Shown one piece after another: positions 1 to 64,000 of a stretch of DNA of 64,000 nt. The DNA lies in the NCBI GenBank assembly GCA_902798385.1, contig CADBWK010000004.1, forward strand, positions 61,045 to 125,044, in the 5' to 3' direction. The first letter of the stretch is position 1; the number at the start of each line of letters is the position of its first letter. The notes under the pieces were generated by a model. That model saw only the letters and a list, made by a program, of their open reading frames with translations, did no database searches and was not told where the DNA came from. A program made the position numbers and the translations under genes. Origin of the DNA: an uncultured Bacteroidales bacterium (GTDB lineage Bacteria > Bacteroidota > Bacteroidia > Bacteroidales > Paludibacteraceae).

Positions 1-2
1 TG

Positions 3-3000
3 AGCGGTTTGCACGCTTCTGCACGCGCGCTGGCGCTGGCACACATGAAGATGCCGCTCTTTGTGATCTTTGACAATGCAGAAGCAGCACAATATCTGTA
101 CAGTGATCTGAAGGCGCTGGGCGCTGATGCCGGATTCTTTCCGGCGGCACAGAAACGCCGGGCGGTCGATGAAGCCGCGCAGATACAACGGACGGAATGC
201 CTGACTACCCTGCCCCGTATCATCGTCACCTACCCCGAGGCACTCGCAGAGCCGGTTCCGGCGAAAGAGGACTTGGCCAAACAAAGTGTGACGCTGAAGG
301 TGGGCGAAGAAGTACGTATCTCCGATTTGAGCGAGATGCTCGCTGACTTAGGCTTCGAGCGCGTGGACTTTGTGTTCCAACCCGGGCAGTATGCCGTGCG
401 TGGGTCGATCGTGGATATATACAGTTACAGCCACGACAACCCCTACCGTTTTGATTTCTTCGGCGACGAGATCGATTCGATTCGCGAGTTTGACATCGAA
501 GATCAGCTAAGTAAGGCGAAAGTAGAGAAGGCAGAGATCGTAGGAGCTAAGAGCCAAGAGTCCGAAGTCAAGAGTTATATCCCGGACTATCTGGCGGAGG
601 ATACAGTGTGGGTGAGCAATGATTGGAGCGTAGCGCGATTTAAGTTAGAGGGGTTACAGGTTACGGGTTACGAGTTACAGGAGCGAAAGACCATCGAGAT
701 AGCGGACAAGAGTACGTTTGCAGAGCACGTGAAAGTGACCTTCGAGACGATGCCTCAGCCGATCTTCCATAAGCAGTTCGATATCCTGACGGACGATCTC
801 AAGAAGCATATCGACGAAGGGTACAAGGTCTATATCTTGGCAGAGCAGCAAAAGCAGCTCGATCGTCTGAAAGCGATCTTTGAGAGTATTCAGCATTCAG
901 ATGTCAGTATTCAGTTCATCGGCATCAACGCGACGCTGCACGAAGGATTTGTGGATCGGGGGTTGAAGATTTGCTGTTATACCGACCACCAGATCTTCGA
1001 GCGCTACCACCGCGTGACGATGGCAAGCGAGAACGCACGACGTGGCAAAGCGATCATCACGTTAAGGGAGATCAACCAGTTGCAGATCGGCGACTACGTG
1101 GTGCATAGCGATCACGGAATTGCGAAGTTCGGCGGATTGGTAACAACGCCGGTGAACGGCAAACCGCAAGAGATGATCAAACTCAACTACCGCGACGGCG
1201 CGAACGTGTTTGTGAGTATCCATAACCTGCACCGCATCAGCAAGTACAAAGGTCGTGAGGGTTCAGAGCCTACGATCGCACGACTCGGAAGCGGTGCGTG
1301 GGAACGACTCAAGGAGCGCACGAAGGATAAGGTTAAGGATATCGCCCGCGATTTGATACGTCTCTACGCGACGCGCAAACAGCAGAAAGGTTTTGCGTAC
1401 TCGCCCGACGGATATATGCAGCACGAGTTGGAGGCATCGTTCTTGTACGAGGACACACCCGATCAGGCAAAGGCCACCGCAGAGGTTAAACGCGATTTGG
1501 AGAGTCCGATGCCGATGGATCGCCTTGTGTGCGGTGACGTAGGTTTTGGTAAGACCGAAGTAGCGATGCGCGCGGCGTTTAAGGTTGCGACAGACGGCAA
1601 ACAAGTAGCCGTACTCGTGCCGACGACCGTCTTGGCGTTGCAGCACTACAACACCTTCACGGAGCGAATGAAGAACCTACCGGTACGGATCGAGTACCTC
1701 AGCCGACTCAAGTCCGCAAAAGAGATCAAAGAGATCTTGGCAGACCTGGAAGCAGGGAAGATCGATATCCTCATCGGTACGCACAAACTGATCGGCAAGA
1801 GTGTCAAATGGCACGATCTGGGTTTGCTCATCATCGACGAAGAACAGAAGTTCGGTGTGGCAGCCAAAGAGAAGCTGAAGAGCCTGCGCGCGAACGTCGA
1901 TGTACTGACACTGACAGCAACCCCGATTCCGAGAACGCTTCAGTTCTCGCTCTTGGGTGCACGCGACTTGAGTATCATGACCACCCCGCCGCCGAACAGG
2001 TATCCCGTTCAGACGGAGTTAATCACGGTGGACGACGAAGACATCATCAAAGAGGCGATCGAGCTCGAGATGGCGCGTAACGGACAGGTGTTCATCGTCA
2101 ACAACCGCATTGAGATGCTGCCGCGTATCGAGCATAAGATACAGAAATTATGTCCCGAAGCACGTATCATCACAGCGCACGGACAGTTGCCGGCAGGAGA
2201 GATGGAAGAACGATTGGAAGCGTTTATCAACTACGATTTCGATATCTTGATATCCACGACTATCATCGAGTCGGGCGTCGATATACCGAACGTGAATACG
2301 ATCCTCATCTTCAGTGCAAACAAATACGGCCTCGCGGACTTACATCAACTGCGCGGGCGTGTAGGGCGCTCGAACCGCAAGGCATATTGCTACCTGATTG
2401 CACCGGAGAAAGAACTGTTGACCGAAGATGCAAGGCGGCGTCTGGAAGCCTTGAGTACGTTTGCTGAACTTGGCGCAGGATTCAACCTCGCGATGCAAGA
2501 TCTGGATATCCGCGGCGCAGGAAACATGTTAGGCTCCGAGCAGTCAGGCTTTATTGCCGACTTGGGCTACGAGACCTATCAGCGGATATTGAACGAGGCG
2601 GTGGAGGAACTGAAGGAGGAAGAAGGGTTAACGAGTGAAGGAATGAACGAGTTAACGAATGAAGGAGGCAAGCACCTCTGGTGTCAGGATGCGCAGTTGG
2701 AGACGGATATCGCGGTTTGTTTCCCGACGGATTATATCGAGAACATATCGGAGCGTATCACCCTCTACCGCGAGTTGGACGGCATCCGCAGCGAGGAACA
2801 GTTATTGGACTTCCGTAAGAAGCTGATCGACCGTTTCGGTGTACTGCCCGAACCGGCGGAAGAACTGCTCGAAGTGGTACGTTTGCGTTGGCTCTGTTGC
2901 CGTTTGGGGGTAGAGAAGATATTACTCAAGGGCGAACGAATGACGCTGTACCTCATACAACACAAAGATGCCTACTGGCAGTCGGAGATGTTCGGCAATA

Positions 3001-3167
3001 TCGTTCAGTATGCCGTCACGCGCCCCGAGCGATGCTTACTGCATGAAGAGAAAGACAAGAAAGGTCTGCCGACCGGTCGACGGATGGTGACCATCACGAA
3101 TGTAAAAACGATTAACGGAGCAATAACACTGCTCTCGAAGATCGAAAGAAACGAAATAGGAAATTAA
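3..3167 (+). CDS. mfd: Transcription-repair coupling factor Mfd, 5'-partial
   Basis: Mfd is a DNA translocase that displaces RNA polymerase stalled at lesions and recruits UvrA. The reading frame is already open at the window edge and its first residues (SGLHASARALAL) match the interior of the N-terminal UvrB-like module, so the true start lies upstream; I estimate a few tens of residues are missing. The TTG at position 9 is not a credible start. In order come the UvrB-homology region, the RNA-polymerase-interacting domain (HSDHGIAKFGG near residue 365), the helicase core with Walker A GFGKT (about residue 515) and the DEEQ box (about 610), RecG-like motifs including the QLRGRVGR region, and the C-terminal TRCF domain. 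Two short tandem-repeat tracts sit in loops (7-bp units at 644-681, 8-bp units at 2626-2664). kdsB starts 5 bp after the stop. Confidence 0.97.
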   Translation, partial: SGLHASARALALAHMKMPLFVIFDNAEAAQYLYSDLKALGADAGFFPAAQKRRAVDEAAQIQRTECLTTLPRIIVTYPEALAEPVPAKEDLAKQSVTLKVGEEVRISDLSEMLADLGFERVDFVFQPGQYAVRGSIVDIYSYSHDNPYRFDFFGDEIDSIREFDIEDQLSKAKVEKAEIVGAKSQESEVKSYIPDYLAEDTVWVSNDWSVARFKLEGLQVTGYELQERKTIEIADKSTFAEHVKVTFETMPQPIFHKQFDILTDDLKKHIDEGYKVYILAEQQKQLDRLKAIFESIQHSDVSIQFIGINATLHEGFVDRGLKICCYTDHQIFERYHRVTMASENARRGKAIITLREINQLQIGDYVVHSDHGIAKFGGLVTTPVNGKPQEMIKLNYRDGANVFVSIHNLHRISKYKGREGSEPTIARLGSGAWERLKERTKDKVKDIARDLIRLYATRKQQKGFAYSPDGYMQHELEASFLYEDTPDQAKATAEVKRDLESPMPMDRLVCGDVGFGKTEVAMRAAFKVATDGKQVAVLVPTTVLALQHYNTFTERMKNLPVRIEYLSRLKSAKEIKEILADLEAGKIDILIGTHKLIGKSVKWHDLGLLIIDEEQKFGVAAKEKLKSLRANVDVLTLTATPIPRTLQFSLLGARDLSIMTTPPPNRYPVQTELITVDDEDIIKEAIELEMARNGQVFIVNNRIEMLPRIEHKIQKLCPEARIITAHGQLPAGEMEERLEAFINYDFDILISTTIIESGVDIPNVNTILIFSANKYGLADLHQLRGRVGRSNRKAYCYLIAPEKELLTEDARRRLEALSTFAELGAGFNLAMQDLDIRGAGNMLGSEQSGFIADLGYETYQRILNEAVEELKEEEGLTSEGMNELTNEGGKHLWCQDAQLETDIAVCFPTDYIENISERITLYRELDGIRSEEQLLDFRKKLIDRFGVLPEPAEELLEVVRLRWLCCRLGVEKILLKGERMTLYLIQHKDAYWQSEMFGNIVQYAVTRPERCLLHEEKDKKGLPTGRRMVTITNVKTINGAITLLSKIERNEIGN
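644..681 (+). repeat. Heptanucleotide tract in mfd
   Basis: Four consecutive 7-bp units (GTTACAG, GTTACGG, GTTACGA, GTTACAG, from 653) preceded by a GTTAGAG-like unit lie in frame inside mfd, in a poorly conserved part of the N-terminal half. The frame is kept throughout. One of about 25 such tracts in this window. Confidence 0.75.
2626..2668 (+). repeat. Octanucleotide-like tract in mfd
   Basis: Units GAGTGAAG, GAATGAAC, GAGTTAAC and GAATGAAG follow each other at 2633-2664, an 8-bp period. They encode a Glu/Asn/Thr-rich loop just before the conserved C-terminal TRCF domain, a place where Mfd orthologues vary in length. Confidence 0.6.
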
Positions 3168-3172
3168 CATAT

Positions 3173-3922
3173 ATGAAATTTATTGGAATCATACCGGCTC
3201 GTTACGGGTCGACCCGCTTCCCGGGTAAGCCGCTGGCGGAGATCTGCGGCAAGACCGTCATTCGTCGTGTGTACGAGCAGTCGAAATTGGCGCTGGACAC
3301 CGTTGTGGTGGCTACCGATGACGAGCGTATCTACAATGACGTAGAGTCGTTTGGCGGTAAGGTCGTTATGACACGTGCCGATCATAAGTGCGGGACCGAC
3401 CGTTGTCTGGAAGCCTACGAAGCCATCACTACTCCCTTCTGGCGCGAGCAGAACGATAAAGATACGGTGATCATCAATATCCAAGGCGATGAACCCTTCA
3501 TTCAGCCGGAGCAGATAGAAACGCTCATGGCTTGTTTTAACGACGAGAACACGGACATCGCTACGCTCGTTCGGCCGTTCACCGATAAGGACAGCCAAGA
3601 GGCTTTGGAGAATGTCAATACGCCGAAGGTGCAGTGGGACAAAGCAACCCATGTAGCGCAGATGTTCAGCCGCAAGGTCATTGCCTGTGCGGACGGGACA
3701 CATTACCGACACATAGGTATCTACGCCTACCGCGCTGATGTATTGGAGAAGATCACCAAACTGCCGCAAAGTCCGCTGGAGATAGAAGAGCGGCTGGAGC
3801 AGTTACGTTGGCTCGAGAACGGATACCGTATCCGCGTAGGTGTCACCGACACCAAGACCATCGGTATCGATACACCGGAAGATCTGCAACAAGCTATCGA
3901 ATGGTATAAACTCAATGGATAA
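3173..3922 (+). CDS. kdsB: 3-deoxy-manno-octulosonate cytidylyltransferase
   Basis: KdsB activates Kdo as CMP-Kdo for the inner core of lipopolysaccharide (CTP + Kdo gives CMP-Kdo + PPi) in the cytoplasm. At 249 aa it has the usual family length. The N-terminal nucleotide-binding signature IIPARYGSTRFPGKPL is intact, as are the CGTDR motif near residue 85, the NIQGDEP motif near 103 and the GIDTPEDL end. The ATG at 3173 is 5 bp downstream of the mfd stop, so the two are probably cotranscribed. Nothing abnormal is seen. Confidence is high because the whole length aligns with the known family pattern. Confidence 0.97.
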   Translation: MKFIGIIPARYGSTRFPGKPLAEICGKTVIRRVYEQSKLALDTVVVATDDERIYNDVESFGGKVVMTRADHKCGTDRCLEAYEAITTPFWREQNDKDTVIINIQGDEPFIQPEQIETLMACFNDENTDIATLVRPFTDKDSQEALENVNTPKVQWDKATHVAQMFSRKVIACADGTHYRHIGIYAYRADVLEKITKLPQSPLEIEERLEQLRWLENGYRIRVGVTDTKTIGIDTPEDLQQAIEWYKLNG

Positions 3923-3954
3923 CAAAAATATTAACCTTTAAAAAACACAACATT

Positions 3955-4674
3955 ATGGCAAAAGAAAATTGTCCTACCCCGCACATTGGTGCGCAGTACG
4001 GAGAGATTGCAAAAACGATGATCATGGCAGGTGACCCGCTGCGTGCTAAACTGATGGCAGAGCGTTATCTGGAGAACCCTGTACAAGTAAACAACGTACG
4101 TGGCATGCTCGGTTTCACCGGCACGTACAAAGGGAAGAAAGTAACCGTGATGGGGCATGGTATGGGTATTCCGTCTATCGGCATCTACACCTACGAGTTG
4201 TTTAATTTCTATGATGTAGAGACCATCATCCGCGTAGGTTCATGCGGCGCTCGTCAGATGTACGTCAACCTCGGTGACCTCGTGATCGCACAAGGTAGTT
4301 GCACCGATAGCAATTGGGATGCACAATACAATCTCCCGGGGCATTATGCACCGATCGCTGACTTCACCCTCTGCCGCAAAGCCGTAGAGGCAGCCGAGAA
4401 ACGCGGATACAAATATCACGTAGGTAATGTCTTCTCCGCAGATATCTTCTACTGCGAAGACGAGCGTAAGGCTAACTGGACGAAGATGGGTGTGTTGGCA
4501 GACGAGATGGAAGCTCCGTCGCTGTATATGAACGCAGCACGTGCCGGCAAGAAAGCCCTCGTGATCTGCACGGTTAGTGATCATATCCTGACCGGCGAAG
4601 CAACCACTGCTGAGCAACGTCAGAACTCGTTCACCAACATGATGGACGTAGCATTCGATATCATCGCTGAATGA
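3955..4674 (+). CDS. deoD: Purine-nucleoside phosphorylase, DeoD type
   Basis: DeoD cleaves purine (deoxy)nucleosides with phosphate to free base and (deoxy)ribose-1-phosphate for salvage. The 239-aa chain shows the hexameric DeoD pattern: an N-terminal PHIGAQYGEIA segment, MAGDPLRAK phosphate loop near residue 23, GHGMGIPS near 62, the RVGSCG motif near 87, and the DEMEAPSLY region with the VSDH base-binding segment at the C-terminal end. A 32-bp gap separates it from kdsB, and its stop overlaps the start of the next gene by 4 bp (ATGA), which suggests translational coupling with an unrelated outer-membrane gene. Confidence 0.96.
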   Translation: MAKENCPTPHIGAQYGEIAKTMIMAGDPLRAKLMAERYLENPVQVNNVRGMLGFTGTYKGKKVTVMGHGMGIPSIGIYTYELFNFYDVETIIRVGSCGARQMYVNLGDLVIAQGSCTDSNWDAQYNLPGHYAPIADFTLCRKAVEAAEKRGYKYHVGNVFSADIFYCEDERKANWTKMGVLADEMEAPSLYMNAARAGKKALVICTVSDHILTGEATTAEQRQNSFTNMMDVAFDIIAE

Positions 4675-5426
4675 GAAAACCCCTTTTAATATTGGTATTA
4701 GCCCTTCTGCCCTTGAGTCTTGTGGCTCAAGAGCAGGAGGCTGCCGATGCCGCGCCGGCAAAAGAGACAAAGGCTAAAGAGAGCAAGTCCCGCAGTGCCT
4801 CGGAGATCTTCACAGGTTTCAGTGGAGGTATGTTACTGCACGGCGGCTATCTATTCTCTGACGACCCGAGAAAGGTCTTCAGTAACACGGGTTTGGGTAG
4901 TGAGGACTATATCAAAGGTCTGCCTAAGTCCGGTTTTACGATGGGTTTGGGTGGTTTACTACGCGTACACCTGATCAATCATCTTCACGTAGGCGCAGAG
5001 GGCTTTGTGAGTACGATGCCGCTGATGGGTACCGGATCGAATATCCGTACCGGCTGGGGCGGTGCTTTCTGCGATTTCTACACCAACTGGGGTAAGGTTC
5101 GTCCGTTGGCCGGCATGACCATCGGTGGCGGTTCGATGAAGCGTCTGTACGTACCGGACCAGGCCGAAGGCGTGGATTTCGCCACAGCCGACAGCACCCA
5201 CTACAATGCGTCTTACACCAAGACGCCGTTCTTCTTCCTTGACCCATATGTCGGTCTGGAGATAGGACTCAACGGCCATATGGCCATCATGATCCGTATT
5301 GACTACATGCTGCCCTTCGGTAAGTCCCGAAGCGGTTTGGCAGAGAATGTCAAATGGAGCAATTTTATGACGCCGAGCGGACCGAGACTGTATATCGGTA
5401 TTATGTTTGGCAAGCTGAAGAAGTAG
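4671..5426 (+). CDS. Predicted outer-membrane beta-barrel protein, unknown function
   Basis: This 251-aa protein begins with a clear signal peptide (MRKPLLILVLALLPLSLVAQ), followed by an Ala/Lys/Glu-rich mature N-terminus of about 25 residues. After it come alternating glycine- and aromatic-rich segments such as GFSGGMLLHGGYLF and KSGFTMGLGGLL that look like amphipathic barrel strands; the chain ends MFGKLKK rather than with a terminal aromatic. I do not recognise a named family. It overlaps deoD by 4 bp and precedes yidC by 21 bp. An 8- to 10-strand porin-like or OmpW/OmpA-barrel-like fold is my best guess; this is inference from composition only. Confidence 0.6.
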   Translation: MRKPLLILVLALLPLSLVAQEQEAADAAPAKETKAKESKSRSASEIFTGFSGGMLLHGGYLFSDDPRKVFSNTGLGSEDYIKGLPKSGFTMGLGGLLRVHLINHLHVGAEGFVSTMPLMGTGSNIRTGWGGAFCDFYTNWGKVRPLAGMTIGGGSMKRLYVPDQAEGVDFATADSTHYNASYTKTPFFFLDPYVGLEIGLNGHMAIMIRIDYMLPFGKSRSGLAENVKWSNFMTPSGPRLYIGIMFGKLKK

Positions 5427-5447
5427 AAAACAAAACAACATAGATAA

Positions 5448-7313
5448 ATGGATAAAAATACATGGATCGGCTTTCTTTTGATAGCCGCAATTATTGTGGG
5501 CTTCACGATGCTCAACCGCCCTTCTAAAGAAGAACTGGCGGAACGTAAGCGCGTACAGGATTCGATTGCCTTCGCTCAAACAGCGTTGATCGAGGCACAA
5601 CGCCTGGCGGACTCTGTCAGCATGGCATCAGGTGAAGCGGTTCCGGCAGAGCAACAACCGGTGGTCGAAGAGACCAGACCGGCGGAACAATGGGTACAAT
5701 TAGAGAATGAACATTTGCGCCTGACGCTCTCTTCGTACGGTGGCGCTATTCAACGGGCCGAGTTATTGGACTATCACGCTTCAGGCGACAGCATCAACCC
5801 GCTGTGTCTGTTCCGCGCGAACGAGTCAGCGTTCGGATTTACCCTCATCACGATCAACAACCGTATCCTGCAAACGTCTAAGCTCATCTTCACGCCCGTC
5901 GAGAGCGATGCGCCGAACAAAGCCATCATGCGTTGGCAGGGTGCTTCGGAAGATGCATGGCTCGACTTCGTGTATGAGTTGTCGGAGGATTACATGGTGC
6001 ATCTTGCCCTCGTGCCGCATAACATGCAGAGCGAGCTGGCGCAGAACATCAACTCGCTCGAACTTCAATGGCGTCAACTCATTCCGCAACAGGAGCAGGG
6101 ACGCAAGTTCGAGGAGCGTTATGCCCAACTGCAGTATATGCTCGTGGGCGGCGAGATGGAGAAGCTAAGCGAGAGTAAAGACGACAGTGAGAAAGAATCT
6201 GCACGGGTCAAATGGATCGGTTATAAAGATCAGTTCTTCTCTACCGTCCTCATCGCCGATGACGCGTTCTCTTCGTCAGAATTTCACTCTACCCTTCAGG
6301 GTAAGCACTCGGGCTACGTCAAGGAGTATAATACCCATACCTCCGTACCTTTTGATTTGACAGGCAAGACCCAAACGGGTTTCCGTCTCTATATGGGACC
6401 GAACCATTATCATACCCTCAAGGCCTACGACGACGGTGTAGCCAAAGAAGATCGTTTGTATCTCAATAAACTCGTGCCGCTGGGATGGAAGATCGTCAGC
6501 TGGATCAACACGGCATTGGTTATTCCGATGTTTGATTTGTTCACCGGTTGGGGCTTACATATCGGTATTGTGATTCTGCTGATGACCATCGTCATCAAAC
6601 TCATCATCCTGCCGTTCGTATTCGTAAGTTACAAATCGAGCGCGAAGATGCGCGTGTTGAGACCGCAGATTGAGGAGATCAATGCCAAGTTCCCGGCTGA
6701 GAAGATGCAGGAGCGTCAACAAGCGACGATGCAACTCTACCAGCAAGCGGGTGTAAGTCCGATGAGCGGCTGTCTTCCAATGTTGTTCCAGTTCCCGGTT
6801 TTGATGGCCATGTTCTGGTTCCTGCCGACGGCTATCGAGTTACGTGGTAAATCGCTGTGGTGGGCAGATGACCTCTCGACCTACGATGCCATCCTTCATT
6901 GGAACTTTAACATCCCCCTGTTGGGTGATCACCTGTCTTTGTTCTGCTTACTGATGACGATCTGTAACTTCGGTTACACCTATATCACGATGCAGTCTCA
7001 GGCGACTGACCCGAACATGAAGTTCATGAAGTACATGATGTACGCCATGCCGCTGATGTTCCTCTTCATCTTCAATGACTATGCCGCAGGTCTGAGTTAC
7101 TACTACCTGCTGTCCTTGTTCATCACCATCCTCCAGACCATGATCTTCCGTTGGAGTATCGACGATCAGAAACTGCTCAAGGAGATGGAAGAGAACAAAA
7201 AGAAAAAAGCCGGGAAACCTAAGTCCGGCTTTATGGAGCGTTTGGAGAAGATGCAACGCGAGCAACAACGCTTAGCCCGCGAGCAAGCCAAAGCGGCTAA
7301 TAAGCGACGCTAA
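5448..7313 (+). CDS. yidC: Membrane protein insertase YidC
   Basis: YidC inserts and folds inner-membrane proteins, alone or with SecYEG. The 621-aa chain has the Gram-negative layout: an N-terminal transmembrane helix (WIGFLLIAAIIVGFTML, residues 5-21), a large periplasmic beta-sandwich domain to about residue 345, then the conserved insertase core with helices around WINTALVIPMFDLF, the cytoplasmic hairpin rich in charged residues (KMRVLRPQIEEINAKF), and the QFPVLMAMFWFLP helix. The C-terminal tail is Lys/Arg-rich as expected for ribosome contact. Its last 42 bp overlap the 3' end of the convergent gene at 7272-7769. Confidence 0.97.
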   Translation: MDKNTWIGFLLIAAIIVGFTMLNRPSKEELAERKRVQDSIAFAQTALIEAQRLADSVSMASGEAVPAEQQPVVEETRPAEQWVQLENEHLRLTLSSYGGAIQRAELLDYHASGDSINPLCLFRANESAFGFTLITINNRILQTSKLIFTPVESDAPNKAIMRWQGASEDAWLDFVYELSEDYMVHLALVPHNMQSELAQNINSLELQWRQLIPQQEQGRKFEERYAQLQYMLVGGEMEKLSESKDDSEKESARVKWIGYKDQFFSTVLIADDAFSSSEFHSTLQGKHSGYVKEYNTHTSVPFDLTGKTQTGFRLYMGPNHYHTLKAYDDGVAKEDRLYLNKLVPLGWKIVSWINTALVIPMFDLFTGWGLHIGIVILLMTIVIKLIILPFVFVSYKSSAKMRVLRPQIEEINAKFPAEKMQERQQATMQLYQQAGVSPMSGCLPMLFQFPVLMAMFWFLPTAIELRGKSLWWADDLSTYDAILHWNFNIPLLGDHLSLFCLLMTICNFGYTYITMQSQATDPNMKFMKYMMYAMPLMFLFIFNDYAAGLSYYYLLSLFITILQTMIFRWSIDDQKLLKEMEENKKKKAGKPKSGFMERLEKMQREQQRLAREQAKAANKRR

Positions 7314-7769
7314 CTCATTGTCCACGAGGGCTTGTCCCTCGTCGGACAAGGTCACGCCGTCTTGCTCGAGCAGTTGCTCGTAATGATCACTGGCGAGCAT
7401 CGGGGAAGTGATGTCGATGATATGAACACATTGCGTAGCCGCCAGACGGAAGAGCAAGAGGTTATACAACTCATGCATATTACGCAGCCGCTCAGTCTTA
7501 CCGCCTAACCAGAACAAAAGGTTCTTGCGTTCCTGCATCGACATACCGCGCGTGATAAAGGCGAAGAAGCGATTCTCGTCCATAATGGGCAGACTAACCA
7601 ATACCGGTTCATGACCATTCGCGCGTGCCTGCGCGATCTTATTAATATATAATGCCTTATAGGCAACCAAATCCATCTTGGGCTCGTGGTGATCACCGGG
7701 ATTAGCGGCAATCGCTTTCCAATCATACAACAAACCACTCTCAGGTTGAATAATAACAGTCTTGTCCAT
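7272..7769 (-). CDS. Divergent SGNH-hydrolase-like protein
   Basis: The 165-aa protein (start MDKTVIIQ, chosen because the upstream in-frame Met lies across the promoter) resembles the C-terminal half of a GDSL/SGNH family seen in other bacteria: a segment VLVSLPIMDENRFFAFITRG, then FWLGG, then a YN helix, an IIDITSPML strand and a final DGVTLSDEGQ block. In the related family the last block reads DGxHPNxxGH; here the His is Thr/Leu, and no N-terminal GDS motif is present. It is therefore probably catalytically inactive or a trimmed domain. The start has a strong promoter (7796-7826). The family link is from memory and only moderately certain. Confidence 0.55.
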   Translation of the reverse strand: MDKTVIIQPESGLLYDWKAIAANPGDHHEPKMDLVAYKALYINKIAQARANGHEPVLVSLPIMDENRFFAFITRGMSMQERKNLLFWLGGKTERLRNMHELYNLLLFRLAATQCVHIIDITSPMLASDHYEQLLEQDGVTLSDEGQALVDNELASLISRFGLLAG

Positions 7770-7795
7770 AGTTGTAGTATTTTTTAAATTCGGTG

Positions 7796-7826
7796 CAAAA
7801 TTACTGCTTTTAACGAAGGTACGCAA
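7796..7826 (-). promoter_or_regulatory. Bacteroidota-type promoter for the SGNH-like gene
   Basis: On the minus strand TAATTTTG (7796-7803) forms the -7 box and TTG (7824-7826) the -33 box with a 20-nt gap. The spacer ends GCAG, as in several other promoters here. The start codon is about 27 nt downstream. Confidence 0.65.
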
Positions 7827-7904
7827 CTAATTGTGACAAGTGACAAAAAAGTATGACCAAATTAGTCGTTTTGATGACTAAAATCAAAATATAGGGATAA
7901 AAAA

Positions 7905-8705
7905 ATGAATAATTCGCATTTCGTCACACGCTCTTTGGTGTCCGTTACGACCCTACTTTTGCATGTATTTGCGATGCCGGTATTCTTCTTGGGCTTCCTG
8001 CTCATCTATGAGAGTGCCTGGATGACCCGTTTCTTGGATACCGGTTTAGGAACGATATTTAATGTATTGATGCTGACGAGTATTCTCATCGGTGTAGTGG
8101 GTATCTCCCGGATCGTCATGACGACTGTCGGAAGAAACATCCGACTCAGTTGGTGGAGATATGTGTTATGGAGCTTCGGAGAGGTGTTTGTCTTCTCGTG
8201 CTTCGCAGCATTATACATGGCGCTCATCTACGGGGATTACGGTTATTTCCCTGCCTTAGGCGAGTGCCTGCGTCTTTCTTTTGCTACACTCAGTTATCCG
8301 TACATCATCTTTGCGTTGCTCATCCCGCTCATCAGTCCGGACGAGGAAGAGGTGGCAGAAGAGGACTTGGTGCGTTTTACAGACAGCACCGGACGCTTAA
8401 AACTGGTCATTGCGCATGACGTCATTCTCTATGTAGAAGCACAGGAAAACTACGTGTCTATCCGTTATATGGAAGGCGAGAAACAGAAAGACTACTCCTT
8501 ACGTCAGTCAATGAAGGGTATCGAAGAGTTGATGGCAAAGCACGGTATTATCCGCTGCCAGCGTTCGTACTTCGTCAACCCTCGTCACGTGACCGTACTG
8601 CGTAGAGATAAAGAAGGATTTATCCAAGCCGAATTGGATATCAACGGCAGTAAGCCGGTGCCCGTTTCGCCGAAGTACTACGAGCAGTTGAGCAAGATGC
8701 TGTAG
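7905..8705 (+). CDS. Membrane-anchored LytTR-family transcriptional regulator
   Basis: A 266-aa protein with four predicted transmembrane helices in its first ~145 residues (for example LLHVFAMPVFFLGFLLIY, IFNVLMLTSILIGVVGI, YVLWSFGEVFVFSCFAALYMALIY and YPYIIFALLIPLI), a short acidic linker (SPDEEEVAEED), and a C-terminal LytTR DNA-binding domain (about 160-266) with the typical IAHDVILYVEAQENYVSIRY start, the IIRCQRSYFVNPRHV core and a final PVPVSPKYYEQLSKML. No receiver domain is present, so it would act as a one-component membrane-bound regulator. It is transcribed alone between two minus-strand genes. Targets cannot be read from the sequence. Confidence 0.85.
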   Translation: MNNSHFVTRSLVSVTTLLLHVFAMPVFFLGFLLIYESAWMTRFLDTGLGTIFNVLMLTSILIGVVGISRIVMTTVGRNIRLSWWRYVLWSFGEVFVFSCFAALYMALIYGDYGYFPALGECLRLSFATLSYPYIIFALLIPLISPDEEEVAEEDLVRFTDSTGRLKLVIAHDVILYVEAQENYVSIRYMEGEKQKDYSLRQSMKGIEELMAKHGIIRCQRSYFVNPRHVTVLRRDKEGFIQAELDINGSKPVPVSPKYYEQLSKML

Positions 8706-8708
8706 GGG

Positions 8709-9782
8709 TTAGTGGTTCGCGGTGAGTGCGTTGACGAGCATACCGCAGGCGGCAAGGATATCTTCGCCGCGGGAACGACGGATCGTGGTCGTGATGCCGT
8801 TCTGCGTGAGGTAATCCCGGAACCACTCCATTTGTTTCTCGTCGGACGCCGGAAAATCACGATCCACGCCTTCGTGAAAACGAATCAGATTAACGCGACA
8901 ATTCAAACCTTTGAGCAGTCGCGTTATTTCTTTGGCATGACGAATGGTATCGTTCTGCCCGTGCCAGCAGATGTATTCAAAGCTCACGCGACGCTGATGA
9001 CTCCAGTCGTACTGCTTTAGCAGCGCAACGACCTCGGTGACAGACATGAGTTTTTCGGCAGGCATGATGAGGGAGCGCTCTGCCGGGAAGGGATTGTGCA
9101 TCGAGATGGCCATATGAGCCTCACTCTCATCCAAGAAACGCTTCATGGCAGGGATACCGACCGTGGAGACAGTGATGCGTTTGGGTGACCACGCGCAACC
9201 GTAGGGTGCGGTCATGATCTCCAGAGAGCGCAGGACGTTATCGAGATTGTCCATCGGTTCGCCTTCGCCCATATAGACCAGATTGGAAAGGGGTGATTGA
9301 TCATTGGAAATTGCTATTTGGTCTATCTCGAAGATCTGATTCAGGATCTCGGCAGGAGAGAGGTGTCCGTGAAAACCCAACGTACCGGTCATGCAGAAAC
9401 GGCAACCCATCTTACAGCCCATTTGCGTGGACACGCATAGCGTAGCACGATCCTCTTCGGGGATATAGACCGATTCTATATAATTGGTAGTGGGTGATTG
9501 GTCATTGGTGATTGCAAAGAGGTATTTGCGCGTACCATCGACACTGACCGCTTCGCGAACAGGGACATGGCGACCGATCGTATAACGGGCTTTGAGGGCT
9601 TCGCGTCCTTTGAGGGAGATATTCGTCATGTCGTCAAAAGACGTCACCCGACGGACATAAAGCCATTCCGCCAGTTGTTTGCCGGCGAACTTCTGCAGAC
9701 CGACGCTCAAGGCGACTTCCTGCAGTTCAGACAGCGTCTTGCCAAGCAAGACATTGGTCATTGGTGATTGGTTATTGGTCAT
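8709..9782 (-). CDS. rlmN: Dual-specificity RNA methyltransferase RlmN
   Basis: RlmN is a radical-SAM enzyme that makes 2-methyladenosine at A2503 of 23S rRNA and A37 of some tRNAs. The CxxxC cluster motif (CKMGCRFCMTG) and the GEGEPMDN and CAWSPKRITVSTVGI segments are intact; the C-terminal catalytic Cys is in the AACGML end. The 357-aa length is normal. Three heptanucleotide tracts (9282-9320, 9483-9517, 9753-9781) lie in frame, giving the similar peptides SNDQSPLSN, TNDQSPTTN and the N-terminus MTNNQSPMTN. The start ATG overlaps the mscS stop by 4 bp (ATGA), so it is the distal gene of this operon. Confidence 0.96.
   Translation of the reverse strand: MTNNQSPMTNVLLGKTLSELQEVALSVGLQKFAGKQLAEWLYVRRVTSFDDMTNISLKGREALKARYTIGRHVPVREAVSVDGTRKYLFAITNDQSPTTNYIESVYIPEEDRATLCVSTQMGCKMGCRFCMTGTLGFHGHLSPAEILNQIFEIDQIAISNDQSPLSNLVYMGEGEPMDNLDNVLRSLEIMTAPYGCAWSPKRITVSTVGIPAMKRFLDESEAHMAISMHNPFPAERSLIMPAEKLMSVTEVVALLKQYDWSHQRRVSFEYICWHGQNDTIRHAKEITRLLKGLNCRVNLIRFHEGVDRDFPASDEKQMEWFRDYLTQNGITTTIRRSRGEDILAACGMLVNALTANH
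9282..9320 (-). repeat. Heptanucleotide tract 1 in rlmN
   Basis: Degenerate 7-bp units (ATTGGAA, AGGGGTG, ATTGATC, ATTGGAA, ATTGCTA on the plus strand) encode SNDQSPLSN directly before the conserved VYMGEGEP motif. Confidence 0.65.
9483..9517 (-). repeat. Heptanucleotide tract 2 in rlmN
   Basis: Units ATTGGTA, GTGGGTG, ATTGGTC, ATTGGTG, ATTGCAA encode ITNDQSPTTN just before the IESVYIPEE segment, a loop that is short in typical RlmN proteins. Confidence 0.75.
9753..9781 (-). repeat. Heptanucleotide tract 3 at the rlmN start
   Basis: Four units ATTGGTC, ATTGGTG, ATTGGTT, ATTGGTC cover the rlmN start region and supply the N-terminal peptide MTNNQSPMTN. The start codon itself lies in the tract. 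Confidence 0.8.
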
Positions 9783-10786
9783 TTATTCAGCATCGTCACA
9801 TTGACATGCGGATAAGCGAAAGTGAAGCCTTGTGGCGGCAGTTCGGTATAGAATCGTTCTTGCAGACCGAAGAACACATCCCAATAATCATCGGCTCGTA
9901 CCCAGGCACGCACTACAAAAGTGATATCATTGGCATTGAGCGATTTGAGTGCCACAAACGGCGCAGGGATAGCGTCTAACTGATAGTTAACGGTGGAGAG
10001 CTGATAGTTCTTCAGATTCAGTTCCTGGTACAACGCCGTCATATCCGTATCTTCTTGCAGCACGCGTTCATCGCTGTTGACGATTGCGAGGATCGCTTTC
10101 TTACAAGCCTCCGCATCGACGCCATAAGACACACTCACCAGCCACTCGATGCGGCGTAGCGGACGACCATTGTAGTTATTGATCACGCCGTTGGAGAGCG
10201 CACCGTTGGGCAGGATCACTACCCTGTTATCCGGCGTCAGGATCTTGGTGACGGTGATATTGACTTCGATCACTTTACCCAACACCCCTTGTGCCTCCAC
10301 GAGGTCACCGGCTTTGAAAGGTTTGAAGGCGAGTAACATCAGACCGCCGGCGAAGTTCTGTACCGTTCCGGACAACGCCATACCGATAGCCAGACCACCG
10401 GCTGCGAGCAGTGCCGCCAGAGAGGTAGTATCGACGCCGAGCGTACTGATGGAGATCACCACCAGCAAGACCGTCATCGAGATAGAGGTGAACGAGGTAA
10501 CGAACGAAGCGATCGTCGGTTCGGTGTTGCGCTTGTCGAATACGCGTTTGAGGATGCTCTTCACCCACCGAATGAGGAAGATACCGATAACGAAGATCAG
10601 CAAGGCTGCCAGCACTTTGAGACCGAACTGCGTGGCTTTATCCACAAAGATCTGCCAGAAATCCGACGGATTCTCTTTGGCTAACGCAATCATATGCTTC
10701 GCGCCCTCACGCACGGAGTCGCGTTTCTGCTGGATCTGTTCCGCTGTCGGAGCAGCTACCTGAAGTAAGATATAAAGCAAGTTCAT
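9779..10786 (-). CDS. mscS: MscS-family small-conductance mechanosensitive channel
   Basis: This 335-aa inner-membrane protein would open under membrane tension to release solutes during hypo-osmotic shock. It has an N-terminal helix, two membrane helices (KVLAALLIFVIGIFLI and a second around TVLLVVISISTLG), and the glycine/alanine-rich pore helix AALLAAGGLAIGMALSG that identifies MscS, followed by the beta domain (KAGDLVEAQGVLGKV, PNGALSNGVINNY) and the C-terminal alpha/beta domain. A degenerate tract around 9978-10010 encodes NYQLSTVNYQLD near the C-terminus, a repeat of the kind found in other genes here. It lies 2 bp after the DUF4293 gene and overlaps rlmN by 4 bp. Confidence 0.92.
   Translation of the reverse strand: MNLLYILLQVAAPTAEQIQQKRDSVREGAKHMIALAKENPSDFWQIFVDKATQFGLKVLAALLIFVIGIFLIRWVKSILKRVFDKRNTEPTIASFVTSFTSISMTVLLVVISISTLGVDTTSLAALLAAGGLAIGMALSGTVQNFAGGLMLLAFKPFKAGDLVEAQGVLGKVIEVNITVTKILTPDNRVVILPNGALSNGVINNYNGRPLRRIEWLVSVSYGVDAEACKKAILAIVNSDERVLQEDTDMTALYQELNLKNYQLSTVNYQLDAIPAPFVALKSLNANDITFVVRAWVRADDYWDVFFGLQERFYTELPPQGFTFAYPHVNVTMLNK
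9978..10010 (-). repeat. Degenerate 7-bp tract in mscS
   Basis: AACTATC recurs at a 21-bp offset within a run that encodes NYQLSTVNYQLD. The intermediate units are degenerate, so this is a weaker member of the heptanucleotide class. Confidence 0.45.
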
Positions 10787-10788
10787 AC

Positions 10789-11238
10789 TTATCGAATTCT
10801 ATCGGCGGCGCGCACGAGTGCCTCATCTTTGAGGATACGGCGCGTAGCCATGAACGTTAATACCATGCAAACGAGCGGGAACGAAGCCCAGGGCATCAGA
10901 TGCCACTCCACGCCAAGCGTCATTTTCGCGAGCCATATATAAATCGCCAGCACGCCGTAGTACCCGAGGCAGAGCATGATCGTGAAGATATTGAGTCGTG
11001 CCTGCAGGATACGTTTGTTATACAGGAAGATATCGATGAGTGCCAGTACGGGGATCAGGATGGTCGTCACCAACAAGCCCCAGAGTCCTTGCAGCGGAGC
11101 ACCACCCAACGCACTGAGTTCATATACTTGCAAGTCCGTTCCTTCCGGCGTCACGAGTTGAACGACCGGCAACCATATAAGGGCTATACCCAAGGCCACT
11201 ACGGCCAATAAATACAATGTTTGAATTCGCTGTATCAT
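10789..11238 (-). CDS. DUF4293 family four-helix membrane protein
   Basis: A 149-aa integral membrane protein starting MIQRIQTLYLLAVV, a start typical of the Bacteroidota family DUF4293. Four hydrophobic helices are visible: LYLLAVVALGIALIWLPVV, LWGLLVTTILIPVLALIDIFLY, IFTIMLCLGYYGVLAIYIWLA and the segment WASFPLVCMVLTFMATRRI. The function is unknown. It sits between a sugar acetyltransferase and mscS in the same direction with a 2-bp gap to mscS. Family assignment is from the recognisable N-terminal motif and topology. Confidence 0.8.
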   Translation of the reverse strand: MIQRIQTLYLLAVVALGIALIWLPVVQLVTPEGTDLQVYELSALGGAPLQGLWGLLVTTILIPVLALIDIFLYNKRILQARLNIFTIMLCLGYYGVLAIYIWLAKMTLGVEWHLMPWASFPLVCMVLTFMATRRILKDEALVRAADRIR

Positions 11239-11243
11239 AACCT

Positions 11244-11271
11244 TTTACACTTTACACCTTACATTTTACAC
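11244..11271. repeat. Intergenic heptanucleotide tract (TTTACAC units)
   Basis: TTTACAC, TTTACAC, CTTACAT and TTTACAC follow one another between the DUF4293 gene and the upstream acetyltransferase, reaching into the stop of the latter. Shows that the 7-bp tracts are not limited to coding DNA. Confidence 0.7.
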
Positions 11272-11784
11272 GTTCATCGCTTCCTCGAGCGATGCAACTC
11301 TATCTCCGTGGGCGTTGACCCATCCGATCTGTCGTGCGGGGTTACCCACCATCAGGGCGTACGCCGGTACATCTTTGGTGACCACCGAGCCGGCGCCTAT
11401 CATGCAGTATGCACCTAACTCATGCCCGCAGACGATGGTGGCGTTAGCGCCCACCGACACACCGCGGTGCAGGATGGTCTTGCGGTACTCATCTTTGCGG
11501 CTCACCGCCGCGCGGGGGTTGATGACATTGGTGAACACCATACTCGGGCCCAAGAACACATCGTCCTCGCAGACCACGCCGGTATAGACCGAGACGTTAT
11601 TCTGGATCTTGCAGTTACGTCCCAAGATCACGTCGGGTGAGATCACGACGTTCTGACCGATGTTGCAGTTCTCGCCGATCGTACAACCGGACATGACATG
11701 ACTGAAATGCCAGATCTTCGTGCCCTTACCTATCGTGCAACCTTCGTCCACATAAGACGACTCATGAACAAAATAATTTACCAT
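11266..11784 (-). CDS. Left-handed beta-helix sugar N-acetyltransferase (WbpD/WlbB-like)
   Basis: This hexapeptide-repeat acyltransferase resembles the enzymes that acetylate the 3-amino group of UDP-2-acetamido-3-amino uronic acid in surface polysaccharide synthesis. The chain has about nine turns of the [LIV]-G-x4 repeat (for example VDEGCTIGKGTKIWHF, TIGENCNIGQNVVI, SVGANATIVCGHELG), the FTNVINPRA loop and a C-terminal VGNPARQIGWV. I start at MVNYFVHESSYVDEG; a second Met five residues upstream is also in frame and both lie in a 7-bp-type repeat run (11777-11808). The exact substrate is inferred from family resemblance only, as no polysaccharide genes are adjacent. Confidence 0.82.
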   Translation of the reverse strand: MVNYFVHESSYVDEGCTIGKGTKIWHFSHVMSGCTIGENCNIGQNVVISPDVILGRNCKIQNNVSVYTGVVCEDDVFLGPSMVFTNVINPRAAVSRKDEYRKTILHRGVSVGANATIVCGHELGAYCMIGAGSVVTKDVPAYALMVGNPARQIGWVNAHGDRVASLEEAMNV

Positions 11785-11808
11785 TTGGTCATTTACCATG
11801 TACCATCT
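11777..11808 (-). repeat. Heptanucleotide-like tract at the acetyltransferase start
   Basis: ATTTACC, ATTTGGTC, ATTTACC and ATGTACC recur with 7-8 bp spacing over the translation start region, giving two possible Met codons. Confidence 0.55.
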
Positions 11809-11811
11809 ATT

Positions 11812-13239
11812 TTAGAAAAACAGTTTCAATATATCGTTTCCGTTGGCAAAGATTAACAGCGCGATGAGCAGCCAGAAACCGATTTCATTGGCTACCTCAA
11901 GGAACTTATCGCTCGGTTTGCGGCGCGTGATCATCTCCACCAGCAGGAAGAGGATGTAGCCGCCATCGAGTGCCGGGATAGGCAGGAAGTTCATGAACGC
12001 CAGAATGATACTGAGGAAAGCGGTCATGTGCCAGAAAGCGTACCAACTCCAGTAGGCGGGGAATATCTTACCGATCGCCACAAAACCACCTACCGACTGT
12101 GCACCTTCTTTGGTGAACACCAGACGGAATTGCTTCACGTACATCGTCAGGATGTTCCATCCGTATTGGATACCGGCAGGGATAGCTTGCCAGAACGAGT
12201 AGTCTTTATGCTCGAACTCGAAGATGTCCCATTTCAGTGCCACGCCCATCAATCCTTGGTCGCCGATGAACATACGCGCTTGCTGTAACTCGCCGTTGCG
12301 GTAGTAATCGATCGTCACGGAGTCGCAGGCATGCCGCTGTAGCTCTTCGGTCATCAACACGTTACAGGGCGTCGGAACACCGGCCACCGCCACGATACTA
12401 TCGCCTTTCTCGATGCCGGCATAAGCCGCAGCATTATCGGGAAAGACCGAGTCTATCACACAGGGGATCCACTCCGCCATCAGCATGTAATGACGCGCAT
12501 GGTAGTTCTCATCCGCACGGGCTTTCTCGCGTTCTGCTTTATCGAACGCATTCTGTTGCGCCAGATAACGCGTACCGAGGTCTTCACTCATCGTCAGTGC
12601 CACCGTATCGGTGCCGCGCAGAACGACTACCTCCCGTTTGCCCTCGATGATGATGGCTTGGACGGCATCGTTCAGCGTCTCGGGTTCTTGACCGTCTATC
12701 GTGAGGATGCGGTCTTGCTGCGCAAAACCCTCATCGACCATGATCTGCGAGTAATAGAGTCCGGTGGTCATATTGCGTAGCGGCAGGGTATCCTGTCCCC
12801 AATGCCACAAGAGCATGGTGAAGATAACCAGCGCGCCGATGAAGTTCACAAGGATACCGCCGAGGATGATCAGCATACGCTGCCACGCGGGCTTGGAACG
12901 GAACTCCCATTCTTGGGGTTCGGCACCTAAGTCTTCCGTCGAGTGCGTCTCATCCACCATACCGGCGATCGCACAATAACCGCCAAACGGCAGCCATCCG
13001 ATACCCCACTCTGTGTTCTCCGGATGTTTCGACCACTCCTCATCATCATTCGGTGCAAAGCATTTCACATGCCATTTGCCGTCGAATTTCTTAAAACGCA
13101 CCAGACTGATCCACGGGTTGAAGAACAGATAGAACTTCTCTACCCGCACTTTGAAGATCCTGGCGAAGGTAAAATGCCCCAACTCGTGAATCAGCACGAG
13201 AAAAGACAATGCTAATATCAGTTGTAATGCTTGAATCAT
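11812..13239 (-). CDS. rseP: RseP-type site-2 intramembrane zinc protease
   Basis: Intramembrane metalloprotease that cuts membrane-bound regulators and signal-peptide remnants. The zinc motif HELGH is in the first transmembrane helix (LILALSFLVLIHELGHF) and the third ligand lies in the conserved FLPIPALDGG motif near the C-terminus. Between them are further membrane helices and a periplasmic region with two PDZ-like parts (QDRILTIDGQEPE and IEKGDSIVAVAGVPTP). The 475-aa length is usual for Bacteroidota RseP. Its start overlaps the dxr stop by 4 bp, an arrangement (dxr-rseP) common in bacteria. Confidence 0.94.
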   Translation of the reverse strand: MIQALQLILALSFLVLIHELGHFTFARIFKVRVEKFYLFFNPWISLVRFKKFDGKWHVKCFAPNDDEEWSKHPENTEWGIGWLPFGGYCAIAGMVDETHSTEDLGAEPQEWEFRSKPAWQRMLIILGGILVNFIGALVIFTMLLWHWGQDTLPLRNMTTGLYYSQIMVDEGFAQQDRILTIDGQEPETLNDAVQAIIIEGKREVVVLRGTDTVALTMSEDLGTRYLAQQNAFDKAEREKARADENYHARHYMLMAEWIPCVIDSVFPDNAAAYAGIEKGDSIVAVAGVPTPCNVLMTEELQRHACDSVTIDYYRNGELQQARMFIGDQGLMGVALKWDIFEFEHKDYSFWQAIPAGIQYGWNILTMYVKQFRLVFTKEGAQSVGGFVAIGKIFPAYWSWYAFWHMTAFLSIILAFMNFLPIPALDGGYILFLLVEMITRRKPSDKFLEVANEIGFWLLIALLIFANGNDILKLFF

Positions 13240-14381
13240 AATAAACTTTCTGCAATCTTTCTTGCTTCTTTATCGGTCTCTACATAATTTTCATAGGTCG
13301 GTTTGGCGATAAACGCCGCCTTGTTCATCGTCTCGCTGATGATGTCGCTCATCTGCAAAAAGCCGCAGCGTCCTTCGCGGAAAGCGAGGTTCGCCACCTC
13401 ATTGGCAGCGTTCAGCACACAGGGGATGTTGCCTCCTCGGCGCATGGCTTCGTAGGCAAGGCCTAAGTTCGGGAAGCGCTTCAGGTCGGGCTCTTCGAAC
13501 GTCAGGTCTTTGAGTGCGAACAAGTCCGCGCGGGGAAAATCACTCTTGAGTCTTTCGGGGAAAGAGAGGGCGTACTGGATCGGCAGCCGCATGTCGGGTG
13601 CGCCAAGTTGCGCTTTGATAGCGCCGTCGGTGAACTGCACGGCCGAATGCACTATGGACTGCGGGTGAACGAGCACTTGCACTTTCTCTACCGGCACGCC
13701 GAAGAGCCATTTGGCTTCGATAACCTCAAAGCCCTTGTTCATCATGCTCGCGGAGTCGATGGTGATCTTCGCACCCATCTGCCAATTCGGGTGTTTAAGT
13801 GCATCCGCCGCCGTGACAGAACGCATCTGCTCGAGGCTGAACGTACGGAAAGGTCCGCCGCTCGCGGTCAGCAGGATCTTCTCTATCTCACTGCGGTCTT
13901 CGCCCACCAGACTCTGGAAGATCGCGCTGTGTTCGCTATCCACCGGCAGGATCGGGGTATGATGCTTCACCGCCAAGTCGCAGATGATCTCGCCCGCTAC
14001 GACCAGCGTCTCTTTGTTGGCGAGCGCAATCGTCTTACCGGCTTGGATGGCTTCTATTGTCGGCCTTAGACCGGCATAGCCCACCATGGACGCCACAACG
14101 ACATCGATACTCGGCATCGTCACTACCTCCGCGATCGCATCCGCTCCGACCCATACCTTGACGGGCATGTCTGCCAGCGCGTTCTTGAGCGGCTCATAGA
14201 GCGATTCGTCGGCGATACATACCACCTCCGGTTGGAACTCCCGTGCCTGCTCGATGAGTTTATCGATGCTACGGTGCGCACAGAGCGCATAAGCGCTGTA
14301 CCGATCGGGGTATGCCCGTACGATATCGAGCGTCTGCGTGCCTATCGAGCCTGTACTACCTAATATACAGAGATTCTTCAT
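13236..14381 (-). CDS. dxr: 1-deoxy-D-xylulose-5-phosphate reductoisomerase
   Basis: Second step of the MEP isoprenoid pathway: DXP to 2-C-methylerythritol 4-phosphate with NADPH. The NADPH-binding start ILGSTGSIGTQTLDIV, the NKETLV motif, the LPVDSEHSAIFQ metal/substrate segment, the TASGGPFR loop and the MNKGFEVIEAKWLF segment are all present; the 381-aa length is normal. I start at MKNLCILG rather than two codons upstream. A short ACCAATT/ACCAAAC tract lies between this start and the upstream gene. With ispH at 46.2 kb it shows that the organism uses the MEP pathway. Confidence 0.97.
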   Translation of the reverse strand: MKNLCILGSTGSIGTQTLDIVRAYPDRYSAYALCAHRSIDKLIEQAREFQPEVVCIADESLYEPLKNALADMPVKVWVGADAIAEVVTMPSIDVVVASMVGYAGLRPTIEAIQAGKTIALANKETLVVAGEIICDLAVKHHTPILPVDSEHSAIFQSLVGEDRSEIEKILLTASGGPFRTFSLEQMRSVTAADALKHPNWQMGAKITIDSASMMNKGFEVIEAKWLFGVPVEKVQVLVHPQSIVHSAVQFTDGAIKAQLGAPDMRLPIQYALSFPERLKSDFPRADLFALKDLTFEEPDLKRFPNLGLAYEAMRRGGNIPCVLNAANEVANLAFREGRCGFLQMSDIISETMNKAAFIAKPTYENYVETDKEARKIAESLL

Positions 14382-14382
14382 C

Positions 14383-14403
14383 ACCAATTACCAAACAATT
14401 ACC
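14383..14403. repeat. Short heptanucleotide tract upstream of dxr
   Basis: ACCAATT and ACCAAAC followed by AATTACC form a short 7-bp run spanning the junction between the LytM-like gene stop and the dxr start. Confidence 0.5.
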
Positions 14404-15197
14404 TCCTCGGGGTTAACGAACTTACCGTCATCCCATAACTCAATGATGATATCATGCTCGCCGTCCATCACACCGATCGCGTCACCGCGTTCCACGGCTG
14501 CGCCTTGCTGCTTGAGGGCCGTCGGCACATGACGATAGACGGACATGTACGTACCGTGCTGGAGCACGAGCGTGAAGGTATTATCCGCCATGCGTTGCGC
14601 CGACACGATCGTACCGCGCATCACCGCCAGAACGTTCTCGTTCTTCGCTACCCGCAGCGTCGTGCCGTACAGATGCATATCCGGTCGAGCCGGTTGGATG
14701 ATCACGCCCCGTACCGGTCGCTGGAGCTGACGAACGGAAGGCGTAGCAGTATTGTCGAACAGCAACAGACGATCTCGCTCTTTCTGCTCATACTGCGCCT
14801 TGAACGCCTCGGTAGCCTCGTTGGGCTGCGCCACCAGTTGCGCTTTCTCCACGCGCTGGAGACTGTCCAGACTCTGCACACTGTCCGTCTCGATATCGCC
14901 CGCTGTCAGCTGTTTGATCACGTCCAGGTACTGACGCTGGATCACCAGACTGCTCTGCAACGAATCGACACGCGCCGACTCCTGCAACAGGGTCTCGCGC
15001 AGACTCGCGCTGTAGCCCGGCAGCACATTACGCAGCGGGGTGTAGATGATCAGCACCGACAGCAGCACAATCAGCGAGATGATAGAGATCGTGATGATGC
15101 TGATAGCGCCCAACAAGCTCACGCGGAAATGAAACACCTCGCGCAGCGTCAGGTCGTCCAGCATCGCCAAACGATATTTATGTCTTTTATTCGCCAT
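14388..15197 (-). CDS. Membrane-anchored degenerate LytM/M23-like protein
   Basis: A 269-aa protein with a short cytoplasmic N-terminus, one membrane helix (residues ~30-55, rich in I/S/L), a coiled-coil-like periplasmic segment (ESARVDSLQSSLVIQRQYL) and a C-terminal LytM fold. The fold is recognisable from GTTLRVAKNENVLAVMRGTIV, the TLVLQHGTYMSVYRH segment and ELWDDGKFVNPEEVI. The usual zinc ligands are missing: the last motif normally reads HLHFE and is DIIIE here, and no GxHxGxD motif is visible. It may work like EnvC or NlpD, as an activator or scaffold rather than a hydrolase. Its ATG overlaps the fumarase stop by 1 bp. Confidence 0.8.
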   Translation of the reverse strand: MANKRHKYRLAMLDDLTLREVFHFRVSLLGAISIITISIISLIVLLSVLIIYTPLRNVLPGYSASLRETLLQESARVDSLQSSLVIQRQYLDVIKQLTAGDIETDSVQSLDSLQRVEKAQLVAQPNEATEAFKAQYEQKERDRLLLFDNTATPSVRQLQRPVRGVIIQPARPDMHLYGTTLRVAKNENVLAVMRGTIVSAQRMADNTFTLVLQHGTYMSVYRHVPTALKQQGAAVERGDAIGVMDGEHDIIIELWDDGKFVNPEEVIVW

Positions 15198-16837
15198 TAC
15201 AGAATGGTACAACCCGCACAGGGTTTGAGTTGTTTAAAGAAATCATTACCCTTGTCGTCCACGAGGATGAATGCCGGGAAGTTCTCCACTTCGATCTTCC
15301 AGATGGCCTCCATGCCGAGTTCGGGGTACTCCACGCACTCGATGGACTTGATGTTATTCTGCGCCAGGATAGCCGCCGGACCACCGATCGAACCGAGGTA
15401 GAATCCGCCGTGTTTCTGGCAAGCGTTCGTCACATCGATGGAGCGGTTACCTTTCGCCAGCATGATCAGCGAACCGCCGTGATCCTGGAACTCATCTACG
15501 TACGGATCCATACGTCCGGCTGTCGTCGGACCCATCGAACCGCAAGCCATGCCTGCCGGAGTCTTCGCCGGACCGGCATAGTAGATCGGATGGTTCTTGA
15601 GGTACTCCGGCATCGCTTCGCCGGCATCCAGACGCGCTTTGATCCTCGCGTGCGCGATGTCGCGACCTACGATGATCGTGCCGTTGAGACTGAGACGTGT
15701 ACCGATCGGGTACTTGGTCAATATCTTGCAGACCTCTGCCATCGGTTGATTGAGGTCGATACGTACCGCATCGCCTTCGCCTGCCTGACGCAGTTCCGCA
15801 GGAATGAGGGAAGCAGGGTTGTTATCCAGTTTCTCGATCCATATACCGTCTTTATTGATCTTACATTTGATGTTACGGTCAGCCGAACACGAAACACCCA
15901 GACCGATCGGACAGGAAGCACCGTGACGCGGCAGACGAACGACGCGTACGTCATGCGCCATGTATTTACCGCCGAACTGCGCACCCAGACCGATCTTATA
16001 CGCCTCTTGCAGCAGCTGTTTCTCCAGCTCGATATCGCGGAAAGCACGGCCGGTCTCGTCGCCTGTCGTCGGCAGCGAGTCATAGTAATGCGTCGAAGCC
16101 AACTTCACCGTCAGCAGGTTCTTCTCCGCCGACGTACCGCCGATGACGATCGCGATATGATACGGAGGACAAGCCGCCGTACCGAGACTCTTCATCTTCT
16201 CCACGAGGAAGGGGATGAGTGTACCCGGGTTCTGGATACGCGCCTTGGTCTCTTGATAGAGGTAGGTCTTGTTGGCAGAACCGCCACCCTTGGTCACGCA
16301 GAGGAAACGATACTCGTTACCTTCTGCAGCCTCGAGGTCGATCTGCGCCGGCAGGTTACATTTCGTGTTCACCTCGTCGTACATGTTAAGCGGCGCGTTC
16401 TGCGAGTAACGCAGGTTGCACTCCGTATAGGTGTTATACACACCGTGGCTCAGTGCTTCTTCATCGCAGAAACCCGTCCATACCTCTTGACCCTTCTCGC
16501 CGTGGATGATCGCCGTACCGGTGTCCTGACAGAGCGGCAGTTGACCCTTGCAAGCCACCTCCGCATTGCGCAGGAAAGTCAGCGCTACATACTTATCGTT
16601 CGCCGAAGCCTCCGGGTCACGTAAGATCTTCGCCACCTGCTCGTTGTGCGAGCGACGCAGCATGAAACTCACGTCATGGAATGCCTGTTGCGCCATCAGC
16701 GTCAACGCCTCCGGTTGTACCTTCAGGATCTCGTGTCCCTCGAACTCACTGACCGACACAAAGTCCTTCGTCAGCAGATAATACTCCGTTTCATCTTTAC
16801 CGAGTTGAAACATCGGTGCATACTTAAATTCAGCCAT
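15197..16837 (-). CDS. Class I fumarate hydratase
   Basis: Iron-sulfur fumarase that interconverts fumarate and malate; here it would feed the reductive branch to succinate together with the SdhAB-SdhC complex at 40.8-44.3 kb. The 546-aa chain has the N-terminal fumarate-hydratase alpha region with cluster cysteine in [11 protein letters not shown], the [12 protein letters not shown] motif and [13 protein letters not shown], and the C-terminal beta region with [16 protein letters not shown] start at [10 protein letters not shown] because this matches family starts and sits below a promoter; the in-frame Met upstream falls across the -7 box. The stop overlaps the next gene's ATG by 1 bp. Confidence 0.95.
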
Positions 16838-16877
16838 AGTATATGTGTTATTTTTTATATCCGCATAAATTGCGCTG

Positions 16878-16908
16878 CAAAGGTACAAAAAAAAATGCAT
16901 ATATACAA
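16878..16908 (-). promoter_or_regulatory. Promoter of the fumarase operon
   Basis: Minus strand: -7 box TACCTTTG at 16878-16885, -33 TTG at 16906-16908, 20-nt gap. The start codon is about 40 nt downstream. Confidence 0.75.
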
Positions 16909-16962
16909 GAAAAAAGTAAACTTTTTTCGCTCAAAACGATCGATCTTGGCTAAGACACAAAA

Positions 16963-16986
16963 AAAAGACATCCGAAGATGTCTTTT
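16963..16986 (-). terminator. Intrinsic terminator after tRNA-Lys
   Basis: A 10-bp stem (AAAAGACATC / GATGTCTTTT) closes a TTCG tetraloop on the minus strand and runs into a T-rich tract, immediately 3' of tRNA-Lys. Confidence 0.85.
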
Positions 16987-16987
16987 G

Positions 16988-17060
16988 TGTCCCCCGAGAG
17001 GCTCGAACTCTCGACCCACTGATTAAGAGTCAGTTGCTCTACCAACTGAGCTAGGGAGAC
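16988..17060 (-). tRNA. tRNA-Lys (CUU anticodon)
   Basis: A 73-nt cloverleaf on the minus strand. The 7-bp acceptor stem is GTCTCCC with GGGGGAC (one G-T pair), the D-arm reads AGCTCAGTTGGTAGAGC, the anticodon loop is CTCTTAA giving CTT, and the T-loop TTCGAGC is flanked by GAGAG/CTCTC. No CCA is encoded directly after the discriminator A. It has its own promoter (17083-17113) and terminator. Confidence 0.95.
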
Positions 17061-17082
17061 AGCGTTTTTTCAAAAGCGGGTG

Positions 17083-17113
17083 CAAAAGTACTGCTTTTTT
17101 TTGACATGACCAA
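17083..17113 (-). promoter_or_regulatory. Promoter of tRNA-Lys
   Basis: Minus strand -7 TACTTTTG (17083-17090) and -33 TTG (17111-17113), 20-nt gap. The surrounding ~60 nt, including the spacer, are nearly identical to the tRNA-Asp promoter at 21235-21265. Confidence 0.85.
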
Positions 17114-17155
17114 ATTTTTTTGCAAAAAAATGCAAATAAGGAGTCATTTTTTGAC

Positions 17156-17878
17156 TTATAGGCTCTCAGCAAAGACTTCAGCCTGCTCTATTTGGTCAAT
17201 TTTTCCCACATCCATCATGCGATAGTCAGCAGGGACGTAGGCTTTCAATGGTGCCTTATCCATGATCTCCAGATAGAAGTCTATCAACGAGAATTTATCT
17301 TGCGGCATTTCCTTTAAAAGCGCCAAAACCTCGGGACTTAAGATCTGACAACCGCTGAACGCTAAATGTCTTCCATCTTTCCCCTTTAACTCTCCGGTCT
17401 TGATATTTGTCCAGCCGCAAAGCCTATTCTGCACATCAAAACAGAGGTAACGCCGGGTGTCCCGCTCGGAGACCACCAGTTGACTAACACCCGTCTGCTC
17501 GTACGCGCGCACAAGCGCTCGCAAATCGATATTAGATAATATATCCACGTTGCAAGCTAATAAAGGATTAGCGTTTAGGGAATTAGGGTTTAGGGAGATT
17601 GCTTTCTTTAATCCTCCGCCGGTATCCAGCAACAGGTCGCGCTCGTCAGAGATAGTGATGTTACAACCCCAACCCTTATTAGCACGGACGGCATCGATGA
17701 TCATGTCAGGGAAATGATGCACGTTCACGATGATGTCCGTGATCCCGGCATCACGCAGTTTTTCCACCTGCCATTGGAGCAGCGGTTTGCCGGCAAGAGG
17801 CACCAGAGCCTTCGGCATCGTATCGGTGAGAGGCTTGAGGCGCGTGCCAAGACCCGCGGCAAAGATCATTCCAACCAT
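17156..17878 (-). CDS. Nucleotidyltransferase, MurU-like
   Basis: A 240-aa sugar-1-phosphate nucleotidyltransferase with the signature AAGLGTRLKPLTDTMPKALVP at the N-terminus, then KPLLQWQ, IIVNVHHFP, DERDLLLDTGGGLKKA and ACNVDIL. Together with the aminosugar-kinase-like gene at 18236-19135 it looks like the AmgK-MurU pair, which makes UDP-MurNAc from recycled MurNAc and bypasses de novo synthesis. That role is inferred from neighbourhood; other NDP-sugar products are possible. A heptanucleotide-like tract (17565-17597) encodes LNPNSLNANP in the middle of the domain. The start overlaps the RapZ-C gene by 13 bp. Confidence 0.82.
   Translation of the reverse strand: MVGMIFAAGLGTRLKPLTDTMPKALVPLAGKPLLQWQVEKLRDAGITDIIVNVHHFPDMIIDAVRANKGWGCNITISDERDLLLDTGGGLKKAISLNPNSLNANPLLACNVDILSNIDLRALVRAYEQTGVSQLVVSERDTRRYLCFDVQNRLCGWTNIKTGELKGKDGRHLAFSGCQILSPEVLALLKEMPQDKFSLIDFYLEIMDKAPLKAYVPADYRMMDVGKIDQIEQAEVFAESL
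17565..17597 (-). repeat. Heptanucleotide-like tract in the MurU-like gene
   Basis: Units GGATTAG, CGTTTAG, GGAATTAG (8 bp) and GGTTTAG encode the peptide LNPNSLNANP in an exposed loop between two conserved strands. Confidence 0.6.
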
Positions 17879-18270
17879 TTATCTATCCCCCTTTCGCGAT
17901 GAATAAGATGAACTTTGATCGGATATTTCTCCATCAGATGCTGCGCCAGATGCTCGGCACAATAAACCGAACGGTGTTGTCCGCCCGTACAACCGAAAGA
18001 CACCTGCAGATTGGTAAAATCGCGCTCAATAAACCGCGCTACATGATGATCAACAAGCGCAAACACGGAATCCAAGAAAGTCAGTATCTCGCCGTCCTGT
18101 TCCAAGAAGTCAATGACCGGTTGATCAAGGCCCGTGAGGGTCTTGTATTGCTCGTACTTACCCGGGTTATGGGTGGAACGACAGTCGAACACATACCCGC
18201 CGCCATTACCGGACGCGTCTGCAGGAATACCGCGTTTAAACGAGAAGGAGTAGATCGTTACTGATAGCAT
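17866..18270 (-). CDS. RapZ C-terminal-domain protein
   Basis: A 134-aa protein equal to the C-terminal domain of RapZ: VTIYSFSFKRG, ADASGNGGGYVFDCRSTHNPG, the TGLDQPVIDFL segment and the signature VSFGCTGGQHRSVY. The kinase half of RapZ (Walker A) is absent. In other Bacteroidota this domain, as I recall it, is the C-terminal part of a fusion with an aminoglycoside-phosphotransferase-like kinase. Here it is in another frame, starting at an ATG (MLSVTIYSF) inside the last 35 bp of that kinase gene. Function in RNA or aminosugar sensing is inferred from RapZ, which binds glucosamine-6-phosphate. Confidence 0.82.
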   Translation of the reverse strand: MLSVTIYSFSFKRGIPADASGNGGGYVFDCRSTHNPGKYEQYKTLTGLDQPVIDFLEQDGEILTFLDSVFALVDHHVARFIERDFTNLQVSFGCTGGQHRSVYCAEHLAQHLMEKYPIKVHLIHRERGIDKWLE

Positions 18271-19135
18271 AGAGATACGGATATTCGTTTTGGATGGGTT
18301 CAAGAATATCATGCAGGTTCTTGAGGGCGAGCGGAATGGACTCCAAGAAATGTGGCTTGCGCTCGAAATACCCCCTATAGCCGTAGGCGCCAAGCACTTG
18401 GAGCGTGCGAAGCAGGACAAAGTGCGGTAAAGCCGCACGCCATTTGTTTTCAGCCATGCATGGCTGAATCCGCCTAAGTTCATCCAGATACGCCTCGATC
18501 ATCTGCTCGCGGAAAGCGGGCGTGAAGTTCGCTTTGGCTTGCCATAAGAACGACGCGACGTCATACTGCGTCGGTCCGCGACGACCGCCTTGGAAATCAA
18601 TGAAATACGGTTGTCCGTCACGAATCATGACGTTTCGGCTCTGGAAATCGCGGTACAAGAACGTCTCTGCCGGTTGCGCCAAGATGACTGCCACTAACTT
18701 ATCGAACTCATCTTCTAACTTCGGCTCGGAGAACTCGATCTTCGTGCCCTTCAGGAAACAGTACTTGAAGTAATTGAGGTCCCAACGGATGGCTCGTTCG
18801 TCCATGACCGGCACCGGAAAACAAACACTCCAATCGAAGTCCTTGGCGCCTTCCACCTGGATATGTGCCAACGCCCGGATGGCGCGCTCCACCAACACCG
18901 GATCGAGCGTTTCGAAGAGCAGCGTGTCACCGAGGTCCTCTTGGGTATAACTCATCTCATCCTCACTCACCCAATACAACTCGGGCACCGGCAGACCCAG
19001 CGCATGAAAATGCCGCGCCATATAGATGAACGCGCGGTTCTCATCGCGGTTCGTTCCTTGCACACGGATGATACTTCTGCCGTTCTCATCCGTCTCGCGG
19101 GTATAGATTCTATTGGAACCTTGTTGCTTGATCAT
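18236..19135 (-). CDS. Aminoglycoside-phosphotransferase-fold kinase, AmgK-like
   Basis: A 299-aa kinase of the APH fold. The catalytic loop is FLYRDFQSRNVMI (Brenner-type motif with D and N) and the metal-binding strand is PYFIDFQGGRRGPTQYDVASF; the Q-E-D-L-G segment near residue 70 is the hinge region. AmgK enzymes phosphorylate MurNAc/GlcNAc at C1, and a MurU-like gene lies two genes downstream. The start overlaps the lipid-kinase stop by 1 bp (TGATG). The C-terminal end (YLYAISNDLLLLV) stops 35 bp inside the RapZ-C gene, which may be a split of an ancestral fusion. Confidence 0.83.
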   Translation of the reverse strand: MIKQQGSNRIYTRETDENGRSIIRVQGTNRDENRAFIYMARHFHALGLPVPELYWVSEDEMSYTQEDLGDTLLFETLDPVLVERAIRALAHIQVEGAKDFDWSVCFPVPVMDERAIRWDLNYFKYCFLKGTKIEFSEPKLEDEFDKLVAVILAQPAETFLYRDFQSRNVMIRDGQPYFIDFQGGRRGPTQYDVASFLWQAKANFTPAFREQMIEAYLDELRRIQPCMAENKWRAALPHFVLLRTLQVLGAYGYRGYFERKPHFLESIPLALKNLHDILEPIQNEYPYLYAISNDLLLLV

Positions 19136-20058
19136 CAGCAGCGGAATTGCAATGCGTTATGGACACAGGTCACCTTACACGGACCCATAAAATTCTCCAG
19201 GATACCGTCCGCCTCGATGAGGATATGTTTGCGGTAGTTGATCTCGATCTCACGTCCGCAGATCGGATAGACGAAAGGCAACTCGGTCAACCGTCCGTTA
19301 TACAACTTAGGAAGCGCCGCAAGGATCTGCTTGAAGGTGGGTTTCTTGATGAACATCGTATGGAAGACACCGTCTTGCGGATCCGCCTCGGGGTTCTGTT
19401 TGATACCTCCGCCGGAGAACGGACCGTTGCCGATATTCATCGTGAAGAGCAGGTCGTTCACCGCCTCTTTGCCATCAACAGTCAGGATCATATGCTGCGC
19501 CTTATGCTGCACAATCGCACCGATCAGTCCGAAGAGATAATTGACGTGATGGCTACCGATATAGTACTTGAGTTTCTCTGCCTTTTGACAGCACAGCGGA
19601 TCAACACCAAAACCGACCGAATTGATGAAATATCGGTGATGCTCGATGCCGTTCCGCCAATAGGTGACACAACCTATATCAATCGGATGTCCTTCGCCCT
19701 CAAAGAAACGGCGTAAAGACTCTTTATGGTTCTTGGTCAATCCCCAATAACGTGACCAATCATTACCCGTGCCGCGCGGCATAAGTCCCACCTGTATCTT
19801 CGCTTTCTGCTCCGGAGTAAGGGTAGAACGCATGATGCCGTTGATGGCTTCGGAGAGCGTTCCGTCCCCGCCGAGGATGAGGATTTCGTCGTATCCCTTC
19901 TCCACCAACTCACGCGCCAACTCTATCGCATGACCGGCAAATTTCGTCACACGATAGGCAAAGGGCAAATGCCGTTTGCGGAGCAAGTGCCACAAGTAAA
20001 TACGTTGTGCACGGAAGTAATTCTTACCGGATTTGGGATTGATGATGATGCCGAGCAT
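19135..20058 (-). CDS. Diacylglycerol/lipid kinase family protein
   Basis: A 307-aa kinase with the N-terminal NPKSGK motif (IIINPKSGKNYFRAQ), the GGDGTLSEAING nucleotide-binding motif near residue 80 and the PRGTGNDWSR motif near 120 that define the DGK catalytic domain (YegS/BmrU-like). It would phosphorylate diacylglycerol or a related lipid at the inner membrane. It is the first gene of the kinase/RapZ-C/MurU-like operon. A short TTATTGG/TGATTG repeat run (20061-20087) lies just upstream of its ATG. Confidence 0.9.
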   Translation of the reverse strand: MLGIIINPKSGKNYFRAQRIYLWHLLRKRHLPFAYRVTKFAGHAIELARELVEKGYDEILILGGDGTLSEAINGIMRSTLTPEQKAKIQVGLMPRGTGNDWSRYWGLTKNHKESLRRFFEGEGHPIDIGCVTYWRNGIEHHRYFINSVGFGVDPLCCQKAEKLKYYIGSHHVNYLFGLIGAIVQHKAQHMILTVDGKEAVNDLLFTMNIGNGPFSGGGIKQNPEADPQDGVFHTMFIKKPTFKQILAALPKLYNGRLTELPFVYPICGREIEINYRKHILIEADGILENFMGPCKVTCVHNALQFRC

Positions 20059-20060
20059 GG

Positions 20061-20087
20061 ATTAGCGGGTTATTGGTGATTGTAAAA
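20061..20087. repeat. Short heptanucleotide-like run upstream of the lipid kinase
   Basis: GATTAGC, GGGTTATTGG and TGATTG segments resemble the ATTGGTN units in rlmN. Too short to be certain. Confidence 0.4.
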
Positions 20088-20090
20088 CAA

Positions 20091-20121
20091 TTAGCGCACC
20101 ACAAAGCATGTAGTGCGCTAA
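20091..20121 (-). terminator. Terminator after rpmB-rpmG-DUF4295
   Basis: TTAGCGCAC and GTGCGCTAA form a perfect 9-bp stem followed on both strands by T-rich runs, between the ends of the ribosomal operon and the lipid-kinase operon start. For the leftward ribosomal operon it is 13 bp past the last stop. Confidence 0.75.
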
Positions 20122-20133
20122 TTTTTAGGTTTT

Positions 20134-20286
20134 TTACTTGAAGAACTCGTTCACTTTCTCGTTGAGGACGATTTCCTCTTGGAAGATGTAAGCACCCGTC
20201 TTAGGCGACTTAACCATCTTGATGCACTTAGAGTGCGCGCGTCCGGAGTTACCGGTTTGCAGTGTTGCGACCGCTTTCTTTGCCAT
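20134..20286 (-). CDS. DUF4295 small basic protein
   Basis: A 50-aa ORF starting MAKKAVATLQTGNSG and ending LNEKVNEFFK, with the core KCIKMVKSPKTGAY. It matches the Bacteroidota-specific family DUF4295, which is regularly found directly after rpmB and rpmG, as here. The role is unknown; composition and neighbourhood suggest a ribosome-associated small protein. Spacing to rpmG is 28 bp. Confidence 0.9.
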   Translation of the reverse strand: MAKKAVATLQTGNSGRAHSKCIKMVKSPKTGAYIFQEEIVLNEKVNEFFK

Positions 20287-20314
20287 AGTTCTATGCCTTT
20301 CTAATTAGGGTTAA

Positions 20315-20503
20315 TTACTTAATCTCTTTGTGAAGCGTGTACTTCTTCAAATAGGGATTGTACTTCATGAGCTCCAAACGATCCGGAGTGTTCTTACGGT
20401 TCTTCGTAGTAATGTAACGAGACATTCCCGGAACTCCGCTGGCTTTTTGCTCTGTGCACTCAAGGATGACTTGAACGCGGGCTTCTTTTACTTTCTTTGC
20501 CAT
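20315..20503 (-). CDS. rpmG: 50S ribosomal protein L33
   Basis: The 62-aa protein has the L33 pattern: basic N-terminus [19 protein letters not shown], then [32 protein letters not shown]. Only one of the zinc cysteines (in LECTE) is retained, so it is the C-minus type that does not bind zinc. It lies between rpmB (17 bp upstream) and the DUF4295 gene, all transcribed from the promoter at 20824-20854. Confidence 0.97.
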
Positions 20504-20520
20504 TGTTGTACTCCTTTCGT

Positions 20521-20757
20521 TTAATAGAGATAGCCCTTCTCAGCCGCCTGCTTCAAGGCGTTGTCGAGGCCGATCTTGTTAATAGTTCTCAGACCGGCTG
20601 CACTCACGTTCAGCTCGATCCATACATCTTGTTCTACCCAGTAGAACTTGCGGCGGAAAAGGTTCACATCAAACGTGCGCTTGGTGTGACGCTTCGAGTG
20701 CGAAACGTTGCAGCCGCCCATGGCTTTCTTGCCTGTAATTTGACAAATTTTTGACAT
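20521..20757 (-). CDS. rpmB: 50S ribosomal protein L28
   Basis: A 78-aa L28 with [22 protein letters not shown] at the start and the [29 protein letters not shown] core typical of the family. It is the first gene of the rpmB-rpmG-DUF4295 operon. The start ATG is about 65 nt below the -7 box of a stable-RNA-type promoter. Confidence 0.97.
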
Positions 20758-20823
20758 TGTAGTATATATTTTATATTTTTCTCAATTTCGGGGATTCTTC
20801 GCATATTTACACGAAAAATCGCG

Positions 20824-20854
20824 CAAAGGTACTGCTTTTTTTTGATATGACCAA
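20824..20854 (-). promoter_or_regulatory. Promoter of rpmB operon
   Basis: Minus strand -7 TACCTTTG (20824-20831), -33 TTG (20852-20854), 20-nt gap. The spacer (GTCATATCAAAAAAAAGCAG) is shared almost exactly with the tRNA-Lys and tRNA-Asp promoters. Confidence 0.85.
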
Positions 20855-20979
20855 ATTTTTTTGTAAAAAAATACAAAATTTCATAAAATTGAGTGAAAAC
20901 ACAAGAAAAGGGGTTCATGCAGGATTGCTGCGTAATCCCTAACCCTCACCGTGGGTGAGTGTTACAAGCTTGAACAAAA

Positions 20980-21015
20980 AAAATGCGCTTGAGAGTAAAT
21001 TCTCAGACGCATTTT
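20980..21015 (-). terminator. Terminator after the tRNA-Asp/tRNA-Arg unit
   Basis: AAAATGCG..TGAGA pairs with TCTCA..CGCATTTT (8 + 5 bp separated by a 2x2 internal loop) and the minus-strand transcript ends in a run of eight T. It lies 14 bp 3' of tRNA-Arg. Confidence 0.8.
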
Positions 21016-21028
21016 ATGTTCAATCTTG

Positions 21029-21102
21029 TGATCCATGCAGGATTCAAACCTGCAACCCCCACATCCGTAGTGTGGTACTCTATTCAGTTGAGCTAATGGA
21101 CC
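21029..21102 (-). tRNA. tRNA-Arg (ACG anticodon)
   Basis: A 74-nt cloverleaf on the minus strand: acceptor GGTCCAT with ATGGATC, D-arm beginning TAGCTCAACTGA, anticodon loop CTACGGA giving ACG, and T-arm with TTTGAATC. Discriminator A; no encoded CCA. It is 32 bp downstream of tRNA-Asp and probably cotranscribed. Confidence 0.94.
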
Positions 21103-21134
21103 AACTTTTGAAAAGAAGAGGGCCGAAGCCCTGG

Positions 21135-21208
21135 CGGTGCGGACGAGACTCGAACTCGCGACCTACGGCGTGACAGGCCGGTATTCTAACCAACTGAACT
21201 ACCGCACC
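21135..21208 (-). tRNA. tRNA-Asp (GUC anticodon)
   Basis: A 74-nt cloverleaf on the minus strand: acceptor GGTGCGG with CCGCACC, D-arm TAGTTCAGTTGGTTAGAA, anticodon loop CTGTCAC giving GTC, T-loop TTCGAGT, discriminator G. It is preceded by the stable-RNA promoter at 21235-21265. Confidence 0.95.
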
Positions 21209-21234
21209 AGTAGTCTCTTTTTCAAAAGCGGGTG

Positions 21235-21265
21235 CAAAAGTACTGCTTTTTTTTGATATGACCAA
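21235..21265 (-). promoter_or_regulatory. Promoter of tRNA-Asp/tRNA-Arg
   Basis: Minus strand -7 TACTTTTG (21235-21242), -33 TTG (21263-21265), 20-nt gap, inside a ~60-nt block almost identical to the tRNA-Lys promoter, including the downstream CACCCGCTTTTGAA. Confidence 0.85.
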
Positions 21266-21302
21266 ATTTTTTTGAAAAAAAATGCAAAAAAAGTGCATTT
21301 TC

Positions 21303-22067
21303 TTACTTATGCACCGCTTTATGGGCTGATTTTTGTGTCAAACGACGTTGCTTACTGCTCATTTGGGCATTCTTATACCGATTGCACCGAACATCCTTTC
21401 CGGTGAGTATCTCGTACCACACGCAGGCCACCGTATAACGTCCGTACACATAATTGAGGTGGTATCCGTCGCGGCACAAAGTATCGCCTAACTTGGTCTG
21501 ACGGGCATTCTGGATCGCTTCACCGCAGGGGATGATTGGTAATTGGTGATCGGTGATTAGCGATTCCGTACACGCCTGAATACTGTCCCACATCTCCTGT
21601 TGGTTGCAATGATAACGCGGATAAGCCGGATGCTTGGCATCCTTACTGTATGCCCAGGTCTGCATCCAATATATACGCGCGCGCGGCTGATACGCGCGCA
21701 CGCTATCTATTAATAAGGAGAGCCAAGGCTCGTACGAACTGCGAATTCCGCTGTCGTGGCTTGCCTGCTGGAGGGATATAACGTCATACTCGCCGTCTTG
21801 GAGTGCCTGACGTAATGTAATCGTATCCTTGATCACCCGCGGGCAGGCATTCGTACACACACGGTGCGAATAAGCAGCGGTATCTTTTAACAAGAACTGC
21901 GCATGTTGCTCGAGTGAACAACCGCCGTAGTAGAGGTTATGGACCTCCACCTGCACGTTCTTCGCGTCGCAGAGCGGCACGAGTTCCTGTTCCACCGCGT
22001 CCCACGAGAATGAATTCCCGATACACAGGACACGAATGACAAGTAATATAACACTAATGAGCTTCAA
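21303..22067 (-). CDS. DUF4886 SGNH-like protein, probably exported
   Basis: A 254-aa protein with a hydrophobic N-terminus (MKLISVILLVIRVLCIG) that runs straight into an SGNH block I motif, CIGNSFSWDAV, with the nucleophile Ser. Later come the YYGGCSLEQH block, VISLQQASHDSG, and the DGYHLNYVYGRY block that carries the catalytic Asp/His. These match the DUF4886 esterase/hydrolase-like family of Bacteroidota. The substrate is not known. A heptanucleotide tract (21534-21568) encodes LITDHQLPII. The start overlaps the polA stop by 14 bp. Confidence 0.8.
   Translation of the reverse strand: MKLISVILLVIRVLCIGNSFSWDAVEQELVPLCDAKNVQVEVHNLYYGGCSLEQHAQFLLKDTAAYSHRVCTNACPRVIKDTITLRQALQDGEYDVISLQQASHDSGIRSSYEPWLSLLIDSVRAYQPRARIYWMQTWAYSKDAKHPAYPRYHCNQQEMWDSIQACTESLITDHQLPIIPCGEAIQNARQTKLGDTLCRDGYHLNYVYGRYTVACVWYEILTGKDVRCNRYKNAQMSSKQRRLTQKSAHKAVHK
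21534..21568 (-). repeat. Heptanucleotide tract in the DUF4886 gene
   Basis: Units GATTGGT, AATTGGT, GATCGGT, GATTAGC, GATTCCG. The encoded peptide TDHQLP is almost the same as TNHQLP encoded by tracts in cmk and in the helix-hairpin-helix gene. Confidence 0.75.
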
Positions 22068-24378
22068 GCCAGTTCTCTCCTACGCCACATTCAGCAATCA
22101 ACGGAATAGACAGATGGACGGCATTCTGCATCTCGTTCACCACGATCTCCCGTACGCGTTCCACCTCTGCTGCCGGCACATTGAAATTGAGTTCGTCGTG
22201 CACCTGCATGATCATCTGCGCCTTTAGCCCCGCTTCTTTGAGCCGACGATGAATCGACACCATGGCCATCTTGATGATATCCGCCGCCGTTCCTTGAATC
22301 GGTGCATTGACCGCATTGCGTTCTGCGAACGAACGCACGGTAGCGTTCTGCGAGTGGATATCGGGCAAGTAACGCTTGCGTCCGAAAAGTGTCTCGGCGT
22401 ACCCTTTCTGCCGTGCTATTTCTTTCTGGGACTCGATATAACTGATCACCTTCGGGAATGCGGCAAAATAGTCGTCTATCAGTTGCTTGGCCTCGGTGCG
22501 CGAGCAATCGAGTTGTTGCGCCAAACCGAAAGCCGAGATACCGTATATGATACCGAAATTAGCCGTCTTGGCCTTACGGCGCTGGTCTTTGGATATCTGC
22601 TCAATAGGCAGTCCGTAGATACGCGCCGCTGTCGCTGCGTGGATGTCTTGCCCCGAACGGAAAGCGGCTAACATATGTTCGTCTTGCGAGAAATGTGCCA
22701 TGAGTCGCAGCTCGATCTGGCTGTAGTCGGCACTGAGGAACAAGCACCCGTCATCGGGTATGACGGCCTCACGAATGAACCGTCCGCGCTCCGAACGGAT
22801 CGGCAGGTTCTGCAGGTTCGGATTGCTACTACTGAGTCGCCCCGTCGCCGTGACGGTCTGGTTGTAGGTCGTGTGGATCTTCCCGTCCGTCGCGATATAA
22901 CTCGGCAGCGTTGCTATATACGTTGAGATCAGTTTTTTCAGTTCGCGGTAGTCCAAGATAAGTCCTACTATCTCGTGCTTCTCTTTGAGTGCCACCAGCA
23001 CCTCTTCGGAGGTAGAGTACTGACCGGTTTTGGACTTCTTCGCCTTCGCGTCCAAGTGCAGTTTCTCGAACAGAAGTTCGCCAACCTGCCGCGGACTATT
23101 GATATTAAAGGGTTCTCCGGCCAAGGCATAGATACGTTGCTCCAGGGCATTGAGTTCCTCCGTAAGGGCGGTTTCTGCCTGTTTGAGTTTGGCTACGTCA
23201 ATCCGCACGCCGGCTGCCTCCATCTCACGCAGTACCGGCACCAAGGGCAGCTCCACTTCGTTATACAGGTTCCATAGATCGGCATCCGCCTTCAGTGCCG
23301 CAAAATCCGGTTCTTTATTGGGGTTGAACGCCACCTCCGGATTGAGCAGATACTGACACAATCGCGCCTCGATGGTGTCATGGGTTACAGGGGAAGGGTT
23401 ACCGGTTGCGGGTTGCTCTTCAGGTTCTGCGAAGAGATCGAGTTGCGCAGGATCTGCCGGTTTGGATTTCTTCGGAGGAACAGGGGTATTTGCAACAATC
23501 GGATTATTCGGCGTGCTCTGCGGCAGTTTGCGCAGCAGGGTATTGAACTCCAAGTCTCTATAGATGGCAGTGAGGGCATCGAGGTTTGGTTCTTTCTTCG
23601 CCAGCAACGCCTCGTCCAAAGCAATAGGCACATCCGTGCGGATAGTAGCCAGAAAACGCGAGAACTTAATCTCTTCCACCTGTGTCTCCACTTTCGTGCG
23701 GAGCGCCCCTTTGATCTCATCCGTATGGGCAAGCATGTTATCGATAGAGCCAAACTGCTCCAACAAAGCCACCGCGGTCTTCTCCCCTACTCCTTTGCAA
23801 CCGGGGATATTATCCGACGCATCGCCCATCAATCCCAACAGGTCGATGACCTGTTCCTTGCGTTGCAGTCCGTATTTAGCGCACACCTCCTTGGGACCCA
23901 TCAGTTCAAAACCTCCCGTATGCCGCGGGCGATACATGAACACATGCTCGGAGACCAATTGACCGTAATCCTTATCGGGCGTCGCCATATAGACCTCATA
24001 GCCGGCTTGTTCACCTTTGACGGAGAGCGTACCGATGACATCATCCGCCTCAAAACCCGGCACTTCCAGCACGGGTATATTCATCGCCTCGAGGATCTGT
24101 TTGATGACCGGCACGGCTTTGCGGATGTCCTCCGGTGTCTCCGGCCGTTGCGCTTTGTACTGCTCGTACGCCTCGTGACGGAACGTACCGCCGGCAGGGT
24201 CAAAAGCCACTCCCAGATGCGTCGGATTGATCTTACGGATCAAGTCCTCCAAGGTCACGCAGAAACCGAAGATAGCCGAGGTGTTCTCGCCTTTACTATT
24301 CATGCGCGGTACACGGATAAACGCATAGTACGCACGAAAAATCATTGCATACGCATCGATAAGAAGTAGCTTTTTCAT
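22054..24378 (-). CDS. polA: DNA polymerase I lacking the 3'-5' exonuclease domain
   Basis: Pol I fills gaps and removes RNA primers. Residues ~1-290 are a complete 5'-3' exonuclease (MKKLLLIDAYAMIFRAYYAF, GFEADDVIG, the TPDKDYGQLV and GDASDNIPG motifs). The polymerase domain is complete from ~375 on (DYSQIELRLMAHFS near 560, the RRKAKTANFGIIYG finger helix, and the QVHDELNF end). Between them only ~65 residues of Pro-rich linker (SKPADPAQLDLFAEPEEQP) and a remnant DTIEARLCQYLLNPEV remain where the 3'-5' exonuclease domain normally occupies ~180 residues. Total length is 774 aa against ~920 in relatives. A 7-bp tract (23383-23418) lies in this linker. Confidence 0.94.
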   Translation of the reverse strand: MKKLLLIDAYAMIFRAYYAFIRVPRMNSKGENTSAIFGFCVTLEDLIRKINPTHLGVAFDPAGGTFRHEAYEQYKAQRPETPEDIRKAVPVIKQILEAMNIPVLEVPGFEADDVIGTLSVKGEQAGYEVYMATPDKDYGQLVSEHVFMYRPRHTGGFELMGPKEVCAKYGLQRKEQVIDLLGLMGDASDNIPGCKGVGEKTAVALLEQFGSIDNMLAHTDEIKGALRTKVETQVEEIKFSRFLATIRTDVPIALDEALLAKKEPNLDALTAIYRDLEFNTLLRKLPQSTPNNPIVANTPVPPKKSKPADPAQLDLFAEPEEQPATGNPSPVTHDTIEARLCQYLLNPEVAFNPNKEPDFAALKADADLWNLYNEVELPLVPVLREMEAAGVRIDVAKLKQAETALTEELNALEQRIYALAGEPFNINSPRQVGELLFEKLHLDAKAKKSKTGQYSTSEEVLVALKEKHEIVGLILDYRELKKLISTYIATLPSYIATDGKIHTTYNQTVTATGRLSSSNPNLQNLPIRSERGRFIREAVIPDDGCLFLSADYSQIELRLMAHFSQDEHMLAAFRSGQDIHAATAARIYGLPIEQISKDQRRKAKTANFGIIYGISAFGLAQQLDCSRTEAKQLIDDYFAAFPKVISYIESQKEIARQKGYAETLFGRKRYLPDIHSQNATVRSFAERNAVNAPIQGTAADIIKMAMVSIHRRLKEAGLKAQMIMQVHDELNFNVPAAEVERVREIVVNEMQNAVHLSIPLIAECGVGENWLEAH
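23383..23418 (-). repeat. Heptanucleotide tract in the polA linker
   Basis: Units GGTTACA, GGGGAAG, GGTTACC, GGTTGCG, GGTTGCT encode QPATGNPSPVT, exactly in the linker that replaces the 3'-5' exonuclease domain. Confidence 0.7.
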
Positions 24379-24379
24379 A

Positions 24380-25042
24380 TCACCATTGTATCGGCTCCAA
24401 GCCGTTTTTGATCAAATAGTTATTCGCCGCGCTGAAATGTCCGCAGCCGTCAAATCCGCGATAGACGGACAACGGGGACGGGTGCGAAGTTTGCAACACA
24501 AGATGTTTGCGGCGATCGATAAACTGCCCTTTGCGTTGGGCATACGAGCCCCAGAGCATGAAGACCAGATGCTCGCGTTCTTTATTGAGCGCCGCGATCG
24601 CCGCGTCCGTCAGTTCTTCCCATCCTTTGCCCTGATGGCTTCCGGCTCTATGCGCCTCAACGGTCAGCGTCGCATTGAGCAGCAGCACCCCTTGCTCCGC
24701 CCAACGGCGTAAGTCTCCGCTCTGCGGGACAGGTGTTCCTAAATCGCGGTGGATCTCCTTGTAGATATTCATCAGCGAAGGCGGAATCTGTACGCCCTCC
24801 GGCACAGAGAAACTGAGTCCCATGGCCTGACCGTCCTCGTGATACGGGTCTTGACCAATGATCACAACGCGCACCTTATCAAACGGGCAGGAGTCAAAGG
24901 CATTAAAAATCAGACCTGCCGGAGGAAAGCACCGACGGGTCTGATATTGTTGGCGCACATACGAGGTGAGGAGTTCGAAATACGGTTTGTCAAACTCCGT
25001 CTGCAAAACGCGCTGCCAAGATGGATCTATTCGTACATTCAT
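24380..25042 (-). CDS. ung: Uracil-DNA glycosylase
   Basis: Family 1 UDG that removes uracil from DNA in base-excision repair. The water-activating loop GQDPYHEDGQAMGLSF, the LLNATLTVEAHRAGSHQGKGWE segment and the HPSPLSVYRGF leucine loop are all present; 220 aa is the usual length. I take the ATG (MNVRIDPSW) that overlaps the queA stop by 1 bp (TGATG) instead of the TTG one codon upstream. polA follows after 1 bp, so two repair enzymes are cotranscribed. Confidence 0.97.
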   Translation of the reverse strand: MNVRIDPSWQRVLQTEFDKPYFELLTSYVRQQYQTRRCFPPAGLIFNAFDSCPFDKVRVVIIGQDPYHEDGQAMGLSFSVPEGVQIPPSLMNIYKEIHRDLGTPVPQSGDLRRWAEQGVLLLNATLTVEAHRAGSHQGKGWEELTDAAIAALNKEREHLVFMLWGSYAQRKGQFIDRRKHLVLQTSHPSPLSVYRGFDGCGHFSAANNYLIKNGLEPIQW

Positions 25043-26145
25043 CAATCGACAATTAACATCGCATCGCCATAATCTCCGAAATGATATCCTTCTTCCACGG
25101 CCACCTCGTACGCATGCATCGTCTCTTCAAAGCCTGCGAAAGCGGCTACCATCAGCATCTGACTCGACTGGGGCATGTAGAAGTTCACGAAGAAGCTGTT
25201 CGCCACCGAGAAGTCATACGGCGGGAAGATGAACTTGTTCGTCCAACCGTCATACGGTTTGAGCAAACCGTTGGTTCCGGCTACATGCTCCATGGCCCGC
25301 ATCACCTCCGTTCCGACGGCGCAGATACGTCTCTGTTCCTCATGCGCTTTGTTCACCGCATTCGTCATAGACTCCGGAAGGATGATCTGCTCCGACTCCA
25401 TCTTGTTCTTCGTCAAGTCCTCTACATCGATATCCTTGAAGATACCCAACGATATATGGCTGGTAATAAAGGTCGTCTCAATGCCATGAATCTCCATGCG
25501 TTTGAGCAGTTGCTTGGAGAAATGCAAACCGGCAGCCGGAGCGGCTACAGCACCTATTTTATCAGCAAAGATGGTCTGATAACGCTCGGTATCCATCTCG
25601 CGGACAGGTTGGTCGTGGAAGATCTCCACATACTGCTGCATCGTCTCAGCGTCCATCGGGCGCTTGATATATTTCGGCAGCGGAGCGCTTCCGAGCGCAT
25701 AGAGACGCGGCACGAACTCCTCGTTGTCATAGTCCGTCAGGAAACGGAACGTACGACCGCGGCTGGTGGTGTTATCAATCACCTCAGCCACGATAGACGG
25801 ATCGTCCTCGAACGTGATCTTATTGCCGATACGGATCTTACGCGCCGGATCCACCAACACGTCCCAATAACGCGTACGGTGGTTCAACTCACGCAGCAAG
25901 AACACCTCAATCAAGGCATTCGTCTTCTCTTTATGTCCCCACAGACGTGCAGGGAATACCTTCGTATCATTGAAAACAAACAGATCGCCCTCGTCAAAAT
26001 AGTTCACCAACTCCGGCATTTGCTTATGCTCTATCTCACCGGATTTACGATGCAGCACCATCAGACGAGCCTCGTCGCGATACGGCGCAGGGTATTGGGC
26101 AATCAACTCCTCCGGCAGTCTAAACTTAAACTGACAGAGTCTCAT
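25042..26145 (-). CDS. queA: S-adenosylmethionine:tRNA ribosyltransferase-isomerase
   Basis: QueA transfers and isomerises the ribosyl of SAM to make epoxyqueuosine in tRNA. The start MRLCQFKFRLPEELIAQYP and the motifs VFNDTKVFPARLWG, AAPAAGLHFS and SHISLGIF are typical. The 367-aa chain is slightly longer than the common ~345 and ends with the YGDAMLIV region. The start is 1 bp past the truB stop. Two tRNA-modifying enzymes (truB, queA) are therefore adjacent. Confidence 0.97.
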   Translation of the reverse strand: MRLCQFKFRLPEELIAQYPAPYRDEARLMVLHRKSGEIEHKQMPELVNYFDEGDLFVFNDTKVFPARLWGHKEKTNALIEVFLLRELNHRTRYWDVLVDPARKIRIGNKITFEDDPSIVAEVIDNTTSRGRTFRFLTDYDNEEFVPRLYALGSAPLPKYIKRPMDAETMQQYVEIFHDQPVREMDTERYQTIFADKIGAVAAPAAGLHFSKQLLKRMEIHGIETTFITSHISLGIFKDIDVEDLTKNKMESEQIILPESMTNAVNKAHEEQRRICAVGTEVMRAMEHVAGTNGLLKPYDGWTNKFIFPPYDFSVANSFFVNFYMPQSSQMLMVAAFAGFEETMHAYEVAVEEGYHFGDYGDAMLIVD

Positions 26146-26146
26146 A

Positions 26147-26857
26147 TCATTGGATTTGTACATAATCGTATTTGGTCAATTCGTCTAAAAATTGTTCTAT
26201 CGTGTAGCAGTCTTCTACGCTCGTGTTGCCGACTCTTGTGCGGCGGAGGGCGATCAGATGTGCCCCGGAGTTTAGTTTCTGACCGATATCTCTTGCCAGT
26301 GCGCGGATATATGTTCCTTTGGAGCATACCACGCGGATGGTCAGTTGCATCTTCGCTTCATCAAACGCCAGTACCTCGATCTCATCAATCACCAGCAGTT
26401 TGGGTTTGAGTTCCACCGACTCGCCTTTTCGGGCCAACTGGTAGGCACGCTTTCCGTTGATCTGAACAGCGGAGAACATCGGTGGCACTTGCCATTGTTC
26501 GCCCAGAAACTCAGGAATCGTCTTATCAATCAGTTCGCGCGTTATATGCGCTGTCGGATAGGTAGCATCGATTTCTTTCTCCAAGTCATAACTCGGCGTT
26601 GTGGCACCCAACTGCAACGTGGCAATATACTCCTTCACATCGTATTGGAGTTGGTCGATCAACTTGGTCTTCTTACCCGTACAGATGATTACCACACCGG
26701 TGGCCAAGGGGTCTAAGGTGCCCGTATGCCCCACTTTCAGTTTCTTGGTGCCTAACTTACGGCATAAGTTCCACCGAACCTTTGCCACCAAATCAAAGGA
26801 CGTCCAACGCAGCGGTTTGTCAAACGCCAGTATCTCCCCCGCTTCAAAATCCCACAT
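26147..26857 (-). CDS. truB: tRNA pseudouridine(55) synthase
   Basis: TruB makes pseudouridine 55 in the T-loop of tRNAs. The catalytic Asp lies in the motif VGHTGTLDPLATGVV, with KPLRWTSFDLVAKVR before it and RVVCSKGTYIRALARDIG after it. I start at MWDFEAGEILAFDKP, 1 bp after the uppP stop, rather than six codons upstream. At 236 aa it is the short Bacteroidota type with little C-terminal extension. Confidence 0.96.
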   Translation of the reverse strand: MWDFEAGEILAFDKPLRWTSFDLVAKVRWNLCRKLGTKKLKVGHTGTLDPLATGVVIICTGKKTKLIDQLQYDVKEYIATLQLGATTPSYDLEKEIDATYPTAHITRELIDKTIPEFLGEQWQVPPMFSAVQINGKRAYQLARKGESVELKPKLLVIDEIEVLAFDEAKMQLTIRVVCSKGTYIRALARDIGQKLNSGAHLIALRRTRVGNTSVEDCYTIEQFLDELTKYDYVQIQ

Positions 26858-26858
26858 C

Positions 26859-27665
26859 TCAGCAAACGGTTGCAATAATCGTTACTGTTCCTACTACGGC
26901 GCAATAGAGGGCGAACCACACTAAGCGCTGACGGCGCACGATCTCTATCATGAAACGGCAGGCGAAACAACCCGTAGCAAAAGCAGCTACAAAACCGACA
27001 ATAGCCGGCAGCAGACCTAAGTCACTCACCAGCTCGCCCTTCAGCAACTTAAGCAGGTCCAGAAATGCCTCGCCTAAGATCGGTATCAGTACCATCAGGA
27101 AGGAGAACTGCGCTACACTCTCTTTCTTTACGCCGCAGAGCAATCCGGTAGCGATAGTCGTTCCCGAACGGCTTAGACCCGGCAGTACAGCGCAAGCTTG
27201 TGCTATACCGATGATGAACGCATCCTTGTACGTCACCTCGTGTCCGGTACTCTGACGCTTCTTCTGCAACCACTCGCTAAGCGCCAACAATGCCGCCGTG
27301 ATCAACAAGCAGATACCCACTAACAGCAAACCGTTGCCGAAGAAAGCCTCCACTTGATCTTTGAAGAACATACCGACGATGAACACCGGTATCATCGACA
27401 CCAGGATCTTCGCTACATAGTCCTTCTCTGCGTTCCATTGAAGCGTGGTGAACGTGCCCTTGAACAGTTGCGCTACCTCATGCCATAACACCACCAAGGT
27501 CGATAAGACCGTCGCGGCATGCACGATGATAGCAAAGGTCAGATTCTCCTCTCCACTCGTGCCCAACAGAGCCTGCCCGATCTCCAAATGACCGGACGAC
27601 GAGACTGGAAGAAACTCCGTCAGTCCCTGCACGATACCTAATATCAGCGCCTCGAACCAACTCAT
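26859..27665 (-). CDS. uppP: Undecaprenyl-diphosphatase
   Basis: UppP (BacA) dephosphorylates undecaprenyl diphosphate to recycle the lipid carrier of peptidoglycan and O-antigen synthesis. The 268-aa polytopic protein has the two signature motifs: the [19 protein letters not shown] stretch near the N-terminus and the [14 protein letters not shown] stretch near residue 165. The start overlaps the DUF3098 gene stop by 4 bp. It fits the envelope theme of the operon (gldK-N, ftsX upstream). Confidence 0.96.
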
Positions 27666-27877
27666 TTCTTCTTACCGCGGAATAAGATTGCGAAAAGCAT
27701 GAACACGAATCCGAACAATGCAATCATCGGTCCCACCGTGATACGGCGGAAGGAGAAGATATCCGGATTATACACCTCACCCGACGGTTCACCGGTCATC
27801 AACGCGAAACCGATCACGATGATAACAACGGAGACAGCAATAAGGATGAGATTGAGTTTGGGTAATGTATGTTTCAT
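27662..27877 (-). CDS. DUF3098 small membrane protein
   Basis: A 71-aa protein with two transmembrane helices ([19 protein letters not shown] and [18 protein letters not shown]) and a Lys-rich tail, matching the Bacteroidota family DUF3098 that is usually found between ftsX and uppP, as here. It overlaps both neighbours by 4 bp. The function is unknown; cotranslation with ftsX suggests a cell-division or envelope role. Confidence 0.88.
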
Positions 27878-28737
27878 ATCTCGTATAACGAATTATTATC
27901 CATGCGAATATACTTGCCGGTAGCAATCAGCGAAGCAAAAAGCGTGATCAACAAGCCGGAAGCGAGCACCAGCACGGAAACGAATGCAATATTCTGCCAC
28001 GTAAGCGGGAAAAGTAGTACACCCATCTTGAAATCCACATAATAGACCACGCCGCTCAATACCGCCAACGCCACGATGCCGGATATCAAGCCCATCAGCA
28101 TGTTACGCAGCACAAACGGACGACGCGTCACCCAAGATGTAGCGCCCACCAAAGTCATCGTATTGATGATAAAACGCTTGGCGTATATCTGCAAACGAAT
28201 CGTATTGACAATCAGTACCAACGACACCAACAATAAAGCCAAAGCCACAGCCAACAAGATCAAAGAGAAATCCTGTACGTTACTGCTCATCAGATCCGCT
28301 AAGTCGCGCGGGTAGAGCACCTCTGTCACATAGGGCAAGGACTCCAACTGAGCCGCTATCACCTCCAGACTATCCGGATCACTGTACACATCCGTCGGAT
28401 GGATCTCATAACTTGCCGACAGCGGATTATAGCCTAAGAACGTACTGGGATCCTCGCCTAACGAACGGATATGCTCCTCTAAAGCCTGCTGCGCAGAGAC
28501 ATAGTTAAAACTGCTGCATTGGTTGCCGGAGGACAAGATCGTCTCCAGACGGGCACACTGCGTACTATCCGCATCCGATGACAGCACGGCCGTCATCGTG
28601 ATGTTCTCGCGCATGCGCGTAATAAGAGAATCGGCGGAGAGCAATAAAATGCCCTCCAACCCGATCAGACACAGCACCAACGAAACGCTGATGGCCGATG
28701 TCACATAGGAATTACGAAACCGATGTTTACGCATCAA
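27874..28737 (-). CDS. ftsX: Cell division protein FtsX
   Basis: FtsX is the membrane subunit of the FtsEX complex that activates septal peptidoglycan hydrolases. The 287-aa chain has an N-terminal helix (AISVSLVLCLIGLEGILLLS), a periplasmic domain of ~115 residues, and three C-terminal helices (LILLAVALALLLVSLVLIV, GLISGIVALAVLSGVVYYV, IAFVSVLVLASGLLITLF), the usual MacB/FtsX layout. FtsE is not adjacent. Its ATG overlaps the gldN stop by 4 bp, so it is directly linked to the secretion operon. Confidence 0.94.
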   Translation of the reverse strand: MMRKHRFRNSYVTSAISVSLVLCLIGLEGILLLSADSLITRMRENITMTAVLSSDADSTQCARLETILSSGNQCSSFNYVSAQQALEEHIRSLGEDPSTFLGYNPLSASYEIHPTDVYSDPDSLEVIAAQLESLPYVTEVLYPRDLADLMSSNVQDFSLILLAVALALLLVSLVLIVNTIRLQIYAKRFIINTMTLVGATSWVTRRPFVLRNMLMGLISGIVALAVLSGVVYYVDFKMGVLLFPLTWQNIAFVSVLVLASGLLITLFASLIATGKYIRMDNNSLYEI

Positions 28738-29681
28738 TACTCCCAGAGATCCTGCTCGAAGTTAAGCAACTCCGTAGCAATACGTGCTTGCTCTTTCTTG
28801 ACGTCCTCTTCTTTGGTTGCGTAGTCAGGAATCCAACGGTTGTACATGTTACCCTCACCTACGATATACGAAGTGAACAGACGTTTCTGGAAGAACTCGT
28901 CAAACGTCACACGCTTAACCTCGTTGCGGTTAGGAATAGCGTACTGCATAGCCATGTACGGACGCAGTTGATCGAACGGAATCCAGAACATAATCGACTC
29001 ACGCAGCGATGCCATGACGTTCGAGCTGTCACGGGTCATGATCTTATCCGACTGAAGCGGCGCGATAGCCATGATCTTCGTGTGCAGACGGGACGTGTGC
29101 TTGTCGAAGAAAACAACCTCTTGGATCAAGTACTTCAACTGGTTCTTCACGATCGGCTCAAAACGATAGAAGTGGCCGGACAACTCATCCGCGATACTAT
29201 CGTAGTGAATCAACATAGCGTCTGACTCAGAGATATCATAGTGAGACGGGTCATCCGAATAGTCAGTCAACGGGTCATCTACCATGAACATCGTAGGAAT
29301 CGTAGCTTTGCCGATCGGCTCCTGTTTGAAGTCCGGTTTGATAGTCTCCATGTTCTTCTCGTAGATAGGCAGACCGTCTACTACAGCATCCGCAATCACC
29401 TTGAACAGGTTACGATAGTCCGCATCGTCCGACTTCGTCGGGAAGTAGAGCTGATAGTTCTGCTTGTAACGCATATCGATGATACGATAGACATAGCGAG
29501 CCCAAATCACGTCATCAATACGGTGATCGACCATCACAATCGTATCGTGAGCCTGCGAGAACTCCTCCGTTTGGATACGCGCGCTACCCATCTCATCGAA
29601 GAACGAGATAACTTTATGCTGTGCCTGAGCGGTGATAACGCCAAACATCAAGCATGCGATAATACTAATTTTCTTTATCAT
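28734..29681 (-). CDS. gldN: Type IX secretion / gliding protein GldN (PorN)
   Basis: GldN/PorN forms the periplasmic ring of the type IX translocon with GldK. The 315-aa chain starts with a signal peptide (MIKKISIIACLMFGVITAQAQ) and contains the family segments DDVIWARYVYRIIDMRYKQN, LFKVIADAVVDG, YLIQEVVFFDKHTSRL and FDEFFQKRLFTSYIVGEGN. It ends at an unusually intimate 4-bp overlap with ftsX and lies 11 bp after gldM. Confidence 0.95.
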   Translation of the reverse strand: MIKKISIIACLMFGVITAQAQHKVISFFDEMGSARIQTEEFSQAHDTIVMVDHRIDDVIWARYVYRIIDMRYKQNYQLYFPTKSDDADYRNLFKVIADAVVDGLPIYEKNMETIKPDFKQEPIGKATIPTMFMVDDPLTDYSDDPSHYDISESDAMLIHYDSIADELSGHFYRFEPIVKNQLKYLIQEVVFFDKHTSRLHTKIMAIAPLQSDKIMTRDSSNVMASLRESIMFWIPFDQLRPYMAMQYAIPNRNEVKRVTFDEFFQKRLFTSYIVGEGNMYNRWIPDYATKEEDVKKEQARIATELLNFEQDLWEY

Positions 29682-29692
29682 AGTCTTGTCTT

Positions 29693-31264
29693 TTAATTCA
29701 GAGTTAAAGGAATCGGAGACAGCGGTACAACTTTACCGTCCGGACCTTTCGCACGGATATCCTTCAGAATGACGGAGTTACCCGGCTTAAGTTTGCCCAT
29801 ACGATCCATCTGTTCTTTGGTGAACTTGTTGCTCTTCGACTCCATCAGCACACCGTTGATATCTGCACGGAAACCGACGATCTGGAAAGGAAGATCCAAC
29901 AAACCTTCCGGACCATAGGAAGCGATTACCGTCGAATTCGGGTTCAACAATACGCTACGAGGAATTGGTTTCTCACCGTTGTACTCGTTCTCACCCGATT
30001 TGAAGTAAGCACCCGGTTTCGGCAGCGCCTTTACACGGTATTCCCTGCTTCCCATCGGTTGCATACGACCGTCTAACTCAGCCGATACAGAGATCGATAC
30101 ACTCTTCGATCCGTCACCCGGCTTGATGATCCACAGACCACCTTGCTGACGAACAGCTGCACCACTGACACTCACTTTTACCTTGTCATTAGCCACACCC
30201 GGTACCGAGATAGAGAACTTATTGTCATATCCGCGATACATAATGTTCAGGTCGGTATTCGAGATCGTTACAGCCGGCTCACCGACGCTATACTCGCTCG
30301 AGAACGGCAGTTGCTCCATCTCGCCGGAAGAAGGGTTCTGGAAGGAAATCCAACCGGAATATTTCTTCAAACCGGTACCAGAAGCAGCTACTTCATAGAT
30401 ACCCTGATCGTTCAAACGCTGACCTTCTACATAGTACTCCGGACGTTGCGTCGAGTCCACTGCTGCCAAGATAATCTGTGCCGTATACTTACCGCCACGA
30501 ATCACATAGTTCGAGTTCGGGATCACGTACGCGTTCAGTTTATTCACACGCAGGTCACCTGCGTCCGTACGATCCATCAAGTACTGAATCAACTGACTCT
30601 CCGTCGAACGAACATCGTTCTGCATCTTCGTCAAAATAGTGATCGAAGCACCTACAGGCATACCGTCGAAAATAGCGACTTCCCAGTCGCACGAGTCTTT
30701 CTCATGCGCATTGTAACCGCGCTCTGTAGCCAGGTTCTGCTGAATCGAGTTACGCAACTCAGCGTCTTGCTCTGCCAAACCGGCTGCATAGTCACGATAG
30801 TACGCTACGATCTCTTTCAGTTTCAGACCGTTACCTTGTACAATCGCGTATTGACCGGTTACATCCAGGTTCGAGTTTCCTTCAATATGCATCGTCGGAT
30901 CAATACCTTGAGCTTTCCATTCATCTACCGTCTTCTGACCGTCAGCCAAAATAGCGATGTGCTCCTTGAAATCCTGAATGTAATTGAAGAGCGAATCTGC
31001 ACGCTTCTGGACTTCCAATGCCTTATCGAACCACTCTTGCGTCTTCTCCGGGTTGTCTGCGTTAGCAGCCTTGAAATCGTTATAGAGTTTCGCGTTACGT
31101 GTATCCGATGCAGCGATAGAGGAGTGCAGACTGTTATCCACCAACGTAAAACCGTTGAGGATATCCGTACTTACGTTCAACGCCAACATGGCGGTGAGCA
31201 CCAAGTACATCATACCTATCATCTTTTGTCTCGGGGTTTCCGGACAGTTTTTTGCTCCACCCAT
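29693..31264 (-). CDS. gldM: Type IX secretion / gliding protein GldM (PorM)
   Basis: GldM is the periplasm-spanning stator/rod partner of GldL in the proton-driven type IX motor. The 523-aa protein has a single N-terminal membrane helix (KMIGMMYLVLTAMLALNVS) directly after a short cytoplasmic segment, then the helical D1 region and the beta-rich D2-D4 domains, with KLNAYVIPNSNYVIRGGKY and the C-terminal FRADINGVLMESKSNKF. It follows gldL by 53 bp and precedes gldN by 11 bp. Confidence 0.96.
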   Translation of the reverse strand: MGGAKNCPETPRQKMIGMMYLVLTAMLALNVSTDILNGFTLVDNSLHSSIAASDTRNAKLYNDFKAANADNPEKTQEWFDKALEVQKRADSLFNYIQDFKEHIAILADGQKTVDEWKAQGIDPTMHIEGNSNLDVTGQYAIVQGNGLKLKEIVAYYRDYAAGLAEQDAELRNSIQQNLATERGYNAHEKDSCDWEVAIFDGMPVGASITILTKMQNDVRSTESQLIQYLMDRTDAGDLRVNKLNAYVIPNSNYVIRGGKYTAQIILAAVDSTQRPEYYVEGQRLNDQGIYEVAASGTGLKKYSGWISFQNPSSGEMEQLPFSSEYSVGEPAVTISNTDLNIMYRGYDNKFSISVPGVANDKVKVSVSGAAVRQQGGLWIIKPGDGSKSVSISVSAELDGRMQPMGSREYRVKALPKPGAYFKSGENEYNGEKPIPRSVLLNPNSTVIASYGPEGLLDLPFQIVGFRADINGVLMESKSNKFTKEQMDRMGKLKPGNSVILKDIRAKGPDGKVVPLSPIPLTLN

Positions 31265-31317
31265 TGCTGAAGTGTTTTAGTTTTGTTCTAATTAACTGTT
31301 TTACAATTCGTTATGCA

Positions 31318-32238
31318 TCATGCCAATGCATTCAACATGCTACCGTAGATGCTATTCAGATCAGCTACTTGCTTCTGCAGTTGTTTTGCACCGTTAGCGA
31401 AAGCCACCTGAGCATCTGCTGCCTCTTTTGCAGCGGCTGCTGCGCTCTTCTGAGCCTCTGTCTGAGCTTTAACCGATTGCAACTGCAACTCATAAACGGA
31501 GTTCAACGAAGCAATATTCTTGCCAACCTGCTCAACACCTGCCTTATAAGCCTTCGTCTCTTCTGCTACACTCTTCATGTCAGCACCAATCTGAGCATAT
31601 GCACCGGACAAACCTTGGGTAGCCTGCGACAAGTTATCGGTAGCGATACCTACGTTAGCCAACTTAGATGCATATTCAGTCGTTGCAGCCTCTGCAGCAG
31701 CCAGTTTCTCGTTCAACTTAACACCACTCTGAGCTACCTTACCCAACTCAGCAAACTGCGTAGCGGTCTTAGCCAACTCACCAATACCTTCTTTCAATGC
31801 TTTGAAGTCCTCATCCTTCAAGCCCGGAGCCTTTGCAGACGGTTCTGCTGCGCCCGGAGCTGCAACGCCGCTGGCTGCAACAGCCGGTGCACCGGCTACG
31901 CCTGCGCCCAACAACGTAGGACGCGGTTGTTTGGATTTCTCTTCCAACAACTCAGGCTTCGTTCCATACTCCAACAATTGCGGGAAAACGTTCTCCCAGT
32001 GGAACTCCGGATGCGGATGCTCCAACGTACCGATCAAGAACAGGAATGCCTCGGTAAACATACCGATCATAAGCACCTGACTTGCACCAGGCCAGTGCAA
32101 AATCTTAAACAACGCACCGATAATAACGACCGATGCACCTGCCGAATAAATAATGTTTACGACGTTCTTTCCATCATAGGACTCATACCAATGGAAGAAT
32201 CTTGCACCAAAACCTTGGTTTGCTTTTTCTGTAGCCAT
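31318..32238 (-). CDS. gldL: Type IX secretion / gliding protein GldL (PorL)
   Basis: GldL is the inner-membrane motor subunit that converts proton motive force to rotation with GldM. Two N-terminal helices are visible (NVVNIIYSAGASVVIIGALFK and QVLMIGMFTEAFLFLIGTL, the second with the membrane Glu important for proton flow), followed by a cytoplasmic Ala/Pro-rich linker with low complexity and a long coiled-coil C-terminus (residues ~140-306). The Ala-rich linker makes it longer than many orthologues. Confidence 0.95.
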   Translation of the reverse strand: MATEKANQGFGARFFHWYESYDGKNVVNIIYSAGASVVIIGALFKILHWPGASQVLMIGMFTEAFLFLIGTLEHPHPEFHWENVFPQLLEYGTKPELLEEKSKQPRPTLLGAGVAGAPAVAASGVAAPGAAEPSAKAPGLKDEDFKALKEGIGELAKTATQFAELGKVAQSGVKLNEKLAAAEAATTEYASKLANVGIATDNLSQATQGLSGAYAQIGADMKSVAEETKAYKAGVEQVGKNIASLNSVYELQLQSVKAQTEAQKSAAAAAKEAADAQVAFANGAKQLQKQVADLNSIYGSMLNALA

Positions 32239-32284
32239 AATTCTATTGCTTGTTTTAAAATTTATATACTTTATAATATAAGGT

Positions 32285-33631
32285 TTATTCGCCTATGTAC
32301 GCGCGGACGCAACGGAAGCCGATGTACGGACGGCTCTCGTATTGATACTCGTAAGTACGTACGCCGCACTGCATGAAGTAACTGATATCCTTCCAGCTAC
32401 CACCCTTGACAACTTTGCGCTTCAAGATGTCCGGATCGGCCTTACGAGCCATATAACTGTAGTCCGGATTCAAGTCATGAATATGCGTGTTAGCCGCCGG
32501 CTGATATGCAGAGTTCGTCCACTCCGATACGTTACCTGCCATATCGAACAAACCGAAATCATTCGGACGGAACTGAGCCACCTTCATCGTCGTCGTTCCC
32601 GTATCATCGTTGTATGCACCACGGTACGGCTTGAAGTTAGCAAAGAAGCAACCCTTGCCGTCACGAGCGTAGTTACTACCCCAAGGATACATCGCCATCT
32701 TACGACCGCCACGAGCAGCATACTCCCATTGAGCCTCCGTCGGCAGACGGTACTCGTTCACCTCAATCGACGAGTTCATATTGAACAGTTTCGTACGCCA
32801 GTTACAGAACGCATGCGCCTGCTCCCACGTAACACCAACCACCGGATACTCTGCATATCCCGGGTGCTTGAAGTACATGTGCAGCAACGGATCGTTGTAC
32901 GAGAACTGGAAGTCACGCGCCCATACCAGCGTATCCGGATAGATACTGATGATCTTCTCGGTCAACAGGTCTTTCGGCTCACGCAGCGGACGGATGATCG
33001 TCGAGTCCTTGATCTCGTTATTGGCGTTTACCCAGAACGTATCTACACGTGCCGTAGCTCCGGGAGGATAAGTACTCGTTGCCACGTCGAATTTATTACG
33101 TTGCGGCAGGGCCTCGTCCATGTTCACCCAGTTGTAACGGTAGTGCAGGTTGTTCGTATTGAAACGACCATCCGAGTAGTACATCGAAGACAAAGCGTCG
33201 ACGACATCCTCCTCTTTGCTCTTCCAAGGAATCTTCTTACTCCAGTTGATGCGGAAATTCTCCTCATCGAAGTCCTCATCCTTCGGCTGGATAGCATAAT
33301 CCGTCATACCTGCTGCGATCAAGTTCGTCAGCGCGATCGAGTCACGTACCCAGTTTACGAATTGATGGTACTCGTTATTGGTGATCTCCGTCTCGTCCAT
33401 CCAGAACGCATCCACGGTAACCATAATCACGTTATCCGGCTGCTCAAATACAGCGGATTGCGTGTTCGCACCCATCATAAAACTACCTTTCTTGATAAAC
33501 AACATACCATAAGGATTTGCCTCCTTAAAATTGGTCGACTTGTACGCTCCCACGAGCTCTCCAGCCGGTTTGTTGCAACTAGCCACTACAAACGCTAACG
33601 CGATCAATGGCAAAATCTTACTGATTTTCAT
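32285..33631 (-). CDS. gldK: Type IX secretion lipoprotein GldK (PorK)
   Basis: Outer-membrane-anchored lipoprotein of the FGE-sulfatase fold that forms the GldK/N ring. The lipobox is VASCNK (Cys ~19). The body has FIKKGSFMMG, VDAFWMDETEITNNEYHQFVNW, YPVVGVTWEQAHAFCNW, EYRLPTEAQWEYAARGG and GNVSEWTNSAY, the pattern of formylglycine-generating enzymes without their catalytic cysteines. The 448-aa length is typical. It lies 2 bp after porP and 46 bp before gldL. Confidence 0.96.
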   Translation of the reverse strand: MKISKILPLIALAFVVASCNKPAGELVGAYKSTNFKEANPYGMLFIKKGSFMMGANTQSAVFEQPDNVIMVTVDAFWMDETEITNNEYHQFVNWVRDSIALTNLIAAGMTDYAIQPKDEDFDEENFRINWSKKIPWKSKEEDVVDALSSMYYSDGRFNTNNLHYRYNWVNMDEALPQRNKFDVATSTYPPGATARVDTFWVNANNEIKDSTIIRPLREPKDLLTEKIISIYPDTLVWARDFQFSYNDPLLHMYFKHPGYAEYPVVGVTWEQAHAFCNWRTKLFNMNSSIEVNEYRLPTEAQWEYAARGGRKMAMYPWGSNYARDGKGCFFANFKPYRGAYNDDTGTTTMKVAQFRPNDFGLFDMAGNVSEWTNSAYQPAANTHIHDLNPDYSYMARKADPDILKRKVVKGGSWKDISYFMQCGVRTYEYQYESRPYIGFRCVRAYIGE

Positions 33632-33633
33632 AC

Positions 33634-34599
33634 TTACAAGTATCTAATTGATTTATATTTATTCGTTCTTTTCGGCTTCAGGATATCAAATCCGTACGCC
33701 AGGTATATCTCGTGGCTTCCATAACTCTCCAATAGTAACTTGTTCGTCGGCAGTTCACAACTGTAACCCAACTGCAAGCCGGAGATTATATCGATGCCTA
33801 ACAATATATTCACACTTCCTAATATACGATATCCGAGTCCCCACCGGTACCGGTCTTTGTAATCGCACATCAGTGTCAAGTTTACGTCCCAACTCTTAAA
33901 ATCACTCATCACCATCACACTCGGCGTCAACACCCATTCTCGGTAGTTCTTCAATCGAAAATGATATCCGCCCGTCACATACATCGTTCCCACCAAAGTC
34001 ACTATCTGCTCTACACCGCTCGTTCCGTCACTCCAGTCAACACCCGGTCGCGTCAAATGACTGTAACTTGCTCCGACCCACCAAACCGGCGTACTGTAAT
34101 ACACTCCCAAGCCCATATCGAACTTCATTCCCGATTTGCTTCCCGTCGGTATCGCATCGTCATTCGCCTCGTGATACTCATCGCCCATCTGACTCAAATT
34201 CACCGAATCGCCTTTAAACCCCACATTCACAAAACCCAAATCAACACCCACACACAAATACCCTTTTCCTAATTTCTGGCGATATGCATACTGAGCATAC
34301 AACGATTGCGTCGTAAACAATCCAAATCGATCATTCAAAAATCGTATTCCCGCACCATGACTCGTCTTGCCTATTACAAAAGGAGAACTAAAACTAAACC
34401 AGGTACTCATCGGTGCGTTCTTAATGTCCACATACTGCATGCGGTGCATTCCCGCTACCTTCATCAATCCCCCTTCTCCTACAGCCGCCGGATTATATGC
34501 TGTCGGCAAGTACATATATTGCCCCATTTGCGGGTCAAACTGCGCACTCGCAGTTACAACGGTCAAAAGACCAAACAGGACAATAACAATTCGTTTCAC
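33634..34599 (-). CDS. porP: PorP/SprF family type IX secretion protein
   Basis: Outer-membrane beta-barrel component of the type IX system. I start at a GTG (residues KRIVIVLFGLLTVVTASAQ), 7 bp after the stop of the upstream DUF2795 gene; an upstream in-frame extension overlaps that gene and is unlikely. The mature protein begins FDPQMGQYMYLPTAYNPAAVG, the PorP/SprF signature, and continues with barrel strands to the C-terminal region (YGFDILKPKRTNKY). 321 aa is the usual size. First gene of the gldKLMN set. Confidence 0.93.
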   Translation of the reverse strand: MKRIVIVLFGLLTVVTASAQFDPQMGQYMYLPTAYNPAAVGEGGLMKVAGMHRMQYVDIKNAPMSTWFSFSSPFVIGKTSHGAGIRFLNDRFGLFTTQSLYAQYAYRQKLGKGYLCVGVDLGFVNVGFKGDSVNLSQMGDEYHEANDDAIPTGSKSGMKFDMGLGVYYSTPVWWVGASYSHLTRPGVDWSDGTSGVEQIVTLVGTMYVTGGYHFRLKNYREWVLTPSVMVMSDFKSWDVNLTLMCDYKDRYRWGLGYRILGSVNILLGIDIISGLQLGYSCELPTNKLLLESYGSHEIYLAYGFDILKPKRTNKYKSIRYL

Positions 34600-34606
34600 A
34601 AATCTA

Positions 34607-34834
34607 TCAATACTCCTCCTCGTTATAAAGGAAATCATCATCATTGGTCGGGAAATCAGGCCAGATATCCAATATGCTCTCGTACTGTTCCTCGTCATCT
34701 CCTTCCAATTCCTGCAAGTTCTCAATTACCTCAAGAGGCAACCCCTCTCTGTTGGCATAGTCCAACAACTCATCTTTCGTCGCCGGCCACGGCGCGTCAT
34801 CTAATCTCGATGCCAATTCTAATGTCCAATACAT
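34607..34834 (-). CDS. DUF2795 family small acidic protein
   Basis: A 75-aa acidic protein starting MYWTLELASRLDDAPWPATKDELLDYANREG, the DUF2795 pattern common in Bacteroidales, ending in a run of acidic and aromatic residues (DDDFLYNEEEY). The ORF is open 22 codons upstream but that part overlaps the promoter at 34870-34900, so I use the internal ATG. It leads the porP-gldKLMN block; a role in that system is possible but not shown. Confidence 0.82.
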   Translation of the reverse strand: MYWTLELASRLDDAPWPATKDELLDYANREGLPLEVIENLQELEGDDEEQYESILDIWPDFPTNDDDFLYNEEEY

Positions 34835-34869
34835 ACGTGTTATTATGCGTGTAAAATCAAAAAAGCGTG

Positions 34870-34900
34870 CAAAAGTAGTAAAAATCTCCGATTTGTGCAA
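34870..34900 (-). promoter_or_regulatory. Promoter upstream of the DUF2795-porP-gldKLMN block
   Basis: Minus strand -7 TACTTTTG (34870-34877), -33 TTG (34898-34900), 20-nt gap. It is the first clear promoter upstream of the type IX genes. Confidence 0.75.
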
Positions 34901-34959
34901 ATAATTCTGTCATTATTTTACAATTTTCGTCATTTTTTGGCACTTCAATTACATTTTCG

Positions 34960-35484
34960 TCAAATTTTACACATTTTTGTTATTTTTTTCCACACAATTT
35001 CATCTTCTCCCGCCCTATAAGCAATGAATCGCGCCAAAACAAACAAATAATCACTCAGCCTATTCACGAATTGTAACGACACAGCACTCGCCTTTGCCTC
35101 GATCATTCTACGCTCTGCGCGGCGGCAGATAGTGCGGCATACATGGCTACGACTCACACCTTCGTTTCCGGCCGGTAACAGAAACGCATGCTGCTTCGGG
35201 ACGACTGCCTGCATCGCATCTATCCACGCTTCCAGCTGCTTCACATCCGCCTCTACGATCCATTCTCCCGGAGCTTCACTCAACTCCGCGCCCAAGTTAA
35301 AGAGCTTGTTCTGGATCCATTCCAACTCTGCCTGCACATCGCTCGCCGCCACGCGCAGCAGTCCTATCCAACTGTTCAGCTCATCAACCGTACCGTACGC
35401 CTCGATACGCACATCCGTTTTCGCTACACGCTGACCGTTAGCCAACGAGGTCTCTCCTTTGTCGCCTGTCTTGGTATAAATCAT
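34960..35484 (-). CDS. Cob(I)alamin adenosyltransferase, PduO type
   Basis: Transfers the adenosyl group of ATP to cob(I)alamin to form coenzyme B12. The 174-aa chain has the PduO signature YTKTGDKGETSLANGQRVAK at the N-terminus, YGTVDELNSWIG, and the helix SHVCRTICRRAERRM with the ATP-binding arginines, then VNRLSDYLFVLAR. Its start overlaps the upstream methyltransferase stop by 4 bp. Confidence 0.95.
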   Translation of the reverse strand: MIYTKTGDKGETSLANGQRVAKTDVRIEAYGTVDELNSWIGLLRVAASDVQAELEWIQNKLFNLGAELSEAPGEWIVEADVKQLEAWIDAMQAVVPKQHAFLLPAGNEGVSRSHVCRTICRRAERRMIEAKASAVSLQFVNRLSDYLFVLARFIAYRAGEDEIVWKKITKMCKI

Positions 35485-36293
35485 AATCGTATTTTATAAT
35501 GTCGCTTCAAATAATGGGAATCCACAAACAGCAGTCCCACATGATACAGATCCATGCTGGTCGTCACCCGTGCATCACATTTCAGTTCGTCCCAAGCACG
35601 CTCCATTTCCTCCGAGTAATGGATATCATCCAACACCAGAACACCTTTTTCCGGCATTCTTGGCAGCAGAAAATCCACGTACCGCATCGTCGCTTCATAG
35701 GTATGATTCGCATCCACATACGCCACATCGATGCGTTCACGCGCGCGTTTATACAAGGTGTCATCTATGTTCCCTTCTACCCACTCAATATTCTCCAACC
35801 GCAACGCTCGCCATACGCCTTGCGCCATACGCAACACTTCCCCGCTTCCTTCCATCGTTATCACGCGGTTCCTGCTGTCTGCAGCCGCCAGATAAGCCGT
35901 TGTTACGCCCAACGACGTACCCAACTCCAATATCTCCAGCGGACGTTTCTCGTGTTCGCCGATCCAGTTCACCAACCGGAACAAAGCCTGTCCCACCTGC
36001 TTACTCTCCAGGTGCGTCTTCGCCATATCACACACTCGGCGTTGCATATGCTTCCCTTCCGGCGCACCCTGCGAGCCGTAATCGACAACATCGAGGGTAT
36101 CCTCACGAGCCAAAAGCATCTCTCTTCTGCGCTCGATATCCGCAAAACAGTAATAGGCATTCTCATCCCTCAGAATAAATCGCACCAACTCAAACAAGTA
36201 CGGCGAATGAATCCCTTCACCGGTCGTATTCCAAGACGTAAAGAAATGCTTCAGAAACGCCCAAACCCTATGGAAACTACTACTATTTGCCAT
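35481..36293 (-). CDS. Class I SAM-dependent methyltransferase
   Basis: A 270-aa methyltransferase. The SAM motif I is ILELGTSLGVTTAYLA (residues ~115-130), followed by the VITMEGSGEVL acidic strand (motif II), the NIDDTL segment and the VAYVDANHTYEATMRYV motif resembling O-methyltransferase family 3, with LVLDDIHYSEEM later. The N-terminus SSFHRVWAFLKHFFTSWNTTGEGIHSPYLFELVRF is shared with Bacteroidota proteins annotated only as methyltransferases. The substrate is unknown. It shares an interleaved promoter region with the divergent gene at 36354. Confidence 0.82.
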   Translation of the reverse strand: MANSSSFHRVWAFLKHFFTSWNTTGEGIHSPYLFELVRFILRDENAYYCFADIERRREMLLAREDTLDVVDYGSQGAPEGKHMQRRVCDMAKTHLESKQVGQALFRLVNWIGEHEKRPLEILELGTSLGVTTAYLAAADSRNRVITMEGSGEVLRMAQGVWRALRLENIEWVEGNIDDTLYKRARERIDVAYVDANHTYEATMRYVDFLLPRMPEKGVLVLDDIHYSEEMERAWDELKCDARVTTSMDLYHVGLLFVDSHYLKRHYKIRL

Positions 36294-36301
36294 TTATCGT
36301 G

Positions 36302-36349
36302 CAAAATTACTAAAAAATTTGCATATATGCAAAAAAAAGTGTACTTTTG
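36302..36349. promoter_or_regulatory. Interleaved divergent promoters on a perfect palindrome
   Basis: Leftward promoter: -7 TAATTTTG read on the minus strand at 36302-36309, -33 TTG (CAA on plus) at 36330-36332. Rightward promoter: -33 TTG at 36319-36321, -7 TACTTTTG at 36342-36349. Both gaps are 20 nt. The two -33 boxes are arms of the 16-bp palindrome TTTGCATATATGCAAA, separated by 8 nt. RNA polymerase could occupy only one at a time. Confidence 0.75.
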
Positions 36350-36353
36350 TCGC

Positions 36354-37586
36354 ATGATTTTGAATTATATTTGGATTTCGCTCATTTTGATAGCCGTCTT
36401 AATGGGCTTGGTACAAGCAATTTGTTACGGAAACGTAGATATCTTCTCTGCGATTCTCAATTCCACTTTTGATAGCGCCAAAACGGGTTTTGAACTCTCG
36501 CTCGGTCTAACCGGTGTACTGGCGTTGTGGATGGGAATCATGAAAATCGGCGAGAAAGCAGGGGCTGTCAACACGCTTGGCAAAGCCATCAATCCCTTCT
36601 TCAGCCGTATCTTCCCGGAGATCCCGAAAGGACATCCGGTTTATGGCTCCATGCTGATGAATTTCGCGGCGAACATGCTGGGGCTTGACAACGCCGCTAC
36701 ACCGATGGGACTTAAAGCCATGGGTGAGTTACAGGAATTGAACACGAACAAGGCCAAAGCTTCCAACGCGATGATCATGTTCGTCGTGCTTGGAGCTTCC
36801 GGACTGACGCTTATCCCAACGACAATCATGGCCTATCGCGCCCAACTCGGCGCCGCCAACCCCGCAGATGTCTTCCTTCCCATCCTGATTGCCACCTACG
36901 TAGCGACGCTGGTCGGACTCATCTGCGTTTGCATAGCGCAGAAGATCCGCCTCAAAGATCCCGTCGTCTTAAGTACACTTATCGGCCTGACCGCACTCGT
37001 CGGTTTGCTCGTTTGGGGAGCTACCAAACTGAATCCGAACACCTTATCCGTCGTTTCGGCAGCAATCGCAGCCATCCTCTTACTCGGCGTCATATGCTGG
37101 TTTGTCATACAAGCCATGGCAAAGAAGATCAACGTCTATGATGCCTTTATCGACGGCGCCAAAGGCGGATTCCAGACCGCCATAGGCATCATTCCCTACC
37201 TTATCGCTATCCTCGTAGCAGTCGGCATGTTCCGCGCATCCGGAGCGATGGGACTGCTCGAACAAGGGATCGCATGGTGTTTTGCGGCATGCGGCATCAA
37301 CCCGGATCTCGCCGGAGCCGTTCCTACAGCACTCATGAAACCGCTTAGCGGTAGCGGCGCACGAGGACTGATGCTCGAAGCGATGACCAATTATGGTGCA
37401 GACAGCCTCGTCGGACGACTCTGCTGCATCCTCCAGGGAACCACAGACACCACCTTCTACGTTCTCGCCGTCTATTTCGGCAGCGTAAATATCAAAGATA
37501 CAGGACACGCGGTAGCATGCTGCTTACTCGCCGACCTCGCCGGCGCCATAGCAGCCTTCGCCATTGCGCCTATCTTCTTCGGATGA
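36354..37586 (+). CDS. Fused SpmA-SpmB nucleoside-recognition (Gate) domain membrane protein
   Basis: A 410-aa polytopic protein in which two units of the nucleoside recognition/Gate domain, separate genes spmA and spmB in spore-formers, are fused. First half: TGFELSLGLTGVLALWMGIMKIGEKAG and the FAANMLGLDNAATPMGLKAM motif. Second half: FIDGAKGGFQTAIGIIPYLIAILVAVG and TALMKPLSGSGARGLM. Its role in non-sporulating Bacteroidota is unknown. I start at the ATG at 36354, only ~4 nt past the -7 box, so the mRNA would be leaderless; the longer upstream frame is antisense to the methyltransferase gene. Confidence 0.88.
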   Translation: MILNYIWISLILIAVLMGLVQAICYGNVDIFSAILNSTFDSAKTGFELSLGLTGVLALWMGIMKIGEKAGAVNTLGKAINPFFSRIFPEIPKGHPVYGSMLMNFAANMLGLDNAATPMGLKAMGELQELNTNKAKASNAMIMFVVLGASGLTLIPTTIMAYRAQLGAANPADVFLPILIATYVATLVGLICVCIAQKIRLKDPVVLSTLIGLTALVGLLVWGATKLNPNTLSVVSAAIAAILLLGVICWFVIQAMAKKINVYDAFIDGAKGGFQTAIGIIPYLIAILVAVGMFRASGAMGLLEQGIAWCFAACGINPDLAGAVPTALMKPLSGSGARGLMLEAMTNYGADSLVGRLCCILQGTTDTTFYVLAVYFGSVNIKDTGHAVACCLLADLAGAIAAFAIAPIFFG

Positions 37587-37588
37587 GT

Positions 37589-37665
37589 AGTAGGATATTA
37601 GTAGGTGATTAGTAGGTGATTAGTAGGTGATTAGTAGGTGATTAGTAGGTTATTAGTAGGTTATT
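37589..37665 (+). repeat. Seven tandem 11-bp repeats before ybeY
   Basis: Seven perfect or near-perfect units of AGTAGGTGATT (variants AGTAGGATATT first, AGTAGGTTATT in the last two) fill the whole gap between the SpmAB stop and the ybeY ATG. Each unit contains a purine-rich AGTAGG, so the repeat occupies the position of the ribosome-binding site. Confidence 0.92.
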
Positions 37666-37668
37666 ATC

Positions 37669-38085
37669 ATGGTTAAATACATTGCGGATAGTATAGAGAT
37701 GCCGGCGCTGGATGAGCGCCGTGTGACGCGTTGGATTCGTGCCGTAGCGGCAGACTATGGCTTTAGTGTGGGCAATATCAATTATATCTTCTGCTCCGAT
37801 GAGCGGGAATTAGCCGTGAATCGCGAGTTCCTCGGCCACGATTACTACACCGACGTCATCACCTTTGACTACTCCACAGCCTCGACACTCAACGGCGATA
37901 TCTTCATCTCCCTCGATACTGTCCGTTCCAACGCAGAGATGGTGAACACGACCTTTGAGCACGAACTCCATCGTATCTTGATCCACGGAGTCCTTCACCT
38001 CACCGGGCAAGGAGATAAGACGCCCGAGACGAAAATCCAAATGACCGAAAAAGAAGAAAAAGCATTAGCCAAACTTGGCGAATAA
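37669..38085 (+). CDS. ybeY: Endoribonuclease YbeY
   Basis: YbeY is a metal-dependent RNase for 16S rRNA 3'-end maturation and ribosome quality control. The 138-aa chain has the zinc motif HRILIHGVLHLTGQGDKTP (HGxLHLxGxxD-like; the last ligand position reads GD) and the NxEFLGHDYYTDVITF segment. The start ATG follows directly after an 11-bp tandem repeat array. The stop overlaps the upstream in-frame extension of the next ORF but not its likely start. Confidence 0.95.
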   Translation: MVKYIADSIEMPALDERRVTRWIRAVAADYGFSVGNINYIFCSDERELAVNREFLGHDYYTDVITFDYSTASTLNGDIFISLDTVRSNAEMVNTTFEHELHRILIHGVLHLTGQGDKTPETKIQMTEKEEKALAKLGE

Positions 38086-38098
38086 AAATAGATCCGTT

Positions 38099-39742
38099 AT
38101 GAAAAAAGTATTAGTCATTTTAAGTCTGGTATGGACAGTGGTGTCCGTGAAGGCAGTGGAATACTGCTCGGGGACATCCTGGGGTTACGCGGGGACGAAC
38201 GTGACCGGCGGAGGTAGCGCGACACCGACATTAGTCAGTAGCGAGAGCGAGCTGAAGAGTGCGCTCAAGAACAACAAAGTCATCATCATCACCGCAGATA
38301 TCACGGTCAGCGGGCAAATCAGTATTGAAGGGAAGAACCATATCACCCTGATGGCGTTGCCGGGCAAGAAACTGATTAGTACCAACCAGACGCAGAGCGG
38401 ATCAGGTATTCTGTCAATCAAAAACGGGAGTTCGAATATCATCCTGCGTAACCTGACTTTTGAAGGTCCTGGAGCTTTTGATTGCGACGGTAAGGACAAC
38501 CTGACGGTTAGTGCGTCTCAGAACATATGGGTGGATCATTGCGATTTTCAGGACGGTTGTGACGGTAATTTTGACATCAACAACACATCAGACAATATCA
38601 CGGTCTCGTGGTGTCGTTTCCGCTACCTGAAAGCTCCCCGTCCTCGAGATTCCGGTGACACGAACCCGGATCATACGGATGATCACCGTTTCTCTAATCT
38701 GGTGGGCTCGAGTGCGAGCGACAAGCCGAGCGATGGGACGTATAATATCACGTACGCGTTCTGCTGGTGGGACGAAGGCTGCAAACAGCGGATGACGCGT
38801 TGCAGGAACTGCGAGTTGCATTTTCTAAACTGCTACTGGAACAGTTCCGTAGCGGATTACTACGTGGGTCCGCAGAATGCCAAGTGTTATTTCGAGGGTT
38901 GCACATTTTCGGGCAAGGCGAATAGCCCTTCGAAGATCTGGAGCGATTCGTACGGGGGCAACACGAACCTGTGCACGTTCGTCAACTGCACCGGTAACTT
39001 ACCCTCTAATTCCGGCAATGTTTCTGCTCCTTCCTACACGTACGATCAGTTAAGTGCCGCAGACGCGAAGAACTATGTAACGAATAGCACTTGCGGCGCC
39101 GGTGCCACCTTAACCGTCACCAACAGCGGCGAAGTATCTTCATCGTGCGACGGAGAAGTGCCTCCTGTTGATCCGCCGGTAGTCTCCGATTGGTGGAACA
39201 TCTCCGATGATGATTTCAAAAACTTAGGTACTATTACGTCCGAAACCACAGTAAGGAATCTGCATATTGTAGCTACATCCGACAAAGCGGTAACGATTGA
39301 AGCCAATTCCCAAACGCTGGATACTATTCAATTCACTCATCGTCTCAAGCTAAATGGTACCGGTGCTAACAACTCCCGTCATTTATGGTTCAATGTAACA
39401 GGAAATTGCACGGTAACAATTTATCTAATGAGCGCCAAGAGTACGGAGGAGCGCACACTAAATATCGCAACGGGTTCATTCTGTAATATCGCATCCACTC
39501 TAACGGCCGGCACCTCCCTCGCAGCAAAGACATACTCTTACACCGGTTCTGCCACTCGCATCTATCTCTACTCTGCCAATAGCGGTATTAACATTTACGG
39601 CATCAAACTGGCATATCCGAGTCCGACAGGAATGGATCGCATAGAAAAACAAAGCGCAGCACATAAAGTACTGCGCAATGGTCAAGTGCTGATCTTTCGT
39701 GACGGAAAGACCTATAGTATTTTAGGCGCGCACATAGATTAA
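38099..39742 (+). CDS. Secreted polysaccharide lyase family 1 (pectate lyase)
   Basis: A 547-aa exported enzyme with signal peptide MKKVLVILSLVWTVVSVKA. Residues ~25-345 form the right-handed beta-helix of PL1: ITADITVSGQISIEGKNHITLMA, ILRNLTFEGPGAFD, the calcium-binding IWVDHCDFQDGCDGNFDI motif and a WWDEGCKQRMTR strand with the catalytic Arg region. It would cleave polygalacturonate by beta-elimination. A Pro-rich linker (EVPPVDPPV) leads to a C-terminal beta-domain and a terminal tail with KVLRNGQVLIFRDGKTY that recurs in the convergent gene at 39739, a candidate type IX sorting tail. I start at the ATG giving the signal peptide. Confidence 0.9.
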   Translation: MKKVLVILSLVWTVVSVKAVEYCSGTSWGYAGTNVTGGGSATPTLVSSESELKSALKNNKVIIITADITVSGQISIEGKNHITLMALPGKKLISTNQTQSGSGILSIKNGSSNIILRNLTFEGPGAFDCDGKDNLTVSASQNIWVDHCDFQDGCDGNFDINNTSDNITVSWCRFRYLKAPRPRDSGDTNPDHTDDHRFSNLVGSSASDKPSDGTYNITYAFCWWDEGCKQRMTRCRNCELHFLNCYWNSSVADYYVGPQNAKCYFEGCTFSGKANSPSKIWSDSYGGNTNLCTFVNCTGNLPSNSGNVSAPSYTYDQLSAADAKNYVTNSTCGAGATLTVTNSGEVSSSCDGEVPPVDPPVVSDWWNISDDDFKNLGTITSETTVRNLHIVATSDKAVTIEANSQTLDTIQFTHRLKLNGTGANNSRHLWFNVTGNCTVTIYLMSAKSTEERTLNIATGSFCNIASTLTAGTSLAAKTYSYTGSATRIYLYSANSGINIYGIKLAYPSPTGMDRIEKQSAAHKVLRNGQVLIFRDGKTYSILGAHID

Positions 39743-40767
39743 TAAACGCGCTGACCCGTAATCGTATATTCTACTCCGCTGCGGATAATAACAATCCTTC
39801 CGTTGCGGAGTATTTTTTGTGCAGGCTCGGTCACATCTATTACATCTACACCTTCTCCGGGATCATCTCCTAAACGCAAACCTACCATTACAGCATCGTG
39901 ATCCGAATAACGATAACTGGTCGACTGCGAAGTATTAGTATGCCATACTACGGCTTTGGTGATCTGTTCTGCCATCGAACTATTAGCAAAGGCATGGTCG
40001 ATCAATTCCCTTGTTCCTCTATAAAGATAGGAGTATGAAAGGGAATCATAACGAAGTAATTGCTCTTCATACCCGGCATTAAGGATGACAGACATGCAAT
40101 CTTCATCCATCTGCGCGTTGAAATCCCCCATAACAAGAATGTCAGGGTCTTTCACTTTGAGCGAGCCTCTCAATCCGTTTATCAGCCAACTGGCATTCTT
40201 TACACGTTGTGCTTTGGCAGCATCATCGGACATTGCCTTAAAGTGGTTCATCGAAAGCGTAAAACGCTCACCGGTAGATATCTCTGTCCATGCTTGAATG
40301 CGCATCACATTTTTGTAATACGCCGTTGTCGTGGTTGCATAATTGGATCCATAGGGTTCTACCGTGGCTTTCCGATAAACAAAGCCTGCTTTGATCGCAT
40401 TGTCGTAACTATCGGTAGCCACATTAATGCCGTCAGTAACCCATGCAAAATACTCACCTCCCAACTGATCGTTTATCGCATCAACCAGATGTTGCAGCGA
40501 GACAGGTTTGGCCTCCACTTCACAAAAAGCGAATATATCCGCGCCGGAAGCAACCATCATATCCACAATGCGTTGGGTCTTAATAGCAAGCCCCTCGTCG
40601 TCGTTATACGACGGTCGACTGGACTCTGCATAGTTGATATAGTAGTTCTGCAGGTTATTCGCCAAAACCACCACACGGGCATTACCCAGATCCGGTACGG
40701 CAGGCAAGGCGGCTTGCACAATAAGTGCAGCCGCCAAACCAAACCATATCAACAGATGACGTTTCAT
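39739..40767 (-). CDS. Secreted endonuclease/exonuclease/phosphatase-family protein
   Basis: A 342-aa EEP-fold protein with signal peptide [20 protein letters not shown]. The fold markers are FAFCEVEAKP (catalytic Glu), LSMNHFKAMSDD, VMGDFNAQMDE and the final SDHDAVMVGLRL (Asp-His). These enzymes cut phosphodiester or phosphoester bonds in DNA, lipids or nucleotides; the substrate is not visible here. The C-terminal tail carries QKILRNGRIVIIRSGVEY, matching the pectate lyase tail in spacing. I take the ATG overlapping the sdhAB stop by 1 bp. The last 4 bp overlap the pectate lyase 3' end. Confidence 0.85.
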   Translation of the reverse strand: MKRHLLIWFGLAAALIVQAALPAVPDLGNARVVVLANNLQNYYINYAESSRPSYNDDEGLAIKTQRIVDMMVASGADIFAFCEVEAKPVSLQHLVDAINDQLGGEYFAWVTDGINVATDSYDNAIKAGFVYRKATVEPYGSNYATTTTAYYKNVMRIQAWTEISTGERFTLSMNHFKAMSDDAAKAQRVKNASWLINGLRGSLKVKDPDILVMGDFNAQMDEDCMSVILNAGYEEQLLRYDSLSYSYLYRGTRELIDHAFANSSMAEQITKAVVWHTNTSQSTSYRYSDHDAVMVGLRLGDDPGEGVDVIDVTEPAQKILRNGRIVIIRSGVEYTITGQRVY

Positions 40768-43553
40768 CAATCTTTGAATTTAGCGCAGAGGAACTCGCGG
40801 TTCAGGCGAGCGATGTTAGCAAGGCTGACAGATTTCGGGCACTCAGCGGCACAGGCGCCGGTGTTGGTACAGTTACCGAATCCGAGTTCGTCCATCTTAG
40901 CCACCATCGCTTTCGCACGCGCCGCAGCCTCGATCTTACCTTGCGGCAGAAGAGCAAGTTGCGAAACCTTTGCGGAAACGAAGAGCATAGCCGAACCATT
41001 CTTACAAGCCGCAGCACAAGCACCGCAACCGATACAGCTGGCAGCGTCCATGGCTTCGTCGGCTACGGGCTTCGGAATAGGAATAGCGTTCGCATCAGGT
41101 ACACCACCGGTGTTGACACTCACGAAGCCACCTGCCTGCATGATCTTGTCGTACGCACCGCGATCTACCATCAAGTCCTTGATTACAGGGAACGCACGGC
41201 TACGCCACGGCTCTACGGTGATGGTCTCGCCGTCTTTGAACTTACGCATGTGAAGCTGGCAGGTCGTGATGGCGCTGTCAGGTCCGTGCGGGTGACCGTT
41301 GACGTACATCGAGCACATACCGCAGATACCCTCACGGCAGTCGTGATCGTAGGTAACGGGGTCTTTGTGCTCTGCAACGAGTTGCTCGTTGAGAATATCG
41401 ATCATCTCCAAGAACGAAGCACCTTGGAAGACGTGCTTCAGGTCATACGTCTCAAAATGACCTTGTGCTTTAGGTCCCGCCTGTCTCCAAACGCGAACCT
41501 TAATATCAATGAGTTGCGGTTCTGCATCCTCACCCATGTATTTCCAGCAGCCGACATAAGCGAACTTGTCATCCTGACGGAGAGCCTCACCTTCCGGCGT
41601 CTGGTATTCCTCGCGGAAGTGACCACCGCAAGACTCCTCACGATGAAGAGCATCTACGGCCATCAGACGACCGATCTCGATGAAGTCAGCCAAACGGAGC
41701 GCTTTCTCCAACTCGTTATTCAGGCTGTTAGCCTCACCCGGGATGTAAACGTTCGTCCAGAACTCTTTCTTGATGGCATCGATTTTCTTGATACCTTCCT
41801 TCAAGCCTTCTGCTGTACGACCCATACCTACGAAGTCCCACATGATGAGACCTAACTCTTTATGAATCGAGTCAACCGAACGATTGCCCTGGATAGCCAT
41901 CAAGCGATCAATCTTGTCCTGAACAGCCTTCTCCGCCTCAGCGAATTCAGGCAGGTCCGTACTCATACGCGGTACACCGATCTGATCGCTCAGATAGTTC
42001 TGAATCGTATAAGGAAGAACGAAGTAACCGTCAGCCAAACCTTGCATCAATGCCGAAGCACCCAGACGGTTTGCTCCGTGGTCGGAGAAGTTGGCCTCAC
42101 CGATACAGAACAGACCCTTAACGGTCGTCTGGAGTTCATAGTCAACCCAGATACCACCCATCGTGTAGTGGATAGCCGGGAAGATCATCATCGGGTTCTC
42201 GTACGGGTTCTCGTCCACGATCTTCTCGTACATCTGGAAGAGGTTTCCATACTTCTGAGCCACTACATCCTTACCAAGACGCTGGATAGCATCGCTGAAA
42301 TCCAAGAATACAGCGAGACCGGTATTATTGACACCATAACCCTTGTCGCAACGCTCTTTGGCAGCACGCGAAGCTACGTCACGCGGAACGAGGTTACCGA
42401 AGGCCGGATAACGGCGCTCGAGATAGTAATCGCGATCCTCTTCGGGGATATCACGACCCTTGATCTCACCGGCTTGCAGACGCTTAGCATCTTCGAGTTT
42501 CTTCGGAACCCAGATACGACCGTCATTACGGAGCGACTCCGACATCAAGGTCAACTTACTTTGGAAGTCACCGTGCTTCGGAATACAGGTCGGGTGAATC
42601 TGTGCGTAGCAGGGGTTAGCAAACAATGCACCGTGGCGGTACATCTGCATAGCAGCCGAACCGTTGGAAGCCATCGCGTTCGTGCTCAGGAAGAACGTAT
42701 TTCCGTATCCGCCGGAACCAACTACAACAGCGTGAGCGAAGAAGCGCTCGATGCGACCGGTAACGAGGTTACGAGCGATGATTCCACGAGCACGTTGTTC
42801 ACCATTCTCATCCTTAATAAGCACGATATCCAGCATCTCATAGCGGGTGTACATCTTCACTTTACCCTTACCGATCTGGCGGCTCAATGCGCTATAAGCG
42901 CCGAGCAGCAACTGCTGACCGGTCTGACCTTTTGCGTAGAAGGTACGGCTAACCTGTGCACCACCGAACGAACGGTTGTCGAGCAAACCGCCGTATTCGC
43001 GTGCGAAAGGAACACCTTGTGCGACACACTGGTCGATGATATTGTTACTTACCTCTGCCAAACGGTATACGTTCGCCTCACGAGCACGGTAGTCACCACC
43101 CTTAATCGTATCATAATAGAGACGATAAACACTATCACCGTCATTCTGATAGTTCTTCGCAGCGTTGATACCACCTTGTGCAGCAATCGAGTGCGCGCGG
43201 CGCGGACTATCCTGGATACAGAAGTTAAGTACGTTAAATCCCATCTCTGCGAGCGAAGCCGCAGCCGATGCACCGGCCAAACCCGTACCTACTACGATCA
43301 CGTCCAGACGACGTTTGTTTGCGGGGTTAACGAGTTTCTGATGGTTCTTATAGTTCGTCCATTTGAGCTCCAGAGGACCGGCAGGAATCTTTGCCATTTC
43401 CGGCGTGATAACCGGCGTGGTAGCCTCTTTCACAGCCTCCGCTACTTTGTTTACCGCAGCTTCTGCTACATCCAATGCAGCCTCAGCAGCCTTTACGGCT
43501 ACTTTCTTAGCTGCCTTAACAGCAGCTTCCTTTATTTCTTCTTTCTTTGCCAT
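40767..43553 (-). CDS. Fused succinate dehydrogenase/fumarate reductase SdhA-SdhB
   Basis: A single 928-aa chain joining the flavoprotein and iron-sulfur subunits that are separate in all relatives I know. Residues ~1-60 are an Ala/Lys/Glu-rich extension. Then SdhA: FAD motif [17 protein letters not shown] (~84), the [16 protein letters not shown]-His motif, [11 protein letters not shown], and the capping region. At ~678 the chain runs through GEDAEPQL straight into SdhB ([17 protein letters not shown]). SdhB has all cluster cysteines: CREGICGMC (~741), [11 protein letters not shown] (~843) and [13 protein letters not shown] (~898). The complex reduces fumarate or oxidises succinate at the inner membrane with SdhC encoded 12 bp upstream. 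Confidence 0.95.
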
Positions 43554-43565
43554 AATGTTAAAATT

Positions 43566-44258
43566 TTATAGCATAGCCAGACCCATGCCGAAGTAATACA
43601 AAACAACGATAGCGAACGGAAGAACAGCCAGCGTAGCAACGATGCAACCGATCACTTTGATACGTTTCATCCACACGAGGTTGTTCCAACCGAGGGTGTG
43701 CAATGCAGACCATACACCGTGGTTCAGGTGGAACCAAAGGGCGCAGAGCCAAATCAGATACAGCACGCAGTAGATCTGACCGCAAACCGGAGTAGTGAAC
43801 AGTGCTTTCACATAAGCTGCACCGTTCTGCGGGTCGAACATACCGGCGGTAGCACCGTCTGTGATCTCCGCCAACTGCATACGGAACCAGAAATTGTAGA
43901 GGTGCAGCACCAGGAAACCGAGAACGCAGAAGCCCAGCACGAGCATGTTCTCCGATTCCCAATCTACGCCTTCTTTCTTACCCGTCACCGCGTAACGGTC
44001 GTTACCGCGAGCCGCACGGTTCTGGATGGTCAGATAGATTGCGTAGCAGAAATGCACCACTACCAGGAAGGCCAAACCCAGCGTACCAATCAGGGCATAC
44101 CAGTTAGCTCCCAGCAAATGACAAATCATGTTGTAGGCCTCTTCCGAGAAAACCACGGCAAGGTTCATACAGCCGTGGAAAAGCAGGAACAAGACCAACG
44201 CAAGGCCTGTCAAGCTCATAACGAACTTACGGCCGATAGAAGAGTCTTTTAACCACAT
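43566..44258 (-). CDS. sdhC: Succinate dehydrogenase/fumarate reductase cytochrome b subunit
   Basis: Five-helix membrane anchor that binds heme b and menaquinone. The 230-aa chain begins MWLKDSSIGRKFVMSLTGLALVLFLLFHGCMNLAVVF, the SdhC/FrdC B-type start with the first heme-ligand His in FHGCMN, and has further helices at GTLGLAFLVVVHFCYAIYL, LGFCVLGFLVLHLYNFWF, IYCVLYLIWLCALWFHLNHG and VIGCIVATLAVLPFAIVV. It is the first gene of the operon with the SdhA-SdhB fusion and has a promoter at 44320-44350. Confidence 0.95.
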   Translation of the reverse strand: MWLKDSSIGRKFVMSLTGLALVLFLLFHGCMNLAVVFSEEAYNMICHLLGANWYALIGTLGLAFLVVVHFCYAIYLTIQNRAARGNDRYAVTGKKEGVDWESENMLVLGFCVLGFLVLHLYNFWFRMQLAEITDGATAGMFDPQNGAAYVKALFTTPVCGQIYCVLYLIWLCALWFHLNHGVWSALHTLGWNNLVWMKRIKVIGCIVATLAVLPFAIVVLYYFGMGLAML

Positions 44259-44319
44259 AAAGATTGTTGATTTTTGTTAATTATTTATTTTGAATTTGTG
44301 TTCCGCGTATTTTGCGGTG

Positions 44320-44388
44320 CAAAATTACAAAAAATAATTGACATATGCAAATAAAATTTGCACAATTCAAAAAAATGTAGTACTTTTG
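44320..44388. promoter_or_regulatory. Divergent promoters of sdhC and porQ
   Basis: Leftward: -7 TAATTTTG (44320-44327) and -33 TTG (44348-44350) on the minus strand. Rightward: -33 TTG (44358-44360) and -7 TACTTTTG (44381-44388). Both gaps are 20 nt. Here the -33 boxes are back to back and do not interleave. Confidence 0.75.
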
Positions 44389-44412
44389 CAAGCGAATTTA
44401 AAATGCGGTAGT

Positions 44413-45513
44413 GTGGGCTTACGCAAAAACATAGTAATCTGTCTTCTGTATTCAGTACTCTGTACGCCTTGTATGGCGCAGGTATCGAACGCGGGGCGAT
44501 CGGTGTTCTCGTTCATGGGACTACCGGTGTCTTCGCGTATCAATGCGCTGGGCGGAAGTAACGTGAGTCTGAGCGACGGCGACATCTCGATGGGTATGTG
44601 CAACCCTGCCCTGCTCCATGCCAACAGCCACATGATGCTGCAGATGAACTTCTCCTATTACCTGCCGGGTACGATGTTCGGTTCTGCCCTTTACGGACAT
44701 AACTTCGGACGCTCCAAGATAGAAAAACCCGCCGAGGGAGAACCCGACAAACCGAATTATTTCGCTGTTGGTCTGCATTATTTGGACTACGGACGCATGA
44801 AATATGCGGATGAGAACGGCAATCTGACCGGCGGTACCTTCGGTGCACGCGATATCCTCATTGATATCATGTACGCACGCCAATTAGGCAGGATGTTCAA
44901 AGTAGGTGTAACCCTAAAACCGGTGTATTCGATCTACGAGCACTACACCTCCTTCGCCATCGGCGCAGATGTCGGCGCACATTTCCAAACCAAAGACTCC
45001 ACCTTCCAGATGGGATTGGTGCTGCAGAACATAGGTTGGCAGTTGAAGAGCTTTTATTCGGACGAAGATGGTTCGGGCAAAGAGATGTTGCCGCTCAACC
45101 TCCAGTTGGGTTTGACCTACCGTGTCAAACATGCGCCGCTACGCTTCCATCTACAGATTCATAACATGCAGACCTGGTATCTCAATTACGAGTGGACAAG
45201 CCTCGATAAGAGTGCCACAACAGGCGATATCATCCCGCACGATGTGAAGTGGTACGACATGCTTTTCCGGCACACGATCTGGTCGATTGAGGTGGTGGAT
45301 AAACGCGACCGGTTCTATATCGCCCTCAGTTACAACCACCGCCGCCGAGCGGAACTGAACCTGCAAGATCAACGTTCGGTAGCAGGTTTTGCCTTAGGCG
45401 CAGGTGTACGGATCAAGCAGGCACATGTGGATTTTGCCATCAGCCAGATGACCAAGTCCAATTTCTCCTACCAAGTTGGATTAACGTTAGATATCAATTC
45501 TTTAATGAAATAA
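44413..45513 (+). CDS. porQ: Type IX secretion protein PorQ
   Basis: PorQ is an outer-membrane barrel protein of the type IX attachment complex (with PorU, PorV, PorZ). I start at a GTG giving the signal peptide GLRKNIVICLLYSVLCTPCMAQ; the upstream TTG used by the longest frame lies upstream of the promoter. The mature protein opens with FSFMGLPVSSRINALGGSNVSLSDGDISMGMCNPAL, the PorQ signature, and continues with barrel strands. About 366 aa. It is followed by cmk and ispH in the same direction, a neighbourhood I remember from other Bacteroidales. Confidence 0.9.
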   Translation: MGLRKNIVICLLYSVLCTPCMAQVSNAGRSVFSFMGLPVSSRINALGGSNVSLSDGDISMGMCNPALLHANSHMMLQMNFSYYLPGTMFGSALYGHNFGRSKIEKPAEGEPDKPNYFAVGLHYLDYGRMKYADENGNLTGGTFGARDILIDIMYARQLGRMFKVGVTLKPVYSIYEHYTSFAIGADVGAHFQTKDSTFQMGLVLQNIGWQLKSFYSDEDGSGKEMLPLNLQLGLTYRVKHAPLRFHLQIHNMQTWYLNYEWTSLDKSATTGDIIPHDVKWYDMLFRHTIWSIEVVDKRDRFYIALSYNHRRRAELNLQDQRSVAGFALGAGVRIKQAHVDFAISQMTKSNFSYQVGLTLDINSLMK

Positions 45514-45534
45514 TCGTTCGTAAGATAAGAAGTG

Positions 45535-45562
45535 ACCAATCACCAATTACCAATGACAAATA
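45535..45562 (+). repeat. Heptanucleotide tract at the cmk start
   Basis: ACCAATC, ACCAATT, ACCAATG, ACAAATA directly before and across the cmk ATG. The unit is the reverse complement of the ATTGGTN units in rlmN. If the GTG at 45532 were used, the tract would add the peptide TNHQLP to Cmk. Confidence 0.85.
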
Positions 45563-46218
45563 AAATTATTGTTGCCATTGACGGCTATTCTTCTTGTGGT
45601 AAATCCACGATCGCAAAAGCGCTGGCGAAGTACGCCGGTTATACGTACGTAGACACGGGCGCCATGTATCGTGCGATCGCGTTGTATACGCTTCGTAACA
45701 AACTGACAGAGACCGCAGATATCATTGCTGCGTTGCCGAAGATCGAGGTGGTTTTTGTACTGACCAACGGGGCACAACATGTGACGCTGAACGGAGAAGA
45801 CGTGGAAGGTTTGATTCGTACCTTAGAGGTGGGAAATGCCGCCAGCCGGATCTCGCAGATCAAAGAAGTAAGAGCCTTCCTCGTGGCGCAACAGCAGAAG
45901 ATGGGTCTCAACAAAGGCATCGTCATGGACGGTCGCGATATCGGCACGGTGGTCTTCCCGAAAGCAGAACTCAAACTCTTCCTCACCGCCAGCCCCGAAG
46001 TACGTGCACAGCGCCGTTACGATGAGCTGGTTGCCAAAGGGGAGAAACCGAACTACGATGAAGTTTTGGCGGATGTCAACGACCGCGACTACCGCGACAC
46101 CCATCGAGCAGAGAGCCCGTTGCGACAAGCAGAAGATGCCATCGTGGTGGATAACAGCAATATGACTCCGGACGAGCAAATGCGCGTCATCTATGACTAT
46201 TTCGATCGATTCAAATAG
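45553..46218 (+). CDS. cmk: Cytidylate kinase
   Basis: CMP/dCMP kinase supplying CDP for nucleic acid and lipid synthesis. P-loop IDGYSSCGKST (residues ~8-18), DTGAMYRAIALY, MDGRDIGTVVFP and the RRYDELVAKGEKPNYDEV lid are typical; length 221 aa. I choose the ATG (MTNKIIVAIDGY) because conserved residues begin right there; a GTG 21 bp upstream would add only repeat-encoded residues. The 3' end overlaps ispH by 26 bp. Confidence 0.96.
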   Translation: MTNKIIVAIDGYSSCGKSTIAKALAKYAGYTYVDTGAMYRAIALYTLRNKLTETADIIAALPKIEVVFVLTNGAQHVTLNGEDVEGLIRTLEVGNAASRISQIKEVRAFLVAQQQKMGLNKGIVMDGRDIGTVVFPKAELKLFLTASPEVRAQRRYDELVAKGEKPNYDEVLADVNDRDYRDTHRAESPLRQAEDAIVVDNSNMTPDEQMRVIYDYFDRFK

Positions 46219-47080
46219 TGGCTTCTGCTTTGGTGTGACACGTGCCATCCAAGCGGCTGAGAGCGAACTTCAGAAGGGTTCGCTTTATTGCTTGGGCGAT
46301 ATCGTGCATAACGGACAAGAAGTCGCGCGGCTCGAACTAAAAGGACTCGCTACCATCGATTATGATGATCTGCGTACGCTTCCTTCTCATTCGCGCGTAC
46401 TACTTCGGGCACATGGAGAACCGCCATCCACCTATTGGATAGCCCAACAACGCGGCATAGAGATTATTGATGCCACCTGTCCGGTGGTAAAGAAACTGCA
46501 AGATCGTATTCGTGCCTGCTACGAAACCCATAAGAACGATGAGACTGTGCCTCCGCAGATTGTCATCTACGGCAAACCCGGACATGCGGAAGTGATCGGT
46601 CTTCAAGGGCAGACGAACAACACCGCCATCGTCATCGAGTCCGTGGATCAACTTGATCGCCTCGATTTCCACCGCCCCATCTATCTCTTCTCGCAAACCA
46701 CCAAATCGGTCGAAGGCTTCCACGCGCTCGTAGAGGCGATAAAATCTAAAATCTCAAATCTAAAATCTCCAATTGCGCTGGAAGCGCATGATACCATCTG
46801 CCGCAGTGTCGCGAATCGCGTGAAAGAATTACAAGCCTTCGCACGCGCCAATGACATCGTTCTCTTTGTCGGCGGAACCAAATCCTCCAACGCCAAGGTG
46901 CTATATAAAAATTGTGTTGAGGTCAACCCCAACACAATCTTCATTTCTTCTCCCGACGAAGTCGAAGATAAACTTTCAACTTTAAACTTTCAACCTTCAA
47001 CTCGGGTCGGGATTTGTGGTGCGACGAGCACTCCTTTATGGCTCATGGAAGCCGTTAGCGAACGCTTGTCAGCTTCTTGA
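46193..47080 (+). CDS. ispH: 4-hydroxy-3-methylbut-2-enyl diphosphate reductase
   Basis: Last step of the MEP pathway, an iron-sulfur enzyme giving IPP and DMAPP. The three cluster cysteines are in SGFCFGVTRA, DATCPVV and GICGATSTP; the LRAHGEPP, HAEVIGLQG and DTICRSVANRV motifs are present. Length 295 aa. Two heptanucleotide tracts are in frame: 46742-46772 (AIKSKISNLKSP) and 46972-47006 (KLSTLNFQPSTR, just before GICGATSTP). It overlaps cmk by 26 bp and, tail to tail, malQ by 26 bp. Confidence 0.96.
   Translation: MTISIDSNSGFCFGVTRAIQAAESELQKGSLYCLGDIVHNGQEVARLELKGLATIDYDDLRTLPSHSRVLLRAHGEPPSTYWIAQQRGIEIIDATCPVVKKLQDRIRACYETHKNDETVPPQIVIYGKPGHAEVIGLQGQTNNTAIVIESVDQLDRLDFHRPIYLFSQTTKSVEGFHALVEAIKSKISNLKSPIALEAHDTICRSVANRVKELQAFARANDIVLFVGGTKSSNAKVLYKNCVEVNPNTIFISSPDEVEDKLSTLNFQPSTRVGICGATSTPLWLMEAVSERLSAS
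46742..46772 (+). repeat. Heptanucleotide tract 1 in ispH
   Basis: AAATCTA, AAATCTC, AAATCTA, AAATCTC alternate in perfect 7-bp register within a loop before the conserved HDTICRS segment. Confidence 0.85.
46972..47006 (+). repeat. Heptanucleotide tract 2 in ispH
   Basis: ACTTTCA, ACTTTAA, ACTTTCA, ACCTTCA, ACTCGGG, ending directly before the third cluster-cysteine motif. Confidence 0.8.
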
Positions 47081-49658
47081 TCTTCGCGTTCAATTTATCA
47101 CATTTCATCAAATCTTCCAGACTCAAGTGCATTCGGTAGTTCCAGAAATGGCGCGGGTTAGCCGGTACGTTGATACGATCAGCGAACTGGTCTTTGATGC
47201 GTACATCGCCATCGATAGCTAACCAGTCTTGCAGCGGCAGAATAGTCCACATTGCCGGGCTGTACATATGTTGGTTGATGATGAACTCTGCGATATCCGG
47301 CGTCATCTCTTTCGGTGCATCGCCCCACCAACCCATCTGCTCGTTGTAGAAACGTTGGGTTACAGCGCGATCTTCCTCCCACCAAGCGCGTAATGGGTTC
47401 ATATCATGCGTACCTGTCGTGCAAACAGACTGATACGGAGCATCAGCCGGGTGAGCGAATTTCACCGTCGGATCTTTCGGCATACGTTGGATCTCGAGAC
47501 TCAGGATCTGCAGCTCATGCATTACATCAGGCACGCAAGCCGGAACCATACCAAGGTCCTCGCCGCAGCAGAGCATATGCGTTGCGCCGATGAGTGTCGG
47601 CAACTTACGCATCGCGGAGTCACGCCAGAACTGCGTATGACGACGGAAGAAATACTCGTTGTAGATACGCATCAGCACTTCTTTCTGATCGCTATAGAGC
47701 TCCGTGAACGAGTGGCTCTGATAGATCGAGATACGCGGATGCAACCATCCCGGACGACGCTGGTCTTCCACAAACAGCACTTCGCAATGCAGATAGATCA
47801 GACCGTTGCAGATGTTATGTACCGCCGCCTCACTCAGACCGGAAGCCTTGAGTTGTTTCTCATCGCCGAGCAGACGATCTGCCCATTCTTGTACCTTCGC
47901 TTGCGTGTCAAACTCCGGTTTGAACCAATAGATATAGCCGTCATTGGTGTTAAGGGCATTGTTCTTCGCCCACTCCAGATCGAAACCGAGCACATCACCA
48001 AGGAAGTTCGAGCGGATATACGGTTTGGTCAGACGATCCCAATCGAGGCATACACCTTGTGCGCAAAGGTCGTCGTACGAATACGGAAGAGCCGGAACGA
48101 AATGTCCGCACAGTCCCCATACATCGCTCTTGCGCATCTGCCAGATACGGAAGAAGCCGAGGATATGATCCACACGGTAGGCATCGAAATAATCCTGCAT
48201 CTTCTGGAAGCGAGCGCGCCACCAACCGAAGTTATCCTCCGCCATCTTGTCCCAGTTATAGGTCGGGAAGCCCCAGTTCTGGCCGCTGATCGAGAAATCA
48301 TCGGGCGGTGCACCGGCGCTGGCGTCGAGGTTGAACAATTCCGGATAAACAGCAGCATCCACGGAGTCCGGGCTGATGCCGATAGGTATATCGCCCTTCA
48401 TGGCTACGCCGATCGAGTGCGCATAAGCCACCGCGTCAGCCAACTGTCTGTCAGCATGGAACTGAAGGAACTTATAGAAGTCTTTCGGTTGTTTGTCACG
48501 CTTAGCGAGGAACTCGGCATACGGCTCCAACCAAGCGTCGTTCTTCTTAACGAAAGCCTTGTATTCTGCACTGCTGAAGAGAGCATCTTTGTCCTGTTTA
48601 TAAAGCGCCTTAAAGAACACCATCTTCTTGTCATATACGTTCTGATAATCAGCAATCGTGAGCGCATTGAGTTCGGCTTTCTGTGCCTCGTATTTCTTCT
48701 GCTGTGCCGGGGTCAACTTACCCATCTTCTCGATATTGATATAGATCGGATGAAGGGCAAAGACGGAAACGGCGTTATACGGATAACTGTCAAGGTTATT
48801 GTGACGCAACGTTGTATCGTTGATCGGCAGGGTCTGGATCATCTGCTGACCCGTAGCCGCAGCCCAATCGGCCATCTTCTTGAGATCCTGGAACTCACCG
48901 ATACCGAAGCCTTCGGCACTACGCAGCGAGAACACAGGCACAGCCACACCGGCTCCTTTCCAACGCGGTTGGGTGCGACGGAAAGCACGGTCGTTCTCAT
49001 AGATCACACTACCCTTCTCTACGCCCCAGATCTGGCGGTTCTCACCCCATTCGGTATCCAAAACCGCACCACTCTTGAGATCATAGATAACATATTTATA
49101 CTCCACGATATCCTGTCCTTTGACATGGATATCAGCGCGCCAAATAGGGAAGTCCGCATCGTTCATGATGAGCTTTCCATCCGGGTTCCAATCGCCCAAC
49201 TCGGCACAGTTACCGATGATAGCTACGCCCTGCGTCGGCTTGATCTGCGGCAGGTCGATGGAGAAACGGATATTTCCCTTCGGGGCTTTTGCCTTAGCAG
49301 GGTTCAGACGATGGAAGAGGGCTTTTACAAATGCCGTTGTATAGAAACTATCCTCGTACGTGCTGGCTTGCCATGCATCGCGAACAACGAGGTTCTTGTC
49401 AGCAGCCTTAAGCGTCAGCATACGCGGTTCACCGGCCTCGTAGATATATTGGCCTTCGCCTACGCGGATCGCGTATTTATAGTGAATAACACCTGCGAAA
49501 TCGCTCACCGGCACATTGGCCTGCCAGAAATCGGTTCCTTGGCAATTCAGCACCAACGGCGATTTCTCGGTCCATCCCAAAATCGACTCTTGCGTCTCGA
49601 TCACGCAAAGACTCTGCCCATACTCGGCACGATAATGAATCTGAAAATTGATGTTCAT
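47055..49658 (-). CDS. malQ: 4-alpha-glucanotransferase with two N-terminal CBM20 domains
   Basis: GH77 amylomaltase that transfers alpha-1,4-glucan chains during maltodextrin or glycogen metabolism. Two starch-binding domains come first (NINFQIHYRAEYGQSLCVIE.. to ~105, and GNIRFSIDLPQIKPTQGVAIIG to ~235), then the catalytic barrel from AVPVFSLRSAEGFGIGEFQDL. Catalytic residues are in YRVDHILGFFRIW (nucleophile Asp), GEDLGMVP (Glu) and GTHDMNPLRAWW (Asp). 867 aa is normal for this plant-DPE2-like type found in Bacteroidetes. It has its own promoter (49743-49773). Confidence 0.95.
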   Translation of the reverse strand: MNINFQIHYRAEYGQSLCVIETQESILGWTEKSPLVLNCQGTDFWQANVPVSDFAGVIHYKYAIRVGEGQYIYEAGEPRMLTLKAADKNLVVRDAWQASTYEDSFYTTAFVKALFHRLNPAKAKAPKGNIRFSIDLPQIKPTQGVAIIGNCAELGDWNPDGKLIMNDADFPIWRADIHVKGQDIVEYKYVIYDLKSGAVLDTEWGENRQIWGVEKGSVIYENDRAFRRTQPRWKGAGVAVPVFSLRSAEGFGIGEFQDLKKMADWAAATGQQMIQTLPINDTTLRHNNLDSYPYNAVSVFALHPIYINIEKMGKLTPAQQKKYEAQKAELNALTIADYQNVYDKKMVFFKALYKQDKDALFSSAEYKAFVKKNDAWLEPYAEFLAKRDKQPKDFYKFLQFHADRQLADAVAYAHSIGVAMKGDIPIGISPDSVDAAVYPELFNLDASAGAPPDDFSISGQNWGFPTYNWDKMAEDNFGWWRARFQKMQDYFDAYRVDHILGFFRIWQMRKSDVWGLCGHFVPALPYSYDDLCAQGVCLDWDRLTKPYIRSNFLGDVLGFDLEWAKNNALNTNDGYIYWFKPEFDTQAKVQEWADRLLGDEKQLKASGLSEAAVHNICNGLIYLHCEVLFVEDQRRPGWLHPRISIYQSHSFTELYSDQKEVLMRIYNEYFFRRHTQFWRDSAMRKLPTLIGATHMLCCGEDLGMVPACVPDVMHELQILSLEIQRMPKDPTVKFAHPADAPYQSVCTTGTHDMNPLRAWWEEDRAVTQRFYNEQMGWWGDAPKEMTPDIAEFIINQHMYSPAMWTILPLQDWLAIDGDVRIKDQFADRINVPANPRHFWNYRMHLSLEDLMKCDKLNAKIKKLTSVR

Positions 49659-49742
49659 GATATTGTGTTTTTAGTATTTCTTCGTGGTTTTGTTACTTAG
49701 CAGCCTAGGACTCTAGTCCCCTAGTCTCCCTTAAATCGGCTA

Positions 49743-49773
49743 CAAAGATACTGCTTTTTTTTGATTTATGCAA
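49743..49773 (-). promoter_or_regulatory. Promoter of malQ
   Basis: Minus strand -7 TATCTTTG (49743-49750), -33 TTG (49771-49773), 20-nt gap. The spacer ends AAAAAAAAGCAG as in the stable-RNA promoters. Downstream, a run of CTAGTCYC-type repeats occupies the leader around 49708-49732. Confidence 0.75.
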
Positions 49774-49778
49774 GAATT

Positions 49779-50699
49779 CTATTCATTTTTGCGTAAAAAA
49801 GGCCAAATAAGGCACGGAAGTAGCGTATTTATCACCCATAACAGCACGCCTGCCAACGCTGCGTTCATCGTTCCGAACACTACCATTGCCCAAGCACCTC
49901 GTACGCCCACTTCCGCTATCGGCACATTCGGCGTAATCGTCACCAGCAAGTAATATACTGCGCTCTTCCCTATTCCTCCTATGATCCCTAGGTCTCCCAG
50001 TCCTCCTAGAGAATAAAGTATCAGCGCCAGTTGCACACACCAACATGCCAACCGTACCAGACTCTGCCCCACACTTACCATCACCAATCGATGCGACACC
50101 GTCGCCCATCGCTTCAACAACCTTGGCGCAAAAAAGAGTGCGAGAATAAGCAGAATCAGTACTGCGCACACAAGAAGATAATAACCATTCTCCAATTTCC
50201 AATTTCCAATCTCCAATGCCAGCGCTGTCGCCCCAGCAGCGACTATCGCCATCGTCATCGTCGCACTTCCTACCGCGCCCATACTCAGCACTTTCGGCCA
50301 GACAGACTCTCGACTCTCGACTCTTGACTCTCGACTCTCCCCTGCCATCAGCACCCCTCTCGCCGGATACTCGCCAAGTCGCCAAGGGGTGATCAATCCC
50401 GCCAACTTGCTATAATAGACCTGCCTATGCGCTTCGCGAAAAGAGATCTTCCATTCACCATTCACCATTAACCCTTCACCATTCATTAAGGTCTTCCACC
50501 GCCATGCTTCGAGCGTCATATTCACCGGCATCAGCGCCACGCATAGTAGCAACGCGCATATAGCAAGACCATCCATCCCGCTGACAGCAGCCCATAGACC
50601 GGCATAGTCATCGTACGTTGCCAGTTTATAGACGAGCCAAACGCATGCCGCGATTGCCACAACCCACTCGATGATATGATAAAGTGTCTTTTTGTCCAT
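49779..50699 (-). CDS. Flippase-like (UPF0104/LPG-synthase-TM-like) membrane protein
   Basis: A 306-aa polytopic protein starting MDKKTLYHIIEWVVAIAACVWLVYKL, with further helices including LLLCVALMPVNMTLEAWRW, TMTMAIVAAGATALAL and AMVVFGTMNAALAGVLLWVINTLL. The W-R-W-K-x-L segment after helix 2 is characteristic of the lysylphosphatidylglycerol-synthase transmembrane / flippase-like family. Substrate unknown. It carries four in-frame repeat tracts (49985-50012, 50191-50218, 50305-50339, 50451-50485), more than any other gene here, giving peptides such as SLGGLGDLG, EIGNWKLENG, ESRESRVESRES and NGEGLMVNGEW. It has an interleaved promoter with the divergent gene. Confidence 0.75.
   Translation of the reverse strand: MDKKTLYHIIEWVVAIAACVWLVYKLATYDDYAGLWAAVSGMDGLAICALLLCVALMPVNMTLEAWRWKTLMNGEGLMVNGEWKISFREAHRQVYYSKLAGLITPWRLGEYPARGVLMAGESRESRVESRESVWPKVLSMGAVGSATMTMAIVAAGATALALEIGNWKLENGYYLLVCAVLILLILALFFAPRLLKRWATVSHRLVMVSVGQSLVRLACWCVQLALILYSLGGLGDLGIIGGIGKSAVYYLLVTITPNVPIAEVGVRGAWAMVVFGTMNAALAGVLLWVINTLLPCLIWPFLRKNE
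49985..50012 (-). repeat. Heptanucleotide-like tract a in the flippase-like gene
   Basis: CCTAGGT, CTCCCAG, TCCTCCT and AGAG encode SLGGLGDLG between membrane segments. Confidence 0.5.
50191..50218 (-). repeat. Heptanucleotide tract b in the flippase-like gene
   Basis: TCCAATT, TCCAATT, TCCAATC, TCCAATG in perfect 7-bp register. Confidence 0.85.
50305..50339 (-). repeat. Heptanucleotide tract c in the flippase-like gene
   Basis: Five units GACTCTC, GACTCTC, GACTCTT, GACTCTC, GACTCTC. The cytoplasmic or periplasmic loop it encodes reads ESRESRVESRES. Confidence 0.9.
50451..50485 (-). repeat. Heptanucleotide tract d in the flippase-like gene
   Basis: CCATTCA, CCATTCA, CCATTAA, CCCTTCA, CCATTCA, encoding NGEGLMVNGEW. 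Confidence 0.85.
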
Positions 50700-50709
50700 A
50701 AATTCGCCG

Positions 50710-50757
50710 CAAAGATAGTAAAAATATTGCACATATGCAAAATATTTTGTAATTTTG
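50710..50757. promoter_or_regulatory. Interleaved divergent promoters (second example)
   Basis: Leftward: -7 TATCTTTG (50710-50717) and -33 TTG (50738-50740) on the minus strand. Rightward: -33 TTG (50727-50729) and -7 TAATTTTG (50750-50757). The -33 boxes lie 8 nt apart in TTGCACATATGCAA, the same geometry as at 36302-36349. The rightward start codon GTG follows only 4 nt after the -7 box. Confidence 0.75.
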
Positions 50758-50761
50758 CATC

Positions 50762-52690
50762 GTGAAAACACTATTAGCCGTCATATTATTGGTTACAAAT
50801 TTCTCGCTTGATGACATAATCGGCGATATATATAATTATTTGACCGAGTTCAGCGAAGTCGATTTTGAGCAACTGCAGACCGATCTTTATGCCCTTCATG
50901 ACGCACCTATCAACCTCAATAACACCTCCGACGAGGAGCTCTCGCAACTCTATTTTCTCTCGCCGCAGCAGATAGACGATATCCTTTTATATGCCCATAA
51001 ACATCCCTTTGAGTCGCTCTATGAATTGCGGATGATTCCGAGTCTGGAGGATTACGAGATACGCGATCTGTTGCCATTCGTGCGCGTAGGCGCGAGTACG
51101 CCCGAGGATAAAATGTACGCGCGCGAAGTGTTTGCCCATGCCTCACACGGGATCACCGCGCGCGTCGATGCACGGAATATAGAAGGATTTGAAGGCACCG
51201 ATCCTGTCTATGCGCAGGGACGCTATCGGTTTGACTACCAGCGTAAGATCACTTTCGGAGCGCAACTCCGCCGGCCGGTTGGCGGTAAAGCGAAAGATCT
51301 GCAGTGGGGTGCGTATCTGCAGTTACGCGACATCGCGCCGCACTTGCACACGGTGGTAGGTGGAAATTTTCAGGCATCATTCGGTCAAGGACTCGTCATG
51401 GCTCCGGTCTTTCATTCCGGCAAATCGATGTACGTCACTTCGATAGGTCAGCAACGCGAAGCGCTGCGTTATTACGGTTCAGTCGATGGCGCGGGACTGC
51501 ACGGCGCCGGCACTACGCTTCGCTGGGAATGGGGCAAGCAGACGCGTCTGGATGTGAGTGCACTCTACTCGTTCAACCATTATAACGACACTACTTGGCG
51601 GCATGTCGTAGGTGCCAATCTCACCCTGCGTCACAAGCGTTTGGAAGTCCAACTCTCCGGCATCGAGTCCATCTATTCCGATTCGATTCATCCTTACCGC
51701 AACGCCAAGTACAACCACCATTATTTCCGCGGTCGCAGCCAAGCCGTTCTCGGTGCCTCTTTCCGCTATAACCACGGCTGGTTCGATCTCTTCGGCGAAG
51801 TGGCCACAAGTCAAAATAATGAAATCATAAATCAACAATCAAAAATCACAAATCAAAAATGGGGAGTAGGCACGATTGTTGGATGTCGTTTTTATCCAAC
51901 AAGCGGCGTCTCCCTACTCGCCCTCTACCGCTACTATTCCCCTTGGTTTGACAACCAACTCGGTTATGCATTCTCCGAAACTTCGCGTATCAACGACGAG
52001 AACGGCGGTTACCTTGGTTTTGACATCACTCGTCTTCGCAACTGGCGCTTCCTCGGTTATGGCGATGTCTTCTATTTCTCCGGTTATAAATACGGCCTTG
52101 GCAACGACACTTGTACTCTCGGCTACGATGCCATGGCAGAGGTTCAGTATCATTCCACCAATCACCAATTACCAATCACCAATGACCAATGGTGGCTCTC
52201 CCTCCGCGCCCGAGCACGCAAAAAAGGAGCAAGTACTTATTCCATACGCGCAATCTTCGACTGGCAACGCAACGGCTGGTCTCTCCGCACCACCGCCGAT
52301 GCAAATTACGTAGAGAGTTACGGAGTAAGTTTGGCGCAAGATATCGCGTACGACTTCCAATCTCCAATGTCCAATATCCAATGTCCAATCACTCTTCGCG
52401 TCAGAATGCAATTCTTTGACGCGAGAGATTGGACAAACCGCATCTATCTCTACGAGCATGATGTGCTCTATGCTTATTCTATCCCCGCCACATACGGTCT
52501 TGGAGGACGTTTCTACCTCTGTCTCCGCTGGCAGATCATCCCGCAACTGGCGCTCTATTTCCGCGCCTCCGAGACGGTCTATGCGCGGGAGTGGTATATT
52601 GAGAAATATCCTAAATCACCAATCACAAATCACCATTCACAAATTCCGACAAGGACCGACCTTCATCTCCTCCTCCGCGCGAAACTTTGA
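50762..52690 (+). CDS. Helix-hairpin-helix domain protein with outer-membrane beta-barrel
   Basis: A 642-aa exported protein: signal sequence MKTLLAVILLVTNFSL, then a ComEA-like double helix-hairpin-helix domain (INLNNTSDEELSQLYFLSPQQIDDILLYAHKHPFESLYELRMI, residues ~50-95), then ~530 residues rich in alternating aromatic strands ending RTDLHLLLRAKL, consistent with an outer-membrane barrel. This domain order occurs in Bacteroidota proteins of unknown function; DNA binding at the surface is possible. Four heptanucleotide tracts are in frame (51822-51856, 52157-52191, 52356-52390, 52614-52648), probably in external loops. The GTG start makes the transcript leaderless. Confidence 0.78.
   Translation: MKTLLAVILLVTNFSLDDIIGDIYNYLTEFSEVDFEQLQTDLYALHDAPINLNNTSDEELSQLYFLSPQQIDDILLYAHKHPFESLYELRMIPSLEDYEIRDLLPFVRVGASTPEDKMYAREVFAHASHGITARVDARNIEGFEGTDPVYAQGRYRFDYQRKITFGAQLRRPVGGKAKDLQWGAYLQLRDIAPHLHTVVGGNFQASFGQGLVMAPVFHSGKSMYVTSIGQQREALRYYGSVDGAGLHGAGTTLRWEWGKQTRLDVSALYSFNHYNDTTWRHVVGANLTLRHKRLEVQLSGIESIYSDSIHPYRNAKYNHHYFRGRSQAVLGASFRYNHGWFDLFGEVATSQNNEIINQQSKITNQKWGVGTIVGCRFYPTSGVSLLALYRYYSPWFDNQLGYAFSETSRINDENGGYLGFDITRLRNWRFLGYGDVFYFSGYKYGLGNDTCTLGYDAMAEVQYHSTNHQLPITNDQWWLSLRARARKKGASTYSIRAIFDWQRNGWSLRTTADANYVESYGVSLAQDIAYDFQSPMSNIQCPITLRVRMQFFDARDWTNRIYLYEHDVLYAYSIPATYGLGGRFYLCLRWQIIPQLALYFRASETVYAREWYIEKYPKSPITNHHSQIPTRTDLHLLLRAKL
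51822..51856 (+). repeat. Heptanucleotide tract a in the HhH/barrel gene
   Basis: AAATCAT, AAATCAA, CAATCAA, AAATCAC, AAATCAA encode NEIINQQSKITNQ. Confidence 0.85.
52157..52191 (+). repeat. Heptanucleotide tract b in the HhH/barrel gene
   Basis: Five perfect-register units ACCAATC, ACCAATT, ACCAATC, ACCAATG, ACCAATG encode TNHQLPITNDQ. Confidence 0.9.
52356..52390 (+). repeat. Heptanucleotide tract c in the HhH/barrel gene
   Basis: TCCAATC, TCCAATG, TCCAATA, TCCAATG, TCCAATC encode FQSPMSNIQCPI. Confidence 0.9.
52614..52648 (+). repeat. Heptanucleotide tract d in the HhH/barrel gene
   Basis: AATCACC, AATCACA, AATCACC, ATTCACA, AATTCCG encode SPITNHHSQIP near the C-terminus. Confidence 0.8.
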
Positions 52691-52789
52691 TTTTGCACAT
52701 TGAGAAATGTGTAAAAATTGACACGCAATGTGCAAAATGTGTACTTTTTGCTAATTCGGCTTGCATTTTGCATTTTTCGTTAAAAATAT

Positions 52790-52820
52790 TTGTATATTCG
52801 AGAAAAAAATTGTATCTTTG
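52790..52820 (+). promoter_or_regulatory. Promoter leading into the accessory island
   Basis: -33 TTG (52790-52792) and -7 TATCTTTG (52813-52820), 20-nt gap, pointing toward the small ORFs and the DUF1016 gene. It lies at the sharp drop in GC content. Confidence 0.65.
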
Positions 52821-52891
52821 CGCCGAAATATGTATTTTATACATAAATATGTTTTAGAATATAAATTATAAGATTGCGCCCTACGGAGAGT

Positions 52892-52924
52892 GAACGTATG
52901 TGGAACGTATGTTTAACGTATATA
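52892..52924 (+). repeat. Three 11-bp repeats
   Basis: GAACGTATGTG, GAACGTATGTT and TAACGTATATA in tandem in the leader below the 52790-52820 promoter. No gene covers this stretch. Confidence 0.75.
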
Positions 52925-52969
52925 GAAGGTAGTTAGATGGATCATGATCCGGAAGGAAAAAAGATAGCA

Positions 52970-53059
52970 ATGGCAGAAGAAAACAAAATACAATTATTTG
53001 AAGGCCAGCGGGTACGTTATGTGTGGGACGAGGAAAGCAATGAAACGAACTCGAGATAA
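52970..53059 (+). pseudogene. 29-codon remnant of a Bro-N/antirepressor-type gene
   Basis: An ATG ORF reading MAEENKIQLFEGQRVRYVWDEE then ending after SNETNSR. The first 20 residues resemble the very N-terminus of Bro-N/phage-antirepressor-like proteins common in Bacteroidales islands, where the sequence goes on into a ~100-residue DNA-binding domain. That domain is missing. The 3' end and following bases (AAATCTAATAA-type) resemble the end of the DUF1016 gene, so a deletion between related tails may have produced it. Assignment as a remnant is from memory of the family start. Confidence 0.5.
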
Positions 53060-53132
53060 AATCTAATAACAAGATAAACATTTGAACGTGCCAAAGTGCC
53101 AAAGTGTCAAGGTAAAAAACAATACATAAAGA

Positions 53133-53222
53133 ATGACAAAGTCATTAAACATATGGATGAGGGAAGGTGTTGCTGCGAAAGCGGTGACGCTGGTTGCGAT
53201 GTGTGGGTGTGCAAACAAATAA
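53133..53222 (+). CDS. 29-aa small ORF, unknown
   Basis: An ATG ORF of 29 codons (MTKSLNIWMREGVAAKAVTL then VAMCGCANK) ends 10 bp before the DUF1016 start. It has a helix-like hydrophobic middle and two Cys near the C-terminus. There is no clear ribosome-binding site. It may be a leader peptide, a remnant or chance. Confidence 0.35.
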   Translation: MTKSLNIWMREGVAAKAVTLVAMCGCANK

Positions 53223-53232
53223 TTAGGTTGGT

Positions 53233-54408
53233 ATGAGCAAACTGATACATATAGATTCGGAATACAAACAGTGGATTCAATCCCTGAGTAAGCGGTATCG
53301 CCAAAGTCAGATAAAGGCTTCGGTGCAAGTCAACCATGAGATGCTGGCTTATTATTGGCAGTTGGGCCGCGATATAGTTCAGCTCGATGCGGAGCAACGA
53401 TGGGGAAGCGGATTTATGCGTTCGTTGTCGCAAGATTTGAAGCAAGAGCTGCCTGATGCAACGGGACTGACAATACGTAATCTGTACTACTGCAAGAAGT
53501 TCTATCTGCTTTATAATGAAGGAGATATAATTGTGCCCCAAATTGGGGCAGAATTGGAGACAGCAGCCGATTCGCAAATTGTCCCACAAGTTGGGGGAAA
53601 ATTACAAGAGACAAATTTGCCCCAGCTTGGGGCACAAATTCAAGTGCTAATATCGTCTGTGCCATGGGGACATCATAAGTACATCATGGATAAGTGCGAG
53701 GGAAATAAGGAGAAGGCACTTTTCTATGTCCGTCAGACAGTCGAGAATGGTTGGAGCCGTGCTGTGCTGCTCAATTGGATGGACAGCAATTTATATGAGC
53801 GTCAAGGTAAAGCGCTGACGAACTTCTCCGCCACACTACCGGAAGAAACGAGTGACTTGGCCTGCGAGATAACCAAAGATCCATATGATTTTGCCTTTGC
53901 GGGTATTACCGGAAAGTACAACGAGAAAACGATGAAGGAAGCGTTACTGACGAACATGACGCAATTCTTAGTGGAACTGGGCACCGGATTTGCATATGTC
54001 GGCAGGGAGTATCGTCTCAAGATAGGAGAAACGGAGAACTTCATCGATTTGTTATTTTATAATCTCCAACTGCGTTGTTATGTGGCAATTGAAGTAAAGA
54101 TAGATAGATTCGATGCGCGCGATATCGGCCAGTTGGGAACTTATGTAACGGCTGTAAATCATATTTTGCGTGATCCGGAGAAGGATAATCCCACTATTGG
54201 TTTGTTAGTATGCAAGAGTAAGGATAATACGTTGGCTCAATATGCACTCGAGTCCAGTAGTCAACCTCTGGGTATTTCCGAATATGAGTTGCAAAAGTTG
54301 TATCCTACGAAGGTAGAAGGTACTATCCCGACAATTGCGGAGATTGAGAGTGTCGCAAATGACACGAATGTAGAAGAATCGAACGAAAACGATAACAGTA
54401 AAATCTAA
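53233..54408 (+). CDS. DUF1016 (YhcG-type) PDDEXK nuclease-domain protein
   Basis: A 391-aa protein of the DUF1016/YhcG family. The N-terminal helical domain (IQSLSKRYRQSQIKASVQVNHEMLAYYWQLGRDI) probably binds DNA; the C-terminal PDDEXK nuclease domain has ENFIDLLFYNLQLRCYVAIEVK (D...ExK catalytic pattern) and GQLGTYVTAVNHILRDPEKDNPTIGLLVC. Between them, residues ~98-140 contain three copies of a P-Q-[IVL]-G motif, each coded by a palindromic element (53534-53634). Members occur in defence islands and beside restriction-modification genes; no methylase is seen here, so the role is open. Confidence 0.88.
   Translation: MSKLIHIDSEYKQWIQSLSKRYRQSQIKASVQVNHEMLAYYWQLGRDIVQLDAEQRWGSGFMRSLSQDLKQELPDATGLTIRNLYYCKKFYLLYNEGDIIVPQIGAELETAADSQIVPQVGGKLQETNLPQLGAQIQVLISSVPWGHHKYIMDKCEGNKEKALFYVRQTVENGWSRAVLLNWMDSNLYERQGKALTNFSATLPEETSDLACEITKDPYDFAFAGITGKYNEKTMKEALLTNMTQFLVELGTGFAYVGREYRLKIGETENFIDLLFYNLQLRCYVAIEVKIDRFDARDIGQLGTYVTAVNHILRDPEKDNPTIGLLVCKSKDNTLAQYALESSSQPLGISEYELQKLYPTKVEGTIPTIAEIESVANDTNVEESNENDNSKI
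53534..53634 (+). repeat. Three palindromic elements inside the DUF1016 gene
   Basis: TGCCCCAAATTGGGGCA (53534-53550), GTCCCACAAGTTGGGGGA (53581-53598) and TGCCCCAGCTTGGGGCA (53618-53634). The first and third are near-perfect 7-8 bp inverted repeats. Each encodes P-Q-[IVL]-G. Confidence 0.85.
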
Positions 54409-54465
54409 TAAAAAGATAAACGATTAAAAGTGCGCACGGACTAAGAGTGCAAGAGAAACAGAGGG

Positions 54466-54507
54466 TTGTGTCTTTTTTGTGAGAGGTTTTGGATAAAAAA
54501 GACACAA
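54466..54507 (+). repeat. AGGGTTGT-class hairpin A
   Basis: TTGTGTCTTTTTT and AAAAAAGACACAA form a perfect 13-bp stem around a 16-nt loop with the core GAGAGGTTTTGG. The element is preceded by GAGGG and followed by GCTAAG. It could end transcription of the DUF1016 gene, but the recurrence elsewhere suggests a repeat family. Confidence 0.8.
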
Positions 54508-54540
54508 GCTAAGTAAAAAAACACAAGGTAGAATGAAGGG

Positions 54541-54583
54541 TTGTTCCCTTTGAAGACAAAAAAGGACCAAGCTAAAGGAACAA
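54541..54583 (+). repeat. AGGGTTGT-class hairpin B
   Basis: TTGTTCC (54541-54547) pairs with GGAACAA (54577-54583), with a TTT/AAA extension past a bulge; an internal GGACCAA can pair alternatively. Preceded by AAGGG like the other members. Confidence 0.6.
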
Positions 54584-54719
54584 GATGAAGAGGGATAGAA
54601 ACCCTACAGAGACGTTCAGGATGGTCGCGAGATGATCGCGGAAATGAATGCTAAATGAATAATAATACAAAAAATAAACAATAGTTGTGCCCGACACGAA
54701 TGAGGGTAAGAGATAGAAG

Positions 54720-55589
54720 ATGGCAGAAGAGATGCAAACATATGGTCAAACAAACGAATCTGTAGTTATATACCAAAGCGCGGATAACGCGGTTCGGTTA
54801 GATGTGCAACTCGCCGAAGAAACGGTATGGCTGACGCAGCAGCAGATGACTGTGTTGTTTGATTCCACGGTGCCAAACATCAGTATGCACATTCGCAACA
54901 TCTTCAAAGAAGAAGAGTTGGTAAAGGAGGCAACTGTTAAGAATTTCTTAATAGTTCAAAATGAAGGAGGACGAGCGGTAACGCGTCAAGTGCAGTGTTA
55001 TAATTTGGATGTGATTATCTCTGTAGGTTACCGAGTAAAGAGTAAAAGAGGTACCCAATTCCGCCAATGGGCGACAAAGGTGCTTAATCAGTATATACGC
55101 CAAGGTTATGCAGTAAGCAATCGATTCGAGAAATTGGAGCAGAGGATGACAAACGTCGAGAATCAAATTGAATCTTTTGTGCATGCTGCACTTCCTCCCA
55201 AAGAGGGAATCTTTGCGGACGGACAAATATATGATGCGTATGAGTTTATTGAGCGTTTGATTAAGTCTGCAAAGAAATCGATTTTGCTGATAGACAATTA
55301 CGTAGATGAGTCAGTATTGACAATGCTGAGTGAGAAAAAGCGCGGGGTTGAAGTAAAAGTTTACACGAAAGAAGTTACGAAAGCGCTGAAACTGGCAGGT
55401 AATAAATTTAACAGCCAATACGGAAACTTATCTCTCCATCAAACGAACCGCGTGCATGATCGGTTTATGATTATTGACAACCAAACGATTTATCTCATCG
55501 GAGCATCATTAAAAGATGCGGGCAAACGGCTCTTTGCATTCACTAAGATGAACGCCACGCATATTGAGGAGCTAAAGAAACTATTGTAA
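54720..55589 (+). CDS. RhuM-family protein with PLD-like C-terminal domain
   Basis: A 289-aa protein. Residues ~15-140 are the RhuM domain (RLDVQLAEETVWLTQQQMTVLF, SMHIRNIFKEEEL, CYNLDVIISVGYRVKSKRGTQFRQWA), often annotated as virulence RhuM but most likely a DNA-binding module found in mobile islands. Then a coiled-coil helix (FEKLEQRMTNVENQIESF), and from ~175 a phospholipase-D-like region: AYEFIERLIKSAKKSILLIDNYVDESVL, and HDRFMIIDNQTIYLIGASLKDAG near the end, which resembles half of an HKD motif with K replaced by R. The pairing suggests a nuclease or nucleic-acid-sensing function; not proven. Confidence 0.85.
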   Translation: MAEEMQTYGQTNESVVIYQSADNAVRLDVQLAEETVWLTQQQMTVLFDSTVPNISMHIRNIFKEEELVKEATVKNFLIVQNEGGRAVTRQVQCYNLDVIISVGYRVKSKRGTQFRQWATKVLNQYIRQGYAVSNRFEKLEQRMTNVENQIESFVHAALPPKEGIFADGQIYDAYEFIERLIKSAKKSILLIDNYVDESVLTMLSEKKRGVEVKVYTKEVTKALKLAGNKFNSQYGNLSLHQTNRVHDRFMIIDNQTIYLIGASLKDAGKRLFAFTKMNATHIEELKKLL

Positions 55590-55855
55590 AAACTAATATC
55601 AAAAAAGTTGTGCTCGGGAGAGAGTGCCAAGTGTGTCAACTGTGTCACCGACTTACAACCGGGGAGAAGACGGCATAAGACAGAGAAAGATAATTGAAGT
55701 ACAAATACAAAGTACAGGACATGTCATATAGCATAGATTATACTATTTAGAACAGGACCATCACGGGACCATGTTCCGAGAAGAACCTAAGAAAAGTACA
55801 ATTAGAACAATCACAAAGCAATAGTACCGACAAAGGTAGGACAAGAAAACAGGGG

Positions 55856-55897
55856 TTGTGTCATTTTTGAAAGAGGTTTTGGGTAAAAAAGATACAA
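55856..55897 (+). repeat. AGGGTTGT-class hairpin C
   Basis: TTGTGTCATTTTT pairs with AAAAAAGATACAA through a G-T pair and one A-A mismatch; the 16-nt loop keeps the AGAGGTTTTGG core of hairpin A. Preceded by AGGGG. Confidence 0.75.
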
Positions 55898-55988
55898 GCT
55901 TGTATAAAAAAATAGACAAGGAAGCACAAAATAGACAAGCAAATTTATCAAGCTAAGTCCGAAAAGGACCAAGTAGAAGTAAAAAATG

Positions 55989-56096
55989 CATGAGAAAAGT
56001 GAGACAGTGAGACTTTGATACTTTGATGAGACTTTGTAGAAGGCTGAGAATCAGCGGATTATGACCGAAAGTCTCAAAAATCTCAAAAATCTCATG
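55989..56096 (+). repeat. Long TGAGA/TCTCA imperfect hairpin
   Basis: The left arm CATGAGA..TGAGA..TGAGACTTT (from 55989) is complementary to the right arm AAAGTCTCA..TCTCA..TCTCATG (to 56096), giving three paired blocks separated by small internal loops and a ~50-nt apical loop. Confidence 0.65.
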
Positions 56097-56300
56097 GTAA
56101 AAATAAAGAAAGCGACAAAGCGACAAGAAAAAAGTGTCTCAAGAGTCTCAGAGTCTCACGCATATTTTTAAGCGGAGATGGCGGATGGAATGATGAGGTT
56201 AGGCAGATGGAAGGGTAATAACGAACGAATAACAAAGTAACAACAAACGAATAACTAACAATGCCCAGATGGGAGATAGAGAAAAGTAAAGAAAAAATCA

Positions 56301-56344
56301 CATGAGAAAAGTGAGAATTCTCAGAAATCTCAAAATTCTCAATG
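56301..56344 (+). repeat. Short TGAGA/TCTCA hairpin
   Basis: CATGAGAAAAGTGAGAA opposite TTCTCA..TCTCA..TTCTCAATG, the same microrepeat vocabulary as 55989-56096 but with a minimal loop. Confidence 0.55.
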
Positions 56345-56509
56345 CAAATTTGAAAGATCCGGAAGGAGAAAGATATAGTGCTACTCGTAGGCACTCAAAA
56401 ACATACGAGGACGAACATTGACATAGTGGAATTAACCGTTTTAACGAGTTAGTGAGTTAGGAAATTAGGGGGATTTTTAGTCCAAAATGGCCAAAAATGC
56501 TCCGAAGAC

Positions 56510-56554
56510 TTGCATATATCAAATTTTTGTTGTACCTTTGCAGCGTCAAAGGTA
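56510..56554 (+). promoter_or_regulatory. Promoter and palindromic operator of the toxin-antitoxin operon
   Basis: -33 TTG (56510-56512) and -7 TACCTTTG (56533-56540), 20-nt gap. The -7 box is the left arm of a perfect 8-bp inverted repeat: TACCTTTG and CAAAGGTA (56547-56554) separated by 6 bp, covering the likely transcription start. Such a site is what an autoregulating antitoxin would bind. Confidence 0.7.
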
Positions 56555-56580
56555 AAACGAAGTAACAAAATTTTGAGATT

Positions 56581-56826
56581 ATGACTGCAACACTAACATT
56601 TAATCCTCGTAATCGCATAGCGATGTCGACTATGGAATACATCCAATCTTTGGGTGTGTTTACCATTACGACTCATCGTTCGGAAGGAACACGCAGAAGA
56701 GTTGCTAACAAAGGTGTTGATCAACAACTTTGGAGTGACCTTAAAGGAGCATTGCACGAAGTAAAGAGTCATCATGAAGGTAAGCAACAAATGCAAGATG
56801 CATATGAATTCCTCAATGAACTTTGA
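56581..56826 (+). CDS. Type II antitoxin
   Basis: An 81-aa protein (MTATLTFNPRNRIAMSTMEY.., ending AYEFLNEL). The N-terminal TATLTFNPRN stretch looks like a beta-strand of a ribbon-type DNA-binding fold, the C-terminus like a toxin-wrapping helix (LHEVKSHHEGKQQMQDAYEFL). I do not recognise a named family; the assignment rests on its size, its position upstream of a RelE-like toxin, the 11-bp overlap, and the palindromic operator in the promoter. Confidence 0.75.
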   Translation: MTATLTFNPRNRIAMSTMEYIQSLGVFTITTHRSEGTRRRVANKGVDQQLWSDLKGALHEVKSHHEGKQQMQDAYEFLNEL

Positions 56827-57160
56827 CATTCGCATCTCCAGTTATTTTGCCCACGAGGCAAAACGACTGTCTAAGCATTATCCTTCTTTTAAGAACGACT
56901 ACAGCGAATTCTTGAAATCGCTCAAGGAGGATCCTTACCAGGGAGATGATCTAGGTAATGGTGTTCGCAAAGTGCGCATGGCAATTGCTTCTAAAGGCAA
57001 AGGCAAGTCCGGAGGTGCACGAGTTATCACGCTCAATATCCTAATAGACGAGGCAAACATGGAGATCAATCTCTTGTTGCTATACGACAAACAAGTGGCT
57101 GATAACTTTAATCAAGCAGCACTCAAAGACGCTCTAAAGGAATTAGGACTTTTGTTCTAA
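56816..57160 (+). CDS. RelE/ParE-superfamily toxin
   Basis: A 114-aa protein starting MNFDIRISSYFAHEAKRLSKHYPSFKNDYSEFL, the N-terminal strand and two helices of RelE-like toxins, then the beta-sheet with KVRMAIASKGKGKSGGARVITLNIL and EINLLLLYDK, ending in helix KDALKELGL. It would cut mRNA at the ribosome or inhibit gyrase; which one is not decidable here. I use the ATG overlapping the antitoxin by 11 bp and reject the longer upstream frame. A strong terminator follows at 57183-57222. Confidence 0.85.
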   Translation: MNFDIRISSYFAHEAKRLSKHYPSFKNDYSEFLKSLKEDPYQGDDLGNGVRKVRMAIASKGKGKSGGARVITLNILIDEANMEINLLLLYDKQVADNFNQAALKDALKELGLLF

Positions 57161-57182
57161 TCAACACCTTTTAATAATTATA

Positions 57183-57222
57183 AAAACGGTAATTCCACTA
57201 TTAAACGGAGTTGCCGTTTTTT
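57183..57222 (+). terminator. Terminator of the toxin-antitoxin operon
   Basis: AAAACGGTAATTCC pairs with GGAGTTGCCGTTTT (14 bp including two G-T pairs) around a 10-nt loop and is followed by T residues, 22 bp past the toxin stop. Confidence 0.85.
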
Positions 57223-57950
57223 GTTGCTATTGTTCCATTGGGTTGGGGCTATGGCGCGAAGCTTGAGATATCAAGCAAACGCTCTTTGACATACTGAAAT
57301 AAACTAAAAAAGTAGTTGAAAAAAAGGAACAAGCTGAGAAAAAAAGAAACAAGCTGGACTGGAAAAAGGACCAAGTGGAGTTTGTCAAATAATCGTGCCC
57401 TTGTGGCTAAGAAGTTTGTCAACCTTGCCAGTTTTGCCATGCGAAATTTTGATAGAAAAGAAAAATACATACAAAACACTTTTAGATGATTGAGAGCGGG
57501 GCTCTGGTGTGGCTGGTTAATAAAATCGCTTGTAAGTGAACTTCCAGATGCTTTTACTACCCAACCCCACCACTCCAAGAGTTACCAATCATCCAAAAGC
57601 AAAAATATCAAAAATAAGCAAGACGAGGGTTGTTCCTTTTTTGAAAGGAAATTCATATAAAAAGGAACAAGTCACAATACAAGTAGGCTACAAGTACAAT
57701 ACAAGATCAGGGTACAAGTAGGGTGCAAGGTAGAGAGTGAAAAGGACTAAGTAAAACAAAAAAGGAACAAGTGAAAAGGACTAAGTAAAATGGTAAAAAA
57801 AGAGAGTAAAAAACAAGTAAAAATGCAGGTTTTTGAAGGAAATGGCAAAAATGGACGAATCCAAATTCACGGGATATATACAAAGTATATATAGGGTGTG
57901 CCGGGATACGATCAAAGTACGGTAAAATTACGATGTAACTCAACTATGGC
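57223..57950. other. Gene-poor spacer, 728 bp
   Basis: No credible ORF. It contains a series of AAGGA[AC]CAAG half-elements (57327-57380 and 57735-57790), hairpin D of the AGGGTTGT class (57630-57670), and repeats of ACAAGTA near 57670-57720. It separates the toxin-antitoxin operon from the truncated surface-protein gene. Confidence 0.55.
57630..57670 (+). repeat. AGGGTTGT-class hairpin D
   Basis: TTGTTCCTTTTT and AAAAAGGAACAA form a perfect 12-bp stem around a 17-nt loop. Compared with hairpin A the stem bases differ on both strands (TGTC/GACA against TTCC/GGAA), so pairing is kept by matched changes. Preceded by GAGGG. Confidence 0.8.
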
Positions 57951-59777
57951 TCAGGCGGCTCTACAAAATGGTTTACGGGCAATAAAATAGGCTGTCCACA
58001 AAAACGACCCATTAATTGAACCAAGTTTTGTGCAGCAAGAGGTGAGGTATTCGGAGTATGAAACATTGCTATAGGTTGCACTTAACCCTTTGATTCCTAA
58101 GTTACCACATGTCTTAGAGAGTTGAACTTTGATAGCATTGTAACCACCTGCTGCCAAATCGGTATAATCTTTTGCCACATCGCTGTTGAGTCCGGTGCCG
58201 GTATTAATATTATTAATACTTTTTGCTGATAACTCAGACCAACTCGAACCTCCATCCGTTGAAACGTAGAATTTAACATCACCTATCCACCATGCAGTCC
58301 CAGAATGGCCGGTACAACTAGTACTTTGATTCAGTTTATAGGTAAATTGGAATCGAGAAATGGCACCTTTTGGAGAAGTGAAAGTAACATATTCTCCATC
58401 TGCATCTAATCTCAAATATGGACCTGTATAAGTATAAGTTCCGGATATGTTCATACCCCAACCGGTCCCAGAAATATAGGGATCAGAGGTACTTATAGTC
58501 GCCGCTTGTGTCGCTGTTCCACTTCCAGTTGTCTTGGCAAAAACAGCATGATAAGTTACCGGTCCACTTACATTTGGCATTGCAGAACCTGAGGTATAAA
58601 TCGTTTTGGCACTGACGTCATCTAATTTTCCACTCCACGGAGTTGGCGTCCAACCCACAAAGGTTGTACTTGTTCCATCGCAACTACTTGGATTGTCTGG
58701 AAACGTGGGTTTTTGTCCACTTTCAACAGAAGTAGTTGTATAAGAGCTACCATTATTCATCCAAGTCACGGTGTAATATACATTCGGCGTCGCAGACGCA
58801 CTCGCAGCAGTGTTGCCGTCTGTACAATAAGTTGAACCATCGCCAACCGGCGTGACAGTCCATGTGTAAGAAGTTCCGTTAGTCAAGCCGCTAATAGTAC
58901 AACTTTTAGTGGTTGTACCAGTTACATCTCCGGGAGTGCCACCTGTACAAGCGACAGTATAACTGCTGGCTTCGGCTTGATTCGGCCACGAAAGACTAAT
59001 CTGTCGATCCCCCGGAGTCGCTGTTACACTCGGCGCTCCAATCTTTTCACAAGATGACACATCTGCATAGAACTTAGCTTGAGAGAATTGAAAATATTTA
59101 TTAGAACTATATGTGTATGTACAAGTAAATTCAAATCGATAGAATCGTCCTGTCCAATCATGACCTGCGGGGCGAGTAAAAGTGTGAGTTGCGTCTGCTG
59201 CAATTGCATTGCTCGAAGGTTTAGCTCCATTATCGCCATTAACTGTAGATATTAAATAAGTAGCATCGCCGCTGGCAGCAGCTGCAGCTGTGGAATATAC
59301 TTTTAATACTGCACTTGCTGATGTTAAATTAAAAGTAGAACCATAAGAAACAACCACCTTTGTGATGTTTTCTGATATAACCGTTTTACTATATAGAGTA
59401 CGAACGACACTCGACAATTGTTGACCACCAATACGCCACGGAACCTGATTTGAATTTCCTGTTACATTCCACGTGATAGTGATGTCTGCATCTTCATCTT
59501 CACAACTTGCATCTGTAGCACCTGCATATCCAGTACTCGTTCCATCGGAGCCTGTATTGTAAGGAGTTAAAGTATAAATTACTTCTTCCGCTCCCCACGC
59601 ATTCCCAACTCCGACCATCAGGACGAACACTAATACGGAGCAAAGTTTTAGCACTGCGGAACGACAGTCGAACGACGGTCGAACGACGGTCAAACGACAG
59701 TCATAGCCAACGTCATTACTCTGTGAGGCTGAGAACAAGCCCCGAATTTTTGAAAAATGAGTTAATAAGTTTTTCAT
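57951..59777 (-). CDS. Truncated cell-surface repeat protein (FnIII-like and InlB-B-like repeats)
   Basis: A 608-aa exported protein. A long N-region (~43 aa, partly encoded by an 11-bp tandem repeat) precedes the signal hydrophobic core LKLCSVLVFVLMVGVGNAWG. The body has an N-terminal beta domain, a fibronectin-III-like domain (SVTATPGDRQISLSWPNQAEASSYTVAC), an InlB-B-like repeat (YYTVTWMNNGSSYTTT to YHAVFAKT) and a second carbohydrate-binding-like domain. It shares the last recognisable segment (TSCCTKLGSINGS) with the paralogue at 60120, then diverges at once into a 15-residue unrelated end. No sorting tail remains. Probably a broken adhesin. Confidence 0.75.
   Translation of the reverse strand: MKNLLTHFSKIRGLFSASQSNDVGYDCRLTVVRPSFDCRSAVLKLCSVLVFVLMVGVGNAWGAEEVIYTLTPYNTGSDGTSTGYAGATDASCEDEDADITITWNVTGNSNQVPWRIGGQQLSSVVRTLYSKTVISENITKVVVSYGSTFNLTSASAVLKVYSTAAAAASGDATYLISTVNGDNGAKPSSNAIAADATHTFTRPAGHDWTGRFYRFEFTCTYTYSSNKYFQFSQAKFYADVSSCEKIGAPSVTATPGDRQISLSWPNQAEASSYTVACTGGTPGDVTGTTTKSCTISGLTNGTSYTWTVTPVGDGSTYCTDGNTAASASATPNVYYTVTWMNNGSSYTTTSVESGQKPTFPDNPSSCDGTSTTFVGWTPTPWSGKLDDVSAKTIYTSGSAMPNVSGPVTYHAVFAKTTGSGTATQAATISTSDPYISGTGWGMNISGTYTYTGPYLRLDADGEYVTFTSPKGAISRFQFTYKLNQSTSCTGHSGTAWWIGDVKFYVSTDGGSSWSELSAKSINNINTGTGLNSDVAKDYTDLAAGGYNAIKVQLSKTCGNLGIKGLSATYSNVSYSEYLTSCCTKLGSINGSFLWTAYFIARKPFCRAA
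59659..59702 (-). repeat. Four 11-bp repeats in the signal-peptide N-region
   Basis: GAACGACAGTC, GAACGACGGTC, GAACGACGGTC and AAACGACAGTC in tandem. They encode DCRLTVVRPSFDCRS before the hydrophobic core. Confidence 0.9.
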
Positions 59778-60119
59778 ATCATTTGATTTTTATATTATCG
59801 TCACATCAATACCCTTAATTGGGGTCCCCGATGAGTGCTTGCACTCGGTGGGGAGAGGAGGAAGTGCGGCAATCATACAAGTCACAGCGTGACGTAGTCA
59901 TTGCAAGCCACTTCCGACGAGGTATTGGGACTCACCGCTCGCCAAATAGCGAGAAGCAAGTCCTACAAATAGGAAATATGTTTAATGCTTTATGCATTGT
60001 TAATTATATATGTTATGGTTCAAAGAACCGAAATATCAAATTATGTTTGGTGTTGTCCGCTCTGCGGATGACATCCGATTTGTCGTATCTATACTGAAAT
60101 AACTAAATAATAAAATATT
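59778..60119. other. Divergent intergenic region with stacked hairpins
   Basis: 342 bp between the two surface-protein genes. 59821-59953 holds a succession of inverted repeats: GGGG/CCCC, GAGTGC-TT-GCACTC (59833-59846), a nested stem GGAAGTG/CACTTCC (59860-59915) enclosing GCAAT/ATTGC and GTCAC/GTGAC, and CTCGC/GCGAG (59938-59953). It may be a structured RNA, a paired leader or a palindromic mobile repeat. A TAnnTTTG (TATGTTTG, 60043-60050) may start the rightward gene, without a clear -33 TTG. Confidence 0.6.
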
Positions 60120-62018
60120 ATGACAAACAACTTTTTTAATCATCGGGTACTGTGGTTACTCATCCCTCTACTCACATTGTTTAACCTTAGTGCGTGGGGA
60201 GCCGATTATACCATCACTTTTGGTAATAGTGCAGGTTCTGCAACCGCTCTAAGCGAAAGCGTTAATGCATCTACTGCAATATCGGCCGGTACTAGTTATG
60301 TCACAAGTAAACCTTTTACCGTTAATAGCGGGAAGTGCTACTATGGAGATAATACATCGTGTATTCGTGTAGGTAAATCTGGAGAAAATGCAGAACTTGC
60401 GATTGCATTGTCTTCCAGTGGGCAAGTGAGTGCAACAACAATAGTTGTTAACTGCCACAAGATGAGTGGAAATAAAAACAAGGATGCGACACTAAGCGTA
60501 AATGGAGCCTCTCCTCAAGCCGCACCAGAAAGTGCTGGCGATTTGACTTTTACCGTAAACGATGATATTGAATCGATTATTCTCTCCTCGGTAACGGCAG
60601 TTCAAATCTATTCTATAACAGTCAATTATTCTACTGGTTGTACCAATGGAACCATTACTTACTCAGCGGGAAGTACAACATATACTGGCGGTAATGCAAT
60701 CTCCGGTTCACACGCAAATGACACTAAAGTTTGTAGCACAAACCTAACGTTACCAGGAACAACATTTACTACTACCGGTTACACACAAGACGGCTGGGCA
60801 ACAACTGATGGTGGCTCTAAGGTCTATAACTTAGGTGCAACCAACTATTCAACCGAAGGCAATGCTACTTTATACCCGCATTGGACAATCGATACATACA
60901 ACGTTCATTGGAAAGTAAATGGCAATGATTGGGAAGGGGGAACTCACGGAAGTCCATCCACAAGTGCTAACTACAATAATAAACCAGCAACCATTCCAAC
61001 AGCTCCGGTAACGGGTGATTGTGATGGCACAAAAGTCTTTGTCGGCTGGACGAATAGTACATATAGCCACGCTAGTACTGCTCCAACTATATTGTTCACT
61101 TCTCAGTCTTCTGCGCCGGCTATAACCGGAAACATCACTTTTCATGCTGTTTTCGCAAATGCTGCCGGTAGTGACCCTGTGTACACAAAAGTAACAAGTA
61201 TTTCTGAAGGCACATATATAATGGTTTCCGAATGTACCTCTAGTACATATCGATACATGCCAAACACCACCTCGTCAGACGCTAACCCTACTTTGGGAAG
61301 CGGAATAACTATGTCGACAACCGCCGGAGTCACTACTTTAACAAACTCAGTGACATCTGATATGTTATGGGATATTTCTACTGGAGAAACAAGCGGATAT
61401 TATTACGTACGTCCTCACGGTTCAACTACAGAAGGATTAGGAACTTATTCCGCTACAGGTAAAAACATTCGTATCGGGTCAGATTATGTAACTGAAGAAT
61501 GGCGTTTTAAGACATCTGCTTCATATGGTTGGGAAATAGATAACGGATATTATTTGGCTGTATATGATGATAGTTCATGGCGAAACTACAGTGACAATTC
61601 TACCAACCAAAATGGCACATTCTACTTGTTCAAACAATCAGGAGGAATGACCTATTCCAACTACGCTACTTCTTGTTGCACGAAACTGGGTTCAATTAAT
61701 GGGTCGATTAGTTTGACCCAAGGAGGTAATAGTGTAACGATTAGTGGATGGTCGGATGTAGCGAATGTGGGAACGTACACCGTGAGGATGTACAAGAAAA
61801 ACGGAGCAAGTTGGGATCTCGTAAGCGGAACTACTTCCGGCGGTTCGGCAGGTACGCAAGGTACGCGAACGGGAATTACCGGCGCCAGCAAGTCGGTGAC
61901 GTATACCGGTTTGGAAGTTGAGTCGGAATATAAGTTCACGGTTCAAGCAATTGCCGGAAGTGCTTCGTATTGCGACGGTGATGAGACAGCTGTAACTGAG
62001 ATTAATAGACAATGGTAG
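60120..62018 (+). CDS. Large cell-surface repeat protein, N-terminal part
   Basis: 632 codons up to a frame-breaking stop. Signal peptide MTNNFFNHRVLWLLIPLLTLFNLSAWG, then a beta-rich domain, a Listeria-Bacteroides-type (InlB-B) repeat (TTTGYTQDGWATTDGGSKVYNLG..YPHW), a Cys-containing repeat (CDGTKVFVGWTNSTYS..FHAVFAN), a lectin-like segment, and a fibronectin-III-like domain (NSVTISGWSDVANVGTYTVRMYKKNG). It is the paralogue of the inverted gene at 57951. The frame ends at NRQW, but homologous-looking sequence goes on at once in the next frame. Confidence 0.72.
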   Translation: MTNNFFNHRVLWLLIPLLTLFNLSAWGADYTITFGNSAGSATALSESVNASTAISAGTSYVTSKPFTVNSGKCYYGDNTSCIRVGKSGENAELAIALSSSGQVSATTIVVNCHKMSGNKNKDATLSVNGASPQAAPESAGDLTFTVNDDIESIILSSVTAVQIYSITVNYSTGCTNGTITYSAGSTTYTGGNAISGSHANDTKVCSTNLTLPGTTFTTTGYTQDGWATTDGGSKVYNLGATNYSTEGNATLYPHWTIDTYNVHWKVNGNDWEGGTHGSPSTSANYNNKPATIPTAPVTGDCDGTKVFVGWTNSTYSHASTAPTILFTSQSSAPAITGNITFHAVFANAAGSDPVYTKVTSISEGTYIMVSECTSSTYRYMPNTTSSDANPTLGSGITMSTTAGVTTLTNSVTSDMLWDISTGETSGYYYVRPHGSTTEGLGTYSATGKNIRIGSDYVTEEWRFKTSASYGWEIDNGYYLAVYDDSSWRNYSDNSTNQNGTFYLFKQSGGMTYSNYATSCCTKLGSINGSISLTQGGNSVTISGWSDVANVGTYTVRMYKKNGASWDLVSGTTSGGSAGTQGTRTGITGASKSVTYTGLEVESEYKFTVQAIAGSASYCDGDETAVTEINRQW

Positions 62019-64000
62019 TGGAAGCGATTGGACGCATCATTATATCGAGCCTACAGGCAACACAGACGAAGGGTCTGTGACGATAAATCTGCCGGCTCAC
62101 ATAGATAGTTATCAGTTCAAGATTTATGGTACATATACCAGCGTTAGCAGTTGGGGACAAACAGGTTCGGACAAAATCCCGGCAGCAACCAAATGGACGC
62201 TCAACGGAAGTAACCAAGTAAAACTGAATACAGGCGCCGGAGGTGATTATGTCATCACTGTAGATTATAGCGGCACAACAAATCCTGGTGTAACGGTTAC
62301 ATTCCCGAGCGCCAACCAAGCTTCTGGGTATAAGATCTATTTCGATAAGTCGATCATCGACGGTTGGGGAAGTACGTTGAAATACCGTATCGGAGCCGGG
62401 CGACCACGATGCTGCTCATGGTATTTACAACTATCACCATGGCGATGATTATGACATTACCAAAGCAACCGTATATTTCGATTATGTAGTGGAGGGCGAT
62501 ATCACGATGGTTCCTTCGTCGAAGAAGAACACAGAGAATAGTTGTGACTTCTGGTATGTAACGAAGACGGATGGTATGTTAACACATACGGCGACAATCA
62601 CTCCGCCGAGTAATGGTACTATAAATTTGGCATATACCAATACCAGCGGAACATCGTGTCCAACGAATACGAGTACGGTAGCGGACTTGGCGCATCGAAC
62701 GATTCTTACGGCTACTGCGACTCCGGCGACGGGATATCAGCTGAGTACCTTTACCGTCACACCGAGCGGCGAGTCAGCACAGAACCTCTCTTCCGGCGAT
62801 AACCATATTCTGGCGAAGGATGCTACTTTCGTGGCTACGTTCACAGCGAAGACGTATGCTATCAGTTTGGATCGTAATGGCGGAACGACAGGTGCTACGG
62901 AGGTGACGATGACATATAACTCGAGTAGTTTCACCGGCTGGTCTGCTCCGTCGCGCACGGGCTATACCTTTGACGGATACTACACTTCGGAGACCGATGA
63001 TAACGGTTCCGGAACATTGGTAATCAATAGCAGTGGCGTCCTACAAGCGAATGTGGATGGTTATACCGGCGCAAATGGTATTTGGACGAAGGATGCTACC
63101 TGTACCCTTTATGCTAAATGGACAGCGAATACGACAACAATAACGCTGACAGCAGGTACGGGCACAGATGGTTCGGCAAGTATCAATTACGATGCTACGA
63201 GCTATACCTCTTTCAGCGCGGCAGTACGTGTAGGTTACACCTGTACGGGCTATTGGACGAATACAGGCGGAACAGGCACGAAGGTTTTGAATGCCGATGG
63301 GTCGTTTGCTGCATCTACGGTAAGTGGTTATGTTACCAGCGACAAGTGGAGTTACACAACAGCCTCGACCCTGACGCTCTATGCCGGTTGGACGAACACG
63401 TATGCCGGCTATGCTTTTGATTTATTGGAAGACGTGCGAGATATTAGTGCCGGAAGCAAGATTATCTTGATTGGTACGAATGCAGCGGGAGATACATACA
63501 AGGCGATGACTACCGCACAGGGTGATAATAACCGTGGAAGTGTAGCTGCAGGATCCGGCGAGTTTGTCATGTCGAATAGCAATAAGACAGCTACATTGGG
63601 AGCAAGCACTTCGGTACAGGTCATTACATTGGAAGATTTGGCTACTCCGGCGGACAACACCTACCAATTTAATGTAGAGAATGGTTATTTATATGCAGCA
63701 GGCACAAGCAATGCCCGTTTGAAAACCCAAACACCCAATAGCGCCTACGGTCATTGGTTGGTTGCTGTGGATGCCAATACAAAAAAAGCAACTATGACCG
63801 GACAGGGTGGTAACTCGTACAATAAGATATACTATAACAGTACTGGCAGTATATTCGCTGGTTATAGCAACGCACAACAGCCGACGTATATCTATTTTAA
63901 TGAAACGCGCACGAAGTATACAATCACTTGGGATAAGAATGGTCATGGTACGGCACCGACATACCCAACGAATGCAGCTCGCGTGACGATGCCGGATATC
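62002..64000 (+). pseudogene. Continuation of the surface protein in two other frames, 3'-partial
   Basis: From ~62008 the +1 frame reads DNGSGSDWTHHYIEPTGNTD and runs as a carbohydrate-binding-like domain to 62398. There a GGG run shifts it again by one base into GDHDAAHGIYNYHHGDDYDI, which stays open to the window end through further InlB-B-like repeats (FTGWSAPSRTGYTFDGYYTS, VRVGYTCTGYWTN). Removing one base at each point restores one gene of more than 1,290 codons. Either the gene is decaying or phase-variable, or these are assembly errors. The 3' end lies outside the window. Confidence 0.65.

Follow-up and report, generated by a model that had tools for sequence, protein, structure and literature searches.

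Heptanucleotide tandem tracts across the genome and inside housekeeping genes of an uncultured Bacteroidales bacterium, with a possible origin in nascent-strand realignment

Why should short tandem arrays of many different unit sequences share a 7-bp period and lie in frame in unrelated genes? This question is raised by a 64,000-nucleotide stretch of DNA (here called the window), for which an earlier note, made from the letters alone, had proposed a genome-wide process that seeds and expands heptamers. The window's assembly belongs to Bacteroidales, and its nearest named relatives are metagenome-assembled genomes (MAGs), many of them ruminant-derived, labelled Paludibacteraceae.

We confirmed that the tracts are real and occur genome-wide. 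In the window, lag-7 autocorrelation gave 14 places with at least 17 of 21 matches and 24 places with at least 14 of 21, while the other lags between 2 and 30 gave 0-3 places at the 17/21 level, with the exception of lag 14 (9 places), 14 being a multiple of 7. An independent search with Tandem Repeats Finder (TRF) reported 7-bp arrays at most of the lag-7 places (Table 1). From the window's genome (G000) 864 kb were analysed, on contigs having ACCAAT matches; these contained 123 lag-7 tracts, or 142 per Mb, with 63 distinct consensus units, compared to none in a triplet-shuffled copy of the same 864 kb. Other lags from 3 to 13 gave 0-21 tracts each in this sequence; lags 6, 8, 9, 10 and 11 yielded 2, 21, 15, 0 and 19 segments, so that lags 8, 9 and 11 are enriched too, lags 10 and 13 are not, and heptamers are the main class rather than the sole one. 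As with the over-represented heptamer repeats of other bacteria, the 7-bp period thus exceeds its neighbouring periods genome-wide. Three consecutive ACCAATN units gave 47 overlapping matches in this genome versus 1 for the reversed control pattern. The proposed genome-wide process with a constant period and many unit sequences is therefore upheld by the very lag-7 excess whose absence would have spoken against it, and a chance origin is ruled out by the excess over other lags and over the triplet shuffle.

Table 1. Heptamer tracts and the polA gene in the window (G003, a sister genome).
Feature	Position	Strand	Evidence and remarks
GTTACNG tract in mfd	644..686	+	lag-7; same family in G003, flank identity 93/86%
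ATTGGTN tract within rlmN, peptide TNDQSPTTN	9480..9521	-	lag-7
ATTGGTN tract at rlmN start, overlapping end of mscS-like gene	9744..9789	-	TRF + lag-7
TTTACAC tract at junction of two genes	11235..11279	.	lag-7, G003 comparison; CAGTTTT/CAGTATT-type tract there in G003
TTAGGGT/15-bp repeat in NTP-transferase gene	17568..17595	-	TRF + lag-7; ACCCGTA tract at G003 site
ATTGGTN tract in DUF4886 gene	21528..21567	-	lag-7; Pfam domain
polA (774 aa) with domains for 5'-3' exonuclease and polymerase but no hit for a 3'-5' exonuclease domain	22054..24378	-	
Weak GGTTACN tract in polA	23389-23417		lag-7
ACCAATN tract at cmk start	45525..45567	+	lag-7; TTTAGAT-type tract at site in G003
AAATCTN tract in ispH, residues ~180-196 as called	46732..46778	+	TRF core 46740-46768
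AACTTTC tract in ispH, residues ~257-272	46962..47006	+	AAATCAN tract at same site in G003
TCCAATN tract in flippase-like gene	50178..50224	-	lag-7
GACTCTC tract in flippase-like gene	50299..50349	-	lag-7
CCATTCA tract in flippase-like gene	50442..50489	-	lag-7, G003 comparison; no tract in G003
AAATCAN tract in HhH/barrel gene	51815..51870	+	lag-7; G003 version shorter
ACCAATN tract in HhH/barrel gene	52149..52198	+	lag-7; present in G003 too
TCCAATN tract in HhH/barrel gene	52346..52399	+	lag-7; present in G003 too
AAATCAC tract in HhH/barrel gene	52604..52649	+	TRF + lag-7

The lag-7 analysis confirmed the tracts that the earlier note had placed in the ORFs of mfd, the gene it named murU-like (the NTP-transferase gene of Table 1), the DUF4886 gene, cmk (at its start), ispH (two) and the HhH/barrel gene (four), and it also found, weakly, the one named in polA. 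Two of the three claimed for rlmN are clear and three of the four claimed for the flippase-like gene were recovered, the remaining one in each gene lying under the lag-7 threshold. The tract ascribed to mscS came down to the rlmN-start tract overlapping the end of that gene, with no separate mscS tract, and the one put at the start of an acetyltransferase gene occupies instead the 3' end of that ORF (so named in the note; minus strand), reaching the start of the next gene. Pfam searches gave no family for the gene named flippase-like, and only a weak HhH hit, under the cut-off, for the HhH/barrel gene.

The tracts have repeatedly entered housekeeping genes without breaking them. Among 649 tracts from loci of at least 10 kb, with ORFs called by a simple rule and not by a gene finder, 393 lie wholly in ORFs, 166 are non-coding and 90 are at ORF edges (the non-coding class written G-rich includes ties); the tracts are thus not mainly intergenic as in Xanthomonas and Nostoc, though their share in ORFs is still below the 91.5% ORF coverage. 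In-frame placement, as originally claimed, is supported. Some open frame exists for 546 of 671 tracts in the C-rich orientation and for 310 in the G-rich one, and the coding strand is the C-rich strand in 261 of 387 coding tracts, the G-rich in 119 and neither in 7, where the two are equal. Outside genes, 69 of 161 tracts have one of their ends no more than 5 bp from a stop codon. The claim that conserved motifs are avoided holds for strictly invariant positions in IspH, the only gene examined in this respect, where an alignment of 26 species has no such column in residues 180-200 or 251-272; however, residues 180-200 do hold the nearly invariant columns V180, I183, E197, H199 and D200, and the first two of these are inside the called tract span.

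The structure of the tracts goes beyond the earlier description, as they consist of a conserved word plus a variable spacer and favour lengths of about 31 bp. The length distribution has its peak at 30-33 bp, with clusters at 18-20, 25-27, 30-33 and 37-39 bp, which are not multiples of 7 but 7n plus a partial word. Variation is concentrated in one phase of the unit, which leaves a conserved word and a variable phase. In a phase-blind test, two deviations in different units shared one phase in 73 of 196 28-bp windows (28 expected) and in 32 of 63 35-bp windows (9 expected), and three deviations did so in 11 of 52 35-bp windows (1.1 expected); the remaining two cells of the test gave 0/97 (2.0 expected) and 0/24 (0.1 expected), cases which the majority rule all but precludes. 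Part of the same-phase variation comes from duplicated units, with both deviants being the same base in 38 of the 73 and 23 of the 32 one-phase cases. One strand of the tracts is nearly devoid of G, and across 255 tracts G makes up 14.1% of the variable phase and 4.4% of the words. We infer that the variable phase is a spacer.

The DNA units examined are genus-specific or patchy. Counted, like all our patterns, as overlapping matches and not as tracts, ACCAATN in three copies was found in 22 of 36 other genomes of the genus and in none of 24 genomes of other families, and AACTTTC in three copies in 16 of 17 chosen genus genomes, against 3 of the 295 other genomes in a phylum sample (here the reversed pattern is no control, being the same cyclic unit). 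Among 148 other Bacteroidales genomes the AAATC word occurs in 21, from 20 other families; its reversed control was matched in 14 of 149 genomes, with up to 49 matches (G496), and these may be other tract words. Tract density differs widely between genomes of one genus. Several of the sequences compared were positioned on repeat matches, namely the G003 contigs, a set of relatives' windows and the other-family windows; of further relatives' windows, 15 were placed on rlmN and 5 lay beside windows so positioned, and 80 relatives' loci were anchored on ispH, a gene itself carrying tracts. Units are shared by 6.8% of 621 within-locus pairs versus 2.4% of pairs between loci, a value that none of 300 permutations reached. 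In G000 shared units show no effect of distance, which rules out local copying between nearby tracts there; in its relatives, unlike in G000, sharing rises at short distance, so local copying is possible in those genomes. On the evidence of ACCAATN being absent from those 24 other-family genomes, of the ispH orthologues and of the site differences in G003, we rejected ordinary conserved coding sequence; at the level of the DNA units, neither of the two outcomes named in the earlier note as refuting it was seen.

Sister species may share a tract at a given site, carry another heptamer array of about that length there, or lack one altogether. Sites were compared only if both flanks were found, which held for 20 of 156 tracts between G000 and G003 (at a lower threshold) and for 122 sites in a wider sister comparison, into which the G091-G093 trio enters three times. 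The 122 divide into 59 same, 8 near, 15 swapped and 40 none, the last class including degraded sub-threshold tracts and one site read as another repeat. The alleles are thus not all simple insertions that neighbours lack, since sisters may keep, lose or change a tract, the unit family sometimes changing with the strands reversed. In the 59 same-family comparisons, length was equal in 43 and changed in 16, of which 8 were exact multiples of 7; by our reading these 8 represent five distinct sites, because the trio repeats two, and 7 of them were labelled coding under the same loose ORF rule. Four of the changed sites have an allele embedded in a stretch that a third species carries without any difference, of 110 bp (L166/L184), 83 bp (G003/L197), 54 bp (L181/L183) and 47 bp (L188/L174), and in the first three the sister differs inside the stretch and matches better outside it. 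These stretches point to short interspecies recombination, by which related species appear to exchange tract alleles, and some tract changes are best explained in this way rather than by new seeding. At several changed sites no better third-species donor was matched. Direct replacement of whole tracts by some enzyme is weakened by such patches at some changed sites, though none was found at others. The original interpretation is, on the whole, partly supported.

A candidate cause, suggested by correlation only, is loss of proofreading by Pol I. PF01612 had no hit in the window's PolA; its match is full in two other Bacteroidales and runs from profile position 64 onward in two deep-clade genomes. 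Among genus genomes, the median number of tract-pattern matches was 59.5 in those with a PolA frame of at most 820 aa (n=46) and 4 in those with a frame of at least 880 aa (n=7; Mann-Whitney p=0.0004), which is a single contrast since the long-frame genomes form one deep clade. Across 56 genomes the rank correlation of PolA length with tract-pattern count is weak (rho -0.24, p=0.07), and G007 (856 aa, 214 matches) and G072 (812 aa, 2 matches) are exceptions. The count is a rough measure, because the reversed control is often matched (pattern/control 155/25 in G000, 35/38 in G014 and 25/31 in G080). AAATC-rich Bacteroidales outside the genus have full-length PolA (G448, 915 aa; G455, 936 aa). 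According to the hairpin-template assays in PMC4134008, exonuclease-deficient polymerases can slip less, via more strand displacement.

How could such tracts arise? The reading we favour, at a probability of about 0.5, is a mutational one in which the nascent strand realigns by 7 nt, selection filters the resulting tracts and recombination shuffles them. While the strand is being synthesized, its 3' end would fray and pair again at a position 7 nt behind; a match would be required for the final 5-6 bases (the word) but not for the one or two bases farther from the 3' end (the spacer), and successive rounds would give tracts of 4-5 words. In genes, selection would retain a tract only if it is stop-free, frame-neutral and clear of invariant residues, whereas tracts in other orientations would survive outside genes, often beside stop codons, and related species would swap alleles through short homologous recombination. 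We infer that realignment is the cause, that the patches come from recombination and that lost Pol I proofreading contributes. On the other hand, plain slippage would copy the spacer as well, and slippage leaves both the recurrence of AAATC in 20 families and the length peak of about five words unexplained.

The closest alternative, which we consider possible but clearly less probable, is that random seeds expand by plain neutral replication slippage, no particular word or lineage being responsible and shared units being due to composition. Heptamers are over-represented in many bacteria, 7 nt having been suggested to match the DNA polymerase footprint (PMC4692102), and unit number does change by steps of 7; however, neutral slippage does not account for the phase concentration of variation, the 30-33-bp length peak, unit sharing within loci or the large density differences inside one genus. 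A broader scenario, which we regard as doubtful, is a Bacteroidales-wide sequence-directed process that would write 5-6-nt words with free spacers to about 31 bp and which here, after loss of Pol I proofreading, would have invaded coding DNA, giving in-frame linker alleles traded by very short recombination patches. Slightly less likely still is that a templated or sequence-directed enzyme writes the words, copying a short template repeatedly with an untemplated base at each jump and inserting the product at breaks. This would suit the conserved word with its variable phase, the preferred length of 4-5 words, the vocabulary shared within a locus and the AAATC word common to 20 other families, yet there are many words per genome (63 units in 123 tracts), nearby tracts in G000 do not share units in excess, and unit-number changes by multiples of 7 exist.

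That the tracts are functional sites, selected as regulatory, phase-variation or protein-binding repeats, seems improbable. Non-coding tracts do lie near stops and starts, and TAACTGA repeats upstream of genes have been proposed to be regulatory in Beggiatoaceae (PMC4679880). Against this, the unit family switches at the same site between sisters, sometimes with strands reversed, and ORFs contain over half of the tracts. Length was constant in 43/59 same-family comparisons, which may set the tracts apart from phase-variation contingency loci, where unit number changes frequently and switches the frame. An assembly artefact of metagenome bins is highly improbable, for although the relatives that have names are known from MAGs or from assemblies of uncultured isolates and one allele has a run of N inside its tract, separately assembled genomes share tracts at the same sites, tracts of ~31 bp are shorter than a usual sequencing read, and the genes remain open.

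Because one genome offers more than 100 sites, the species number in the dozens and are graded in distance, and the polymerase differs within the genus, the cause of the 7-nt period can be tested in this group. Repeat tracts here also supply housekeeping genes with new protein segments.

Among known systems, the Rickettsia palindromic elements are longer palindromic units tolerated in frame inside unrelated proteins, and the present tracts resemble them as in-frame repeats in unrelated proteins but are 7-bp tandem arrays and not longer palindromes. In form they are also like the STRR heptamers of filamentous cyanobacteria, which are tandem degenerate heptamers; coding residence, interspecies allele exchange and word-spacer anatomy are not known to us from the STRR work. 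As described in PMC4692102, which also mentions Calothrix heptanucleotides, the heptameric simple sequence repeats GGGAATC of Xanthomonas and GGGGAYT of Nostoc share with our tracts degenerate 7-bp units at many sites, typically about four units long, and a gene context that is kept between sister species while length and sequence vary. That source gives one G-rich unit type per genome, an intragenic share of 11% in Xcc and 7% in Xac, and 68% intergenic location in Nostoc, whereas here units are many, one strand is poor in G, and ORFs enclose 393 of the 649 tracts completely; G-runs of at least three, which would allow a quadruplex in those G4 heptamers, do not characterize our tracts, GGG or CCC occurring in 33 of 671 consensus units. 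The TAACTGA direct repeats reported from Beggiatoaceae, cyanobacteria and five Bacteroidetes including Paludibacter (PMC4679880) are likewise dispersed heptamers, some in ORFs and mostly at ORF ends, but that source describes only one unit, which in Beggiatoaceae usually lies immediately before a start codon, while our tracts have many units and TAACTGA is the consensus of none of 671. Over-representation of heptamers in bacteria is thus already known (Mrazek 2007, as cited with a suggested cause in PMC4692102), and the invasion of genes is the new aspect.

The degenerate 7-bp tandem tracts claimed in the earlier note are sound, as an excess at lag 7 was found both in the window and in 864 kb of its genome, G000. 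In the window, at least 17 of 21 positions matched at lag 7 at 14 places and at least 14 of 21 at 24 places, while at the 17/21 level other lags from 2 to 30 gave 0-3 places each, except for lag 14 with 9. TRF arrays coincide with most of these places; the tracts that had been named are present, with some corrections to their number and placement. The window spans positions 61045-125044 of contig C4 in G000, which comprises 1.92 Mb in 44 contigs and is about 74% complete. The closest relatives with names are MAGs labelled Paludibacteraceae or uncultured Bacteroidales, and many of them come from ruminants. Its 864 kb held 123 scored lag-7 segments (142/Mb), with 2, 21, 15, 0, 19, 4 and 0 segments at lags 6, 8, 9, 10, 11, 12 and 13, and a triplet-shuffled copy of the sequence held no lag-7 segment. 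Relatives gave 294 such segments in 1.39 Mb (80 loci). Lag 7 ranks first in the spectrum, followed by 8, 11 and 9, and lags 10 and 13 are nearly empty. The window also carries two 11-bp tandem arrays (see the table); genome-wide, lag 11 is enriched and lag 10 is not.

The minor share of G or C is below 0.1 in a fraction of 0.512 of G000's own tracts and 0.5 of relatives' tracts, compared with 0.009 and 0.007 for random sequence. The length distribution of the tracts has several peaks (18-20, 25-27, 30-33 and 37-39 bp, mode 30-33), and length modulo 7 is mostly 2-6, whereas random 7-mers duplicated without homology should give 0-1. Among 486 unique tracts, 37% of the pairs of deviations from the unit consensus fell in one phase, against 14% in simulations (maximum 16%). 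As the choice of these tracts might have favoured the same phase, the test was redone with a phase-blind Hamming rule. One-phase cases then numbered 73/196 in 28-bp windows with two deviations (first set), 32/63 in 35-bp windows with two (second set) and 11/52 in 35-bp windows with three (third set), against 28, 9 and 1.1 expected; two other cells, of a kind that the majority rule nearly forbids, gave 0/97 (2.0 expected) and 0/24 (0.1 expected). Both deviants were the same base in 38 of the 73 and 23 of the 32 cases, which can be explained by unit duplication. Their removal leaves 35 cases in the first set, above the roughly 19 that we estimate by chance, and 9 in the second, barely above roughly 6. 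The reading of a conserved word plus a variable spacer is thus supported by the first and third sets. Frequent words in 255 tracts with one variable phase are ACCAAT, AAATCA, TCCAAT, TCAATT, TCAAAT, GTAACC and AACTTT.

Placement was assessed for 649 tracts in 189 loci, each 10 kb or longer and 3.68 Mb in total, with an ORF coverage of 91.5% by a simple rule: 393 tracts lie entirely within ORFs, 166 lie outside them and 90 at their edges. The C-rich strand is the coding strand in 261 coding tracts against 119, with 7 equal. The bias is opposite for non-coding tracts lying no more than 60 bp from a gene: those not C-rich outnumber the C-rich by 79 to 24 after stops and by 65 to 34 before starts. 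The direction of the bias follows from stop content, since at least one frame is open in 546/671 tracts in the C-rich orientation and in 310/671 in the G-rich one. Placement against invariant columns was checked for IspH: across 26 species, its tract-bearing residues 180-200 and 251-272 contain no strictly invariant column, but five nearly invariant ones lie within 180-200, and V180 and I183 fall in the called tract span. In the predicted structure (mean pLDDT 90.3), each tract would make up a helix end and the loop after it. In other species, tract sites of four ispH loci (L066, L070, L071, L073) and one rlmN locus (L116) contain another kind of dispersed in-frame insert, whose peptides resemble RSYSESGLTGEAGPTA.

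Comparison with the sister genome G003 (RUG10750) was possible for 20 of 156 tracts; in our own reading, 6 face the same family, 1 a shorter form and 8 another heptamer tract, and 5 are absent or otherwise changed. At a stricter threshold, 22 sites were classed as 5 same, 3 near, 4 swapped and 10 none (degraded tracts included). Nine pairs with mean flank identity of 0.92-0.98 gave 49 same, 2 near, 6 swapped and 20 none at 77 sites, a tally in which the G091-G093 trio enters three times. In three loci of relatives (L151, L165, L200) the sister's heptamer tract faces a stretch of another make-up, the one in L200 partly matching other loci.

Selected features and interspecies identical patches
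Feature	Sequence	Position	Extent
polA	window	22054-24378	
11-bp tandem array	window	37584-37666	7.5 copies
11-bp tandem array	window	59659-59702	4 copies
Palindrome-like or 8-bp periodic stretch	L151	~6411-6482	
Palindrome-like or 8-bp periodic stretch	L165	~6297-6346	
Dispersed inverted-repeat pieces	L200	19765-20062	296 bp
Identical patch	L166 + L184		110 bp
Identical patch	G003 + L197		83 bp
Identical patch	L181 + L183		54 bp
Identical patch	L188 + L174		47 bp

For several of the changed sites, a third species has an orthologous stretch identical to one of the two alleles. Divergence is ordinary outside all patches; inside the three longest the sister differs in base-level alignment, and for the shortest no such alignment was obtained with the sister, L213. 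In 100-bp bins, sister identity dips locally, and overall similarity is no greater to the third species. We read this pattern as probable homologous recombination of short patches between species. In other swaps (G085/G086 in ispH, for example), no third species gave more than a match to part of the patch. The same unit recurs in 6.8% of 621 within-locus tract pairs, compared with 2.4% between loci (0/300 permutations as high). In relatives, sharing is more frequent between close tracts (14% of the 63 pairs less than 500 bp apart) than between tracts 5-20 kb apart (4.9% of 265), while in G000 it is about 2% and flat with distance.

Density is 62-275/Mb in five genus members (G003, G014, G017, G032, G035; 40-400 kb each), 25/Mb (one tract) in G011 and 0 in G028 (40 kb each). 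Five further 6-7 kb stretches, from members with long PolA frames, held 2 tracts, both from G019. In other families, 64 kb sampled from seven genomes contained none, where about 9 would be expected at 142/Mb; one of these genomes, G048, does have AAATC matches outside the sampled sequence. ACCAATN x3 occurs in 22/36 other genus genomes against 0/24 of other families, and AACTTTC x3 in 16/17 chosen genus genomes against 3/295 others of the phylum sample. AAATCNN x4, however, was matched in 21/148 other Bacteroidales genomes (20 families), at most 69 overlapping times (G448), and there too the two spacer bases differ within tracts among the matches listed. The reversed pattern (CTAAA words) is no clean null, as it was matched in 14/149 genomes (top G496, 49). 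In six windows positioned on AAATC matches (53.7 kb, five genomes of other families), 12 of 13 lag-7 tracts lie outside ORFs and 1 at an ORF edge. Heptamer tracts are thus patchy across Bacteroidales, and coding residence is the distinguishing mark of this genus, as far as sampled.

The 3'-5' exonuclease (proofreading) domain PF01612 gave no match, at E up to 1, in the 774-aa PolA of the window. PolA of G013 and G024, deep-clade genus members, matches from profile position 64 on only, keeping the C-terminal part, and that of two other Bacteroidales (G439, G417) matches in full. Of 149 Bacteroidales, 144 gave a polymerase-domain match and five did not; the domain is incomplete in G490 (837 aa) and fragmentary in G042, G050 and G425. 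The shortest frame with a complete domain is that of G000 (785 aa), followed by G499 (863 aa). G414, from the family's other genus, has a PolA of 1067 aa and no AAATC match. In the genus, PolA was matched in 57/61 genomes, 56 with a full frame: at most 820 aa in 46, at least 880 aa in 7 and between in 3. Median tract-pattern matches are 59.5 for the short frames versus 4 for the long, with 214, 24 and 38 in the three intermediate genomes. G073 and G074 (788 and 809 aa) have about 600 matches each, far exceeding other members. Since all seven long-frame genomes have an ispH identity to the window below 60%, length and tract count form one contrast; G010 (837 aa), G029 (780 aa, with 15 matches) and G081, in which PolA was not found, also fall below 60%. 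A link between proofreading-domain loss and tract density is a lead.

The note's interpretation, a genome-wide process seeding and expanding heptamers, was right in outline. Heptamer over-representation and the polymerase-footprint idea are known (Mrazek 2007, as reported in PMC4692102), TAACTGA repeats were reported earlier (PMC4679880), and in hairpin-template assays exo-deficient polymerases are reported to be able to slip less because they displace strands more (PMC4134008). The literature covered on this genus and on heptamers in Bacteroidales, which takes in few subscription journals, describes no comparable coding heptamer tracts. The repeats are of a known kind, but their state is new: they sit within genes, show word-spacer anatomy and a preferred length, and are apparently exchanged between species.
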